DNA of 64,000 nt, from contig OY730170.1 in the NCBI GenBank assembly GCA_963422465.1, positions 1,302,001 to 1,366,000 on the forward strand. The letters are read 5' to 3'. A model generated the notes under the pieces. That model searched no databases. It had not been told where the DNA came from and saw only the letters and a list, made by a program, of their open reading frames with translations. The DNA is from Lichina pygmaea. Its lineage: Eukaryota > Ascomycota > Lichinomycetes > Lichinales > Lichinaceae. The position numbers and the translations under genes were made by a program. Below are positions 1 through 64,000 of this stretch, piece by piece; positions within the stretch are counted from its first letter, which is position 1, and each line of letters starts with the position of its first letter.

Positions 1-653
1 TCTACTTCAGTACGCTCCGTATCAGACGATTTACTGTGCAGAAATGAAGGACTTTCCCCTCGTCACTTAGACTTTTGATAATCGAGTATCCTGCGTGAAA
101 GTCGAGGAGAAGACAACCTGCGTCATTTCTCCGCCCCGTACTCCGTAAAGTACGAAGTATCCGGATACGAGTTCGTTACGTACTGCACAGCAGCTTACCC
201 CGCGGACCAACCACTCCACGTGACGTCCTCTGTACGAGTGCGACGGCGACACTCATGTCGAGTCACGTGAGATGGAAAGGATCGTCCTACCCCGTACTGG
301 CACCTACCATTCTTACCTTATGTAATCACGTACAAAGGTACAACGATCCAATGGAGCAGGAGACATTTCCAGCTTGAAGCTCTTCCGTACGCCGATGATG
401 CAGTACGCGAACAAGCAGCCTGATTCCCGACAGACAGACACACACACACGCGGACATACAGCTATTCCAATCCCTCTTACGTACGTATGTACATTATAAC
501 TCCAACGCAACCGCCGGAGTACAGGCTCCGCAGAGAACAATGGAAACAAAACTTCCTCGCAAAGAGCCCCCAAACAAACGGCAAAGATGATCAGTCAGCG
601 AACGCTCCGTACGTGGGCTCAGGATTAGAAGGACCAGCTCGGTCGGACCGATA
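1..653. other. intergenic, no gene recognised
   Basis: No reading frame here resembles a known protein. The stretch carries the host's recurrent CCGTACTCCGTA / GTACGAAGTA motifs (about 136-160), a short (AC)n run near 439-452, and CpG-rich unique-looking sequence. It lies downstream of the CRAL-TRIO gene and should contain its 3' UTR. Confidence 0.5.
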
Positions 654-2686
654 TCAATCGACATCATCATGATGAGGCTGCGTCTGAGGAATACTGTCAC
701 CGGCAGCAGTGGAGGTGGCTTGTTGCGGGGTGCTGTTGATTATGTTGTTGGTGATGGTGGTCCTAGGTAGAGGATAAAAGTCTAGCTTTCCGCCCTCTTG
801 GATGACACCGATACGGTCGTAGTGTGTGCGGGCGCGCAGATACGGGTCGAGCTTCCAGTAGTTCGACCGCAGGCCCTCACCAAGAAGGGCTCGTTCGTCA
901 TTCATCGTCGAGGCGACGTGCGCGTCGATCCACTTGATCGTTGCCTGTTCGTAGTCTCGGATCATCTCGTCGCGCGTCGCGAGCAGCTGCTTCTTGCTTT
1001 CCTCTTCGTTGCTGTCTGTCATGCGTGCGTTCTCGCCGGGGCGCGGCTCGGCGTAGCTGTAGCTCCAGTCGTCGTCCCCGCCCAGCTCCTTCATGATCCG
1101 GTTGCGTGGTATGTAGTCCTCGAGATCGCCGACCGTCTTCGTGAAGTGCACCTTCCGCGCCACGACCGGGTCGAGCCAGCCTTTGATGATGGTCCATATA
1201 CCTAGTCAACGGAGGCGAGGTGAGTTGAGGGTCGATTCGCCTGAGGTTAGAGAGGGGGGAGCCAAGAGGGATGAGTGCCTGTCGTACCTTGAAAGACCCA
1301 CGGCGCTTTGTGGACCAGTATCACCCCCAGGCTCTCGGGGTAGTTTGCTTCGAAGCATTTGATCATGAACTTGACTGGCGTGTAATCCTAGCCCGCAGGG
1401 TAAGTGACGTAATAGCCAGTCTCTCTAGGATGGCACGGGACATGCTGACCATGTTCGCCATCGAAAAGTCGGTCATGTCAAATACTATCGTCTTGAGGGT
1501 CTGTCAGAAGACCCGTGAAAGGATGCGACACTTTCCAACGTACTGCCATATCTGTAGACGTGCTTAACATGTACCTGGCTGTCTCGATCACGTAGATGGT
1601 GTACCTCTCAAGGCTGCTTTCGCTCTGCTCTCCCTGCCTATGCAGACGAACGCGCACGAAGCAGATCGGTCGACCCTCACTGTCGGTCCCGTGGAGATAG
1701 CTCTTTCCCATGCGCAGCTGGGCTAGGAAATCCTCGGCTTCCTTCCTAGCAGCCACGTCGCCTGTTTTGGAGGCTTCCAGCGCCCCACCGTCGCCTGCTC
1801 GGACGACGTCGTCGTCCACGCGGGCCTCTTCGGCTCGCCAATGCATCGTCGACACCAGCATGACGAGTGCTTTCTCGACGTCCCACTTCCTGGCGCGCAG
1901 GAACCGCAGGAGTAAAGCATCTGGATCGTCATGCTTCACCATGTCCCAGAACGTCTTGCGTAGATCTTGCGGTGTCTGGCTGAGGAGGACCTCCTTGAAC
2001 TGCTTCATCTGGCCGTACTTGTCATCGGTCTCCGTGTTGGCAGGTGCCGTGGCCTCGGCCGAGGCTGCTGGATTCAAGTCATTATCTTTCCGAGACCTGC
2101 CAAAAAGACCCAATCGTTTCTTATGCTTTTCAGTACCGGCGGCGCCTTTTCGGCCCTTCTCGTCCGCCTGGACTCTGTGGGCAGGTGCATCATCTGGGTC
2201 GGATTTGACTTCCTTAGGTGGACCAGCGTAGACACCGAAGACGTTGAGAAGCGCTCCCCAAAACTCGCACAGTCGATCTCTTTGATCGTCCGTCAAGTTG
2301 CCTGGCCGACCAGGTGGGGCAAGAGGCATAACGTCAGCAGAATGGAGAGGGAATCGACCACTCGCTGCTTCTGAAAGCAGGGTTTGCTTCGACGAGCGAT
2401 CTTCGATATCCAATTCAGACGGAGCGGCTGTAGCCCAGTGATATACTGCGCAGGAAGCAAGGACAACGATACCAAAAGCAACGGCCGCGAACTGGATGGT
2501 GAGACCAGCTCTATGGATCGGCTTTGACAGGCGTACCCCAACAGGGTTAGAAGCAAAGATATATGCCCGTTGATAGCACGCTGGAACGAATCGCAAACGA
2601 GACCTTCCGCAAGATCTTTGAGGTGTTCGAGGTATACGATACTGAACAGATGTGACTGGTAGGCGCTGAATCTGTGGGGCGAGCAT
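654..2686 (-). CDS. CRAL-TRIO (Sec14/Csr1-like) phosphatidylinositol transfer protein, four exons
   Basis: Exons inferred on the minus strand: 2686-1544, 1500-1450, 1387-1288 and 1201-654. Introns are 43, 62 and 86 bp, all GT-AG, and the joined frame is open for 613 residues. The CRAL-TRIO N-terminal helix region lies near residues 245-290 (LLLRFLRARKWDVEKA). The lipid-binding domain follows, with conserved blocks ending exon 1 (YVIETARYML), in exon 2 (VFDMTDFSMANM), exon 3 (YTPVKFMIKCFEANYPESLG) and the start of exon 4 (IWTIIKGWLDPVV). Family members exchange phospholipids between membranes. With the start at 2686 the N terminus is Arg-rich and acid-poor, followed by a hydrophobic segment at about residues 62-86, suggesting mitochondrial targeting and a membrane anchor. 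A shorter start is Met120 (2329), directly before PLAPPGRPGNLT. The domain call is solid; start, membrane anchor and the unusually short first intron are inference. Confidence 0.85.
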
Positions 2687-3821
2687 GCGCCCAGCTTAAA
2701 GGTAGATATGCCGAATGCGCGGATGCCGAAAGATTGCAGACGCGCCGTTATATGCGACAAGTCGGTGAACGGTCAGCCCGTGGACTTCCGGGGGCCGGGA
2801 ATTCGGAACAATTGGGCGCCGGCCACGTGCTTGGCCACCACGCAACACAAAGATCCCGCGTGACCAGTCCGCTGGAGCTGGTGTCACGTGAGAGAAGGCA
2901 TAAGTGTCCGAGCCTAGCTACACAGTCAATCGAGTGATCTTTCCCTGCTTGGAGCTCGCCTGACAGGGCCGTTCGACGCAGCATGAGTAGATGCTGTTGA
3001 TGGAGGTGTGATCTTTCAGCCCTGGCAACGGTGTAGCCTTCTTGAAAGTACCACTGCCAAGCACTGAAGCCCAAGGCTGCGTCGTCACAGCATCTGCAGG
3101 ATATCGCCACTGCCAAGTATTAGCAGGCGCTGCACTATGAGGAGGTCTATAAAATTGGGGCTATTTCCCCGCTCCGGAACTGAATACGAGTACACTTTTC
3201 AACAAGTCTTCGTTTTTGAGAAGTGGCCTCATCGTGAGCCTGGTTTGGTAAGCAACAATGCTGTTGTACCTGCGCTGTCTGTATGTTTGACTGGGAACGC
3301 TACAGCGAGCAGCGGGAAGAAGATGAGTGTCACAACTGATAGATTGATTAGGGAGAACTAGCTAATCATCTATATGTAGACACGAAGCTGACGTTTGCCT
3401 TAGAGCGACAGAAGGCTCTAGAAGGCACGAGGCGGATCCATGGCGGGTCCATGCAGGAGTCCGCGGCACCATACAGGATCATCGGGTGGCACTATGCGGC
3501 AGCAGCAGGATCAACGTCAAACACTGTAGACAATGCCATCTCATCATTGTACTCCAAAGTTAATGCTTGCGTGTTGTCATTGTCCAGGACGATGACACCT
3601 CTTTGTCCTTGAGAGTGATCCTATCGTCAGCTTGACTGTTGTTCGCGTGTCGTCTTTTGTGACAATGCCATTGTGTTTTTGTACTTCATTTTTAGTACAG
3701 ATGTATCTTCATTGTCCAGGACAATGAAAAACAAAATGACAGCAACTGGTGATATGATGGACAACTTCAGCACAATCTCTGCTGGATCGAACATCTCAGC
3801 AAAGTTGGCTCTCCCTCTGCT
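2687..3821. other. intergenic, no gene recognised
   Basis: No convincing coding sequence. Short open frames on both strands lack recognisable motifs. Near 3590 and 3715 two copies of TTGTCCAGGACRATGA-like sequence occur in an AT-richer patch leading to the TATA box at 3822. The stretch should hold the promoters of the CRAL-TRIO gene (leftward) and of the small gene at 3935 (rightward). Confidence 0.4.
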
Positions 3822-3828
3822 TATATAA
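3822..3828 (+). promoter_or_regulatory. TATA box for the small Cys-rich gene
   Basis: TATATAA lies 107 bp upstream of the ATG at 3935, a normal spacing for a fungal TATA promoter with a short 5' UTR. Confidence 0.5.
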
Positions 3829-3934
3829 GAGCACTCCTGGCTGCGGTTATAGAAGCATCAGATCACCACCTGGCCACCAAAAGCTGCACACACCACAAAG
3901 AACTCCCCTCAAAGCCAACAAGTCTTCTGGAAAG

Positions 3935-4405
3935 ATGTGTAACCACAAGTGTTTTGAGTATAGGTGCGGATGCGAGTCGTCCGTGCCCTGCAAGCATGAG
4001 CCCTGCGGCAAGAGACAATGCAGAACTATAAAGCTCCGCACGGAGTACTTCAAGATGTGCCTGTCGTGCCACAAGAGGCACGTGGCCATTACTGGCTCCA
4101 TGCTCCGAGAGTACATAACCCAGCATGAACGTGCTGTGCTCCGTATGCTCCACACTTACACCGACAGAAACGCTTATTCGGATGCCAGGCGACAAGCCTC
4201 GGAATGGGAATGGTCTGCTAAGTCGATAGCGCTAGGACTCGAGGTATCCGTCCTGGATATGTGGCAGGAGGTGGCGAAGATTGCCCGCCTCGGTGTCTGC
4301 TCCTATCGATATCATCCGTGGGAAACGGCGAGCGACTTGTCGTCGACTGGTAACGATGACGAACTCACTCCGACCGAGTCGACTGGCGGTGACAGCCGAG
4401 AATAA
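3935..4405 (+). CDS. Small Cys/His-rich hypothetical protein
   Basis: Uninterrupted ORF of 156 residues. The first 50 residues carry closely spaced Cys/His (MCNHKCFEYRCGC, then C-x3-H-x2-C and CLSCHKRH), followed by a charged helical middle and an acidic Ser/Thr-rich tail. Short fungal proteins beginning MCxx...YxCGC are common in Pezizomycotina genomes and generally have no known function. The N-terminal pattern could bind metal, but I cannot assign a fold. There is no signal peptide. A TATA box sits 107 bp upstream, and the codon composition resembles host genes rather than the nearby transposons. The protein-coding call is moderately secure; function is unknown. Confidence 0.6.
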   Translation: MCNHKCFEYRCGCESSVPCKHEPCGKRQCRTIKLRTEYFKMCLSCHKRHVAITGSMLREYITQHERAVLRMLHTYTDRNAYSDARRQASEWEWSAKSIALGLEVSVLDMWQEVAKIARLGVCSYRYHPWETASDLSSTGNDDELTPTESTGGDSRE

Positions 4406-5746
4406 TCTGAACAGGACAATGTACTACGACGACTTGTTCCGAGGAGTCATCAGGATGTGAAGCATCCCTCTTCCGTCTGGCTCTCTTTCTCTGTCTTGCA
4501 CGAATAGTAGCATCCCCCCACAATCCTTACTCCTAGGTAGCAGATGGTACGCAATCTATTGCTTTGATCTATCGAAAAAGACACTGACGCAGCCCTACAA
4601 CGTAGTCTATAGTCTCTCAAATACAGATAAGCTTGGAATCCACAGAAGACCAAAAACATCTACGAGTACCAGCATGTAAACTTAACAAAGGGTCAGTCCA
4701 TCGTGTTCGTCGGAGATGATTCTGATGCCGCCTAGAATCAGCACTAGCCTTAACTGTAGAGCTTAGGGCTTAGGTTTCTGGAAGTACACTGGAAGTACAA
4801 AGGTTGATTGGCTACTTCCTCCCAATCAATCAGTCATCTCACCTCTCCTCCTCTTCCTACTGCTTGCTGTAGAGTTCTCAGTCAAACACATCGTACTCGT
4901 TCATTAGCTCTCCCACTCCATCTTGCACCCTCCGCAGGTATGATATGTACACAACGTATGAAGTTTTGTCCATTTGATTCTTGCTCTGAATTTGAGCTGT
5001 TACCGTAAGCCACTCATACAGTACTTCTAGATAACCTACTAGGAAGCTTGGCTTTCATCTCAGGCACAGTCTATAGGGACTTGAATGGACAGTGCATACA
5101 CGCTTGCTTTGGTTACATCTTCTTCTTTTACGTGTCCGGCTGTGGGAGATTGTTGCTTAGTGGGCAGTAAGTGGTCGAAGAGGGGGAATTGGTGGAGTGA
5201 GGAAAAGTCTCGGATGAATCGATGGAGGGAGACAGCGCTCTTGTGGAAGATACTGTTCCTTGAAATGACTTGAGATCCACTGTTTTTGAAATTAAGCACT
5301 TAGTTGTGCGCATAGAAACAAACAGAGAGGTACATGAGGTTTGAACCTCGAAAGAAATAGGGCTAACACTGCTGATGCTGCTGACAGGATTTGGGAAAAG
5401 GAGGCTGCCCGTCAGGTTGTCGTAGTCCTGCCCGGTAGAGCCTAATAAGTCCAATAGATATGAAGACCATGACGTAATTCACACTGATAATTCCGATCCC
5501 ACGCGGTGCACGGACACAAACCACGTTTCATACTGCAAGGGCTGTGTCTGTAGCAATTATAGAGCTGGATCGGCGACAACCTCGTCAGTAAAAGACATCC
5601 ACGTGAACACTCTTTTAATGCTCTGATACATCCAATGAGTGGTGCGATGGCTGTATCTGACGTACCGCGCGTGACTTAAGACTGTATTTGTCTTCACAAT
5701 GCCGACAGCTTGCGCCATAGTTTTGCGCACAGTATATCACATTCTC
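4406..5746. other. intergenic, no gene recognised
   Basis: No recognisable protein. A Ser/Thr-rich minus frame (5454-5128) has no motif and is probably chance. The stretch ends at the R1 repeat, the left edge of the transposon block. Confidence 0.4.
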
Positions 5747-6868
5747 GGCCTGCAACGACTCGAACCTCCACGTGGTGCAGGCTGGGAACCTCGGGGCAGT
5801 CGATGGCGGGCGGCTTCCCAGGCTGCTCGTAGTCGCTGCACCGAGAGCTAATCGAGTCACCGGTCGAGCCGCTGGTGTTGCGGAGCGACGGGCCACCGGA
5901 GGTGTCGCGCAGGCACCCTGGATGCCCCCGTGAAACAGCTACAGCAGAACAGAGGACTGCGACCAAGCTTGGGAGAGGAAAACCACCCGACAGACGACTA
6001 CCGTGTACGCTACAGCCCGAAGCCAGCCCCACAGCTGGTGGATGTGAAGTCTAGGCGTCTGATAGGGCACCTCTGGAGTAGTCGAGAGGAGTTCTCGTCA
6101 CGTCACCCTCCTAGCAGAGTCTCCAGCTAACGCGTGAGGATCTGCTAGGGGGGGAGTGGCCTTGGCACCGCGGTGTTGTTAATCGAACAGGGACCACCTG
6201 TTAAAGAAGGAGAGTGGTCGTACGAGGAGACGTCGCCGCTCCAGTGCCTAAGGGCCGTGTGATAGCCAAAGTGCTGGCTTGATGGTTTTGCCTAAGGCCT
6301 TGCCACGAAGTCTCTTCGTACGATCCACAATCTGGGGCCAGGGGACTGGGTTATCCAGTGGGCCAACAGGTGCAACCGGGGCCCCACAGGCGACAGTGGA
6401 CCAAGGAGAACTCCTCCCTACTTGGTTAGTGGGCTGGAAAGGCGGCCCTGCAGGTGCTGGCACAGCCTGCAGGATCCGTAAGGCCTGCGAGGCATGGTCG
6501 GCCTTCGTACGAGAGATCTGCGAAGGTAACGCGAAACAGTTAACAACTGCGAGGCGTGGCATATAATGGCAGTGACAGAGGTAGGGCCTGGGCCTACTAC
6601 GAGACTGTCTATATGGCCCGAGAGGACGGATGCGCATGCCGGTTCGTACGGAGTGCAGGCTTAGGCTGCAAACGACGAGCTCAGGGAGCAAACTACAGTT
6701 GGAGCGTGGGCTCTGGGCTGGTGACCCAGCGCTCCGAAGCAGGATCCCAGGGGTGAGCACGTACGGCGGAGTGCAAGAGACCTCGGGACTGTGGGAAAGT
6801 GTGGTAGAGACCCTGTGGGGGGGTGCCAACTCTACACTATGTTCTGGCATACTACGACTGTGGCTCTT
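5747..6868 (+). repeat. R1 repeat, copy 1 (fused to LINE-1)
   Basis: About 1.12 kb, GC-rich relative to the LINEs, present three times in the window (also 29351-30472 plus and 36714-37840 minus). The left edge is GGCCTGCAAC and the right edge is about TACGACTGTGG. No protein family is recognised: frames are short and the longest (200 residues, minus) is Pro/Ser-rich with no motif. The right edge passes directly, in frame, into the reverse transcriptase of a LINE truncated just before its FDDSES block. This is the arrangement of the MINE composite of Magnaporthe, in which a non-LINE sequence (WEIRD) is joined to a truncated LINE, probably by template switching. Copy 1 keeps more CpG sites than copy 2. 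Confidence 0.75.
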
Positions 6869-7528
6869 TCTGCACCAGTCGTTCTACCACTCTTGTGTTT
6901 GATGACTCTGAGTCTTCTGCTATTCCTATTCACTGTGGAGTTCCCCAAGGTTCCCCTTTATCTCCTATTCTGTTTCTATTTTACATTTCTGAACTTCATG
7001 AAACTGTACACTCTCCTTCCACTGGTGTTTCTGCTCTGGGATTTGCAGATGATACAAATCTGCTTGCATTTGGACACTCTCTAAAAAGCAACCTTCTGAA
7101 GTTGAAGAACACACACCTCAAATGTCTATCATGGGCTGCAAGACATGGAATAGTCTTCTCTCCAGAGAAATATGAAATACTTCATTTTTCCAGAAGATCA
7201 GACAATCTTCAGCTTAAGCTCAGACTGGGGAATGTGATTCTAAGACCAAAAGAAGAAGTGCGAGTATTAGGAGTGTACCTGGATGCAAAACTCCACTGGC
7301 ATAAGCACCAGAGAATTATTCTTCAAAAAGCTCAGAAAGCACTTTCCTCTCTTTCTAGAACTTCATATTCTACTTGGGGTTTCCCAGTCCTCACATCACG
7401 TCTTGTGTACACTGCAATACTCAGATCTTTACTGAGTTATGCCGTGGGGATCTGGTTCAATCCTCTAAGAAAATCTTCTAATATCTCTTCTCTTAGCACA
7501 TTCCAGAACAAATGCCTGAGACTTATTG
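6869..7528 (+). mobile_element. LINE-1 (family A), 5' piece
   Basis: Reverse transcriptase coding sequence in frame with R1, reading through CGVPQGSPLSPILF and GFADDTNLL to CLRLI. It is cut at 7528 by the G1 retrotransposon and resumes at 15069. Flanks of the cut carry the 5-bp duplication TATTG (7524-7528 and 15069-15073). One codon is missing relative to other copies (SRRSDN instead of SRRRSDN). Confidence 0.9.
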
Positions 7529-7802
7529 TGTCACGGTTCTGGCCCAGTTGCATATCTGGCACAAGTCACGCACCTTGCCGGGAAGTTCCATCTGCACTGT
7601 TGCCTGTTTGCTCCGCTGTTGCCTGATCCCCTGCCTATAAGAACTTCTCCTGCTCCCCCAGCTTCTTCTCTTCTTTTCTCTTTTTCTTCCTTCCTTGTCT
7701 TTCGTCTTGTACATCAATCCAAGTCTCAAGTCTCAAGCCGAGTCAGGTCAAGGTTACCGAATCAGTTAGGCTTGAGTTCTGCTCTGCCATTGCCTCGTCA
7801 CA
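7529..7802 (+). repeat. G1 5' LTR
   Basis: 274 bp, from TGTCACGG to CGTCACA, matched by the interrupted 3' LTR at 13229-15068. It contains a CCTATAAG TATA-like site and a long pyrimidine run (about 7660-7700). Confidence 0.88.
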
Positions 7803-7860
7803 CTACGAAAGACCTACCCAACCATAACACACTTCACCAAGCCATGTTCACGTCCTTGTC

Positions 7861-8661
7861 ATGTCTCAACAACCAGACCAAGCTATGCCAGTTGCTGGAA
7901 ATAACAAGTTCCTTCGCAACATGTTTGCAGAGTTCATGCGAATTCAAGCTACTAACACTACTCCCAAGTCCAAGTCCGAACGCACTGCTGACCCAGAGAT
8001 CTTCAGTGGCGATGGCGGAAACACGGAAATCACGCATGAGAAGCTTGAGAGCTTCATTATGTCACTGTCACTCAAGATGACGCTCAACGCTGACTGGTAC
8101 TCCACGGAAACATCGCGGATTGCGTACGTCTTTTCACGCACGACTGGCACTGCGCAGTCCTACATCTCAGCTAAGATCACGGCTGGCCAGTACATTGACT
8201 GGCACGACATTGTCCAAGATCTCCGGAACGCCTTCTCCGACCCAGACCCAGAGTTCCTAGCTCAGAGGAAGCTCATCACCTTGCGTCAGGCCAACCACTT
8301 CTTTGCCAAGTTCTTCACAGAGTTCAATCAGTATGCTCCACGCACAGGCTTCAACAACAAGGCCTTGAAGTGCTATCTTCGATGCGCTGTCTCTGAAGAG
8401 CTTGCCAAGCAGCTTGTCAGCATCAACCTCAAGGACATCAGCTATCAGAAGCTTGTTAAGGAATACCAGCTGCAGGACAACCAGTTGTGTACCACTTCTG
8501 CCAACTCTCGCTGTCCACGTCAAGCACCTCCCACCCAAGCCTCAGTTCCACGGTCAGGAGCTTCAGTCCTGTGTCCAGAGTTCATCAAGCCAGTCTTCAC
8601 GCCACAGCCACCAAGTCCTACCATGGATCTCAGCCGCTCTAAGCTGACGCCAGAAGAGTGA
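7861..8661 (+). CDS. gag: G1 Gag
   Basis: ATG-initiated 266-residue frame beginning MSQQPDQAMPVAGNN, with a Ty3/gypsy capsid-like helical region (IVQDLRNAFSDPDPEFLAQR, then LKCYLRCAVSEELAKQL). Gag would form the cytoplasmic particle that packages element RNA. The frame ends early at TGA, and a zinc-knuckle remnant (YFYCGNQGHVSTFC, with the first Cys replaced by Tyr) continues in frame just downstream, so the stop probably truncates a longer protein. It sits 59 bp after the 5' LTR. Confidence 0.75.
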   Translation: MSQQPDQAMPVAGNNKFLRNMFAEFMRIQATNTTPKSKSERTADPEIFSGDGGNTEITHEKLESFIMSLSLKMTLNADWYSTETSRIAYVFSRTTGTAQSYISAKITAGQYIDWHDIVQDLRNAFSDPDPEFLAQRKLITLRQANHFFAKFFTEFNQYAPRTGFNNKALKCYLRCAVSEELAKQLVSINLKDISYQKLVKEYQLQDNQLCTTSANSRCPRQAPPTQASVPRSGASVLCPEFIKPVFTPQPPSPTMDLSRSKLTPEE

Positions 8662-8918
8662 GAACGTCACCGAAGCAAAGGCCTCTACTTCTACTGTGGG
8701 AACCAAGGTCATGTCTCAACCTTCTGTCCAGTGAAAAGCATGCCTGTTGTTACCACCACCATGACCACCACCAAGTCTGCCACTGTTGAGACTACTCCAG
8801 AGTTGGAAAACAAGTAGTCCTTGGTTATTGTCACGCCCAAGGACATAAAAAGGATCTCCATGTTGGCTATCTGTCTCCAGACCAGTAATTAGACAGTAAG
8901 TGCTTGTTTCTTCCTTGT

Positions 8919-11900
8919 ATCCTAGATGGGAAATTCAAGTGCAATGCTCTTATTGACTCTGGCTGTTCAGTATTTGGCTGCATTGGTGCTTTCTTTGCGT
9001 AATCTCTTCACCAAGAACCTCTCCCCTACCCACGCACATTGCGATCATTCGATGGCAAGACATCACAAACCACGCATCTCGCCAAGACAATCATGACCAC
9101 GGCACATGGTGTACACCAGGAAGAAGTCTCTCTCTTTGTGTCTCCTAGTCTTCACTATGATGTGATTCTGAGGATGCCATGGCTCCAGAAGCACAGGCCA
9201 CACATTGATTGGACAAACACCTTAATCATGTTCAAGTCAGATCACTGCTGATCCGCATGCCTCAAGTCAAATAATAGCTATCCAATCTCTTTGGATCTTG
9301 AAGCTAAGATGTCTGCTGGAAAGTCTCAGGATCCCAAGCCTCTTTCTGCCACGCCAATCCCCATCAATACTGCCGTATTTTCTCTCCTTGCTGCCAAGCC
9401 AGATCACCAGGTGTTCAGTGTTTCTCTGAGAGACATTGAGCAGGCATTGAAGCCAAAGAAGTATGTGGATCCTGCCACACTTCTCCCTGCTCAGTACCAC
9501 AAGTTCCTGGACATCTTCAGCAAGGATGACGCTAACAAGCTTCCTCCTCTACGCCCAGAAGTTGACCACAAGATCAAGATGGAACCAGGAACCCAGGCAC
9601 TCTCTGGACCTCTGTACAGTATGAGCAGAGAAGAACTCGAAGTTCTCAAGAAGTACCTGACAGAGAACCTGAACAAGAGCTTCATTCAAGCATCTTCATC
9701 ACCTGCTATTGCACCAGTCCTTTTTGTCAAGAAGCCAGGAGGTGGATTGTGTTTCTGTGTAGACTACAGAGCACTTAACGCTATCACCATCAAGAACTGT
9801 TACCCCCTACCACTGATCTGGGAGATGTTGGACCAGCTTTGCAAAACTGTGTAGTACACCAAGCTTGACATTATTGGTGCCTTCAACCGTAACTGGATGA
9901 AGGAAGGTGAAGAATGGAAGACTGCGTTCCGCACGCGCTCAGGCCTCTACGAATACCTTGTCATGCCCTTTGGTCTTACCAATACTCCAAGCATGTTCCA
10001 GAACTACATCAATGATGTTTTGGGACCTGATATCCTTGACATCTTTGGCACTGCCTATGTGGATGACATCCTTGTCTACAGTCAGACACTCAAGGAACAC
10101 CAGAAGTATGTCAAGCTTGTTCTCAGTTGACTACAAGATGCAAGCCTGCAAGTTGACATTTCCAAGTGTAACTTTAAAGTCTATCAAGTCAAGTACCTTG
10201 GCCTCATCATTCAGTCTGCCACTGAAGACGGCTGACTCAGATCTGTGAGTATAGACCTAGCCAAGACTGACACCATCAAGGAGTGGAAGTCTTCTGCCAG
10301 TCTCAAGGAAGTGCAGAGCTTTATTAACTTTGCAAACTTCTACCGCTGGTTCATCAAAGACTTTGCCAAGCTTGCATCCCCACTCACAGCTCTGACCAAG
10401 AAGAATGTTGCCTTCAAGTGGGAAACCCCAGAGCAGCGCTTGTTTGAAAGTATCAAGAAGGTGTTCAGCACTGCACTCATCCTGCAGCACTTTGATCCAG
10501 AGAAGGAGTGTGTTGTTGAGACTGACACTTCTGACTATGTCTCTGGTGCTGTCCTGTCACAGCCAGATCATGAATAAGTTCTACGCCCTGTTGCCTTCTT
10601 GTCACGCCACCACCTGCCAGCAGAATACAACTACAAGATCTACAATAAAGAGTTGCTGGTAATTGTCTATGCCTTTGAAGAATAGTGAGCAGAGCTTGAA
10701 GAATCTCCAGAACCTGTCAAAGTGATCTCTGATCACAAGAACTTGGAGTACTTCATGTTGTCAAAGCACCTTTCCCGCCGTCAAGCCTGTTGGAGCGAGT
10801 TCTTGTCACACTTCAATTTCAAGATCAGCTACTGTCCAGGCAGTCAGTGCAAGGCTGACACCCTCACTTGATGTTTCCAAGACCTCCTGTCAGACAGTGA
10901 TCTCTGTCAAGACTTCATAGAGCAAGTTGTCCTCAAGCCCAAGAATCTTGTATATTCAGAGGTTCAAGTCAAGCCCATCCAGATCCTGAGATGTTCAGAA
11001 GCTGTACCAGTTAACACTAAACCTGATACTGCACCTTTTTCAGACATCATCCAAGCTGCCTATAACAACCTTGCTGAAGGTGATCCAGTAGTAACAGTGT
11101 CACAGATGCTAAGGGATAGTGTCAGGCATAGTCGAGAAGTGTCTCTCTCAGACTGCAGCTTGGAAAATAACTGTCTCTTCTACAAGAACTGACTCTGGAT
11201 CCCTGAGAACAATGAGCTATGCCTACACCTGTTCCAAGAAGCCTATGACCAAGGAATGGCTGGCCACACTGGGATTGCCAAGACCCACAATCTTCTGTCT
11301 TGTTGGTACTATTGGCCAAAGATGGTGAACATCATACAGTAGTACATCAGGAATTGTCATGTCTGCTCTTGAGCAAAGTCTGCCTGTGATTGCCAAGAAG
11401 AGCTGCTGTCTCTTCCTGTGCCTCAGCAACGTTGGCAGGATCTGGCTATAGATTTTATTACTAACTTGCCCAAGTCAAGAGATGCCTGCTTCCCTGGTGC
11501 CAAGCACATCTGGGTCATCACTGACCTGTTACGATCCCTGGGAAGGGAGCCACTTATTTATAAGCAGACAGGCTATAGGCCAGACAAGAGGACACCATGG
11601 AAAGTTCAAGTGACCAAACCGACAAAAGGTCACGTGACTGTCAAGACAAACACGGGTGGCTTGACGCAGTATGCATAAAGTATCAAGACAATCTCACCAG
11701 TCTTGATGCAGAGTGCAGGAAGCATCAAGACAATCTCACCTGTCTTGACACAGCATGCATGACATGTCAAGACAATCTCACCAGTCTTGACACAGGGTGT
11801 ATAACATGGTGGGACTGTCAAGACAATCTCACCTGTCTTGACAGAGTGCATGACATGTCAAGACAATCTCACCTGTCTCAACGTCAAGACTGTTGAGACA

Positions 11901-13060
11901 ATCTTGATTATCTTGACAGGCCAGCACTATATAGTCCGGTGATAGTTCCCTTATGGAACAATTGTCTTCAACTCATGTTGTGATCCAGACAACTAGATCT
12001 ACTTCAATACAATCCTTTTGTACAAAGCCATTGATCAGGTGTCACCACCACCACATTCCACCAAACCCCTTTGCACTCCTTGACACTCCTCTTCTGCGAG
12101 AACCAACCTGCCTTCCGCATCTTGCCCTTAATCCTATACTCAGTTAGGACAGCATGGTACAGACTGCAACATGACTGTCTCACCAAAGAATGCCACTTTG
12201 TGCCATGTGCTGAGATGACAACCTCACATCTTGTCTGGATGTTCATCCAGTTTGTTGTCTGTACCCATAGCTTACCCAGAAGTATTGTCTCAGACAGAGG
12301 AGGTCAGTTTGTCAGCTTATTCTGGAAAGCACTCTGTACCCATCTTGACATCATGCTACAACTATCCTCAGGACACCACCCAGAGACAGATGGTCAGACA
12401 GAACAAGAGAATCAGGAGCTTGAACACTACCTAAGATCCTATGTCAACTATCTCCAAGATGACTAGGTCCAATAGCTTCCTCTGGCAGAGTTCACGCAGA
12501 ACAACTCCCAGTCTGATTCCTCTGGCATATCACTGTTCTTTGCCAACAAAAGGTTCCATCCACAGCTCAGCATCACACCCACAAGTGAAGCCTGCAACCA
12601 AGATGCTATGGAAATCTCTGGAGAAATGACGCAGATTCTGGAACAGTTGCAAGCTGAACTCCGACTATCCCAGGAAGCTCAAGCTCACACTGCCAATTTG
12701 CATCAAGTCCCATCACTGTCCTATCAAACTGGAGATCTTGTTTGGCTGAATACCAAGAACATTAGGACACACCACCCATGCAAAAAGTTTGACAACAAGT
12801 GGATTGGACTATTCAAGGTGTTGAAGATAGTCAGAAGCTATGCCTGCTATCTGGAGCTTCCACACACTCTCAAGATCCACCCTGTTTTTCATGTTTCCCT
12901 TCTACGTCTGACACCTGCTAATCCTATCCCTGGCTAATCAAATAAACACTCTGGCCCTGTCATTGGTCAAGACACAGATAAAGAGTTCCAGGTTGAAGAA
13001 ATCCTTGACTCCAAGCCAGTAACATCTTGACAGAAGTTCAAGTACCTAGTCAAATAGTCT
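8919..13060 (+). pseudogene. pol: G1 pol remnant (protease, RT, RNase H, integrase, chromodomain-like end)
   Basis: Protease motif LIDSGCS occurs near 8953. RT follows from about 9291, with [19 protein letters not shown] and an intact catalytic YVDDILVYS near 10056. An RNase H region lies near 10400-10850, with the connection block QSFINFANFYRWFIKDF before it. Integrase zinc-finger and core remnants follow (WQDLAIDFITNLPKS near 11436, and SDRGGQFVSLFW, HHPETDGQTEQ downstream of the solo LTR), ending in a weak chromodomain (FQVEEILDS). Many in-frame stops (for example after LCKTV at 9853) and frame changes show that it is not translatable. Confidence 0.88.
11527..12171 (+). repeat. G2 solo LTR (in G1 integrase)
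   Basis: 645 bp running TGTTACGATCC...CTGCAACA, interrupting the G1 integrase core between WVITD and CLTKECHFVPC. It is flanked by TGACC (11522-11526) and TGACT (12172-12176), a 5-bp duplication with one later change. It contains the inverted-repeat array (about 11640-11900) followed by the CACTATATAG TATA segment. A lone LTR with a duplication indicates LTR-LTR recombination. Confidence 0.92.
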
Positions 13061-13228
13061 GGATAGCTAATTGAAGATGCCACTGAAGAGTCTATTGAGC
13101 ATCTTGACAACACCAAAGACACTATCTACAACTTCCATGAGAAATACCCAAGGAAACCACAGCCACAGAACTACACCCACAAGCAGCCTGAGACTCACAG
13201 GAGTTTGCTATGTGAAGGAGGGGGGTAA

Positions 13229-15068
13229 TGTCACAGTTCTGGCCCAGTTGCATATCTGGCACAAGTCACACACCTTGCCGGGAAGTTCTATCTGCACACA
13301 CCTTGCTGGGAAGTTCCATCTACACTGTTGCCTGTTTGCTCTGCTGTTGCCTGATCCCCTGCCTATAAGAACTTCTCTTTGATGATTCTGAGTCTTGTTC
13401 AATTCCTATTCATTGTGGAGTTTCTCAAGGTTCTCCATTATCCCCTATTCTTTTTCTATTCTACATTTCTGAATTGCATGAGACTGTGCATACTCCCTCT
13501 TCTGGTGTATCTGCCCTGGGGTTTGCAGATGATACAAATCTGCTTGCTTTTGGTCACTCCTTGAAAAGTAACCTTCTGAAGTTAAAGAACACACACCTCA
13601 AATGTCTATCATGGGCTGCAAGACATGGAATGGTCTTCTCTCCTGAGAAATATGAAATACTTCATTTTTCCAGAAGAAGATCAGACAATCTTCAGCTCAA
13701 GCTCAGACTGGGGAATGTGATTCTCAAACCAAAACAAGAAGTGTGAGTACTTGGATTGTACCTAGATGCAAAGCTCCACTGGCACAAACACCAGAGGATT
13801 ATTCTTCAAAAAGCACAGAAAGCACTCTCTTCTCTTTCTAGAACTTCCTATTCTACTTGGGGCTTTCCAGTTCACACATCACGTCTGGTGTACACTGCTA
13901 TACTGAGATCTCTACTGAGCTATGCAGTGGGGATCTGGTTTAACCCTCTAAGAAAATCCTCCAATATCTCTTCTCTTGTTTCATTTCAAAACAGATGCCT
14001 AAGACTTATTGGGGGTGCCTTCAAAGCCACTCCTTCTTTTCTATTAGAGAGTGAGCTTTTTCTTCTACCTCTAGACCTATACTTTAAATTTCGCACTGCC
14101 TGTTTTCTTTCTTCTATTCAAAACTCCCCTCTCAAATACTTTCTTGACAGTATCTTTTCCACTATTTCCAGCTATGCCTCTCTCTTGAAGAAACCTTTAA
14201 AGGAATCCTCAACTATCTCTCCTAAGTGGAAATTCACTTGGTTAAGTCAAATAACTACTAACCAGGCTAGTTCAAAGAAAGAACTACAAAAGCTCTTTAC
14301 TAAAGAGTGGGAAGACCAATGGGAAGAGAAGAAAAGAAGAAGCTATCCAGGCTGGCAGACTTTCTGTCAAAAGCCACACAAAAACAATCTGAAGCTCTAC
14401 AAAGAGTTACAGAAAGCTGAGGCAAGTCTGCTACTGCAAATCAGGACTGGAAGAATTGGTCTGGCAAGTTTTCTTTTCAGAGCTGGAGTTCCTGACTTCC
14501 CTACCCCACTATGTGTGTGTGGCCAAGCAGAAGAAACTGCAAAACATATCACCTCTTCATGCTCTCTTTATTCAAGACAAAGACAACAAGTCTCTTTTAA
14601 TCCCCAAGACTTCACCACTATTATTTCAAACTCAGAGCTACTACAGAAGTTCTTGTACTGGTTTATGTCTTTGAAAAGACTAAACCAGTTTAATCTAGCT
14701 TTCAAACTCCACTATTCCCAATCCAATACCTAGATTCTCTTCTCTTACCAGAAACTTCAAGATTTCTTTTGTTATATTCCCTAGTCACACCCTGCCTTCA
14801 GTTTTTATCTCTTCAAAGGTTTTCTGAAGGAGTTCACTATTAGCTAGAAGATCTGCATGGCTGTAAAGCTACTACCAGTGTAAGAATCAAAAAAAAAAAA
14901 AAATAAGAACTTCTCCTGCTCCCCCAGCTTCTTCTCTTCTTTTCTCTTTTTCTTCCTTCCTTGTCTTTTTTCTTGTACATCAATCCAAGTCTCAAGTCTC
15001 AAGCCAAGTCAGGTCAAGGTTACTGAATCAGTTAGACTCAAGTTCTGCTCTGCCATTGCCTTGTCACA
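13229..15068 (+). repeat. G1 3' LTR, split by LINE-2
   Basis: Segments 13229-13377 and about 14903-15068 together match the 5' LTR. The left part has an internal duplication (two ACACACCTTGCYGGGAAGTT copies) absent from the 5' LTR. The LINE-2 insertion duplicated ATAAGAACTTCTC (13365-13377 and 14903-14915). Confidence 0.9.
13378..14902 (+). mobile_element. LINE-2 (family A), 5'-truncated
   Basis: Begins in RT at FDDSES and runs through the C-terminal Cys-rich motif CVCGQAEETAKHITSSC, the 3' UTR stem-loop (14795-14830) and a poly(A)-type tail, bounded by a 13-bp target duplication. It shares three substitutions with LINE-8 (E to Q, CGA to TGA stop, V to L, about 13736-13758), so the copies have a common source that already carried the stop. 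Confidence 0.92.
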
Positions 15069-15843
15069 TATTGGAGGTGCCTTCAAAGCCACTCCATCTT
15101 TCTTATTAGAGAGTGAGCTTTTTCTTTTACCTCTAGATCTCTATTTCAAATTTCGCACAGCCTGTTTTCTCTCTTCTATTCAAACCTCCTCTCTGAAAAC
15201 ACTTCTGGACAATATCTTTTCCAATATCTTCCACTATACCTCTTCTGTGAAGAAACCTTTAAAGAAATCCTCAACTATCTTCCCCTATTGGAAGTTCACT
15301 TGGTTAAACTAATTAACTACTAACCAGGCTAGTTCAAAGAAAGAACTACAGAAACTCTTTGTTAAAGAGTGGGAAAACCAATAGGAGGAGAAGAAAAGAA
15401 GAAGCTACTCTGGGTGGCAGGTGTTTTGTCAAAAGCCTCACCACAACAACCTGAAGCTCTACAAAGAGCTACAGAAAGCTGAGGCAAGTCTACTACTACA
15501 AACCAGAACTGGGAGAATTGGCCTGGCAAGTTTTCTATTCAGAGCTGGAGCTCCAGATTTTCCTACTCCTTTATGTGTCTGTGGTCAAGCAGAAGAGACA
15601 GTGAAACATATCACCTCTTCATACTCTCTTTATTCAAGTCAAAGACAGCAAGCTCCTTTTAATTCTCAAGATTTCACTTCTATTATTTCAAACCCAGAGC
15701 TTCTACAGAAGTTTCTATACTGGTTCATGTTTTTGAAAAGACTGAACCAGTTTAATCTGGCTTTCAAACTCCACTATTCACACTCTAATATCTAGAAGTC
15801 TTCTTTCTACCAGTCACTACAAGATTTCCTTTTGCTACATTCT
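15069..15843 (+). mobile_element. LINE-1 (family A), 3' piece
   Basis: Resumes the LINE-1 frame after G1 with IGGAFKATPSFLLESELF, then the C-terminal Cys-His motif, the stop near 15793 and the start of the 3' UTR. The 3' UTR is cut by the G3 LTR at 15844 and does not reappear, so the LINE-1 3' end is missing. In-frame stops (LN* near 15311, NQ*E near 15383) make it non-functional. Confidence 0.85.
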
Positions 15844-16350
15844 TGTTAAAGACCAGGCCAGGTTTACACAGAAGCCGGTACAGTCTTGTTGCTTCGCAGG
15901 GTGGATTCTAGACAGGGACTCAGTAGAGGAATAGACAGATAAGTAACTCTCTCTAGTAACTCTCTCTGTGCTATTGTCTCAGTACGATGTGTGCATGTGT
16001 GTCCAGCCTGGAGAGCTAATCTCTCTGGGCTCTTGGGGAGTCTTTATGCAGATGCCCAAGAGGGGGGGTCTCCTCCAAGGGGTATCATTCTTTTGTGTGG
16101 ACAAGCTCCTCACTTAGCTCCTGCTTGTCCACTGGACAAGCTCCTTGCTTAGCTCCTGCTTGTCCACTGGACAAGCTCCTCACTTAGCTCCTGCTTGTCC
16201 ACCAGACAAGCTCCTCACTTAGCTCCTGCTTATCCACCAGACAAGCTTCTTGCTTAGCTCTTGCTTGTCCACCAGACTGGTCGGATGTTATTCTGTATGA
16301 CTAACACTTCTCCCTTGCTTACCTAGGCTGTTCCAGCCTAGGCCTTAACA
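15844..16350 (-). repeat. G3 3' LTR with 35-bp tandem array
   Basis: 507 bp, matched by the 402-bp G3 LTR at 49114-49515. The 105-bp length difference is exactly three units of a 35-bp tandem repeat (five units at 16101-16275 here, two at 49371-49440 there). Other differences are mostly CpG in the right copy and TpG/CpA here. No matching target duplication links the outer flanks of the two LTRs. Confidence 0.88.
16101..16275 (+). repeat. 35-bp minisatellite in G3 LTR (5 units)
   Basis: Five head-to-tail units beginning ACAAGCTCCT and containing two forms of AAGC...GCTT, so each unit can also fold (ACAAGC with GCTTGT). Units differ by a few transitions. The homologous LTR at 49114 has two units. 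Confidence 0.9.
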
Positions 16351-16439
16351 CTATCCCCTCTCTCCAAGAGTTCTGTCCCCAGATCCTTTTTTCTTCCTAC
16401 TCCTCTTTTGTCATAAACTGAGATCAGACAACTTGAACT

Positions 16440-16921
16440 TGTTGTCACAGTTTTTTTTCTTGTCGCATTGGCAAAATAGGCAAGGAATCAAAAATCACAT
16501 GTGGTGCTTGTTGTCATGACTACACTAAGTGTGTTGTGAGTTCTGCATTGTCTTTTTGTTGTCAGTGTGTTGAGAAGGGTTGTCACTACAACCTTCATCT
16601 CTCAGAATCAGAATAGAAGAAGATAGAACTTGAGTGCAAGCAGCTCAAGGCTCAGCTGTGAGAGACTGACGACTAATTGTCGAAATTGCTTCCCTGGCAG
16701 ATCTGCCTCCGCTGGCAGCTGGGTTGTCTCTCACAGAAGAAAGCTGATGCTATCTGTTGTGAGCTGTCAGCTATCAAGGATCAAGAGTCCCTTGATGCTT
16801 AGGAACAAGAGACCCTCCACATTATTTGTGAACAGGAGGCTGGTCAGGCTGCTGTTCCACTGTCCTTTGAGGATGTCTTCTCTTCAGAGACTGGCTTCTC
16901 TCAAGCTGTTATCCCTGTCAG
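16440..16921 (+). pseudogene. Antisense accessory ORF remnant of G3-I (Cys-rich, coiled coil)
   Basis: On the plus strand, opposite to G3-I pol and next to its 3' LTR, one frame reads a Cys cluster (KITCGACCHDYTKC, then CCQCVEKGCH) and then a charged heptad-like region (IELECKQLKAQL, KKADAICCELSAIKDQESLD, EQEAGQAAVPLSFEDVFS) with several TAG/TGA stops. The same Cys-cluster-plus-coiled-coil layout is read antisense in the same place in both G2 copies. LINE-3 interrupts its C-terminal part (after AVIPVR), and the frame continues past LINE-3. Start not identified. Family relationship to G2 is by layout only. Confidence 0.5.
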
Positions 16922-17183
16922 AAAAACTCTTCCCAGTACCACTACGTTCAAGGACCATCACTTCTGATAATCACCGGGTTTTGTCAGAAGTTCTGGAAAC
17001 CAAGCGAGTATCTGTTGGGAACCACCAAAACCTTAAGGTGAAAACCCATCACTTTGGGTAACCCAGCTTGTTTGTCAAAAGTTGTGATCTCTGAATCTTC
17101 GATCTTCAACTTCAACAACCAACAGACTATCTATAACAAGGCAGAGAGTGGCCAGTGGGATTCTGAAAGACTGGGGACAGGCC

Positions 17184-17507
17184 CCAATTACCCAGGAACA
17201 CTCAGTCTTGGGGTGTGGTCCCAGGATTGAGCAAGTACTCCCAGTCAGACAGATAACAGCTTGAACTTCTCTCAAGAGAAACATCTAGCATCAAGGAGAT
17301 CAGGGCTCCCAGGATAAGAGAAATAGTTTAGAGCTTGCCTCTAGTGCTGGTAGAGTTGAAAAACTCTAGGAAAGCTCAGGCAGGGGGTGTGGTCTCCAGC
17401 TTGAGTTAATACAGCCAGATTTCCCTAGAGTCTAGTTGGAAAAGACTGCCCAGGAAAGTACAGTCTTGGGGAGTGGTCCCAGGATTGTGCAATTACTGCT
17501 AGGAACC
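17184..17507 (+). repeat. Degenerate ~86-bp tandem repeats in the LINE-3 5' UTR
   Basis: The block GGGTGTGGTCCCAGGATT recurs at about 17211, 17304 (weak), 17385 and 17469, with spacing of 84-88 bp. The best pair also shares CCCAGGAA...AGTCTTGGGG. Tandem 5' UTR monomers act as promoters in some LINEs (mouse L1); a promoter role here is inference. Confidence 0.55.
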
Positions 17508-17551
17508 AGGTGACCCTTTGTGAACAACCCACTGTGCAGGTTACCTACCCT

Positions 17552-18952
17552 ATGCCTGTCAAAAAGAAGAAACCGGACTCCTCCCAGAACACTACCAGAA
17601 AAACAACACCTTCTCCAACAATGCCAGCTCCCAGTTCTGCTGGTACTCAGCCTAGTTCTTCTACCCCCTATCCAGCTCTCCAGAATGACTACAGCCTACT
17701 GGACTCATGGCTCAAGACTCAAGCTACCCCAGAATCTGTACTGAAAAGCTGGGAGAATATTAAGAAAAACTCTTGTACTAATGAAGCCCAGTCCACCAAA
17801 ACCCAGTCTCTCCCCACTGGTCTGACCAACAAGATTTTCCAGGAGCTGGAGAATATTAGCAAGCGGCTAGACAAGCAAGAATCTAAGCCATCATATGCCC
17901 AGGCTGTTCAGAAACATATCCCAGCTCAAATCCCTCTAGCTCCAAGGATTCTGAAGGAAGTTCTTGTCCACCCTGGTAACCAGACACCTGATATGGCCAA
18001 CAGGACTCACATCCAGCTTTTTCAAGCTCTCCAAGACAGACTCCCCAGTCTCTATAATAAACAAGTCAGAGCAGTGAGAAAACTTCCCTCAGGGGACATT
18101 CTTATTAACACTGAAACCCAAGAGACTAAGAGTTTTCTGGAGAAAGACTCTGCCTGGATATCAGCTATTTTTACCAAGGAAGCAACTATCCAACCCAAGA
18201 GATTCCCAGTGTTGATTCATGGAGTCAGAACCACAGACATCCAGCCAGAAAACCTGGAAAAAACTCGCCAGACTATCCAGAACAGCAACCTATCCCTGAG
18301 CAAGCAAATCACTATTCTAAGAGCCTACTGGTCAAAGAAGGCTATAGCTCAAAAGAAACCAGTTACTTCACTCCACCTGGATCTGGCCACCCCGGAACAG
18401 GCCAATCTTCTAATTGAGAGTGGAGTAGTGCTGGGCCACAGATTGCATGAGGCAGAGCCTTTTCTGGCTAACACAGTGGTGGCACAATGCTTCAAGTGCT
18501 TTGGGTATGGACACCAAGCTCGCCTGTGCAGGAATCAAGCTGTATGTGGTGCCTGTGGAGGCCAGCATGAAAGAAGAACCTGCCAAATCCCTGAGCAACT
18601 GCTAAAGCCAAAATGCAGCAACTGCAAAGGAGCTCACCCAGCCTGGGCTAGCACATGCCCAGTACGCCAAGAAGCAGTCAAGAAGGCAAGAGAGGCATGG
18701 ATTTCCCGCCCAGGGAAGTATGAGACCTCCACTGCTACCACTGTCCCAGTCACACAGTCTCCAGTTACTTTCCCCTTCATACAGACTCTTCCAGGGGGAA
18801 AAAGACGGAAAACCACAGAGCCAACTAGAAGCTCAGAGAGACTCAGAGGAGGGTCTCCAGAAGTGCAAATTCTGTCTACAAGATCAACAAACACAGGGGG
18901 AAAGCAGTCAGTCAACCCCTTCAAGATCTTTGAAGATGAAATGTCTACATGA
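17552..18952 (+). CDS. LINE-3 ORF1, nucleic-acid-binding Gag-like protein
   Basis: Starting at the first ATG (17552) it encodes 466 residues; the frame is open upstream to about 17510 but without an ATG. The N terminus is Pro/Ser/Thr-rich and basic (MPVKKKKPDSS). An RRM-like central region may be present (about residues 130-300, not certain). Three zinc-knuckle-like motifs follow near residues 313-370: CFKCFGYGHQARLC (CX2CX4HX4C), CGACGGQHERRTC and CSNCKGAHPAWASTC. Such proteins coat LINE RNA and act as chaperones in the particle. The stop TGA overlaps the ORF2 start as ATGA, so ORF2 is probably made by termination-reinitiation. No disruptions are visible. Confidence 0.9.
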   Translation: MPVKKKKPDSSQNTTRKTTPSPTMPAPSSAGTQPSSSTPYPALQNDYSLLDSWLKTQATPESVLKSWENIKKNSCTNEAQSTKTQSLPTGLTNKIFQELENISKRLDKQESKPSYAQAVQKHIPAQIPLAPRILKEVLVHPGNQTPDMANRTHIQLFQALQDRLPSLYNKQVRAVRKLPSGDILINTETQETKSFLEKDSAWISAIFTKEATIQPKRFPVLIHGVRTTDIQPENLEKTRQTIQNSNLSLSKQITILRAYWSKKAIAQKKPVTSLHLDLATPEQANLLIESGVVLGHRLHEAEPFLANTVVAQCFKCFGYGHQARLCRNQAVCGACGGQHERRTCQIPEQLLKPKCSNCKGAHPAWASTCPVRQEAVKKAREAWISRPGKYETSTATTVPVTQSPVTFPFIQTLPGGKRRKTTEPTRSSERLRGGSPEVQILSTRSTNTGGKQSVNPFKIFEDEMST

Positions 18953-21900
18953 AGAATACAAAGTTCACACTTCTTCAATACAATGTGCAGAAAAGCCAAT
19001 CAGTCCAAGAGCTACTTCTAGCAACCCCAACTCTTCAAGAAGTAGATATTATTGCACTTCAAGAACCCTGGAAGAATCCTCACCTTCAAACCAGCACCTC
19101 AACTGTTTTTTCTTCTTTTCTTCCTTTATATTCTCCAGAGATTGGTAGAACTCTTTTTCTTATTAACAAAAACCTGAATCTGTCATCTCTCCACCCTACT
19201 TTCTGGAGTAAAGACTTTGTTTCTCTTGAAATTCATCTGGAAAACACCTCTACTTCTCTGTGGGTGCATAATCTATACTTCACTCCCTCAAGTCAAGAGA
19301 ACTACCTACAAGCATCAGAAGCTCTTCTCTGTCTACTCCAAAATGCTTTACAAGCAAAAGGGCAGCATATTCTTCTTACAGACGCAAATCTTCACCACCC
19401 TGACTGGTCAAAGAAAAGAAGACTATATTCTGACACTGCACACAAGTTCCAAACTCTAATGAAAAACTCAAATCTGGAGTTAGCTATTGCACCTTTTACA
19501 CCCACAAGAGCTAGATCTCTTTCCCACAAACCCTGTTCACCTATTGATCTTTCCTTTATATCTTCTTCTCTTTCTAACTCTCTAATCTTTTCTAAAATTG
19601 CTTTGCAGTTCTTTCATGGGTCTGACCACAGACCTGTGCTAACTAGCCTGGACCTGGACTCACCAAGAAAAACCTGGAAGCCAGAAAGGAACTGGAAAAC
19701 ACTGGACACAAACCTGGCAAAACAAGAGTGTAATAATTTGCAGCTGCCCTTCCACTTTCAAGATAAACATGAAGTGGATGAGTACTTGGAATATCTTAAC
19801 CACTTTCTCCAAGAAATAGCAGACAGATGCACAGAACTCCAGAAGCAATCTAGCCACTCAGTCCCCTGGTGGAACCAAGAGATCCAAACTAAAGTTAAGC
19901 AGGAAAGAAGAATAAGAAGACAAGTGCTCAGAGGACAGGCAAGCCAAGAAGAGCTAGAAGAAGCAACTAAGCTCAAGAAGAAAGCTGTCAGAGAAGGCAA
20001 ACAGAACACCTTCAGAAAACAAGTTCATGAGCTAGCCAGTTCCTCAAAATTCTGGAAGCTTGCAAAGTGGGGAAAATCAAAAGCTAACAAGACCCCTGAT
20101 CTTCCTCTGGTCCCTGATCTGGAGACTCAAGAAGGACTAGCCAAAAGCGTTGAGGAGAAGACAAAATCTTTCTCAGCTCAATTCTTTCCAGAAGCACGTG
20201 TTCCAGAACCAAGTACAGAAAGTCACCAGAGTACCCCAGAGATCCAGCTTTCTCAGGAGGTTACCACTGAAGAAGTGGAGCAAATTCTGAACAAGAAGAA
20301 ACCTTTTACAGCAGGAGGAAAAGACAAGCTGCCAAATGGATTTCTGAAAGCTCTGGGTCCCAAGTTCTGCCAAGCTATAGCTGTTCTCACATCAACATGC
20401 TGGAGACTGGAATACTTTCCAGAGAAATTCAAGAATGCAAAAACAGTCTGTCTAAGAAAACCTGGCAAGGGAATCTATAACCAAGCTAAAGCCTGGCGCC
20501 CTATAGCTCTGCTAAACACAACTGGCAAGCTGATGGAAGCTATTACAGCAGCCAGACTAAGCAAGGTAGCAGAAGAGGCTAAACTCTTGCCAGAAATCCA
20601 GATGGGGTTCAGGAAAGGCAGATCAACTGAATCAGCACTTTTCCTTCTAACTTCCCAAGTGGAAAAAGTCTGGAAAGAAGGCATGGTTGCATCTCTACTT
20701 TCTCTGGACATCTCAGGAGCATATGACAGAGTTCTTCCAGAGATTCTTCAAAAGATTCTGGAGAGAAAAGGAATCCCTCTCTGGCTAACTTCTTGGATCT
20801 TCTCTTTCTGTACCAGACGTACCACCACCCTAGTTTTTGATGACTCTGAGTCCTCTTCTATTCCTATTCACTGTGGAGTTCCCCAAGGTTCCCCTTTGTC
20901 TCCTATTCTTTTTCTATTCTATATTTCTGAACTTCATGAGACTGTACATTCTCCTACTACTGGTGTTTCTGCTCTGGGATTTGCAGATGATACAAATCTG
21001 CTTGTATTTGGACACTCTCTTAAAAGCAACCTTCTGAAGTTGAAGAATACACATCTTAAATGTCTATCTTGGGCTGCAAGACATGGAATGGTCTTCTCTC
21101 CTGAGAAATATGAAATACTTCATTTTTCCAGAAGAAGATCAGACAATCTGCAGCTCAAGCTTAGACTTGGGAATGTGATTCTAAAACCAAAAGAAGAAGT
21201 GCGAGTATTGGGAGTGTACCTGGATGCCAAACTCCACTGGCACAAACACCAGAGAATTATTCTTCAAAAAGCACAAAACACACTATCTTCTCTTTCTAGA
21301 GCCTCTTACTCCACCTGGGGCTTTCCAGTTCTCACAGCACGCCTTGTGTACACTGCAATACTCAGATCTGTACTGAGCTATGCAGTGGGAATTTGGTTCA
21401 ACCCACTCAGAAAATCCTCTAATATTTCCTCTCTTATCATATTCCAAAACAAATGTCTGAGACTTATTGGGGGTGCTTTCAAAGCCACTCCTTCTTTTCT
21501 ATTAGAGAGTGAGCTTTTTCTTTTACCTCTAGATCTCTATTTTAAATTTCGCACAGCTTGTTTTCTATCTTCTATCCAAACCTCCTCTCTGAAAGACTTT
21601 CTTGACAGTACCTTTTCTACTGTTTCTTCCTATGCTTCTTCACTGAGGAAACCTTTAAAGAAATGCTCAACTATCTCTCCTAATTGGAAGTTCACTTGGT
21701 TAAGTCAAATAACTACTAACCAGGCTAGTTCAAAGAAAGAACTACAAATACTCTTTACTAAAGAGTGGGAAAACCAATGGGAGGAGAAGAAAAGAAAAGG
21801 CTATGCTGGATGGCAGGTGTTTTGCCAAAAACCTCACTACAACAACCTAAAGCTCTACAAAGAGCTACAGAAAGCTGAGGCAAGTCTACTACTGCAAACC

Positions 21901-22191
21901 AGAACTGGGAGAATTGGTCTAGCAAGTTTTCTTTTCAGAGCTGGAGTCCCTGACTTTCCTACCCCCCTATGCATGTGTGGTCAAGCAGAAGAGACAGTAA
22001 AGCATATCACCTCTTCATGCTCTCTCTACTCAAGTCAAAGACAACATGCTCTCTTTAACCCCCAAGATTTCACTACTATTATTTCAAACCCAGAGCTTCT
22101 ACAGAAGTTTCTGTACTGGTTTATGTCTTTGAAAAGACTAAACCAATTTAATCTGGCTTTCAAACTTCACTATTCACACTCCAACATCTAG
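18949..22191 (+). CDS. LINE-3 ORF2, endonuclease-reverse transcriptase
   Basis: 1080 residues, uninterrupted. An APE-type endonuclease occupies about 1-235 (LQEPWKNP; LTDANLHHPDW; PIDLSF; GSDHRPVLTS) and would nick the target. RT occupies about 440-740: CLRKPGKG...AWRPIALLNTTGKLME, GFRKGRSTE, LSLDISGAYDRV, CGVPQGSPLSPILF, the catalytic FADDTNLL (F678-D681) and LGVYLDAKLHWHKH. A thumb-like region follows (IGGAFKATPSFLLESELF), then a C-terminal CMCGQAEETVKHITSSC motif near residue 1007, as in Tad-type LINEs. I find no YTDGS-type RNase H segment between thumb and Cys motif, although several fungal Tad elements have one. Its ATG overlaps the ORF1 stop. Confidence 0.93.
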   Translation: MKNTKFTLLQYNVQKSQSVQELLLATPTLQEVDIIALQEPWKNPHLQTSTSTVFSSFLPLYSPEIGRTLFLINKNLNLSSLHPTFWSKDFVSLEIHLENTSTSLWVHNLYFTPSSQENYLQASEALLCLLQNALQAKGQHILLTDANLHHPDWSKKRRLYSDTAHKFQTLMKNSNLELAIAPFTPTRARSLSHKPCSPIDLSFISSSLSNSLIFSKIALQFFHGSDHRPVLTSLDLDSPRKTWKPERNWKTLDTNLAKQECNNLQLPFHFQDKHEVDEYLEYLNHFLQEIADRCTELQKQSSHSVPWWNQEIQTKVKQERRIRRQVLRGQASQEELEEATKLKKKAVREGKQNTFRKQVHELASSSKFWKLAKWGKSKANKTPDLPLVPDLETQEGLAKSVEEKTKSFSAQFFPEARVPEPSTESHQSTPEIQLSQEVTTEEVEQILNKKKPFTAGGKDKLPNGFLKALGPKFCQAIAVLTSTCWRLEYFPEKFKNAKTVCLRKPGKGIYNQAKAWRPIALLNTTGKLMEAITAARLSKVAEEAKLLPEIQMGFRKGRSTESALFLLTSQVEKVWKEGMVASLLSLDISGAYDRVLPEILQKILERKGIPLWLTSWIFSFCTRRTTTLVFDDSESSSIPIHCGVPQGSPLSPILFLFYISELHETVHSPTTGVSALGFADDTNLLVFGHSLKSNLLKLKNTHLKCLSWAARHGMVFSPEKYEILHFSRRRSDNLQLKLRLGNVILKPKEEVRVLGVYLDAKLHWHKHQRIILQKAQNTLSSLSRASYSTWGFPVLTARLVYTAILRSVLSYAVGIWFNPLRKSSNISSLIIFQNKCLRLIGGAFKATPSFLLESELFLLPLDLYFKFRTACFLSSIQTSSLKDFLDSTFSTVSSYASSLRKPLKKCSTISPNWKFTWLSQITTNQASSKKELQILFTKEWENQWEEKKRKGYAGWQVFCQKPHYNNLKLYKELQKAEASLLLQTRTGRIGLASFLFRAGVPDFPTPLCMCGQAEETVKHITSSCSLYSSQRQHALFNPQDFTTIISNPELLQKFLYWFMSLKRLNQFNLAFKLHYSHSNI

Positions 22192-22252
22192 AAGCTTTTC
22201 CTACCAGACACTACAAGATTTCCTTTTGCTACACTTTCTAGTCACCTCCCTG

Positions 22253-22288
22253 TCTTCAGTTTTTATTCCTTTAAAGGTTTTCTGAAGA
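22253..22288 (+). other. Conserved 3' UTR stem-loop of the LINEs
   Basis: TCTTCAG (22253-22259) pairs with CTGAAGA (22282-22288) around a T-rich loop that holds a small inner palindrome, CCTTTAAAGG. Equivalent hairpins occur at 14795-14830, 33539-33574, 22602-22637 (minus), 41085-41120 (minus), and in family B at 28401-28434 (minus, CTCCAG/CTGGAG) and 36041-36074 (TCTCAG/CTGGGA). The stem bases change in a paired way between families. A role as the RT recognition element for target-primed reverse transcription is inference by analogy with other stringent LINEs. Confidence 0.75.
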
Positions 22289-22365
22289 AGTTCACTATTA
22301 GCTGGAAGATCTGCATGGCTGTAAAGCTACAAACAGTGTAAGAATCAAATCAAAATCCCTGTCAG

Positions 22366-25300
22366 ACCTGGTCACTGCAGGTTTGCTTGGTGGTAATCCA
22401 CCAGCTTCTGGTTTGTCGCAGGGCTGAAGTTCTCAGTTGGTTCCCATGAATTCTCTTCTTCGTCAAACTCTAACCACTTCACCAGGTACTCAGTTTTCTG
22501 TCTGTTTCTTCAACTTTTTTTTATTTTATTTTTTATTTTATTTGATTCTTACACTGGTAGTAGCTTTACAGCCATGCAGATCTTCTAGCTAATAGTGAAC
22601 TCCTTCAGAAAACCTTTGAAGAGATAAAAACTGAAGGCAGGGTGTGACTAGGGAATGTAACAAAAGAAATCTTGAAGTTTCTGGTAAGAGAAGAGAATCT
22701 AGGTATTGGATTGGGAATAGTGGAGTTTGAAAGCTAGATTAAACTGGTTTAGTCTTTTCAAACACATAAACCAGTACAAGAACTTCTGTAGTAGCTCTGG
22801 GTTTGAAATAATAGTGGTGAAGTCTTGGGGATTAAAAGAGACTTGTTGTCTTTGTCTTGAATAAAGAGAGCATGAAGAGGTGATATGTTTTGCAGTTTCT
22901 TCTGCTTGGCCACACACACATAGTGGGGTAGAGAAGTCAGGAACTCCAGCTCTGAAAAGAAAACTTGCCAGACCAATTCTTCCAGTCCTGATTTGCAGTA
23001 GCAGACTTGCCTCAGCTTTCTGTAACTCTTTGTAGAGCTTCAGATTGTTTTTGTGTGGCTTTTGACAGAAAGTCTGCCAGCCTGGATAGCTTCTTCTTTT
23101 CTTCTCTTCCCATTGGTCTTCCCACTCTTTAGTAAAGAGCTTTTGTAGTTCTTTCTTTGAACTAGCCTGGTTAGTAGTTATTTAACTTAACCAAGTGAAT
23201 TTCCACTTAGGAGAGATAGTTAGGGATTCCTTTAAAGATTTCTTCAAGAGAGAGGCATAGCTGGAAATAGTGGAAAAGATACTGTCAAGAAAGTATTTGA
23301 GAGGGGAGTTTTGAATAGAAGAAAGAAAACAGGCAGTGCGAAATTTAAAGTATAGGTCTAGAGGTAGAAGAAAAAGCTCACTCTCTAATAGAAAAGAAGG
23401 AGTGGCTTTGAAGGCACCCCCAATAAGTCTTAGGCATCTGTTTTGAAATGAAACAAGAGAAGAGATATTGGAGGATTTTCTTAGAAGGTTAAACCAGATC
23501 CTCACTGCATAGCTCAGTAGAGATCTCAGTATAGCAGTGTACACCAGACGTGATGTGTGAACTGGAAAGCCCCAAGTAGAATAGGAAGTTCTAGAAAGAG
23601 AAGAGAGTGCTTTCTATGCTTTTTGAAGAATAATCCTCTGGTGTTTGTGCCAGTGGAGCTTTGCATCTAGGTACACTCCAAGTACTCACACTTCTTCTTT
23701 TGGTTTGAGAATCACATTCCCCAGTCTGAGCTTGAGCTGAAGATTGTCTGGTCTTCTTCTGGAAAAATGAAGTATTTTATATTTCTCAGGTGAGACGACT
23801 ATTCCATGTCTTGCAGCCTATGATAGACATTTGAGGTGTGTGTTCTTTAACTTCAGAAGGTTACTTTTCAAGGAGTGACCAAAAGCAAGCAGATTTGTAT
23901 CATCTGCAAACTCCAGGGCAGATACACCAGAAGAGAGAGTATGCACAGTCTCATGCAATTCAGAAATGTAGAATAGAAAAAGAATAGAGGATAATAGAGA
24001 ACCTTGAGGAACTCCACAATGAATAGGAATTGAATAAGACTCAGAATCATCAAAGACAAGAGTGGTAGAGCACTTATCACAGAAGAAGTAGATCCAGGAA
24101 GCTAGCCAGGCAGGTATTCTTTTTCTTTTCAGAATTTGCTGTAGTATCTTGGGGAGAACTCTGTCATAGGCTTCTGAGATATCCAGTGAGAGTAGGGATG
24201 CAACCATGCCTTCCTTCCAGACTTTTTCCACTTGGGAGGTTAGAAGGAAAAGTGCTGCTTCTGTGGATCTTCCTTTCCTAAAGCCCATCTGGATATCTGG
24301 CAATAGTCCAGCTTCTTCTGCTATCTTGCTTAGTCTGGCTGCAGCAATAGCTTCCATCAGCTTGCCTGTTGTGTTTAGCAGAGCTATAGGGCGCCAGGCT
24401 TTAGCTTGATTGTAGGTTCCCTTGCCAGGTTTCCTCAAGCAGACTGTTTTTGCACTCTTAAATCTTTCAGGGAAGTACTCCAGTTTCCAGCATGTTGAAG
24501 TCAGAATAGCTAGAGCTTGGCAGAACCTAGGCCCCAGAGCTCTCAGAAATCCATTTGGCAGCTTATCTCTCCCTCCTGCTGTGAAAGGTTTCTTCTTGGC
24601 CAGAATTTGCTCCACTTCTTCACATGTTACCTCCTGGGAGAGCTGTATCTCAGAGATAGTCTGGGAGCTTTCTGAGCCTGGTTCTGGAACTAGAGCTTTT
24701 GGAAAGAACTGTTGTGAGAAGGCTTTAGTCTTTTCCTCAAAGGTTTTGGCTATTCCTTCTTGTGTTTCCAGGTCAGGAACCAGAGAAAGATCAGGAGTCT
24801 TGTTGGCTTTGGACTTTCCCCACTTTGCAAGCTTCCAGAACTTTGAAGAGCTGGCCAGCTCATGGATTTGGTGTCTGAAAGTGTTCTGTTTTCCATCTCT
24901 GACTGCTTTTTTCTTGAGCTTAGTTGCTTGCTCAAGTTCCTCTTGACTTGCTTGTCTTTTTTGCACTTTTCTTCTTACTCTTCTTTCCTCTTTAACCTTG
25001 TTTTGGATCTCTTGATTCCACCAGGGGACTGAGTGGCCAGATTGCTTCTGGAGTGTTTCTTCAACTATCCAGGATTCTTTCAACATTGTACTCTTCTTTG
25101 TCATCCTCAAAGTTCTATTCTGTCTCAATCTCTGCGTCACTGGGTGCTGGTTCAAGCAGTGAGACGTGGAATACTCAGTGTATCCTTGCTTTTTGTAGTA
25201 GTCTCAGTTGATAGTTGACTTCCCCAGTGCACTTCTTGATTTTGAATAGTCCAATTCGTACATAGTCCAGCTTTTTGCTCAGTCACTTCGAGCGCAGGTT

Positions 25301-28300
25301 TTTTGTTGATAGGTAGACCTTATCCCCTCTTTCCAGGGTTGGTCCCTTCAACCTTTTGTTGTATAATTGGTGGGCAGTGGTGTTCTGGGCACAGTCAATT
25401 GTTGTTTTCATTTTCTTGTGCATAGCAGCAAGTTTGTTAACATCAACAATATTGCCTCCTGCTGTTGCCTACCATCAGGGGTTTCTTCCATAGTTCGCAA
25501 AGAATAGTGTTATCCCTGTCATGCTGTGTTGCTGGTTGTTGTACACAAACTGGGCTATTGGTAGCAGTTCTACCCAGTTATCCTGCTGGTGGTTGATGTA
25601 GTGTTGTAGATACTGCTCCATCGTCTGGTTTGTCCACTCAGTTTGTCTGTCAGTTTGTGGATAGTAGGCTGTTGACATTCTTGTGTCAATACCAAGTTGC
25701 CTTGTCTATGTGTTCCAGAATTTTGAGGTGAAGAGTTTGTCTTGATCTGAGATAATTGTTTTTGGTAGCTCTCAGTGGCTTACCAACTCTTTAAGTAGGA
25801 CACTCGCAAGTTTGTTCGCAGTTCCTGATTCTTTCCACAGGACCAGGTGGGTGTATTTGGTGAGCTTGTCAACAACCACCAAAATGCTATCGTATACCAC
25901 CTTTGTTGCTGGGTCTGTTGACTTTGGCAACTTGACTATGAAATCCATCATGATAGTTTCCCATAGTGCCTCAGGTAGGTCTATTTGCTGCACTTGCCTG
26001 TAGAGCTTATGTCTTGATGGTTTGTTCTTTGCACACTGTTCGCAGTTGCAGATGAACTTTATCATCTTACACTTTATTCTGTTGAAGTGGTAGTTTCTTT
26101 GGATTTTCTCCAAGGTTTTATCTTGTCCGGGGTGTCTGTGCAAAGACCTGTCGTGGTACCTCTGGATCACCTTCTCTTGTGCTCTTTCTGGCATGATTTA
26201 CTTTTTGTTTGCCACCTTGTGGCCAAGGGTAAGGAGTGGACTCTTTGTTCCAGTTGTTGCCAGTTGGGGTTGGGCATAGACCAGGGTTTGTCCTTTTATC
26301 GCTAGGATTGTGTTTTCCTCTGTTGTTTTCTTGTCTATCAGGTCTGGTCACCTGCTGAGTGTGTCTGCTCAAGTATTTTCAGTACTCTTCCAGTAGAGAA
26401 TTTGAAAGTTGTATGATGCTAACAACTCTGCCCATCAAACTTGTTGTCAGTTTAGCTTCTTTGTTGTTGTGAAGTAAGCTAGGTTCTTGTGGTCTGAGTA
26501 CACATCTATTGTGTATTTTGCCCTCTCCAAGTAAGGCCTCCATTCTTGGAATATGTTGACAATTGCTAACAGCTCTTTGTCATGAACATTGTACCTCAGT
26601 TCTGGGCCAGAGAACTTTCTTGATCAGTACACGACAGGGTGTAAGCAGTTGTCGGTGTCTGGTTGACACAAGCAGGATCCCAATACTTGGTCTGAGGCAT
26701 CAGTCTCCAAAATAATCCTTTTCTCAGAGTTAAATGATGCCAAAATAGGTGTGGAGATGAATTTGTTCTTCAACTCCTGGAAGACCACTTGTTGGCTCTC
26801 CCCCCACCTGAAAGATTCACTTTTTCTGGTTAACTCCGTCAATACTGCTGCTGTTCTTGAGTAGTTCTTGATGAATTGTCAGTAGAAGTTTGCAAATCCT
26901 AGGAAGGATTGTACTTCTTTAAGGTTTTTGGGTGTTGGCCAGTCTTGTACTGCTGCTGTCTTTGTGTTGTCCATTCAGATTCCTTCTGTTGTTAGGATCA
27001 ACCCCAAATATTCCACTTCCTTTGTGTAGAAAACACTCTTATCAAGGTGTAACCTCATGCCTACTTCCTGGAGTGCATGTAGGATCTTCTTGACATGCTG
27101 TTTATACTTCTCCAAGGTTCTATTGGTGTATACCAAGACATCATCAATGTAGGCAGTAACAAATATGTCCAGGTATTGTCAGAGGACAGTGTTAATAAGT
27201 GATTGGAATATCGCTAGTGTATTCGTAAGGCTGAATGGCATCACAGTATACTTGTAATGCCCGTACCTTGTACAAAAGGCTGTCTTCTATTCTTCACCAT
27301 CTTTTATCCTAACCAGGTTGAAAGTGCCTTGAATATCAAACTTGGTAAACTATTTGGCTCCTTGGATCTGGTCTTGGATTTCTGATATCAATGGTAGTGG
27401 GTAGTAGTTTTTCACTGTGATCACATTTAGCTACCAATAATCAACACACAGTCAAAGTTTGCTGTCTTTCTTTGGCACAAACAATATCAGGTATCCAGCT
27501 GGTGATGTTGAAAGTCTTATGAACTCTTTCACTAGGTTCTTGTCCAGGTAGTCTCTCAGAGCCTCAAGCTCTTTTGCTGACAGAGTGTAGATAGAGCTGT
27601 GTGTGGGTTTTTTTCTGTCTTCTAGCAGAATCTTGTGGTCCCACTCCTGATGTTCTGGTAGTGTCACAATCACTATTTCTTCAAACATCTCCTAGTATTC
27701 TTTATACTCACTTGGCAACTGCGGTGTCTGAGTCTTGCCCATGGTGTTTTGCGTGGTGCAAAGTTGTTGTGTTCGGGGTTTCATCCAGGCCACACAGACC
27801 TCCCCGCACTAGTGGTGTTTTTTCCACTGTGTCAGTGAGATTTCTTTAATCATCACTCCTGGTTCTGACTTGACTAGTGTCTTATCCGGAAAGACTAGTT
27901 GCCTTCTTTTCCAGTCAATCCTTGGGTTTTGTTTTTCCAACCACAGAAGTCCTAATATAACTTTGTGTAGTATTTGGACCAAGTTGAACTTCTCTGTTCT
28001 GATTGTCATGCCATGGACACTTAGTCTCAGGCTCTTGGTCTTCTTTGTCACTCATCCTTTATTTTTAGAGAGTGGTGTTCTGTCTACTACTGTCAATTAG
28101 TAAAGGTCTTTCTTGCCTTGGACTGGAACCTTGTTTCTTCTGGCAAAGCTTTCTGACATGAAGTTACCAGTCACACCAGAGTTGATCATAGCCTTAGCCA
28201 ACCACCTATTGACTCTGATCTTGATACAAAAGTGCGGACTGCAGGCTGTCATGTCAAGGCTCAGCTTGACTTCTTCCTCCCAGGGTGTTGTCTTGCCTGC

Positions 28301-28316
28301 TCTTCCAACCCCAGTT
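22366..28316 (-). pseudogene. pol: G3-I pol remnant (protease to chromodomain)
   Basis: Leftward order: protease-like MINSGVTGNFMS (about 28160-28200, Asn where the catalytic Asp of DSG is expected), LLWLEKQNPRIDW, RT (about 27690-26900) with [16 protein letters not shown] and catalytic AYIDDVLVYT (about 27130-27165), RNase H (TDASDQVLGSCLCQPD near 26680), integrase zinc finger (HRHPGQDKTLEKIQ...CEQCAKNK) and core (MMDFIVKLPKS; AYYPQTDRQTEWTNQT). The chromodomain is split by LINE-4: EEYNVERILDS, a TGA that replaces CGA, then RNRQKTEYLVKWLEFDEEE. Multiple TAG/TGA stops. Residual reading frames are clear enough for family assignment. Confidence 0.87.
22515..25054 (-). mobile_element. LINE-4 (family A), 5'-truncated, minus strand
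   Basis: Flanked by GTTTCTTCAAC (22504-22514 and 25055-25065), splitting the G3-I chromodomain. In sense orientation it starts in the endonuclease-RT linker (KQSGHSVPWWNQE), contains RT with FADDTNLL (context EFADD rather than GFADD), and ends with the 3' UTR hairpin and a T-rich complement of the tail. Stops and changes (for example CGA to TGA in EVRVLG, a stop in FTWLS*) make it inactive. Confidence 0.92.
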
Positions 28317-29350
28317 TTATTTTATTTTATTTTATTTTATTTTATTCTTACACTGATTTAGCTGTAGAGCCATGCAGAACTTCTAGGTACATGTTTGTTT
28401 CTCCAGAAAACCTTTGGAGGAATAAAAACTGGAGCTTGGGAGAGACTAGGGAAAATCTTGTGGAATATGCAGTAGCTAAGGAAATTTGTACATGTAGCTA
28501 TTTGTTAAAACAAACAGTTGACTTGGTAGAGCTTAGAAAGAGAGTTGGTGGGCTAGGTTGAACTGGTCAAGTCTTTTCAAAGACATAAACCAGAAAAGAA
28601 GTTTAGGAAGTAGCTTGGAGGAGAATAAGATAGATGGGAAATCTTGTAGAGAATTGGACTTGTTGTCTTTGGTTTGAAAATTTGTTACAGAAAAAAGTGA
28701 TGTGTTGGGCTGTTTCTTCTCCAAAACCACATGTGCATAGAGGGGAGTTAAAGTCTGGAACATTTGCTCTGAAAAGAAAACTGGCCAGTCCTATTCTTGC
28801 TGACAGAATTTGAAGAAATAGACTAGACTCAGCTTTTCTCAAATCTTTGAAGATATTGAGGTTTTTCTTCTGTGGCCTTCTGGTGAACATGCCCCAAATA
28901 GCAGAACAATTTCCTCTGCTTACCTGCCATCTGGCTTCCCATTCTTTGTGGAAAACCTCCTGTAGACTTTTCTTTGAGAAGTCTTGGTTAGTAGTTAGTT
29001 GTTCCAGCCAGACTGTTCTCCAGTTTAGAGAAATAGTTGTCAGAGACTTTGGTGTAGTTCTGAGAGAAGAAACATAGAGAGAAATTTGACTGTGTAGTTT
29101 GTGGAGAAGTGTAGAAGGAGAGTTGGGTAGTGTGTTTGAATAGAAAGATGAAAGAAAACATGCTGTTCTCAGCTTGAAGTATAAGTCTAGAGGGGGTAGA
29201 AATAGTTCTGATTCAAGTAGGAAAATAGGAGTGGCTTTAAAGACACCTCCTATAGTTCTTAAACATTTATTTTGGAAAGTAGATAATGAAATAATATTAG
29301 AGAGTTTCTTTTGGGGATTGAACCAGACTCCTACTGCATAACTAAGAAGA
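28317..29350 (-). mobile_element. LINE-5 (family B), minus strand, 5'-truncated
   Basis: The tail complement (TTTTA)n lies at about 28317-28345 inside the G3-I protease region. In sense orientation it encodes the thumb-like region (IGGVFKATPIFLLESELF) and the Cys motif CTCGFGEETAQHITFFC, clearly related to family A but diverged. Its 5' end abuts R1 copy 2 at 29350, and G3-I sequence does not resume there, so this junction is a rearrangement or a composite insertion. Confidence 0.85.
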
Positions 29351-30472
29351 GGCCTGCAACAACTCGAACCTCCATGTGGTGCAGGCTGGGAACCTTGGGG
29401 CAGTCGATGGCAGGCGGCTTCCCAGGCTGCTCGTAGTCGCTGCACCGAGAGCTAATCAAGTCACCGGTTGAGCTGCTGGTGTTGCGGAGTGACGGGCCAC
29501 CGGAGGTGTCACGCAGGCACCCTGGACACCCCCGTGAAACAGCTACAGCAGAACAGAGGACTGCGACCAAGCTTGGGAGATGAAAACCACCTGACAGACA
29601 ACTACCGTGTACACTACAGCCCGAAGCCAGCCCCACAGCTGGTGGATGTGAAGTCTAGGCGTCTGATAGGGCACCTCTGGAGTAGTCAAGAGGAGTTCTT
29701 GTCACACCACCCTCCTAGCAGAGTCTCCAGCTAACGTGTGAGGATCTGCTAGGGGGGGAGTGGCCTTGGCACCGCGGCGTTGTTAATCGAACGTGGACCA
29801 CTTGTTAAAGAAGGAGAGTGGTCGTACGAGGAGACATCACCGCTCCAGTGCCTAAGGGCTGTGTGATAGCCAAAGTGCTGGCTTGATGGTTTTGCCTAAG
29901 GCCTTGCCACGAAGTCTCTTCGTACAATCCACAATCTGGGGCCAGGGGACTGGGTTATCCAGTGGGCCAACAGGTGCAACCGGGGCCCCACAGGCGACAG
30001 CGGACCAAGGAGAACTCCTCCCTACTTGGTTAGTGGACTGGAAAGGCAGCCCTGCAGGTGCTGGCACGGCCTGCAGGGTCCGTAAGGCCTGCGAGGTATG
30101 GTCGGCCTTTGTACGAGAGATCTGCGAAGGTAACACGAAACAGTTAACAACTGCGAGGTGTGGCATATAATGGCAGTGACAGAGGTAGGGCCTGGGCCTA
30201 CTACGAGACTGTCTATATGGCCCGAGAGGACAGATGCGCATGCCGGTTCGTACGGAGTGCAGGCTTAGGCTGCAAACAACAAGCTCAGGGAGCAAACTAC
30301 AGTTGGAGCGTGGGCTCTGGGCTGGTGACCCAGTGCTCCGAAGCAGGATCCCAGGGGTGAGCACGTACGGCGGAGTGCAAGAGACCTCGGGACTGTGGGA
30401 AAGTGTGGTAGAGACCCTGTGGGGGGGTGCCAACTCTACACTATGTTCTGGCATAGTACGACTGTGGCTCTT
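29351..30472 (+). repeat. R1 repeat, copy 2 (fused to LINE-6)
   Basis: Near-identical to copy 1 along about 1.12 kb. In the first ~190 bp nearly all visible differences are CpG in copy 1 and TpG or CpA here. The right edge (GACTGTGGCTCTT) continues in frame into the LINE-6 endonuclease domain (SSLHPTFWNKDF), a different LINE breakpoint from copy 1. The frame holds a TAG just before the junction (LA*YDCG). Confidence 0.85.
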
Positions 30473-33400
30473 CTCTTCATCCTACCTTCTGGAATAAAGA
30501 CTTTGTTTCTCTTGAAATCTACTTGGAAAACTCTTCTACTTCTCTTTGGGTACATAATCTCTACTTCACCCCATCAAGTCAAGAAAACTACACAGAGGCA
30601 TCAGAAGCTCTTCTCTGTTTACTCCAAAATGCTTTACAAGAACAAGGACAACATATTCTTCTCACAGACTCAAATCTTCACCACCCAGACTGGTCAAAGA
30701 AAAGAAGACTGTACTCTGAGACTGCAAACAAGTTTCAAGACCTAATGAAAGATTTAAATCTGGATTTAGCTATTGCACCTTTCACCCCTACCAGAGCAAG
30801 ATCTCTTTCTGAAAAACCATGTTCTTCTATTGATCTGTCTTTTATTTCTTCTTCTCTTTCTAACTCTCTGATTTTCTCTAAAGTGGCTCTTCAGTTCTTT
30901 CATGGGTCTGACCACAGACCTGTACTAACCTGCCTGGACCTGGATCCTCCAAGGAAAATCTGGAAACCAGAAAGAAACTGGAGAACACTGGACTCAAACC
31001 TTGCAAGAGTAGAGTGTGAGAAGCTACACCTGCCCTTCCACTTCCAAGACAAATATGAAGTGGATGAGTACTTGGAGTATCTTGACAACTTTCTCCAAGA
31101 AATAGCAAGCAAATCCACACAGCTCCAGAAGCAATCTGGCCACTCAGTTCCCTGGTGGAATCAAGAGATCCAAAACAAGGTTAAAGAGGAAAGAAGAGTA
31201 AGAAGAAAAGTGCAAAAAAGGCAAGCAAGTCAAGAGGAACTTGAGCAAGCAACTAAGCTCAAGAAAAAGGCAGTCAGAGATGGAAAACAGAACACTTTCA
31301 GACACCAAATCCATGAGCTGGCCAGCTCTTCAAAGTTCTGGAAGCTTGCAAAGTGGGGAAAGTCCAAAGCCAACAAGACTCCTGATCTTCCTCTGGTTCC
31401 TGACCTGGAAACACAAGAAGGAATAGCCAAAATCTTTGAGGAAAAGACTAAAGCCTTCTCACAACAGTTCTTTCCAAAAGCTCTAGTTCCAGAACCAGGC
31501 TCAGAAAGCTCCCAGACTATCTCTGAGATACAGCTCTCCCAGAAGGTAACATGTGAAGAAGTGGAGCAAATTCTGGCCAAGAAGAAACCTTTCACAGCAG
31601 GAGGGAGAGATAAGCTGCCAAATGGATTTCTGAGAGCTCTGGGGCCTAGGTTCTGCCAAGCTCTAGCTATTCTGACTTCAACATGCTGGAAACTGGAGTA
31701 CTTCCCTGAAAGATTTAAGAGTGCAAAAACAGTCTGCTTGAGGAAACCTGGCAAGGGAACCTACAATCAAGCTAAAGCCTGGCGCCCTATAGCTCTGCTA
31801 AACACAACAGGCAAGCTGATGGAAGCTATTGCTGCAGCCAGACTAAGCAAGATAGCAGAAGAAGCTGGACTATTGCCAGATATCCAGATGGGCTTTAGGA
31901 AAGGAAGATCCACAGAAGCAGCACTTTTCCTTCTAACCTCCCAAGTGGAAAAAGTCTGGAAGGAAGGCATGGTTGCATCCCTACTCTCACTGGATATCTC
32001 AGGAGCCTATGACAGAGTTCTCCCCAAGATACTACAGCAAATTCTGAAAAGAAAAGGAATACCTGCCTGGCTAGCTTCCTGGATCTACTCCTTCTATGAT
32101 AAGCGCTCTACCACTCTTGTCTTTGATGATTCTGAGTCTTATTCAATTCCTATTCATTGTGGAGTTTCTCAAGGTTCTCCATTATCCCCTATTCTTTTTC
32201 TATTCTACATTTCTGAATTGCATGAGACTGTGCATACTCCCTCTTCTGGTGTATCTGCCCTGGGGTTTGCAGATGATACAAATCTGCTTGCTTTTGGTCA
32301 CTCCTTGAAAAGTAACCTTCTGAAGTTAAAGAACACACACCACAAATGTCTATCCTGGGCTGCAAGACATGGAATGGTCTTCTCACCTGAGAAATATGAA
32401 ATACTTCATTTTTCCAGAAGAAGATCAGACAATCTTCAGCTCAAGCTCAGACTGGGGAATGTGATTCTCAAACCAAAAGAAGAAGTGCGAGTACTTGGAG
32501 TGTACCTAGATGCAAAGCTCCACTGGCACAAACACCAGAGGATTATTCTTCAAAAAGCACAGAAAGCACTCTCTTCTCTTTCTAGAACTTCCTATTCTAC
32601 TTGGGGCTTTCCAGTTCACACATCACGTCTGGTGTACACTGCTATACTGAGATCTCTACTGAGCTATGCAGTGGGGATCTGGTTTAACCCTCTAAGAAAA
32701 TCCTCCAATATCTCTTCTCTTGTTTCATTTCAAAACAGATGCCTAAGACTTATTGGGGGTGCCTTCAAAGCCACTCCTTCTTTTCTATTAGAGAGTGAGC
32801 TTTTTCTTCTACCTCTAGACCTATACTTTAAATTTCGCACTGCCTGTTTTCTTTCTTCTATTCAAAACTCCCCTCTCAAATACTTTCTTGACAGTATCTT
32901 TTCCACTATTTCCAGCTATGCCTCTCTCTTGAAGAAACCTTTAAAGGAATCCTCAACTATCTCTCCTAAGTGGAAATTCACTTGGTTAAGTCAAATAACT
33001 ACTAACCAGGCTAGTTCAAAGAAAGAACTACAAAAGCTCTTTACTAAAGAGTGGGAAGACCAATGGGAAGAGAAGAAAAGAAGAAGCTATCCAGGCTGGC
33101 AGACTTTCTGTCAAAAGCCACACAAAAACAATCTGAAGCTCTACAAAGAGTTACAGAAAGCTGAGGCAAGTCTGCTACTGCAAATCAGGACTGGAAGAAT
33201 TGGTCTGGCAAGTTTTCTTTTCAGAGCTGGAGCTCCTGACTTCCCTACCCCACTATGTGTGTGTGGCCAAGCAGAAGAAACTGCAAAACATATCACCTCT
33301 TCATGCTCTCTTTATTCAAGACAAAGACAACAAGTCTCTTTTAATCCCCAAGACTTCACCACTATTATTTCAAACCCAGAGCTACTACAGAAGTTCTTGT

Positions 33401-33645
33401 ACTGGTTTATGTCTTTGAAAAGACTAAACCAGTTTAATCTAGCTTTCAAACTCCACTATTCCCAATCCAATACCTAGATTCTCTTCTCTTACCAGAAACT
33501 TCAAGATTTCTTTTGTTACATTCCCTAGTCACACCCTGCCTTCAGTTTTTATCTCTTCAAAGGTTTTCTGAAGGAGTTCACTATTAGCTAGAAGATCTGC
33601 ATGGCTGTAAAGCTACTACCAGTGTAAGAATCAAATAAATAAAAT
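30473..33645 (+). mobile_element. LINE-6 (family A), nearly complete ORF2, fused to R1
   Basis: ORF2 from SSLHPTFWNKDF in the endonuclease to the stop at 33477 is open for roughly 1000 codons, but it has no ORF1, no 5' UTR and no ORF2 start; the upstream sequence is R1. It keeps LTDSNLHHPDW, GSDHRPVLT, FADDTNLLAFG and CVCGQAEETAKHITSSC. CGVSQGSPL replaces CGVPQGSPL in the RT. The 3' UTR hairpin is at 33539-33574, and the tail (AATAAATAAAATAAAAATAAAA) runs into G2-II. An intact RT frame in a 5'-truncated copy suggests a recent insertion. Confidence 0.9.
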
Positions 33646-34344
33646 AAAAATAAAATCACCCACAAACTGACGGCCAGACAGAGTGAGCAAACCAAGTCCT
33701 GGAGACTTACTTACGGCATTACATCAACCAGACCCACAGCAATTGGGTACAGTTATTACCAGTGGCACAGCTGGCAATCAACCAGCACAGATCAGACTCA
33801 ACAAAGGAATCACTATTTTTTGCTAATTTTGGACAACATGCAAACATCAGGATGCCAAGCAGAGCTTCACCAAACACGGAGAAAGCACTCCAACATGACA
33901 AGCTCCTACAACAAACACACACAATGATGAGGCACTACCTTCAAGAGACCTCAGAAAGAATGCAACATCAAATAGACAAGAAATTGAAAATGGCACCTCA
34001 GCTAAAGAAGGGGGATAAAGTCTACCTTCTCACAAGAAATTGGAAAATGAAGAAACCAAAAACAAAGAAACTTGACAACATCAAGGTCAGACTATTTTTG
34101 GTCAAAGAAAAAACAGGACCAGTCAACATCAAGATACAACTACCAAGGGATGCCAGAGTCCATCCAAACTTTCATATATTGATGATTGAACCAGCCGACC
34201 AGAGCACACCCTTGCAGGAAACATTCCATTATCAACCTGAAGAAGAACAAGAGTTTGAAGTTGAACAGATCCTGGCTAGGAAAAGTTAGCAATACCTTGT
34301 CAAGTGGAAAGGATACCCAGACTCGGAAAATACCTGGGAACCAC

Positions 34345-34845
34345 TCAAGAACCTCGCGAACTACCAGCTTCTTCTGCGACAGTTTTAGCAGGAGCAGGAC
34401 TGAACAGCTCAGCCTGCAGGAGGGATGTGTCAATGACTGATCAAGTCAAATCCTTGCCATCTGACTCTATCTCTTTCACCAAGCACTGAAGCTTCTGCCT
34501 TGCACAGACCTTAGCGCCCTCCAACACCTTTCACTCCTGAAACAGACAAGCCTGCACTGTGGCAAGTTGTTCAAAGAGTGCGTCACGTGTTGCCTTGTCA
34601 GTGGCCACATCCTCACGGAGGTTGTCCCAGGACATGTTCAGAGATTCCCAGGACACAGAGACACAAGACCTTCCACGCCAAGTGCACACAGCACATTTCA
34701 ACTTATCGTCTTCTCCTGACATCTGGAAGTACAGATGACCACGAAGAACACAAAAGTCGCAGGGCGTACGCGAAACAAAACCCTGATTGTGGATTTGAGC
34801 AGCAAGCTGAGTTCGGCTAACAGTCGCACATGACTTTGGAGGCAT
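34345..34845 (-). pseudogene. Antisense accessory ORF of G2-II: Cys6-like cluster plus coiled coil
   Basis: On the strand opposite to pol, from ATG 34845 to the TGA at 34345-34347: 501 bp (166 codons) with two visible stops, one after CLFQE (about 34531) and one after DGKDLT. The first 105 codons are open: MPPKSCATVSRTQLAAQI, then CDFCVLRGHLY (Tyr in place of a third Cys) and CAVCTWRGRSC, approximating CX2CX6C-X11-CX2CX6C, the spacing of Zn2Cys6 DNA-binding clusters. A charged heptad-rich tail follows (WESLNMSWDNLREDVATDKA, EQLATVQA). It overlaps the chromodomain end of pol. The G2-III copy has the same 501-bp length in the same place. A DNA-binding role is inference. Confidence 0.6.
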
Positions 34846-34888
34846 GACCAGATTTCATCAAGATGATGAAAGATGGAGAGGAGGATAG

Positions 34889-35519
34889 TGTTACAACCCA
34901 GGAGGAACACAGTCTTTATATACTCACAGGAAGCAGCAGACAGGATACTGGACAGAAGTACCAGGCAGCGTGACACGGGAACCAGTCACGTGACTGGTGA
35001 GACAAACTGGAGAGTGCTTGCCGCAGCATGCATATGCACGAACAAGTGAGCAAAGTGAGCAGAGCTCACCCAGCTCACCGCAGTGTGCATGAAAAGTGAG
35101 CAAAGTGAGCAGAGCTCACCCAGCTCACTGCAGTGTGCATGAACAAGTGAGCAAAGTGAGCAGAGCTCACCCAGCTCGCCGCAGCGTGCATGAACTGTGA
35201 GCAAAGTGAGCAGAGCTCACCGATCTCACCGAGTGAGCAAAGTGAGCAGAGCTCACTATGCTCACGAACTGGGCACTATATAGTCTGGCGATAGTTCCCT
35301 TATGGAATGATTGTCTTCAACTCATGTTGTGATCCAGACAACTAGATCTACTTCAATACAATCCTTTTGTATGAAGCTGTTGATCAGGTGTCACTACCAC
35401 CACATTCCACCAAACCCCTTCGCACTCCTTGACACTTCTCTCCTGTGAGAACCAACTCGCCTTCCACCTCTCGCCCTAATCCTATACTCAGATAGGACAG
35501 TACAGTACAGACCGCAACA
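34889..35519 (+). repeat. G2-II 3' LTR (variant array type)
   Basis: 631 bp from TGTTACAACC to CCGCAACA, preceded by purine-rich GGAGAGGAGGATAG. The 3' half (from GCACTATATAGTC) matches the other G2 LTRs, but the internal inverted-repeat array (about 35040-35265) uses GTGAGC/GCTCAC arms instead of GTCRAGAC/GTCTYGAC. The spacer GCAGYGTGCATGAA is shared with the other type. Confidence 0.88.
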
Positions 35520-36150
35520 CTAAGAAACAATTTCAAGAAGTGTTTCAGAAAGAGTGGGAAGCCAGATGGCAGGCAAACAGACAGAAATGTTCTTCAGTCT
35601 GGGAGCTATTTTGCAGACTACCCCAAAAGAAAAATCTCAAAGTTTTCAAAGACTTGAGAAAAGCTGAAGCTAGTCTTTACTTGCAGATTCTATCAGCAAG
35701 GATAGGACTAGCCAGCTTTCTTTTCAGAGCAAATGTTCCTGACTTCCAATCTCCTCTATGTTTCTGTGGTTTTGGAGAAGAGACTGCTCAACATATTACT
35801 TTCTCTTGTAACAAGTTTCTTACTCAAAGACAGCAAGCCACTTTTCTTTCCTACATTTTCTCTACTTTACTTCAAAAGCCTAAAGTGCTTAAAGAATTTC
35901 TTCTCTGGTTTATGTCTTTGAAAAGACTAGACTAGTTTAACTTAGCACACCAACTCTTACCAGAAAACCTATCATCTCTGTGATTTTATTTTCTCCAGAC
36001 ACTGCATATTCTTCCAGATAATTCCCTAGTCTTACCCAAGTCTCAGTTTTTATTCCTTCAAAGGTTTTCTGGGAAAAAAAGCATGTATCTAGAAGTTCTG
36101 CATGGCTCACCAGCCAAATCAGAGTAAGAATAAAATAAAAATAAAAATAA
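35520..36150 (+). mobile_element. LINE-7 (family B), 3' fragment
   Basis: Encodes the C-terminal part of ORF2 (FQKEWEARWQANRQKCSSVW, KDLRKAEASLYLQI, then CFCGFGEETAQHITFSC), a stop near 35936, a 3' UTR with hairpin TCTCAG/CTGGGA (36041-36074), and an AATAAAATAAAAATAA tail. It follows the G2-II LTR directly. Confidence 0.85.
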
Positions 36151-36713
36151 TACCTTTAGAAATCCATTGGGTAGAGTGTTTTTCCCAGGAGCTGTAACAG
36201 GTTTTTTCTTTTTCAGAATATTGTGGATATCTTCTTTGGAGATTTCCTGAGATAGCTGGTGTTGTTGGTGGTTGGCTGGCTGGTCCTGGGATTCTGGTAC
36301 TGGCTGGAGAGGTAGAGGGAAGAACTGGGTTTTGAATACTTCTACCTTTTCTGTGAAAGTTCTGGCAGTTTCTCCATCTTTCTTTGTGAGCTCTGGAACA
36401 ATTGGAAGTTCTGGTGGTTTGCCAGCTTTTTCTTTACCCCACTTGGCTATTTTCCAGTGCTTTTGTGTTTCAGCCAGGTTCTGGAGTTGTTCTCTGAATG
36501 TCTTTCTTTTAGCATTCTTGATCAGGTGTTTCTTTTCCTTTATTACCTTTTCAAGTTTGTAGACTGGTTCTTGGTTTTGGAAGACTTTTCTTCTTAGTTT
36601 TCTTTCCTCTTTAATTTTCTCTTTAATCTCTTGGTTCCACCAGAGAACAGTGTACTTTGAGTCTCTCAGAGCTCTTGTTGTCTTGTCAGCCAGTTCTTGA
36701 AGAGCTTTGTCCA
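36151..36713 (-). mobile_element. LINE-B endonuclease-RT linker fragment, minus strand, fused to R1 copy 3
   Basis: Leftward reading gives LDKALQELADKTT, WWNQEIKEKIKEERKLRRK, then KHWKIAKWGKEKAGKPPELP and KKKPVTAPGKNTLPNGFLK, which aligns with the linker of family A ORF2. Family B sequence. Its 5' side joins R1 in frame at about 36714. Its 3' side meets the LINE-7 tail head-on, so the two B fragments lie tail to tail. Confidence 0.82.
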
Positions 36714-37840
36714 GACCACAGTTGAGCTATGCCGAGGCATAGCGCAGAGTCGACATCCTGTGCAGGGTCTCTGCCACACTTCCCCGCAGTCCTGAGGTTT
36801 TTTGCGCTCCGCCGTGTACGCTCACCCCTAGGTCCTGCTTCGGAGCGCTGGGTTGCTAGCCTGGAGCCCACACTCCAACTGCAGTTTGCTTCTTGAGCCT
36901 GTCATTTGCAGCCTGAGCCTGCACTCTGTACGGACCAGTATGTGCTTCCGTCCTCTCAGGCCATATAGACAGTCTTGTAGTAGGCCCAGACCCTACTGCC
37001 ATCACTGCCATTATATGCCACACCCCGCAGCTCTCGCTGTTTCATGTTATCTCTGTAGATCTCTCGTACAGAGGCCGACCATGCCTCGCAGGCTCTACAG
37101 ACCCTGCAGGCTATGCCAGCACCTGCAGGACTTCTTTTCCAGCCCACTAACCAAGTAGGGAGAAGTCTCCATCTGCCCGCTGTCACCTGTGGGACCTCGG
37201 ATGTATGTGGTGGCCCACTGGAGAACCTCCAGTGCCCTAGCCCTGGTCTGTAGGTGGCCCGAAGAGAATCCGTGGCAAGACCTTAGGCAAAACCATCAAG
37301 CCAGCACTTTGACTATCACACAGCCCTTAGGTACTGGAGTGGTGGAAACCCTTCATGCCACCTGCTCACCTTCTTTAACACGTAGTCCCTGTTCGATTAA
37401 CAACACTGCAGTACAGACATCACTCCCCTCCTAGAACAAGATCCTTGATGCATCAGCTGCTGGAGACTCTGCCAGAAGAGGGGTGTGCGATAGGAACTCT
37501 TCTCGTCTACTCCAGAGGTGCCCTGTCGGGTGTCTAGACTTCACATCCACCAGTTGCAAGACTGGCTTCAGGCTGTAGCGTACACGGTAGACATCTGTTG
37601 GGTGGTTTTCATAATCAGTTTGGTCGAAGTCCTCTGTTCTGCTGATGTCACTTCACGGAGGTGTCCAGGGTGCCTGCACGACACCTCCGGTGGCCTGTCA
37701 CTCCACGGGCACCAGCAGCTTGACTGGTGACTCAATTAGCTCTCGGTGCAGCAACTACAAGCAGCTTGGGAGACTGCCTGCCATCACTGCCCCAAGGTTC
37801 CCAGCCTGCACTGCGTGGAGGTTTGAGTCTTCGCAGACCT
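36714..37840 (-). repeat. R1 repeat, copy 3, minus strand
   Basis: A more diverged R1 copy: left edge (sense) AGGTCTGCGAAGACTCAAACC at about 37840, right edge CTCAACTGTGG at about 36714. It is fused in frame to a 5'-truncated LINE of family B, so R1 has been joined to both LINE families. The 5' side abuts G3-II RT sequence. Confidence 0.8.
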
Positions 37841-40159
37841 TCCTGGAGTGTATGTAGGATCTTCTTGACATACTGTTTATACTCCTCCAAGGTTCCATTG
37901 GTGTATACCAAGATGTTGTCAATGTAGGTAGTAACAAATATGTCCAGGTATTGTCAGAGGACAGTGTTAATAAGTGATTGGAATATCACCAGTGCATTTG
38001 TAAGGCTGAATGGCATCACAGTATACTTGTAATGCCTGTACCTTGTACGAAAGGCTGTCTTCCATTCTTCACTGTCTTTCATCCTAACCAGGTTGAAAGT
38101 GCCTTGAATATCAAACTTGGTAAACTATTTGGCTCCTTGGATCTGGTCTTGGATTTCTGATATCAATGGCAGTGGGTAGTGGTTTTTCACTGTGATTATA
38201 TTTAGCTGCTGATAATCAACACACAGTCGAAGTTTGCTGTCTTTCTTTGGCACAAACAATATCAGGTATCCAGCTGGTGATGTTGAAGGTCTTATGAACC
38301 CTTTCGCTAGGTTCTTGTCCAGGTAGTCTCTCAGAGCTTCAAGCTCTTTTGCTGACAGAGTGTAGATAGAGCTGTGTGTGGGTTTTTTTTCTGTTTTCTA
38401 GTGGAATCTTGTGGTCCCACTCCTGATGTTCTGGTAGTGTCGTGATCACTGTTTCTTTGAACATCTCCTAGTATTCTTTATACTCACTTGGCAACTGCGG
38501 TGCCTGAGTCTTGCCCACAGCGCCTTGCGTAGTGCAAAGTTATTGTGTTCGGGGTTTCATCCAGGCCACACAGGTCTCCCCACACTGGTGGTGTTTTTTC
38601 CACTGTGTCAGTGAGATTTCTTTAATCATCACTTCTGGTTCTGACTTGACCAGTGTCTTATCCAGAAAGACTAGTTGCCTTCTTTTCCAGTTAATCCTTG
38701 GGTTTTGTTTTTCCAACCACAGAAGTCCCAATATAACTTTGTGTGGTATTCAGACCAAGTTGAACTTCTCTGTTCTGATTGTTGTGCTATGGACACTTAG
38801 TCTCAGGCTCTTGGTCTTCTTTGTCACTTGTCCTTTGTCTTTGGAGAGTGGTGTTCTGTCCACTACTGTCAATTAGTAAGGGTCTTTCTTGCCTTAGACT
38901 GGAACCTTGTTTCTTCCAGCAAAGCTTTCTGACATGAAGTTGCCAGTCACACCAGAGTTGATCATAGTCTTAGCCAACCACCCATTGACTCTGATCTTGA
39001 TACGAAAGTGCGGGCTGCAGGCTGTCATGTCAAGGCTCAGCTTGACTTCTTCCTCCCAGGGTGTTGTCTTGCCTGCTCTTCCGACCCCAGTTTTGAAGAG
39101 TACTGCTAGTTTTTTAAGCTGCCTAGGCCCTGGGCCTGACACTCTACCATGTGTTATTTGCATTGTGTGGTGAGGCATCATTCCCACAGGTCTTGGTTGC
39201 AATCATCTTGTTCAGGGTTGACTCTTTGGATGTGTATATTCTATTGTACTTCCACCTCAGACTCTGGGAACCACATCTTCTTTCTTTTCTCTAGAAGGTG
39301 TTTCTTGCAGTGGTCATCTTCACATGCCTTCTAATAAGATTGTCCGCAGGCTGCTGTTGTAGCCTGGTGTAGGTCCACTTGTGTGGTGATGTCTCTGACC
39401 TGTGTGATGCTGAGAGTATTGTTAACCTATCATGACACCTGTGTTTCCCCTATTTCTGATAGGGTTGTGTCCTGTTGTTGAAGGACAGGTTTGTCAGGGA
39501 CTGGTGGTGGCTGGGTTTTCTTGTTGTCAACCTGTTCCTCCATGTAGCCAGTTGTGTCAAACTCGGAGATCAGGTCTTCCTCCCAGTGGATTCTGTCAAC
39601 CTTTCTTTGGATCTTGTTGAGGTGATCCAAGGTTTCTTGAAGTATGTTCTCAAGTTCTTCAGCATGTTGTCAGAGGTCATCCTCCTCTCTGAGGAGTGCT
39701 GCCTCAGGGTGATTGTGGGGTAGTATGCCTTGGGGAGCTCTCTGGGGCTTCTCCATCTCTCTGCCTTTCCAGGCACTTATGGTGTTCAACTGCTTCCCTC
39801 TGCCCTTCTTGTTCTTCTTCTTACTCCTGCAGTTCACCGCAAGGTGGCCCACTTTCTGACAGTTGTAACACTTCTGTGTCTTCTTCTTTCGTGGTTCTGC
39901 CACATTGATTTCCATGGGTACCAAGCTGTAGTTATCTTTGATGGGTGTTAGCTTTTTCTTTGCCTATGGTTTTGTCTGCTTGCCTCACTTCTCAAGCTCT
40001 CTCTTGAACTGTCAGTTGTCAATGCAAGCCGCAGTCTTGATTATTTCGTAGAGCTTGGTTAGTCAGTCTCCTTGTGTGATGTTGTCCTTGACTTGTTCCT
40101 TGAGACCTTGGTAGAAAAGCGCTGTTAGTGCACTGTCCCCCCACTGAGTCCTGACTGCT
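37841..40159 (-). pseudogene. gag-pol: G3-II gag 3' part, protease and RT start
   Basis: Leftward: gag C terminus with zinc knuckle CYNCQKVGHLAVNC (about 39860-39820), protease-like WLAKTMINSGVTGNFMS (Asn where Asp is expected, as in G3-I), LLWLEKQNPRINW, then RT with [16 protein letters not shown] and catalytic TYIDNILVYT (second Asp to Asn, about 37905-37925). Stops interrupt the frame. Confidence 0.82.
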
Positions 40160-40164
40160 AGTTG

Positions 40165-40722
40165 TGTTACGACCCATGGGATGGGAGCCACTCATTTATA
40201 GGCAATCAGGCTGCGGGCCAGGCAAGAGGACACTATGGAAGTCAAGTGACCAACCAACAAGAGGTCACGTGACTGTCGAGACACACAGGAGTCTCGACGC
40301 AGCATGCATGAAGCATTGAGACAATCTCACCAGTCTCAACACAGGATGTATGAAGCATCAAGACAATCTCACCAGTCTTGACGCAGGGTGCATAACATAG
40401 TGGGACTGTCAAGACAATCTCACCTGTCTTGATGTCAAGACTGTCAAGACAATCTTGATCATCTTGACAGGCCAGCACTATATAGTCCGGTGATAGTTCC
40501 CTTATGGAACAATTGTCTTCAAATTATATTGTGATCTAGACAACTAGATGTACTTTAATACAATCCTTTTGTACGAAGCTATTAATCAGGTGTCACCACC
40601 ACCACGTTCCACCAAACCTCTTCGCACTTCTTGACACTGCTCTCCTGCGAGAACCAACCTGCCTTCCACATCTCACCCTTAATCCTATACTTGGTTAGGA
40701 CAGCACAGTACAGACTGCAACA
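40165..40722 (+). repeat. G2-III 5' LTR
   Basis: TGTTACGACCC to CTGCAACA. The inverted-repeat array lies at about 40270-40470, followed by CACTATATAGTCC (TATA). Nearly identical in length to the 3' LTR, with scattered transitions. Confidence 0.93.
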
Positions 40723-40740
40723 CTTTGAAGACCCTCAAGG

Positions 40741-43528
40741 ATGAGTACCTCAGGAGCAACCAACCCTGAATTCCCAGATGGAAAGATTAGTGTTGCCAAG
40801 CCAGACCTGTTCTATAGTGAAAGGAACAAGGTTGACGACTGGCTCATGCAACTCCAAGTCTACTTTCAATTCCAACCGGAGACAAGACTGCCTAAAGAAA
40901 AGTGGCCACTCTTTGTAACCACTTACATGAGAGGTAATGCCCACTGATGGATTAAGCCTTACGTCAACAAACATCTCTCAGGAAACAGAGATCACGACAG
41001 CACATCAGAATTTTATTTTTTTATTTGATTCTTACACTGGTAGTAGCTTTACAGCCATGCAGATCTTCTAGCTAATAGTGAACTCCTTCAGAAAACCTTT
41101 GAAGAGATAAAAACTGAAGGCAGGGTGTGACTAGGGAATGTAACAAAAGAAATCTTGAAGTTTCTGGTAAGAGAAGAGAATCTAGGTATTGGATTGGGAA
41201 TAGTGGAGTTTGAAAGCTAGATTAAACTGGTTTAGTCTTTTCAAAGACATAAACCAGTACAAGAACTTCTGTAGTAGCTCTGGGTTTGAAATAATAGTGG
41301 TGAAGTCTTGGGGATTAAAAGAGACTTGTTGTCTTTGTCTTGAATAAAGAGAGCATGAAGAGGTGATATGTTTTGCAGTTTCTTCTGCTTGGCCACACAC
41401 ACATAGTGGGGTAGGGAAGTCAGGAACTCCAGCTCTGAAAAGAAAACTTGCCAGACCAATTCTTCCAGTCCTGATTTGCAGTAGCAGACTTGCCTCAGCT
41501 TTCTGTAACTCTTTGTAGAGCTTCAGATTGTTTTTGTGTAGCTTTTGACAGAAAGTCTGCCAGCCTGGATAGCTTCTTCTTTTCTTCTCTTCCCATTGGT
41601 CTTCCCACTCTTTAGTAAAGAGCTTTTGTAGTTCTTTCTTTGAACTAGCCTGGTTAGTAGTTATTTGACTTAACCAAGTGAATTTCCACTTAGGAGAGAT
41701 AGTTGAGGATTCCTTTAAAGGTTTCTTCAAGAGAGAGGCATAGCTGGAAATAGTGGAAAAGATACTGTCAAGAAAGTATTTGAGAGGGGAGTTTTGAATA
41801 GAAGAAAGAAAACAGGCAGTGTGAAATTTAAAGTATAGGTCTAGAGGTAGAAGAAAAAGCTCACTCTCTAATAGAAAAGAAGGAGTGGCTTTGAAGGCAC
41901 CCCCAATAAGTCTTAGGCATCTGTTTTGAAATGAAACAAGAGAAGAGATATTGGAGGATTTTCTTAGAGAGTTAAACCAGATCCCCACTGCATAGCTCAG
42001 TAGAGATCTCAGTATAGCAGTGTACACCAGACATGATGTGTGAACTGGAAAGCCCCAAGTAGAATAGGAAGTTCTAGAAAGAGAAGAGAGTGCTTTCTGT
42101 GCTTTTTGAAGAATAATCCTCTGGTGTTTGTGCCAGTGGAGCTTTGCATCTAGGTACAATCCAAGTACTCACACTTCTTGTTTTGGTTTGAGAATCACAT
42201 TCCCCAGTCTGAGCTTGAGCTGAAGATTGTCTGATCTTCTTCTGGAAAAATGAAGTATTTCATATTTCTCAGGAGAGAAGACTATTCCATGTCTTGCAGC
42301 CCATGATAGACATTTGAGGTGTGTGTTCTTTAACTTCAGAAGGTTACTTTTCAAGGAGTGACCAAAAGCAAGCAGATTTGTATCATCTGCAAACCCCAGG
42401 GCAGATACACCAGAAGAGGGAGTATGCACAGTCTCATGCAATTCAGAAATGTAGAATAGAAAAAGAATAGGGGATAATGGAGAATCTTGAGGAACTCCAC
42501 AATGAATAGGAATTGAACAAGACTCAGAATCATCAAAGACAAGAGTGGTAGAGTGCTTATCACAGAAGGAGTAGATCCAGGAAGCTAGCCAGGCAGGTAT
42601 TCCTTTTCTTTTCAGAATTTGCTGTAGTATCTTGGGGAGAACTCTGTCATAGGCTCCTGAGATATCCAGTGAGAGTAGGGATGCAACCATGCCTTCCTTC
42701 CAGACTTTTTCCACTTGGGAGGTTAGAAGGAAAAGTGCTGCTTCTGTGGATCTTCCTTTCCTAAAGCCCATCTGGATATCTGGCAATAGTCCAGCTTCTT
42801 CTGCTATCTTGCTTAGTCTGGCTGCAGCAATAGCTTCCATCAGCTTGCCTGTTGTGTTTAGCAGAGCTATAGGGCGCCAGGCTTTAGCTTGATTGTAGGT
42901 TCCCTTGCCAGGTTTCCTCAAGCAGACTGTTTTTGCACTAGCAGACTGTTTTTGCACTGGCACATCAGAATAGATGACAAAATAGACATGATTCAAGGAT
43001 AAGATCAAAAGAATCCTTGGACTATCTAACAAAGACAAAGTGGCTATACGAATGATCCAGCACATCAAACAACAACACTCAGCCGCAGAGTACACCACGC
43101 AGTTCAAACAATACTCAGTACTGACTGATTGGGACAACAACACCCTGATAGTCATGTACTGACGTGGACTCAAGGAAAACATGAAGGATGAAATCACCTT
43201 CGACAGACAAGTGGTCAACACACTGGATAAGCTCATCACACAAGCAATCAACATCGATGACAAACTATTCAAGTGAGTGATGGAGAAACACCACAACAGA
43301 GGATACAGCCACCCTGCATGGCATGTGAGCAACCACTACAAGCCGCCTAACAAGGCACCACCACATGACCCATATGGCTATACACCTATGGAACTGGATG
43401 CAGTCCACCACAAGGGAAGGTTCACAAAGAGAAGGAACAACAAAAAAAGGAAAGCACTGAAGTGCTATACCTGTGGCAAGCTAGGCCACATGGTGAAAGA
43501 CTGTTGTTCAAAGAACAAGGTGCACTGA
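40741..43528 (+). pseudogene. gag: G2-III gag remnant, split by LINE-8
   Basis: The 5' piece begins ATG 40741 (MSTSGATNPEFPDGKISVAK, then KVDDWLMQLQVYFQF), 18 bp after the LTR. The 3' piece after LINE-8 contains a basic stretch and the zinc knuckle CYTCGKLGHMVKDC (about 43462-43503). Several stops and frame changes between. Gag would package element RNA. Confidence 0.8.
41011..42959 (-). mobile_element. LINE-8 (family A), 5'-truncated, minus strand
   Basis: Flanked by GCACATCAGAA (41000-41010 and 42960-42970). In sense orientation it starts at the RT (CLRKPGKGTYNQAKAWRP), preceded by a 19-bp tandem duplication (AGCAGACTGTTTTTGCACT, plus-strand 42921-42939 and 42940-42958) at the 5' junction. 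It carries FADDTNLLAFG, but it shares with LINE-2 the CGA-to-TGA stop and two other changes. The 3' hairpin is at 41085-41120. Confidence 0.93.
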
Positions 43529-44289
43529 CAGCAACTTAATACGCTTGACAGAGACTGGAATGTCATCAAGCCAGAGGACCCACCAGGAGAGGCTCAGCTA
43601 TCCCTCAAACAATAGGACAACTACAATCAGACATTGGAAGCAGCCCACCAACTGGCAACATCAGGAGGCAAGGACCTACCAGAACAGACAGGTCAGGACA
43701 AAGGACAGGAGCTCTTAACCACCTCTGATAGGGACTGAGACAAACCCACGTCTATCAAAGAAGAAATACCACAAGGAAGCTATACTTACAGCATAGACCC
43801 ACAAAACCTACAGCACAGCAAACTACAGTGGAGGTTTTGCACGAAACACTACTACACCTACCACAAACAACTACAAAGGTACAGAGGACATTCACCCTAC
43901 CACACCACCTGCCACAAGCATTGAGTCAATTGCAAGAAGGATGTGTGTGAGATCCATCTTTGGGACAAACACCAACACACCGCATTCCCCGGACACACAC
44001 ATGATTAGCATGAACACCTTATGTTCCTACAGCAAGGCAACAACCACAACTGCTATGTCAACAATTGGCAGTACTGCCTCAAGCCTGGATGTGACAAGCA
44101 TCAGCAAGACAAATTCATGAACAGATTCCTCAGAACTGATGGGAATGGCTGGACCTATTACCCAGTCAGTAGAAAGACACTTCAATCAGGAAAAGACTGA
44201 ACTCCCTTGTCAAGGGGTGACATCGGGAGCTCAACAACATGACCCCTAGCAACACAAAGCACCTGCGATTGCCTGTGTCACTACATGCC

Positions 44290-47200
44290 AACACGCCAGT
44301 ACAGACATACACACTTGTTGACTCTGGAGCCAGTGGGAACTACATTTCAAGACAACTTTACAACACCCTCAGCACTGGAAGAAGATGCAAGCAGTAGCCC
44401 TATCAGCTCACGATGGCAAATAGACAGACAGAGCTAGTCTGCCATGAGACACAGCCAATAGAAATAGTTACCAGACACCATGCTGAAAGGATCCACCTTG
44501 ATATTGTTGAGTTGGCCACTCAGAATATCTATTTGGGGATGCCTTGGCTAAAGAAGCACAACCCAGTTGTTAACTGGAGGACAGGAGTACTCACGTTTAG
44601 GAACTGCACTAATAACACAGCTCAGACCTGTTACCAGCCGCAGAAGGCATGGACAGATAAGGGAAGAAGTTCTCAGTGGAACCTCACTGACAGAAAGGAT
44701 AACTCTCAAGAGAAGAGGTCTGCCTTGACAGGCACACCCCGGAACCAGGTGGCCAAACAGTCAGAGATGAAGAGAGAGGAAGTTGTTAACCCTCTGGAGA
44801 TCCCTGAAGAGTACTGACCTGGGTATGATAACCTCTTTCAGGAAGAGACAACAACAGCAGTGTTGCCTAAGCACCAACCTTGGGATCATGAGATCAAGTT
44901 GCAACCAGGGACAGAGCCAGGATTTGGACCAATTTACCAGTTATCAGAGAAAGAGCTCCAAGTACTTTGTGAGTACCTGGAGGAAAACCTGAAAAAGAGT
45001 TTCATTCGAGAATCTCAATCGCCAGCAGGATACCCAATACTATTTGCACCAAAGAAAGACAGAAGTCTTCAACTTTGTGTGGATTACAGGAAACTCAACA
45101 ACATTACTATCAAAAACTGATATCTGTTGCCAAATGTGAACGAATTGCAAGACAGGATCAGCCAAGCTACAATCTTCACCAAGCTGGACTTGAAAGGAGT
45201 ATACAACCTGATACACATGAAAGAAGGAGAAGAATAGAAGACAGCCTTCAGAACCCAATACAGACACTACAAGTATCTGGTTATACTATTCAGACTCACA
45301 AACATACCAGCAACATGTCAAGCATTGATCAACAATGTTATCAGAGCACACCTGGACCAAACAGCTATCACCTACCTGGACAACATTCTTGTCTACTCAA
45401 ACATGTAACAGGAACATACCAAACATGTGAAGGATGTTCTACAATGTCTACAAGAGGCAGGGCTCAAGCTCAACCTGAAGAAATACAAGTTCAACAAACT
45501 GGAAGTTGAATTCCTCAGATACATCATAGGAATTGAAGGGATCAAGATTGACTCTGAGAAAATCAAAGTGATTCAGCAATGGCCAACACCGACATCAGTC
45601 AAGAAAGTACAAGCCTTCCTAGGATTTGCCAACTTCAACTGATAGTTCATTAAGAACTACTCACAGATAGCAACACCACTGACAGAACTCACAAAGAAGG
45701 ATGTGAAGTACTGGTGGACAGAGAGACAACAAAAAGTATTCCAACAGCTCAAGGACACTTGCGCCAAGGAACCAGTTCTCCTCAACTTCAAGACAGGCCA
45801 GCCAACACAAATTGAAACAGATGCCTCAGACCAAGCGGTGGGGGCATGTCTATGCCAACAGGCAGACGGCAAGTGGTACCCAGTTACCTACTACTCACGT
45901 AAAATATCACAAGTGGAACAAAACTATAATATCCACGACAAAGAGCTACTGGCAGTTGTCAACATACTCAAACACTGGAGAGTGTACGCGGAAAGCAGTT
46001 CTGAACTCACTGTTCTCACAGACCACAAGAATCTGACAACGTTCACAACAACCAAGAAGCTGAACAGACAGCAAGTCAGATAGGCTGAACTTCTAGGGTA
46101 ACACAAGTTCAAGATCTTGTACACCCCCAGACAAGACAACAGGAGAGTAGATGCACTAAGCTGACAAAAAAACCACATGGAAGATGATGAACGCCAAGGA
46201 ACAATCTTACAGAAGGACCAGCAAGGAAACCTGGTGCCTCAACCACAGATCAACAAGCTCACAGCAGAAGACACTGAAGAACTAATAAGAAACTACTACA
46301 ATAATCCAGCACATGGTCACCCAGGAATCACCAAAACCACAGACCTTATCCAACAGGCAGGGAACAATGTCATCAACCTCTGACAACATGTCACAAGCTA
46401 CATCAGCAAGTGTCTACTATGCCAGAAAAACAAACATGGAAGATATAAGCTATACGGAGAGAGACACCCGAACACAATACCAAGAGGCCCTTGGGAAGAC
46501 GTGTCAATAGACTTCATCACAAAGCTACCCAAGTCCAAAGACCCAGTCACAGGAATCACCTACAACTTAATTATGGTGATTGTGGACAGATTCACAAAAT
46601 ACATAATAGTGGTACTATTCAAGGAAACCCACATAGCAGAACAGTTGGGACACCTCCTACTGGACAGATTGGTCAGAGACCACAGAGTTCTAATCACAGT
46701 CATTACAGACAGAGACAAACTCTTCACGTCCAACTACTGGAAAACAATCAGTGCAGCTATAGGAACAAAACCCAAGATATCTACAGCCTATCACCGACGA
46801 ACTGACAGCCAGACAGAGTGAGCAAACTAAGTCCTGGAGACTTACTTACAGTATTACATCAACCAGACCCACAGCAATTGGGTACAGTTATTACCGGTGG
46901 CACAGCTGGCAATCAACCAGCACAGATCAGACTCAACAAAGGAATCACTATTCTTTGCCAATTTTAGACAACACGCAAACATTGGAATACCAAGCAGAGC
47001 TTCACCAAACACGGAGAAAGTACTCCAACATGACAAGCTCCTACGACAAACACACACAATGATGAGGCATTACCTTCAAGAGACCTCAGAAAAGATGCAA
47101 CGCCAAATGGACAAAAAATCAAAAATAGCACCTCAGCTGAAGAAGGGGGATAAAGTCTACCTCCTCACAAAAAATTGGAAAGTCAAGAAACCAAGAACAA

Positions 47201-47538
47201 AGAAACTGGACTATGTCAAGGTTGGACTATTTTCAGTCAAAGAAAGAACTGGACTAGTCAACGTCAGACTGCAACTACTGAGAGATGCTCAGGTACACCC
47301 AAACTTTCACATCTCAATGATCGAATTAGCCAACCAGAGCACACCCTTGCAGGAAACATTTTATTACCAACCAGAGGAAGAACAGAAATTCAAGGTCAAA
47401 CAGATTCTGAAGAGAAAAGGTCAGCGATACCTTGTCAAGTGGAAAAACTACCCAGACTCAGAAGATACCTGGGAACCACTCAGGAACCTCGCGAACTGCC
47501 AGCTCCTCCTACAGCAGTTCCAGCAGAAGCAGGACTGA
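44290..47538 (+). pseudogene. pol: G2-III pol remnant
   Basis: Protease LVDSGASGNYISRQ (about 44314-44355); RT from about 44860 with [26 protein letters not shown] and YLDNILVYSN (about 45372, where the expected second catalytic Asp is Asn); RNase H TDASDQAVGACLCQQ and HDKELLAVVNILKHWR (45703-46083); integrase zinc finger (HGHPGITKTTDLI) and core (SIDFITKLPKSKDP, 46501-46821); C-terminal domain and chromodomain (FKVKQILKRKGQRYLVKWKN, 47385-47450). At least eight stops fall in frame. The chromodomain places it with chromoviruses, whose integrases are directed to marked chromatin. Confidence 0.9.
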
Positions 47539-47980
47539 ACAGCTCGGCCTGCAGTGCAGACATGTCAATAACTGTTGCTGACAAGTCTTCACTATCTGCC
47601 TCCATTTCAGCAACAAGGCACTGGAGCTTCTTCTTTGCTCAACTCTCAGCACCTTCGAGAACCTTTCACTTTCAGGACACACAAGCCTGCAGCTTGGCAA
47701 GCTGCTCAACAAGAGCATCCCGCTTGGCCTCATCAACAGCCAAATCCTCGCGAAGGTTATCTTGGGTCATGTTCAGTGACTCCCAAGAAAGTGACACACA
47801 GGACTTCCCACGACAAGTGCATTCAGCGTACTTCAACTTATTGTTGTCATCAGATATTCAGAAGCAGGGCTTGTGGTTCAAAACACAGAAGTCACACAGA
47901 GTAAGCGACACAAAGTTATAATCACAGATCTGGGCTGCCAGTTGTTTTCAGTAAGCAGAGGCACGTGATTTTGCAGACAT
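47480..47980 (-). pseudogene. Antisense accessory ORF of G2-III
   Basis: Frame from ATG 47980 to TGA 47480-47482, exactly 501 bp as in G2-II, with several stops acquired (AY*KQL, PCF*IS, VS*K*K, ES*AKK). Cys cluster: LCDFCVLNHKPC then YAECTCRGKSC. The tail WESLNMTQDNLREDLAVDEA and EQLAKLQAC matches G2-II, followed by KKKLQCLVAEMEADSEDLS and ALQAELFSPASAG. It overlaps the last 59 bp of pol on the other strand. No length-changing indels between copies despite many substitutions, which suggests past selection on the frame. Function unknown. Confidence 0.6.
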
Positions 47981-48024
47981 ACTCAAGAATTCATCAGGAC
48001 AATGAATGAAGGAGAGGAGGGTAG

Positions 48025-48581
48025 TGTTACGACCCATGGGATGGGAGCTACTTATTTATAGGCAATCAGGCCGCAGGCCAGGCAAGAGGACACCATGGAA
48101 GTCAAGTGACCAACCAACAAGAGGTCACGTGACTATCAAGACACACACAGGAGTCTTGACGCAGGATGCATGAAGTATCAAGACAATCTCACCAGTCTCG
48201 ACGCAGGATGCATGAAGCATCAAGACAATCTCACCAGTCTCGACGCAGGGTGCATAACATGGTGGGACTGTCAAGACAATCTCACCTGTCTTGACGTCAA
48301 GACTGTCAAGACAATCTTGATTGTCTTGACAGGCTAGCACTATATAGTCCGGCGATAGTTCCCTTATGGAACAATCATCTTCAACTCATGTTGTGATCCA
48401 GACAAGATCTACTTTAATACAATCCTTTTGTACAAAGCCATTGATCAGGTGTCACCACCACCACATTCCACCAAACCCCTTTGCGCTCCTTGACACTCCT
48501 CTCCTGCGAGAACCAACCTGCCTTCCACATCTTGCCCTTAATCCTATACTCGGTTAGGACGGCACGGTACAGACTGCAACA
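48025..48581 (+). repeat. G2-III 3' LTR
   Basis: Follows purine tract AAGGAGAGGAGGGTAG and matches the 5' LTR. The array is at about 48135-48330. Confidence 0.93.
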
Positions 48582-48586
48582 AGTTG

Positions 48587-49075
48587 TTGGAACTTCACCA
48601 CAAACTCGGACGCTGATCCTGTTTGCCGCAGTGCTTGGAGCTTTTGTTCTGCATCTCTTTCCTTATCAAGAATCCCAAATGTCTTTCTCATGGCTGTCTT
48701 AAAGGTTTTCAGACTTCCCATGACCTGTCAGGTATTGTCTTCTTGCTTCTGGGGGTCTGCCTGATTGTCTAGGTAATCTCTTAAGTAGATGTTGAACCAA
48801 GCGAAGACTGGTCCTTCCAGGTAGGAGGCTGCGAATAGCACCTTCTCCTGGTCTGTCAGGAACTGGGCTGTGTTGAACCTATAGTAAAGCTCCAGTTGTG
48901 AGAAGAACAACTCCAGTCCTCCTCTGGATCTATTGTACTTTTTCGGGGCACCTACCTTCAAGGGCTTTGGGGGTAGGTTAACAATAGGTGCTGCCTGGAC
49001 AGTCTGGGTCTGAGCTGCCTGAGCAGCCTGGGCTTGAGCTGCCTGGGAAGGGGTAGGGCTTCGTGGATCCACCAT
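48587..49075 (-). pseudogene. gag: G3-II gag N-terminal part
   Basis: ATG 49075, 38 bp from the LTR. Begins MVDPRSPTPSQAAQAQAAQA (Ala/Gln-rich), then YNRSRGGLELFFSQLELYYRF and VLFAASYLEGPVFAWFNIYL, a Ty3/gypsy capsid signature. Stop at about 48728, but homology continues (GSLKTFKTAMRKTFGIPDKE) to the G2-III insertion, and past it at 40159. This continuity confirms that G2-III inserted into G3-II. Confidence 0.85.
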
Positions 49076-49113
49076 CGTATCAAGTCAGTGTCCTATATGT
49101 TAGAGGCTGAAAC

Positions 49114-49515
49114 TGTTAAAGGCTGGGCCGGGTTCACACAGAAGCCGGTACAGTCTTGTTGCTTTGCAGGGCGGATTCTAGACAGGGACTCGGTAGAGGA
49201 ATAGACAGATAAGTAACTCTCTCTAGTAACTCTCTCTATGCTATTATCTCAGTATGATGTGTGCATGTGTGTTCAGCCTGGAGAGCTAATCTCTCCGGGC
49301 TCTTGGGGGGTCTTTATGCAGATGCCCAAGGGGGGGGGTCTTCTCCGAGGAGTATCGTCCTTTTGCGTGGACGAGCTCCTCGCTTAGCTTCTGCTTGTCC
49401 ACCGGACAAGCTCCTCGCTTAGCTCTTGCTTGTCCACCGGACCGGTCGGATGTTATTCTGTATGACTAACACTCCTCCCTCGCTTACCTAGGCTGTTCCG
49501 GCCTAGACCTTAACA
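49114..49515 (-). repeat. G3-II 5' LTR
   Basis: 402 bp with two 35-bp tandem units (49371-49440). Retains many CpG sites that are TpG/CpA in the 15844 copy. The right flank (TGTAC) does not match the flank of the 15844 LTR (ATTCT). Confidence 0.88.
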
Positions 49516-49568
49516 TGTACATACTTCGCCTTACGTGGCTTGCACTGCTCTTGATACCTATTACATGA

Positions 49569-50170
49569 TGTTACAACCCCTGGGATGGGAGCCACTCATT
49601 TATAGGCAATCAGGCCACGGGCCAGGCAAGAGGACATCATGGAAGTCAAGTGACCAACCAACAAGGGGTCACGTGACTGTCGAGACACACACGGGCGGCT
49701 CGACGCAGCATGCATGAAGCATCAAGACAATCTCACCAGTCTTGATGCAGGATGCAGGAAGCATCGAGACAGCCTCACCAGTCTCGACACAGCGTGCATG
49801 AAGCATCGAGACAATCTCACCAGTCTCGACGCAGGGTGCATAACATGGTGGGACTGTCGAGACAATCTTACCTGTCTCGACGTCGAGACTGTCGAGACAA
49901 TCTCGATTGTCTTGACAGGCCAGCACTATATAGTCCGGCGATAGTTCCCTTATGGAACGATCGTCTTCAACTCATGTTGTGATCCAGACAACTAGATCTA
50001 CTTCAATACAATCCTTTTGTACGAAGCCATTGATCAGGTGTCACCACCACCACGTTCCACCAAACCCCTTCGCACTCCTTGACACTCCTCTCCTGCGAGA
50101 ACCAACCCACCTTCCGCATCTCGCCCTTAATCCTATACTCGGTTAGGACGGCACAGTACGGACCGCAACA
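49569..50170 (+). repeat. G2 solo LTR, right edge of the transposon block
   Basis: 602 bp, TGTTACAACCC to CCGCAACA, flanked by CATGA (49564-49568 and 50171-50175). The most CpG-rich G2 LTR, with GTCTCGAC/GTCGAGAC arms in its array, so it is probably the least decayed. Confidence 0.93.
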
Positions 50171-50601
50171 CATGATCAAGGCTGTGATCCACTTCACAGT
50201 CAGACCGCACCTCTCAGTGCTCTCACTTTAGTTCATCAGATTGAACCAGCTCTATCACAACCCACTGAAGCACCTCTGCACAGTAGCGTGAGCAGGCTTC
50301 AGCACAAGACCTTCTAATTCAGTATAGACACAAGGTGACAGTTATGAAGTATTACCATGGATCAAGGATTCTATCTGTCAGTATTGAAGAAATTCTTTTC
50401 AAGATCCACTCATCCCATATCATTTATCTCAGGCCACCTTGTCAGTCACGACAACACTGCTGTCATCAAAGTAAGTTAGAGCTACTGTAATCCAAAGCCC
50501 TACCCACAAGCCCTAAGCCCTAAGTTGCAATCCTTCCTTCCCCGCCCCCGAGCCCCACAGATTATATATCACATCAAATCAGAAATCACTCATCATCGCT
50601 C
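50171..50601. other. Unassigned, AT-rich sequence
   Basis: No protein family recognised. The sequence flanking the solo LTR (49516-49563 and 50176-50500) reads continuously across the duplicated CATGA and may be an older, unrecognisable repeat. AAGCCCTAAGCCCTAAG near 50508 is a short direct repeat, too short to call telomeric. Confidence 0.3.
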
Positions 50602-50734
50602 AGGCTAATAGCTCAGTGGTAGAGTACTCACTTCACAAGAAATTATGTATATGGCACCATGCTTTGAAATCTCAGAGGTTCATGACTTGCAACCACATCT
50701 GCGAGAGGTCCAGGGTTTGACTCACTGTTAGTCC
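50602..50734 (+). tRNA. tRNA-Val(CAC)-like gene with long intron, or tRNA-derived relic
   Basis: The cloverleaf can be drawn: acceptor AGGCTAA (50602-50608) with TTAGTCC (50728-50734), six of seven pairs allowing G-U; TA at positions 8-9; D stem GCTC/GAGT around AGTGGTA; anticodon stem CTCAC with GCGAG (50701-50705, one mismatch); loop TTCACA with anticodon CAC (50634-50636); T arm CAGGG-TTTGACT-CACTG (one mismatch). A 62-bp insertion after position 37 would be the intron. T4 follows at 50736. The B box reads GGTTTGACTC, with TTTG where TTCG is expected. Mismatches plus the long intron favour a pseudogene or SINE head over an active gene. Confidence 0.4.
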
Positions 50735-51485
50735 ATTTTCTCTTTTTAAATTGTTTTTGGATCTTGATAACCAGAAGGCTCCAGGGGTGTCTTGGATGCC
50801 TTTTTAATATTTACGTATAGGTGTGCTGCAGATGATACATTCAACATAATCTTCTGTCTTTTTGCATGTGTAGATTGTTTCCTAACGGAAACGTACTGTT
50901 CGGTACATCCAAACAGCGTAACTGAATCTCTGCAACTTATCAGACAAGGATAGTCAGGCAAGCAGTTCAACATCTCCCACCTGATGCTCTACTTGCCCCT
51001 TTCACACACTCTCTCTTCGACAGGGTTGGCAGCAGTCAATTGATGTAGACCACATCCGTGCAGGGTACAGAAAACTTCATAGGTGACAAGGCCCGATACA
51101 AGTACGGTTCTTTTTATCCCTAGCGATTGTCAAGAGGTGGTCATGATTTCATTTTTTGCCTTTCCATCCATGAGCATTGTGCTTTCTCCACTTCTCTGTT
51201 GTCCTGTCCTCGTGAAAGACTTGATATTGGAGACTTGAGACTCGAGACAAAGTTTCCATGATGAAGGAGTGCCTGATGAAACAGAAGGAAGTGGGAGACG
51301 AGGATGAGAGATAGTCGAGAGGAGAAGAGAAGAGGTAATGTCCATCAACGTCATCATCATGAATCTCAAAGAGAGGGGTGAGGGGGGATCCGACCTCTTA
51401 TTGGGAGCGAGGAAAGGGACTTCTTGATTGTAGTTCGCTGATTGAGAGGATCAGCGATCATGCTCCGCTCCAGTAAACTTGGTAC
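50735..51485. other. intergenic, no gene recognised
   Basis: A Ser/Thr-rich minus frame (51369-51130) has no motif. It could be 3' sequence of the small secreted peptide gene or chance. Nothing else found. Confidence 0.35.
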
Positions 51486-51659
51486 TTATTGATCATAAGA
51501 TGATGAGGGATGGAGGTCTTGAAGCTTCCGCACAGCCAAAGAATTATATTGCCGGTTGTAACTCACCACCAATTGTGACAGCTGATCACCGTTCGGCTGT
51601 GGCACAGCTATGATAGCCACAACAGACAAAGCGCCAAGGAGAGCACTCAAGAGTTGCAT
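51486..51659 (-). CDS. Small predicted secreted peptide
   Basis: 57 residues beginning MQLLSALLGALSVVAIIA, a textbook hydrophobic signal peptide, with a likely cut near A18/V19. The mature part is about 39 residues, polar, Cys-free, with VVSYNRQYNSLAVRKLQDLH. The frame is open upstream, but the internal Met at 51659 gives the signal peptide and fits the TATAAA 140 bp upstream (51799-51804). Small secreted proteins next to repeat-rich DNA are often effector candidates in host-associated fungi, but nothing here shows an effector function. It could be an exon of a longer gene. Confidence 0.45.
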   Translation of the reverse strand: MQLLSALLGALSVVAIIAVPQPNGDQLSQLVVSYNRQYNSLAVRKLQDLHPSSSYDQ

Positions 51660-51798
51660 GATGATCAACTTCTGCTGGCCAGATCTTGAGATGACACAGA
51701 TGTAGAAGAGCAAATAGACGGTAGCAGATGTCGTCTTCTCTTTCGAAGCGGAGGGATTGTGTCGTCTGGACTGTTGATGCAGGGGTGACAAGGCATTC

Positions 51799-51804
51799 TT
51801 TATA
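51799..51804 (-). promoter_or_regulatory. TATA box of the secreted-peptide gene
   Basis: TATAAA on the minus strand, 140 bp upstream of the ATG at 51659. Confidence 0.4.
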
Positions 51805-52360
51805 TGCGAGCTGAAAAGCAGCTGCAGCCCGTGCCCAAGGTCAAGGCCCTTTGGATCTGTGAAGCATGTTCAGCTCGTCGCCTCTGCGCTTGTAAGGAGG
51901 CGAAAATGGAGGGGAGATCAATGCCACGTCTTGGCACGGCGTGGGCTGTCGCAAGGGGAAACCTTTGTATGATAGCCTTGCGTGTATATCAGCCTTGCGC
52001 GCACGGTATGCACCCACTGCACCCTACTCCTATTCGGCTGCTGTGACAGTGCTGTCTAAGACATGCTCGACGCGACAACGCTATTGTACTGTACTGTATT
52101 GGTCTTCGCCATCCAGAGGCCGGTCTTGTTCCAAGCTCTCTCGTTGGTACAGAGTACACATGCACGTGCTTATCGTATCTTGTAGCTCAACCTTACCGTA
52201 CCTCGTATTCGCAAGTTGGCATCATTAAACTCGATAGGCGAGTTCCAGGCTCAACCGTTAATTAGCGAATGGATACCTAAGCCTGCCAAGCACGTGCTTT
52301 GAAGGCTTGACGTAGCCTTAGCAGCATCGTGTGTCCAGCACGTCGAACGTTCGACCAGTA
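51805..52360. other. intergenic, no gene recognised
   Basis: Unique-looking host sequence with short non-homologous frames; ends at the outer DNA transposon. Confidence 0.35.
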
Positions 52361-52644
52361 CCTGTGCCCTGGAGGTAGTACTTCGTACCTCCCACTCCCT
52401 CGCAAGCGAGGTCGGGACACCCTTACGGAGTAAGGGTGTCGGACAGCGCAACGGTGTGGACAGCGCAACGGTTATCTTCCACAAAATCAGCTTTGTAGTT
52501 CTATAACTTCACAACGTAACGACTAACTTGAAATCTGATTTGCTCATTCGATTCCCCTACTTCTCTAGTATAATCCCTGAGGTTTAAGACCTCTTGTAAG
52601 TTTTATAGCATTGCTGAGAAACTATAGTAGCTACTAGACCAATA

Positions 52645-53354
52645 CCGTACCCGATCACATGACGGTCGATATCAGATAACGAGCAATTAAGGGGCCCCCT
52701 TGATGAAATTTTGTATAAGTCCACTATTCTTGGTTGGAATCATCTCAAATTTTTATATTGGGTGGAGAATCATATAGAGAAGAGATATCGAGCAATAGAG
52801 CTCTAGTATACAAAGCGTGATTGCTTTCTCAGGACTCGATCATGTTAATTAGTTCTGGGTCCTCCTAATCTTCCCACCTGCCATCTACATCATCAACATC
52901 AGAAGAAGACTGTCTTGACTGGTGAATGAGTCTTTCTTGCAGTTGTTACAGCCTTCTGATCTTTTTCCTCCTTCTCTGCCTGCTTCTACAACAATACGCT
53001 CTGCAAGATCCTAGACAGTCTGGGGAGTCATAGACTATTCCTGGATGCTAAGGGCACCAACACACTCCACTAGCTTTACTTCCTGGGGTCTTCTGCTGAT
53101 GTCAATAATGAAGATGACCGGTGGGAAGACAAGGAGGTCGCAAGGACTAAGTAATAAAGTTGAGTTCTGAGAAAATAGTCACGCTTTGTATACTAGAGCT
53201 CTATTGCTCGATATCTCTTCTCTATATGATTCTCTACCCAATATAAAAATTCGAGATGATTCCAACCAAGGATAGTGGACTTATACAAAATTTCATCAAG
53301 GGGGCCCCTCAACTGCTCGCTATCTGATATCGACCGTCATGTGATCGGGTACGG
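52645..53354. mobile_element. MITE-like element nested in the outer transposon
   Basis: About 710 bp with long inverted repeats (52645-52836 and 53162-53354, about 190 bp each) beginning CCGTACCCGATCACATGACG, flanked by TA on both sides. The 325-bp centre has no intact gene; a minus frame with an acidic/basic stretch (LAERIVVEA) may be a transposase scrap. The terminal sequence differs from that of the surrounding element, so this is a separate family inserted into it. Confidence 0.75.
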
Positions 53355-53441
53355 TAACAGATCCTCGACAAATCAAATTTACAACAGTAATAAATTTACA
53401 ACAGAGTGATAAAACTGTAGATTTCATGGGCCTATCTGATT

Positions 53442-53919
53442 CTACATCAGATGTTCTATCAGTACCCAAGGTGTCACCTCGTCCGGAGATTCGTGGTGTT
53501 GTTGAGAGGCTGTGGTGATTGCTGGCTCCACTGGCTCTGCTGCCACTCGCTCCTCCATCACCAGCTCCGCCAATGTTGCCCCACCATGCCCCACCATCAT
53601 CATCTGCGTTGCTTTCTTTGCTATCTTTGCATCTTCCTTCACTTAGGCTGCTGCTGCTTTCTCTGCTTCTTTCACTGCCTTTGCTTCCTCCTTTGCTCTA
53701 GCCACTTCTGCCTTCTCAGCTGGACAGAGCTTCCCGTTGGCCGGAGTCTCAAGGAGTTCTCTTGAGGTGATTTTCAAGACGTCGTGTGGGAACATTGAAT
53801 CTGCTAGCTAATACTGGGATTGAGAACTCTGTGTCAGGAAGAATGGAACCGAGAGCTTCCTGGATGCGATCCTCAACCTCGGCGTACGATTTGACCATGT
53901 TGTTGAGAAGCTATGGTGG
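53442..53919 (-). pseudogene. Transposase N-terminal relic
   Basis: Leftward frame: MVKSYAEVEDRIQEALGSIL, then FSIPVLASRFNVPTRRLENH, a helix-turn-helix like the N-terminal domain of fungal pogo/Fot1 transposases. After that comes LCPAEKAEVARAKEEAKAVK, a TAA stop, and an Ala/Glu tail (VKEDAKIAKKATQMMM). The stop and the lack of a DDE domain mean no activity. It could also be another HTH_psq-type protein. Confidence 0.5.
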
Positions 53920-54153
53920 TTTGAAGATGGTCGACACCAATTCAGCTTAATTTTGGGTGGGACCGTTGCGATGTCCACACCGTTGCGCTGTCCCTTACCG
54001 TACGGTACTCCGTAAGGGTGTCCCGACCTCGCTTGCGAGGGAGTGGGAGGTACGAAGTACCTCTAAGGCACGGGTACCTACGTACGTACGCACTTACCGG
54101 AACGTATGTTACGCACGTAATGCTCTGTTCCCTTGCGACACCACACAGCATTG

Positions 54154-56254
54154 TCACGCCAACAGTGGCCCCACTCGGACTTGCTCTCGCCGTCGCAAAC
54201 TCTCCGCCTTGTCGGACTTTCGTTGCTCGCGCCTTCGATCCGTCGCCATCTGATCGAACCAGCCCCTCGCGCCATGCTTCATCTTCGTGATCATGTCCGT
54301 AGCTCGGCCCTTGGAGACTTCGTCAAGCGTCAGTTGCGCCTCTTTTGGCCGGAGGCGGTTCAAGAATGCCAGCTGTCCTTCCGTGGCGGGGCGCTTTCTC
54401 CACGCTAGATTCTTGGCGATGAGCTGCCGCGGGAACCATTCGCTGGCGTACGTGTCGGCCGCATGGACGGCGTCCAAGAACGTCTCCGACGCGGCCAGCT
54501 CACGTGGACGTCGGTAGCGGCTGCTCGTCCGCTTTAGTCCGGCGACGTCCGGCAGTCGATTGGTGACGCGAACCTGGGAGATCCCATCTCCCATCTTCTC
54601 GATCGTGATGAAGTCGCCTACGGATGTCGTCAATATGTACTTGTCCGGCCCAACCTGAACCCAGGCGTAAGGACTGACGGCCCGGATGTGCCGTTCGCCA
54701 GACGTATCCTGGATTAGGTCTTCGACGGAGTCGTAGTCCGTGAAGGTGATAGTGCCCGGTAGAGCTCGACTGGAAGGCTGCTGGGGCGACCCGATATGGT
54801 CGAGTGATCGCATCCGAACTGGCTCAGACTCCTTTCGCTCCTTTCGCTCCTTTCGCTCCTTGAGCTTCTCGACGTCAGCTCCTTCGACGAGCTCCGACGG
54901 GTCTAGGCCGAACAGGGTGGGCGTCGTGACGATTCCGGCTTCGAGGGATGCAACCATGTCGATCACGTGACAGTTATCCTTGCCTGGGTACAGTCGCATG
55001 CCTCGGCCGATCATCTGCACAAGGAGGTTTCGAGATTTCGTGGGACGCGCCAAGAGAACGCAGTCGATGTTGGGGATGTCGGTGCCCTCGGTGAAGACAC
55101 CGCAGTTTACAAGAACGGGGAACCTGTGGGCCTTGAACTCATCAAGGGTGCTGCTCCGGTTGGTTTTGGCCGTGTCTCCCGTGACGAACCTCGCATTAAC
55201 CCCGTGCTTTCGAAACATGGCTGTGATTCCAGCGACGTGAACCAAGTCGGCACAAAAGACGATGGTTGATCTTCGGTCCACTGCTCGCGCGAGCCATGCT
55301 CTAACGGTAACGTCGTTTATCTGGTCGGTATTGAGAGCCTTGGAGAGCTCCCCTGCCTGAAAGTCACCGTTGGCGCCGTTCTTGACGTGAGAAATGTCTG
55401 CCTTCGACTGGACGGTGGTGAACATGACATTGGCCAGCCATTTGTCTTCAATCATGTCCAGATAGTCTCTGTGGGGTGGGGTCAGAGTCCATTGACTGGT
55501 ATCGCAGGATAGGGAACAACCGACTTGTGATAGACGATGTGATCTAGGGCCACCCCAAGTTTGACTCCGTCGAATCGTGACATGGTGGCCGACACACCTA
55601 CCAGGGCTGGTGTTTCGGCCGAGGGGCTCAGCAGCCCGAGATGCTCCAAGATGTGCATGTAGCCGGGAGCAACGATGTGATGAGCTTCGTCGACGAAAAC
55701 CAGCTTGAAGAGCTTGGAATCGAACTTGGATACACGATCACCCGAACACACGCTCTGGACAGACGCTACTGTGACATCGGCCACCCCGGAGGCATGTAGC
55801 TTGCCCATCTCGATCTCGACAGTCTTGGAGGGGTACAGTTGGCCGCAGTGCCGCGCTGCTTGTTCGACAAGCTCCCGGCGATGAGCCAGGATGAGAGTGC
55901 GTGTTGCATCCTTGCTACGTGGCTCGATACGGTCAATCAGGTGGGTGAAGATAACCTGTAGAATGCGTCAGCGAAGCAGTGTCTCGTGGGTTTGCCGTTG
56001 CGTACTGTCTTCCCACTGCCAGTAGCCAGAGACACCCCTAGACGTCTGTATCCCTTGTTGAGGGATGACAAAATGGCTTGGATACATTCCTCTTGGTAGT
56101 CGCGGAGTTGAGGTGCAGTAGCCATACAGCGTGCCATGTTCCGGCTCGACATTGGCGGATAAGGAGAGTGTGGCCCTTGCAGCCGGGATATGGGCCACGC
56201 TATTCGGGCTACCGGGAATCGAGGTGTCCAGATGCATCGTCGAAGATGAAGCAT
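54154..56254 (-). CDS. Irc3-like mitochondrial DEAH-family helicase, three exons
   Basis: Exons 56254-56006, 55955-55525 and 55468-54154; introns of 50 and 56 bp (GT-AG), giving a 664-residue protein. The N terminus [20 protein letters not shown] is Arg-rich and acid-free, a likely mitochondrial presequence. Helicase motifs: RDYQEE (51-56), motif I ATGSGKT (77-83), motif II DEAH (172-175), motif III SAT (205-207), FTEGTDIP (352-359) and QMIGRGMR (378-385). A Lys/Glu/Arg repeat ([11 protein letters not shown]) follows the helicase core. Yeast Irc3 is a mitochondrial branch-migration helicase that maintains mtDNA; the match here is by layout and motif spacing. The C-terminal 220 residues are unassigned. 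It shares a 433-bp intergenic region with the divergent gene at 56688. Confidence 0.85.
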
Positions 56255-56687
56255 GCTTCATCTCGGTATGCGGAAAAATATCATCGTTGTCGCCCGACGA
56301 TGAGCTCCGAAGCTTATACTCGTACTCCCGTACGGAAGGTACATACGTACTGTACATACGTACGTGTGTACGGAGTACTTCGTACGCTGAGGTCTTTCAA
56401 AAGTTCTGCGTATCCCCACAGCTGTTGTTAGTCGGTGTCCTTGTTGGGCTTGAAGAGCTAAAGGTAGGCTCTCAAGCCTATATGCAAGGCTGCTCTACCT
56501 AGATTTTGGGTGTCAAAATAGGGCTTCCAACCACTGAGACCGCTTGTAAAGTACCGTAGGGGCTAGGTACTTGCGTACGACCGTACTCCTATGCCACGAC
56601 GCGCTGCCCCCGCGATTGCCTAGACAGCCCGCCCAAACAGAATCTTAGTGCCGACCTGAAGGCTGCACGATTGAGCATCAAAGGTCC
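56255..56687. promoter_or_regulatory. Divergent intergenic region (IRC3-like / RRN5-like)
   Basis: 433 bp between two diverging start codons. Contains GTACGTAC and CGGAGTACTTCGTACG-type repeats (about 56340-56390). No TATA box close to either start. Presumed bidirectional promoter. Confidence 0.4.
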
Positions 56688-58544
56688 ATGGAGGAGCCTC
56701 TTACTTCCGACGACGACGGCGCTCGTTCGACGAGCTCCGTGCTCTCGGAAACCATCGATACAGACCTAGTAAATAGTTCTCAAACGAGGAAGCGCGACGC
56801 CGACGAGGACCTTCAAACGGGACCTTCCAAGAGACGGAGATCATTCGAGGATGTCCATCAATATCGACAGCTTCTTGAGGAGACGATTCAGGAAGTCACC
56901 GCCGGACATAGCTTCCACGACGAAGACAGCCCTCTTGCGCCGAGCCAAGTTGGCGCAAGCTCTTGGACGGCGCAAGAGAAGAACGAGTTCTTTAAGGCCA
57001 CTACGGTACTTGGAAAAGACGATATACGCGGTGTCGCCGCGAGAGTCAAGACGAAGTCAGCCTTTGAAGTAGTATCCTACAAGAGATTGCTACAGCAGGG
57101 TTTGGCTGAGCTGAGTGTCTCCGAGGACTGTTACAAATTGGTGGAGTACTTTGAGCTCCCTGCCGCCCAAGAGCTCAGCGATGACTGCTGTCAGCAGCTC
57201 GACCAAGCTGCTGCATCCTTGCGGAAGCTGGAACAGCGCGGAGAGCAATCCAGCGCCGAACAGGAATGGAGTAATCTGTGGCTGCTTACACCAGAGGTCG
57301 CCAAGAAGATTGAGTCCAAGCTGGCAGACAAGGAGGAAGGCCAACGAGTGGCTGCTAAGTTACCTGCTGCAGAGCTTTTGAAGCTCGAATCATGGCTTAC
57401 CCTCGCCCGAGAGGTCTTTATGAACCCGGGACCACCTAGGGTAGACGACAACTGGCAGACCGTAGCCACTCCGAACGACGATGGCGAGCTTAAACTGCCT
57501 TCTATCTACTACGACGCCTTTCAGGACTTTGCCAACTTGGCCGTGAGTGTGACCGAGAGACTTGTTCAGGCGACCCTCTTCCAAGCCATGTCCCGATGTC
57601 GCGCTATGCACTCCAAGCACTTCACCGACCCAGAAGGCTTCAGCGTCCAGGCCGATGACGTGTGGGGAGCTTGTGACTTGCTCAAGCTACAGTGCAACTC
57701 CCAATCTTTCTGGACGTACGCCCCGCGGAGATGTGGTCTTTGCGTTTACCGCAAGGTGACTCACCGAGCAAACGAAGTGGAACGGATGAGTCCCGAGGAG
57801 GTGGAAAAGGAGCTGGGCGGAAAGCCTATCACAGAAGCTAGAAGGCTGGCAAGAAGAGATGACGCTTTAGGCCAGAGCGGACTCGAGGATGGTGCCGAAA
57901 GCTTGTCTGCGGTGTCTGGCGGGGAAGAAGGCTCGTCCTCTACATCAAGCGACTCGGAGGAGGTCGAGCCTGAACCTGAGAACGAGAACAGTCCCACAGG
58001 CGACGACGGACGTCTTACCCAAGCAATCACCAGCGTCGACTCGACCTCGTCTCGGAACAGCATCTGCTTGACGGACAGCGACTCTTCCTATCGACCACAC
58101 ACTGCATCAGATCTCATCGATCAGCAATGGCAACTAGCCCAAGAGCAGGAGACGTACATGGAGATGCTGGAAAGAAGATCGACTGTGGGGATGGCACAAC
58201 CGAGAAGGCCGATCACTTCGGTCGCTGGTGCATCGGGTGCCTCATCCTCATCTGGATTCTTTTCATCGTCGCCACGGTCCTCGTCGGGTTTCGGCACTAC
58301 ATTATCGCTGTCTACCTCAGCTTCGTTGCAAGTTGGCTCGACACCTTCATCTGCTATCTCCAGTACCGGCACGAACGTCGGCGAGAAGACGAGGACCCAG
58401 AATCAGGGGCGAGTTCCCCTGCCAAGCAAACCGCCGCCGAGACAGCCCGAACACCCTGCCAATATTGTGGACTGGCGAGCTCGAACTGAGTATCGCGCCG
58501 AATGGGAAACACTCGAGCGACCTAGTGTCCAGCATCCCGCCTGA
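56688..58544 (+). CDS. Rrn5-like RNA polymerase I transcription factor (SANT domain)
   Basis: 618 residues, single exon, start ATGG in good context. Features: acidic Ser-rich N terminus, bipartite basic cluster (TRKR 33-36, SKRRR 47-51; likely nuclear), SANT/Myb-like domain about 91-137 (SSWTAQEKNEFFKATTVLGK then DIRGVAARVKTKSAFEV), and a histone-fold-like helical region about 270-350 (TERLVQATLFQAMSRCRAM, DDVWGACDLL, FWTYAPRRCGLCVY). The last 240 residues are acidic and Ser-rich, probably disordered. Rrn5 in yeast is part of the upstream activating factor that helps Pol I at rDNA promoters. The match rests on domain order; a general SANT protein is the alternative. Confidence 0.7.
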   Translation: MEEPLTSDDDGARSTSSVLSETIDTDLVNSSQTRKRDADEDLQTGPSKRRRSFEDVHQYRQLLEETIQEVTAGHSFHDEDSPLAPSQVGASSWTAQEKNEFFKATTVLGKDDIRGVAARVKTKSAFEVVSYKRLLQQGLAELSVSEDCYKLVEYFELPAAQELSDDCCQQLDQAAASLRKLEQRGEQSSAEQEWSNLWLLTPEVAKKIESKLADKEEGQRVAAKLPAAELLKLESWLTLAREVFMNPGPPRVDDNWQTVATPNDDGELKLPSIYYDAFQDFANLAVSVTERLVQATLFQAMSRCRAMHSKHFTDPEGFSVQADDVWGACDLLKLQCNSQSFWTYAPRRCGLCVYRKVTHRANEVERMSPEEVEKELGGKPITEARRLARRDDALGQSGLEDGAESLSAVSGGEEGSSSTSSDSEEVEPEPENENSPTGDDGRLTQAITSVDSTSSRNSICLTDSDSSYRPHTASDLIDQQWQLAQEQETYMEMLERRSTVGMAQPRRPITSVAGASGASSSSGFFSSSPRSSSGFGTTLSLSTSASLQVGSTPSSAISSTGTNVGEKTRTQNQGRVPLPSKPPPRQPEHPANIVDWRARTEYRAEWETLERPSVQHPA

Positions 58545-58950
58545 CCGTGTCTCGCCCGGTCGAGGTAGGGGCCTGTTTGAAGCCGAAGACGGGGAGAACC
58601 ACAGCCGGGCGGAGTTTTTGCAGAGCAGAGCCGGTGCTGGGCTGTGACGTTCATTGGCATGCATCGGGTGAAGAGACAGCGACGGAAACGAACGACGACT
58701 TGGCCCCACATATCACCACTCCAAATGTATCTCCGACCAGCATGAGAAGTGGACAAGGCGGCAGCAGGCAGTGTCGATACATATCTCATCAATCTATACT
58801 CGCCTCTTTTTTCTGTCAATCTGAAATCCCCACCGAGGTAGTGCAGTGGCTTCCTTCTGCCCTTTCCCTTTTCACATCATCGCCAAGCAAAGGGCATGCC
58901 CCATACCCCGGACACAAGTCTTGACGTAAGACTGTTCGACGTCGTAGCAC

Positions 58951-58953
<3 letters not shown>

Positions 58954-59005
<52 letters not shown>
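58954..59005 (+). repeat. (TC)26 microsatellite
   Basis: 52 bp of uninterrupted TC dinucleotide. Confidence 0.95.
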
Positions 59006-59008
<3 letters not shown>

Positions 59009-59431
59009 CTCGTGCTCGTACGGCATCAGATCGGACTTTACAACCCAGTACCTCAAGATCCGGAGACAGACTCTGAAACTGAAGGGGCAGAGCCTTTCTT
59101 TAGTATGCACTTGTGGGGGAAAACGCACGAAGTACAATGAAACCTCTTCCATGTACTGCTTTCAACTCGTGGTTTCTCTTCTGTGGAGCTAAACGGCGGT
59201 GGCAAGAGAGAGACATGGCGATGGCAAGGGGGTGAGACGACACAATGGTGGTGGGGCAGGGTGCATGGAAGGGGAGGGTAGAGTAAAGCAGTAGAACAAG
59301 AAGAAACTGATTCATCTTAATCAAGCATCTGAATGACCTGACCAAATGACTTGACTGAACAGCCTGACTGGGTGACTCGTGGATTGACTGGGTTGTTTGA
59401 TAGGCTCTGCTTGTGATTCAGTGTTCTGATG

Positions 59432-59433
<2 letters not shown>

Positions 59434-59465
<32 letters not shown>

Positions 59466-59488
59466 ACACACACACACACACACACACA
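59434..59488 (+). repeat. (AG)n(AC)n compound microsatellite
   Basis: About 28 bp of AG followed directly by about 27 bp of AC. Confidence 0.95.
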
Positions 59489-60075
59489 AGCTAACTAGTC
59501 AAAGAGGCTCAAATGTCAAAGGAGGTAAAGACCTAGAAAGAGAAGAAATGGGGAAAAAAAGAAAGAAAAAGATGGGGTGAGTAGCGACAGAAGCCAGGCA
59601 CCCGTGGAAGATTTCCACAAGGACTAGAAAGGATTTCCCCACGAATTGGGAGAGCAACTTCTCGAGAGGATTGACAAGAGCTTCCCAAAGGACTGGAAAG
59701 AATGAAGTCTCCAAAGGGGAGCGAAAAGAACTTCCCAGGAGGATTAGAATACTTGGATATTTCCCCTATTGAAAGATGAGAAGAAGGGACCCGAGATTAA
59801 CTAGAGGGGAATAAAAGTCCCCTGGCGAGTTATCTGTATAGAAGATAAGGAATGATCGGTGATTGTCGCCCTGCTCGTCCCTCCCCCCGCGCGACTCTTT
59901 CGCGATTCCCCGCTTCCCTTCCCCGCGACTCGCCCCTCCCTCCCCCGCGCGACTTCTCTTTACCTCCTCCACGACTCCCACGGGCTGCGCCGCGCGTCCT
60001 GGAGGTCAAGAGGAGGTCAAGAGCATCAGGACCGCTGTAGAAGAGTAGGAGAGATCGTTCATGCATTCAGTCAAG

Positions 60076-62855
60076 TCACAGTTCATGAGCTCGGAAAGTA
60101 GCGGTCGGATCCTGCGACGGGGGAAGAATGCCGTCGGGATAGACGCCCGCGGCGCCTGCTGACGCTGGCGCTGGTACTGGTGCGCCAGCGAAGACGGCAG
60201 CTCCCGAGCCTTGGCCTTGGGTTTGGGTTTGGTTTTGAGAGGAGGAAGGACGAGAAGCTCGAGATGCCGCAGCGCTGCCGTGACGGCTGCCAGAGCGGCT
60301 GCTATCCCTGGTAATACCACCACCACCACCACCGACGCTGACCCCACCGCCGGACGTATCGACCGGCTCCGCGTCGGCACCGGCCGCGCCGGCGGACCGG
60401 AAGCGAAAGCGCTCGTTGACCAGGAACTGAGACGTCACGGCCTGGGCGATGGCCAAGCCTTCCTCGCCGCCGGTGATGCTGGCCGTGTGCAGGGCTGCCT
60501 GGATCTCGGCGACGCGCTTCTTGAAGGCCAGCCGGTCCATGTACAGCTGGGTCCTAGCGCGTTCGAGCTCGCGCCGCTCGGCCGCCAGGATGGCTTCCAT
60601 GTCGTTGAACTGCCGCTGCTTGAGCTCGTGCTTCTGCAGGCTCGCGTTCACAGCCTGAGACACCAGCCGCATGACGTTGCGCTCTTCGTGCGAAAACAGC
60701 CCGCCCGCGCGCGTCGCGACCATCGAGAGCGTCGACGTCGACAGCATCGTCAGCGGTGACTCTGCCGACGACGACGACCTGGCTGCTCCTCCGGCGGCCG
60801 GTTGTACGGCGACGGCGTCGGCCGAAGAAGATCGCGCTTGCTGAGGTTCGTGAGGGGACGACGACGACGGCTCCACATGGTCTATTTCCATCGAGTCCTC
60901 GTGCTTCACCGCTTCTCTCTGCTGCCTCTCGCTGGGGCTGGGCGGCCCCCCGTCGTCCATCTTGCTGTCACCGTCGACGTCGTCTCCGTGCGGCCGTTGT
61001 TTTTGTTGCTGCTGCTGCTGCTGCTGCTGCTCGTCCATGCCCTCGCCTTCCGTTCCAATTTCCAGTCTTCGACGGAGGCTACGTCGGAGCTCCTCGACTG
61101 ACTTGCCGACGGACTCGGCTATCCTTTCTTGACTGCTTGTGCTTGCGAGAAAGCTGACGACAGAGAGCACTGGATTCTCGACCGGAGAGAAAGGAACGCG
61201 TCCGGAAGCGAGTGGTCCGAGGATAGAAGATGCTGCTGTTGGTCCTGCTGCTCCTTCGGGAGCGATTTCGCTGTCCAGATATTTATCCTCAATGTCAGCC
61301 TGCAGGAACTTTAACACACATTCTTCACGTGTCCGTGTGCCGACGTGGTCTGCAATCGCGTTCCAGTTCTCGTCAAACATCTCCAATCCTTCTAGAAGCA
61401 ACAACTGCTCTGTAGTCGTCCACGGCCCGTCACGGTCTGGTACTGACGAATAGGAAGGGTCCTCCAGCTTGATAAAGTCGACGGCGCTGCTGGAACCGGG
61501 AAAACGTCCCTCCAGAAAGCAGTTCGAACAGATGTCATATTTGGTCCGCGGCACGGACGTGACCCCTGCGGGGATCGATATCGACTTGGCCGAGTGGTAG
61601 CGCAGGCGAGTGCAGTCGACTCCACAGCTGAAGCAGTTGTACACCTTTCTCGGCTCCTTTGCTAGCTCCTCCAGCGTCTTCGAGCCGGCGACCCCTTCTC
61701 TGGTCGTCGCTCCGTTCGCCGCCCCTTCATCACCGTTGACCTGTTTGTTTTCAGGCTTGGCCGCGATCTCTTTGCCGCTCTGATCGTAAATATTGCGACG
61801 GAGCTCGAGGTTAAGATCGGCCTTGGGGGCCGCTGCCGCCGCTACAGCTCGGTCCGTTCCGGCGAACTGCTTGCCCTGGGTGGCTGCCGGGTTGGGAGCA
61901 GGTTGAAATGGATGCAAGCCGCGCGGAGTGTCAGCGGTGACGCGGAAGTGGCCCGTAAACGGGGGCCCGATGGCAGAAGGCCGGCTATCTGGGTCAACCT
62001 AGACTCCGGTGAGTTCTACGGTCATCCCGAGCCGGATAGGGCTGACGATCTCACTTGATAGTTGATCAGCCCCCACTGCTCCAGAAAGGCGTGCACTCTG
62101 ACGATGGCGCACACATCGCCAGCAAGGTTCCGCCGACATGCAGTGACGGTGAGGTACTCAGGCGGATTCAGACGATATGTGTTGATCATAAAGTCTCGAT
62201 AGTCTTTATAGATGACGGGGGTCTTGCTTCTATTCCGGTTGTTGAAGAACTCAGGCAAGGCCTTCCTCTCGATTGGATGGACCTTATGCATATCGAACCA
62301 GGTGCTATAGCTCGGCAGGATGATCGAGTGCGTTTGCGCCATCAGGTGCGAGCGGGCCGATTGCTCCAGGGCAGACTTGGTCTGGACGGGTCTTTCGGTG
62401 ACGGTCTGATCTTGGTCTTCGGGCGAGCCTCTGTCCTCTCCGGCATCAGGGTCCGAGCCGCCGCTCTCTATTCGGCCATGGTCGCCGGGGTCACCCATAT
62501 CTTCGTCCTTGTCCTCTGGAACCTCTACTTGCGGACGCGGTGCCGCAGGAGCATCCAGAGGGTTATCGGAGACACCTGCCGCCGCAGGGGTCAGGTTGGC
62601 CGGTGATTCGCTCGGGAGCTTTGACGGGCCATCAGACACATTTGCGGCTGTAGGATCTGGACAAAAGCGGCGCATCCATCGAGTCAGCGGGTTGTGACGC
62701 CTGCGGACCTGACCAAACGCCGGTCATCATGATGATTCCTTACCGGCTGGGCTGCCCCCATCCTGGGTGCCGGCAGCATTTGGACTCTCCCCGGGCGTAG
62801 GTCGTGTTATATTAGGGGCATCCATCGGACCCACATCCATCATGTCTTTGTCCAT
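60076..62855 (-). CDS. Swi3/Rsc8-like SWIRM-ZZ-SANT chromatin remodelling subunit, three exons
   Basis: Exons 62855-62744, 62656-62055 and 61998-60076; introns of 87 and 56 bp (GT-AG), giving an 878-residue protein. Domains: acidic N terminus; SWIRM about 137-240 ([51 protein letters not shown] then VDP across the intron); ZZ-like zinc finger about 358-400 ([17 protein letters not shown]); SANT about 428-477 ([40 protein letters not shown]); a CAG-encoded polyGln run (about 562-570); C-terminal coiled coil about 690-755. This is the signature of the Swi3/Rsc8/Ssr2 (SMARCC) scaffold of SWI/SNF and RSC nucleosome remodellers. Longer than yeast Rsc8 owing to low-complexity inserts. The start at 62855 gives the complete frame. 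Confidence 0.92.
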
Positions 62856-64000
62856 GGCAGAGATCGAGGTCGCCAGTCGCAGCGAGGCCGGCGTGGCTGG
62901 GCAGTAAGCCGTCGCTATTTCAGCGTCGAAGGGGCAGGATCAACTTTGGTGGTGGCAGCTGTACGCGCTACCACCACGGGCATTCACTGACGCCGGAATG
63001 ACGCGCTAAGGGCGCAACAGCCAGGGTTGTTGTCGCAGACTACTTAGCTGCTGTGTGGTTCTTGACGCGTGAACGATGGTGTCGCCAGTCGCATCTCAAA
63101 GGAGATTCGGTGTCGCAATGAGAATACGGTACGGTACGAAGTACGAAATACGGAACGTACCAGCACAGTATGGCATCCTACATGACTAAGCAGGGGTATC
63201 ACGTGATCAACAATGTCTTTCTGTCGAACCCATGCCGGGCAACCGTCAATGCCGCAGCTTTGAATATCTCTCTGAAGTACAATGGAGTGGCTTTTTACAA
63301 GTGCGTACTTGATATGTACTGTATAGTCAATGGACTGGCAAATTAGACTACGGTACACTCCTTCAGGGATCATCTTGCTACCAAGGGAAGGACTCCTACA
63401 GCAGCCCTGCAGGTCTCCCCAAAGCGCGAATTCCCCTTGGTGAGAGATCGGAACAGCCTCGTTGATTGCTCCGTCTTTCAGGACGCAAGCTCAAGCGTCG
63501 GCTATGTCAACTTCTGGAAAGAGGGTTTGAAACTATGACGGCATCCATGAGCTGAGTGTGTGCGTTCATACCCGATCTGCAGTTGTATTCAGCGTAACCT
63601 ACTCGTTACACCTACGCCGCACTGCGGCACATGCTCCTACCATGCGTGCGTACAGTGCATTACGTACTGCAATCCGATTATATCAGACACATGTGCGGAA
63701 GTAAACACCTGCATCGTGACACAGACGTGCGAACATGTCGTGATGTTGCAGCCTTCTGGATCCTGCGAAGGCAACCCGGCAATAACCTGGTGGATTGCAA
63801 CAGCTTGCGCTCGGCAAACATCTGCCTAGGCTTTGAGTTGGGACCCTCTTCAGTTGGAACGTCTTGCTTGTGGCCTTGCTTACATTGCCAACGATACCAT
63901 TTTCGGGTATCTGTTCCTCCTTCACTCCATGGTTGGAGAGTGCTCATTGTTACCCCCTGGCTTGGCTATAAGATCCCTGTCTACAGCCCCTCTGGTTATC
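62856..64000. other. Intergenic to window end, no gene recognised
   Basis: Probable promoter of the SWI3-like gene at the left, then TACGGTACGAAGTACGAAATACGG-type repeats (about 63125-63155). A Cys-rich plus frame (63560-63829) and opposing minus frames have no recognisable motif. A gene entering from the right cannot be excluded. Confidence 0.4.

Follow-up and report, generated by a model that had tools for sequence, protein, structure and literature searches.

The R1 sequence, three copies of which lie in the window (the whole 64,000-nucleotide stretch of DNA that was analysed), appears from its sequence to be a structured non-coding RNA of about 1.1 kb that is present in nearly 300 DNA copies, and it seems to be a non-coding RNA parasite of LINE elements. 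Based upon the sites at which R1 is fused to 5'-truncated LINEs, we consider it probable (about 0.6) that the 3' end of this RNA becomes attached to LINE RNA at positions selected by a guide, in a reaction resembling one half of reverse splicing, and that LINE reverse transcription then copies the product. On this reading, a single fungal genome would hold nearly 300 natural products of an apparent reverse-splicing-type reaction, many of whose sites can be predicted from the guide.

About 290 R1 3' ends were identified by pattern search in the 32-Mb genome of Lichina pygmaea. The 3'-end pattern occurred 149 + 148 times, versus 7 + 4 times for the reversed pattern, and the core and 5'-end patterns occurred 254 and 240 times, respectively, versus no occurrence of their controls; because all of these counts are far above the controls, R1 is repeated beyond chance. 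The copies form several divergent lineages, among which three families (R1a, R1b, and R1c) are distinguished. One exact 21-base R1 core pattern had no match in IMG/VR. In 60 whole copies that were found by overall similarity, the 3' terminus was exactly ACTGTGG in 58, with one substitution in each of the remaining two, and 57 started at GG(C/T)CTGC. Another 60 joints were selected by means of the 3'-end pattern and they are therefore unusable as support for the constancy of this end.

Within the window, copy 1 (family R1a; 5747..6864, plus strand) extends from a predicted ribozyme cut at its 5' end to ...ACTGTGG, and it is joined to a 5'-truncated LINE that begins at LA position 3803 (6865..7528, plus strand). 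This LINE is split by an apparent LTR-type element and resumes near 15068, the part beyond the nested insertion covering 15068..15840 (plus strand). Copy 2 (R1a; 29351..30467, plus strand) is joined to a 5'-truncated LINE of family LB that runs from the endonuclease part to an A-rich tail (30468..33656, plus strand), and copy 3 (R1b; 36716..37839, minus strand) to a 5'-truncated LINE that belongs to a third family, LINE C (36148..36715, minus strand). The earlier note had described three R1 copies, all fused in matching orientation to 5'-truncated LINEs, with three different LINE positions and both of the LINE families that it distinguished involved. The copies and their joining to different LINE families are confirmed; the edges are slightly shifted, the letters past ...GACTGTGG being LINE sequence rather than R1, and 37840 a flanking A. 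The note had also observed that R1 enters the LINE frame without a shift, which holds for the three window copies but not as a general property. In a set of 65 copies joined to LA or LB, codon phases 0, 1, and 2 were found at the first base of the LINE in 16, 32, and 17 cases, respectively, and the 17/65 at phase 2, the phase seen in the window, are attributed to chance. Only about 19, 4, and 4 open R1 codons lie upstream of the three window joints, and in-frame fusion was rejected as meaningful.

The joints were studied in a non-random sample of 120, of which 60 came from two similarity searches, the 30 best-scoring copies being taken from each (40 of about 300 candidates were scored per search), and the other 60 were the first of 71 new places among the first 100 of 297 3'-end matches (contigs C1-C3, with zero pattern mismatches); window copy 2 lies outside this sample. 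A same-orientation LINE protein match was present downstream of R1 in 115 of the 120 joints, the partner being assigned for 104 in a first comparison and for 11 more in a second, while about 300 bases gave no partner for L061, L063, L083, L087, and L114. Target site duplications were found around 11 of 15 whole composites that had the LINE 3' end in view, versus 5 of 210 mismatched pairs. For the site analysis, six joints had no upstream LINE reference (L011, L061, L063, L083, L106, and L119), and ten were dropped as their reference was below 90% or was R1 itself (L026, L067, L073, L076, L077, L087, L089, L112, L114, and L120). The resulting set of 104 copies, with R1c copies pooled with R1b, contains 42 (R1a) and 49 (R1b) distinct sites. 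These are scattered through both ORF1 and ORF2 in several LINE families, and R1a as well as R1b has LA, LB, and further LINE families among its partners. The MINE-like composites that the earlier note proposed, made at many LINE sites and with several LINE families, are thus well supported, as are the RNA origin of R1 and the role of its 3' end as the joining end. A majority of free-standing copies with target duplications of their own, or joints all at one LINE position, had been named in that note as findings that would count against it; no R1 was shown standing alone in the manner of a SINE among the 120 joints (partners of five being unassigned), and the breakpoints are scattered with no one shared LINE position.

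The possibility that the composites are copies of one master chimera was rejected after comparing pairs that share a site. Nine same-site pairs, together with one pair that is one base apart (L032 and L058), showed 16-55 differences, some under and some over the family means of 22.6 and 37.7. The pair L039/L042 has 14 non-majority columns in common versus a 95% limit of 13, and hence these two composites may be of common descent.

The sites at which the two main families are joined to LINEs are distinct, with R1a at CT↓YC and R1b at A(A/G)↓YC (the arrow marks the joint). For R1a, T is present at -1 in 38/42 sites and C at -2 in 35/42, and for R1b the corresponding bases are A/G at -1 in 38/49 and A at -2 in 31/49; C is present at +1, and likewise at +2, in 31/42 R1a sites and 37/49 R1b sites. 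This rule includes LINE bases at -1 and -2 that are missing from the composite product. Among 14 LINE truncations without R1, which served as controls, YC at +1/+2 was found in three and T at -1 in eight. The earlier note had suggested that the LINE enzyme switches template onto abundant R1 RNA at its 3' end; in the simple form of this proposal, the switch is made at pausing sites and any sequence preference would be that of the enzyme. This is the published model for WEIRD-MGL, as given in the available parts of PMC2104539, and the YC preference common to both families at +1 and +2 could stem from microhomology, with R1 ending in GGCC. However, the upstream preference differs between R1a and R1b despite their common LINE families, and microhomology of the upstream LINE bases to the R1 end was 0 in 27 of 33 cases and one base in the other six. 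Since the uncopied -1 and -2 bases depend upon which R1 family is joined, plain template switching fails to predict the rule, and we regard it as quite improbable.

The observed sites are in turn complementary to R1 itself at one aligned position, where R1a has GGAG and R1b has GGTT, and R1 probably carries an internal guide there. The proposed guide is GGAGAG in copy 1 (5972..5977, plus strand; R1 nt 226-231), GGAGAT in copy 2 (29576..29581, plus strand) and GATTAT in copy 3 (37611..37616, minus strand), the usual sequence being GGAGAT in most of the R1a copies listed and GGTTAT in most R1b copies. GGAG and GGTT are the best-fitting 4-mers to the R1a and R1b sites, each ranking 1 of 256, and the guide 6-mers rank 1 and 2 of 4096. 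The two 4-mers coincide in position at 1 of 1108 aligned 4-mers, the guide column has the highest joint score among 1106 columns, and guide-site pairing is maximal at offset 0. Both -1 and -2 are paired by the family's own guide at 35/42 R1a and 30/49 R1b sites, versus 0/42 and 2/49 for the guide of the other family, and the own-guide total was reached by 0 of 20000 label shuffles. At 36 sites outside the guide scan, whose downstream letters had already been seen, the -1/-2 bases fit the own guide in 14/17 and 14/19 (28/36) and the other guide in 0/17 and 1/19 (1/36). The numbers of Watson-Crick pairs to the guides at R1 joints were 4.02 and 3.41, versus 2.14 and 1.71 to the two guides for the control truncations. 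All four core pairs are formed at 30/42 (R1a) and 26/49 (R1b) sites, with -3 and -4 of little weight. Additionally, three joints where a second, truncated R1 intervenes before the LINE (L017, L040, and L057) fit the guide rule at -1/-2.

The guide position itself rests upon one two-base difference, as only two guide states exist, R1c having, where read, that of R1b. GGAG occurs 14 times in R1a, and the chance of such a match is estimated at about 1 in 20; the runner-up position, at R1a nt 831, scores 10.3 versus 12.8. In copies with A at guide position 2, the expected T at +1 was present in 3/4 (R1b) and 0/3 (R1a), versus 15/59 whole copies with G, and in single-sequence folds the guide was not specially unpaired (percentiles 34-59).

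Identical products, obeying an identical guide rule, are also expected if the guide-paired LINE RNA is cut, or stops the reverse transcriptase, and the LINE enzyme then jumps end to end onto the R1 3' end, in which case an R1-LINE RNA never exists. A stalled enzyme should halt at the edge of the paired stretch, and template jumps often add letters. However, the joint falls two bases inside the guide-paired stretch, and the first six bases on its LINE side match the reference 6/6 in 95 of 104 copies (5/6 in seven and 4/6 in two). The joint finder demanded a LINE match no more than six bases away from R1, and the six joints that it missed could therefore include some with longer inserts. Although end-to-end jumping has been reported for the R2 enzyme, according to a title cited in PMC2104539, this explanation is in our view unlikely in comparison with the joining of R1 to LINE RNA.

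The 5' end of R1 is predicted to form an HDV-like ribozyme fold, with the copies beginning at the +1 position of its predicted cut. The nested double pseudoknot (P1, P2, P3, and P4) covers 5747..5861 (plus strand) in copy 1, which matches RF00094 with 39 bits (E 0.001). In copy 2 (29351..29465, plus strand) it was placed by likeness to copy 1, with no scan of its own, and in copy 3 (37725..37839, minus strand) by likeness to other R1b copies. All three R1 families score 36-41 bits with flanks and 28-29 bits if the scanned stretch begins at G1, with E values of 0.001 to 0.09, all of these scores being below the Rfam gathering score of 50. An alignment of 26 copies gave 16 distinct rows, in which standard pairs make up 98.8% of the 608 pair cells, versus 30-40% with slid partners. 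One pair in P2 and one in P4 are changed on both sides, a number not above that in shuffles (mean 1.8; reached in 407/500), but the paired-cell share, the doubly changed cells and the covariation score, and only these three measures, exceed all shuffles. The C at column 102 is invariant in all 26 copies, and we take it to be the conserved catalytic C of HDV-like ribozymes in J4/2. R1, whose nature was left blank in the earlier note, can be described more closely as a structured non-coding RNA that has an HDV-like ribozyme fold at its 5' end and probably also an internal guide.

A ribozyme at this place is also found in LINEs. In the available parts of the sources, R2 and L1Tc are examples of elements with an HDV-like ribozyme located at the 5' end or close to it (PMC3774820, PMC4035085), and in some R2 elements the cut lies at the element 5' end (PMC3774820). 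R1 resembles them in having a ribozyme fold whose cut coincides with the element 5' end, but it is not itself a LINE, no sign of a kept coding frame was noticed in it, and its P4 is long. That R1 is the 5' UTR of a LINE family, the composites being internal deletions, was rejected as extremely unlikely: the 42 (R1a) and 49 (R1b) distinct joints show no preference for a LINE start, the sites lying across both ORFs of several families; R1-R1 composites exist; and no R1 precedes ORF1 in the window copy of LINE A that has both ORFs. An HDV-like fold, several divergent lineages and the lack of any copy shown solo among the 120 would also suit a viroid-like RNA-only replicon outside the genome, captured occasionally by LINEs, with the DNA copies as dead ends. 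However, no ribozyme match was found on the antisense R1 strand in Rfam scans, and in the three R1-R1 composites the inner R1 starts at nt 46-48, 211, and 237, with no ribozyme at the inner joint in any of them (0/3); we consider such a replicon very unlikely.

For the joining of R1 to LINE RNA, the following course of events may be envisaged. The transcript of an R1 copy would cleave itself at the predicted ribozyme and thereby give the R1 5' end. The guide (5'-GGAG-3' in R1a, 5'-GGUU-3' in R1b) would then pair with a LINE RNA, two bases on either side of one phosphodiester, and at that bond the R1 3' end would become attached to the LINE piece lying downstream, in the way that reverse splicing begins, with loss of the upstream piece. 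The catalyst of this joining could be R1 itself, acting as a ribozyme, or another factor. Finally, target-primed reverse transcription by the LINE protein would begin from the LINE 3' end, pass from the LINE piece into R1 and continue to the R1 5' end, both being inserted. Under this scheme, R1 would have no need of a free source gene.

That introns move through reverse splicing at the RNA level and subsequent reverse transcription is a proposal of long standing, and reverse splicing with an internal guide is known for group I and group IIA introns (P1-P10, and EBS1 plus delta). R1 would work like these introns in that its guide pairs with both sides of the joined bond and the downstream piece is attached to its 3' end. 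It is unlike them in having no group I or II core recognised by Rfam, an HDV-like 5' end and a 3' GG, and in that the downstream half alone is kept. None of the known splicing ribozymes, group I and group II introns included, was detected in R1 by Rfam scans; the group I core model had no match up to E 5 or 10, and the models of group II domain V/VI and D1-D4 had none either. In group I introns, a U at -1 pairs with a G of the guide; this feature is absent here, the T at -1 of R1a sites facing A, and R1b sites having mostly A/G at -1.

The closest likeness is to MINE (WEIRD-MGL) of Magnaporthe grisea, on which the oldest paper cited in PMC2104539 dates from 2005. In the available parts of PMC2104539, a full-length 1113-nt copy of a non-coding RNA is joined to 5'-truncated LINEs at many sites, with target duplications, no solo copies and no source gene found; SINE partners and a tripartite form are also described, three MINE transcripts are given under accessions EF585235-EF585237, and the joint is sequence-specific (GCC↓A/T), with G at -3 in 12 of the 13 distinct sites of Table 3. 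R1 similarly consists of a full-length copy of an RNA of about 1.1 kb with a same-orientation 5'-truncated LINE, at many sites and with target duplications (11/15), whereas its joint rules (CT↓YC and AR↓YC) differ from that of WEIRD (GCC↓), for which these parts of PMC2104539 report no 5' ribozyme or guide. R1 had no match to two 20-base WEIRD primers, which alone were compared, better than shuffled primers did, and the titles and abstract openings of the PubMed Central matches listed (preprints being outside this scope) contained no report of an HDV-like ribozyme or guide in WEIRD or LINE-fused RNAs. The U6-L1-type chimeric retrogenes of mammals likewise have a non-coding RNA as the 5' part of a truncated LINE; there a cellular RNA is involved and, according to the same partial source (PMC2104539), truncation sites are random, in contrast to R1 joints, which obey an R1-specific rule. 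A broader reading, which we hold more tentatively than the joining itself, is that R1 may be a protein-free mobile ribozyme, released at its 5' end by the HDV-like fold, picking LINE RNA by its guide, splicing its own 3' end to it and being copied by the LINE, with WEIRD as a second member, independent or distant, having the guide NGGC. If true, chimeras ascribed to template switching such as MINE would become a parasite with its own targeting, and the missing WEIRD source gene would be explained; if R1 catalyses the joining, it would be a new large ribozyme.

Signs of structure in R1 extend beyond the ribozyme. Between R1a and R1b, 17 compensated pairs were found versus a shuffle mean of 3.9, the fold behind them having been built from the same families that were compared; in a fold of R1a only, 48 pairs were broken in R1b and 16 were compensated. 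On the antisense strand, an Rfam match to an influenza pseudoknot near the R1 3' end (19.6 bits versus 47) was taken as chance. Lastly, a protein search with an antisense R1 ORF gave 17 matches, of which 14 showed 80-99% identity and three (P0016-P0018) were more divergent or partial.

The window, which corresponds to C2:1302001-1366000 of a 32.47-Mb genome in eight contigs from an ascomycete fungus, contains the three copies of R1 that the earlier note had described, and these were confirmed at 5747-6864 and 29351-30467 (plus strand, both of the family R1a) and at 36716-37839 (minus strand, family R1b). Three families of this sequence were distinguished, viz. R1a, R1b, which is about 81% identical to R1a, and R1c. 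Whole-genome pattern searches recovered 297 R1 3' ends (11 in the reversed-pattern control), 254 cores and 240 5' ends (none in the control for either). We examined 60 whole copies with their flanks (L001-L060, the best 30 from each of two similarity searches) and 60 more 3' joints (L061-L120), selected using the 3'-end pattern. Two copies, L061 (C1:540-1662) and L036 (C6:3694800-3695923), are each no more than about 1 kb from a contig end and are possibly subtelomeric. Three open reading frames antisense to R1 (P0016-P0018), divergent or partial, may represent old copies or R1 from another species.

Both ends of R1 were found to be nearly fixed. The whole copies begin with GGCCTGC or GGTCTGC in 57 of 60 cases, eight of them with an extra A before it, the first G being absent or altered in L027, L057, and L059; an exact ACTGTGG end is present in 58, with one substitution in L033 and L049. 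Downstream of the 3' end, 104 of the 120 joints match, in the same orientation, the two proteins of LINE A, the second of which carries endonuclease and reverse transcriptase domains; 11 further joints have GC-rich LINEs of this genome as partners and five have no assigned partner. A duplication of at least 9 bases that stops at the 5' end of R1 was observed in 11 of the 15 whole copies where the LINE 3' end was visible (5/210 for mismatched left/right pairs), and therefore the inserted unit is R1 plus LINE, integrated as one piece in the LINE mode. Three R1-R1-LINE composites were observed (L017, L040, L057); some 190 bases upstream of the one in L017, at 1220-1314 (minus), there is a match to a tRNA gene containing an insert. 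Among five R1c copies retrieved (L126-L130), four are joined to GC-rich LINEs, and the partner of L129 is an AT-rich LINE resembling LINE C; this family may stem from an earlier wave. In the window, the LINE of R1 copy 1 is broken at 7529-15067 by what appears to be an LTR-type retroelement, with similar ends discerned by eye near 7740-7810 and 15000-15067, and resumes near 15068.

For the LINE bases upstream of each joint (-1, -2), the reference was an uninterrupted copy of a LINE belonging to the same family. Of the 42 distinct R1a sites, 38 carry T at -1 and 35 carry C at -2. The 49 distinct sites of the R1b type (including R1c) have A (26) or G (12) at -1 and, in 31 cases, A at -2. C stands at +1, and likewise at +2, in about three quarters of the sites of either type. 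Both rules are kept across the LINE families common to R1a and R1b, and the three R1-R1 joints agree with them at -1 and -2. At the level of sequence, this family-specific site rule is a fact. Four R1b copies that differ in their R1 letters and left flanks (L038, L039, L042, and L054) meet LINE C at one and the same base, which points to a recurrent target, though L039 and L042 may share one origin.

A place in R1 able to read these sites by base pairing was sought over 1106 aligned columns. The top joint score, 12.8 (mean -6.6, runner-up 10.3), fell on nt 226 of R1a (GGAGAT) with nt 224 of R1b (GGTTAT). With the sites alone as the criterion, GGAG comes out as the best 4-mer for R1a and GGTT as that for R1b (rank 1 of 256 each), and these stand opposite each other at 1 of 1108 aligned places, the position given by the scan. 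This is the likely position of the guide. Watson-Crick pairs with the own guide at -4 to +2 average 4.02 (R1a) and 3.41 (R1b), with shifts of the register by up to 8 bases leaving no more than 2.60 and 2.16. All four core positions are paired at 30/42 R1a and 26/49 R1b sites (LINE background 697/8717 and 601/8717 positions). At sites outside the scan (LINE C, GC-rich LINEs, and lower-identity matches), -1 and -2 both pair with the own guide in 14/17 (R1a) and 14/19 (R1b) cases and with the other guide in 0/17 and 1/19. Several points weaken the case for the guide. Only two guide states occur in R1. Where guide position 2 is A, the predicted T at +1 was found in 3/4 R1b and 0/3 R1a copies, against T in 15/59 whole copies carrying G at that guide position; L132, fetched for this comparison, was left out of the count as its R1 end is absent from the stretch taken. 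A part of the guide changes may have arisen later by mutation. All four copies found with the R1a variant GAAGAT are on contig C1 (770222, 961919, 1428076, 1452151). Nor was the guide seen as open in single-sequence folding, a further weakness.

These observations are best explained by guided RNA joining, to which we assign a probability of about 0.6. The R1 3' end would attack the LINE RNA between -1 and +1, as in the first half of reverse splicing, and this half-step is the simplest account of how a fixed R1 3' end comes to be joined within a guide-paired site. Reverse transcription would then begin at the LINE tail and continue through R1 to a ribozyme-made 5' end. The closest alternative retains the guide and has the LINE enzyme jump. 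The template switching onto R1 proposed in the earlier note is disfavored by a site preference that covers uncopied bases and varies with the acceptor RNA, unlike that of a switching enzyme; of that interpretation the union of R1 3' ends with truncated LINEs is supported, and guided RNA joining replaces the switch.

A match to the Rfam HDV ribozyme model begins two bases upstream of R1 (39 bits, E 0.001); R1a, R1b, and R1c with flanks score 36-41 bits and stretches cut at G1 28-29 bits (E 0.06-0.09), all below the curated cut-off of 50. Standard pairs occupy 98.8% of 608 cells (26 copies, 16 distinct rows) and 30-40% when partners are slid by 1-3 columns. Double-sided changes between families affect one P2 and one P4 pair; none of 500 shuffles reached the count of cells carrying them (10 vs 3.1) or the covariation score, but the number of doubly changed pairs shows no excess (2 vs 1.8). 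The GCTAA segment holds a C, taken by us to be the catalytic one, that is invariant in the aligned copies, and R1 starts at the predicted cut position. A ribozyme fold at the R1 5' end is a feature of the sequence itself. On fold models, R1 is structured outside the ribozyme too: in a consensus fold of 18 copies, built from the very sequences compared and hence biased in its favor, 17 pairs are doubly changed and still paired when an R1a copy is set against an R1b copy (shuffles: mean 3.9, maximum 10 in 2000), and an R1a-only fold gives 16 compensated and 48 broken pairs. Rfam scans detected no known splicing ribozymes in R1, which weakens the joining model.

The MINE element of Magnaporthe is an already known composite of the same type, and its published description gives its WEIRD part as 1113 nt, non-coding, without a source gene and never solo, with the joint sequence GCC|A/T, a motif that its authors consider necessary, not sufficient, the templates lacking homology at the joints (PMC2104539). 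A guide would account for both the insufficiency and the lack of homology. R1 works like MINE; we do not call it WEIRD. In a comparison with two WEIRD primers, R1 gave no match.

Between the repeats, the window holds host genes on the minus strand for a CRAL-TRIO protein (1478-2695), a helicase C-terminal protein (54154-55737) and a SWIRM-associated/Myb protein (60076-61998), the nearest named-source relative of the last being, by protein comparison, in Xylona heveae (51% identity).
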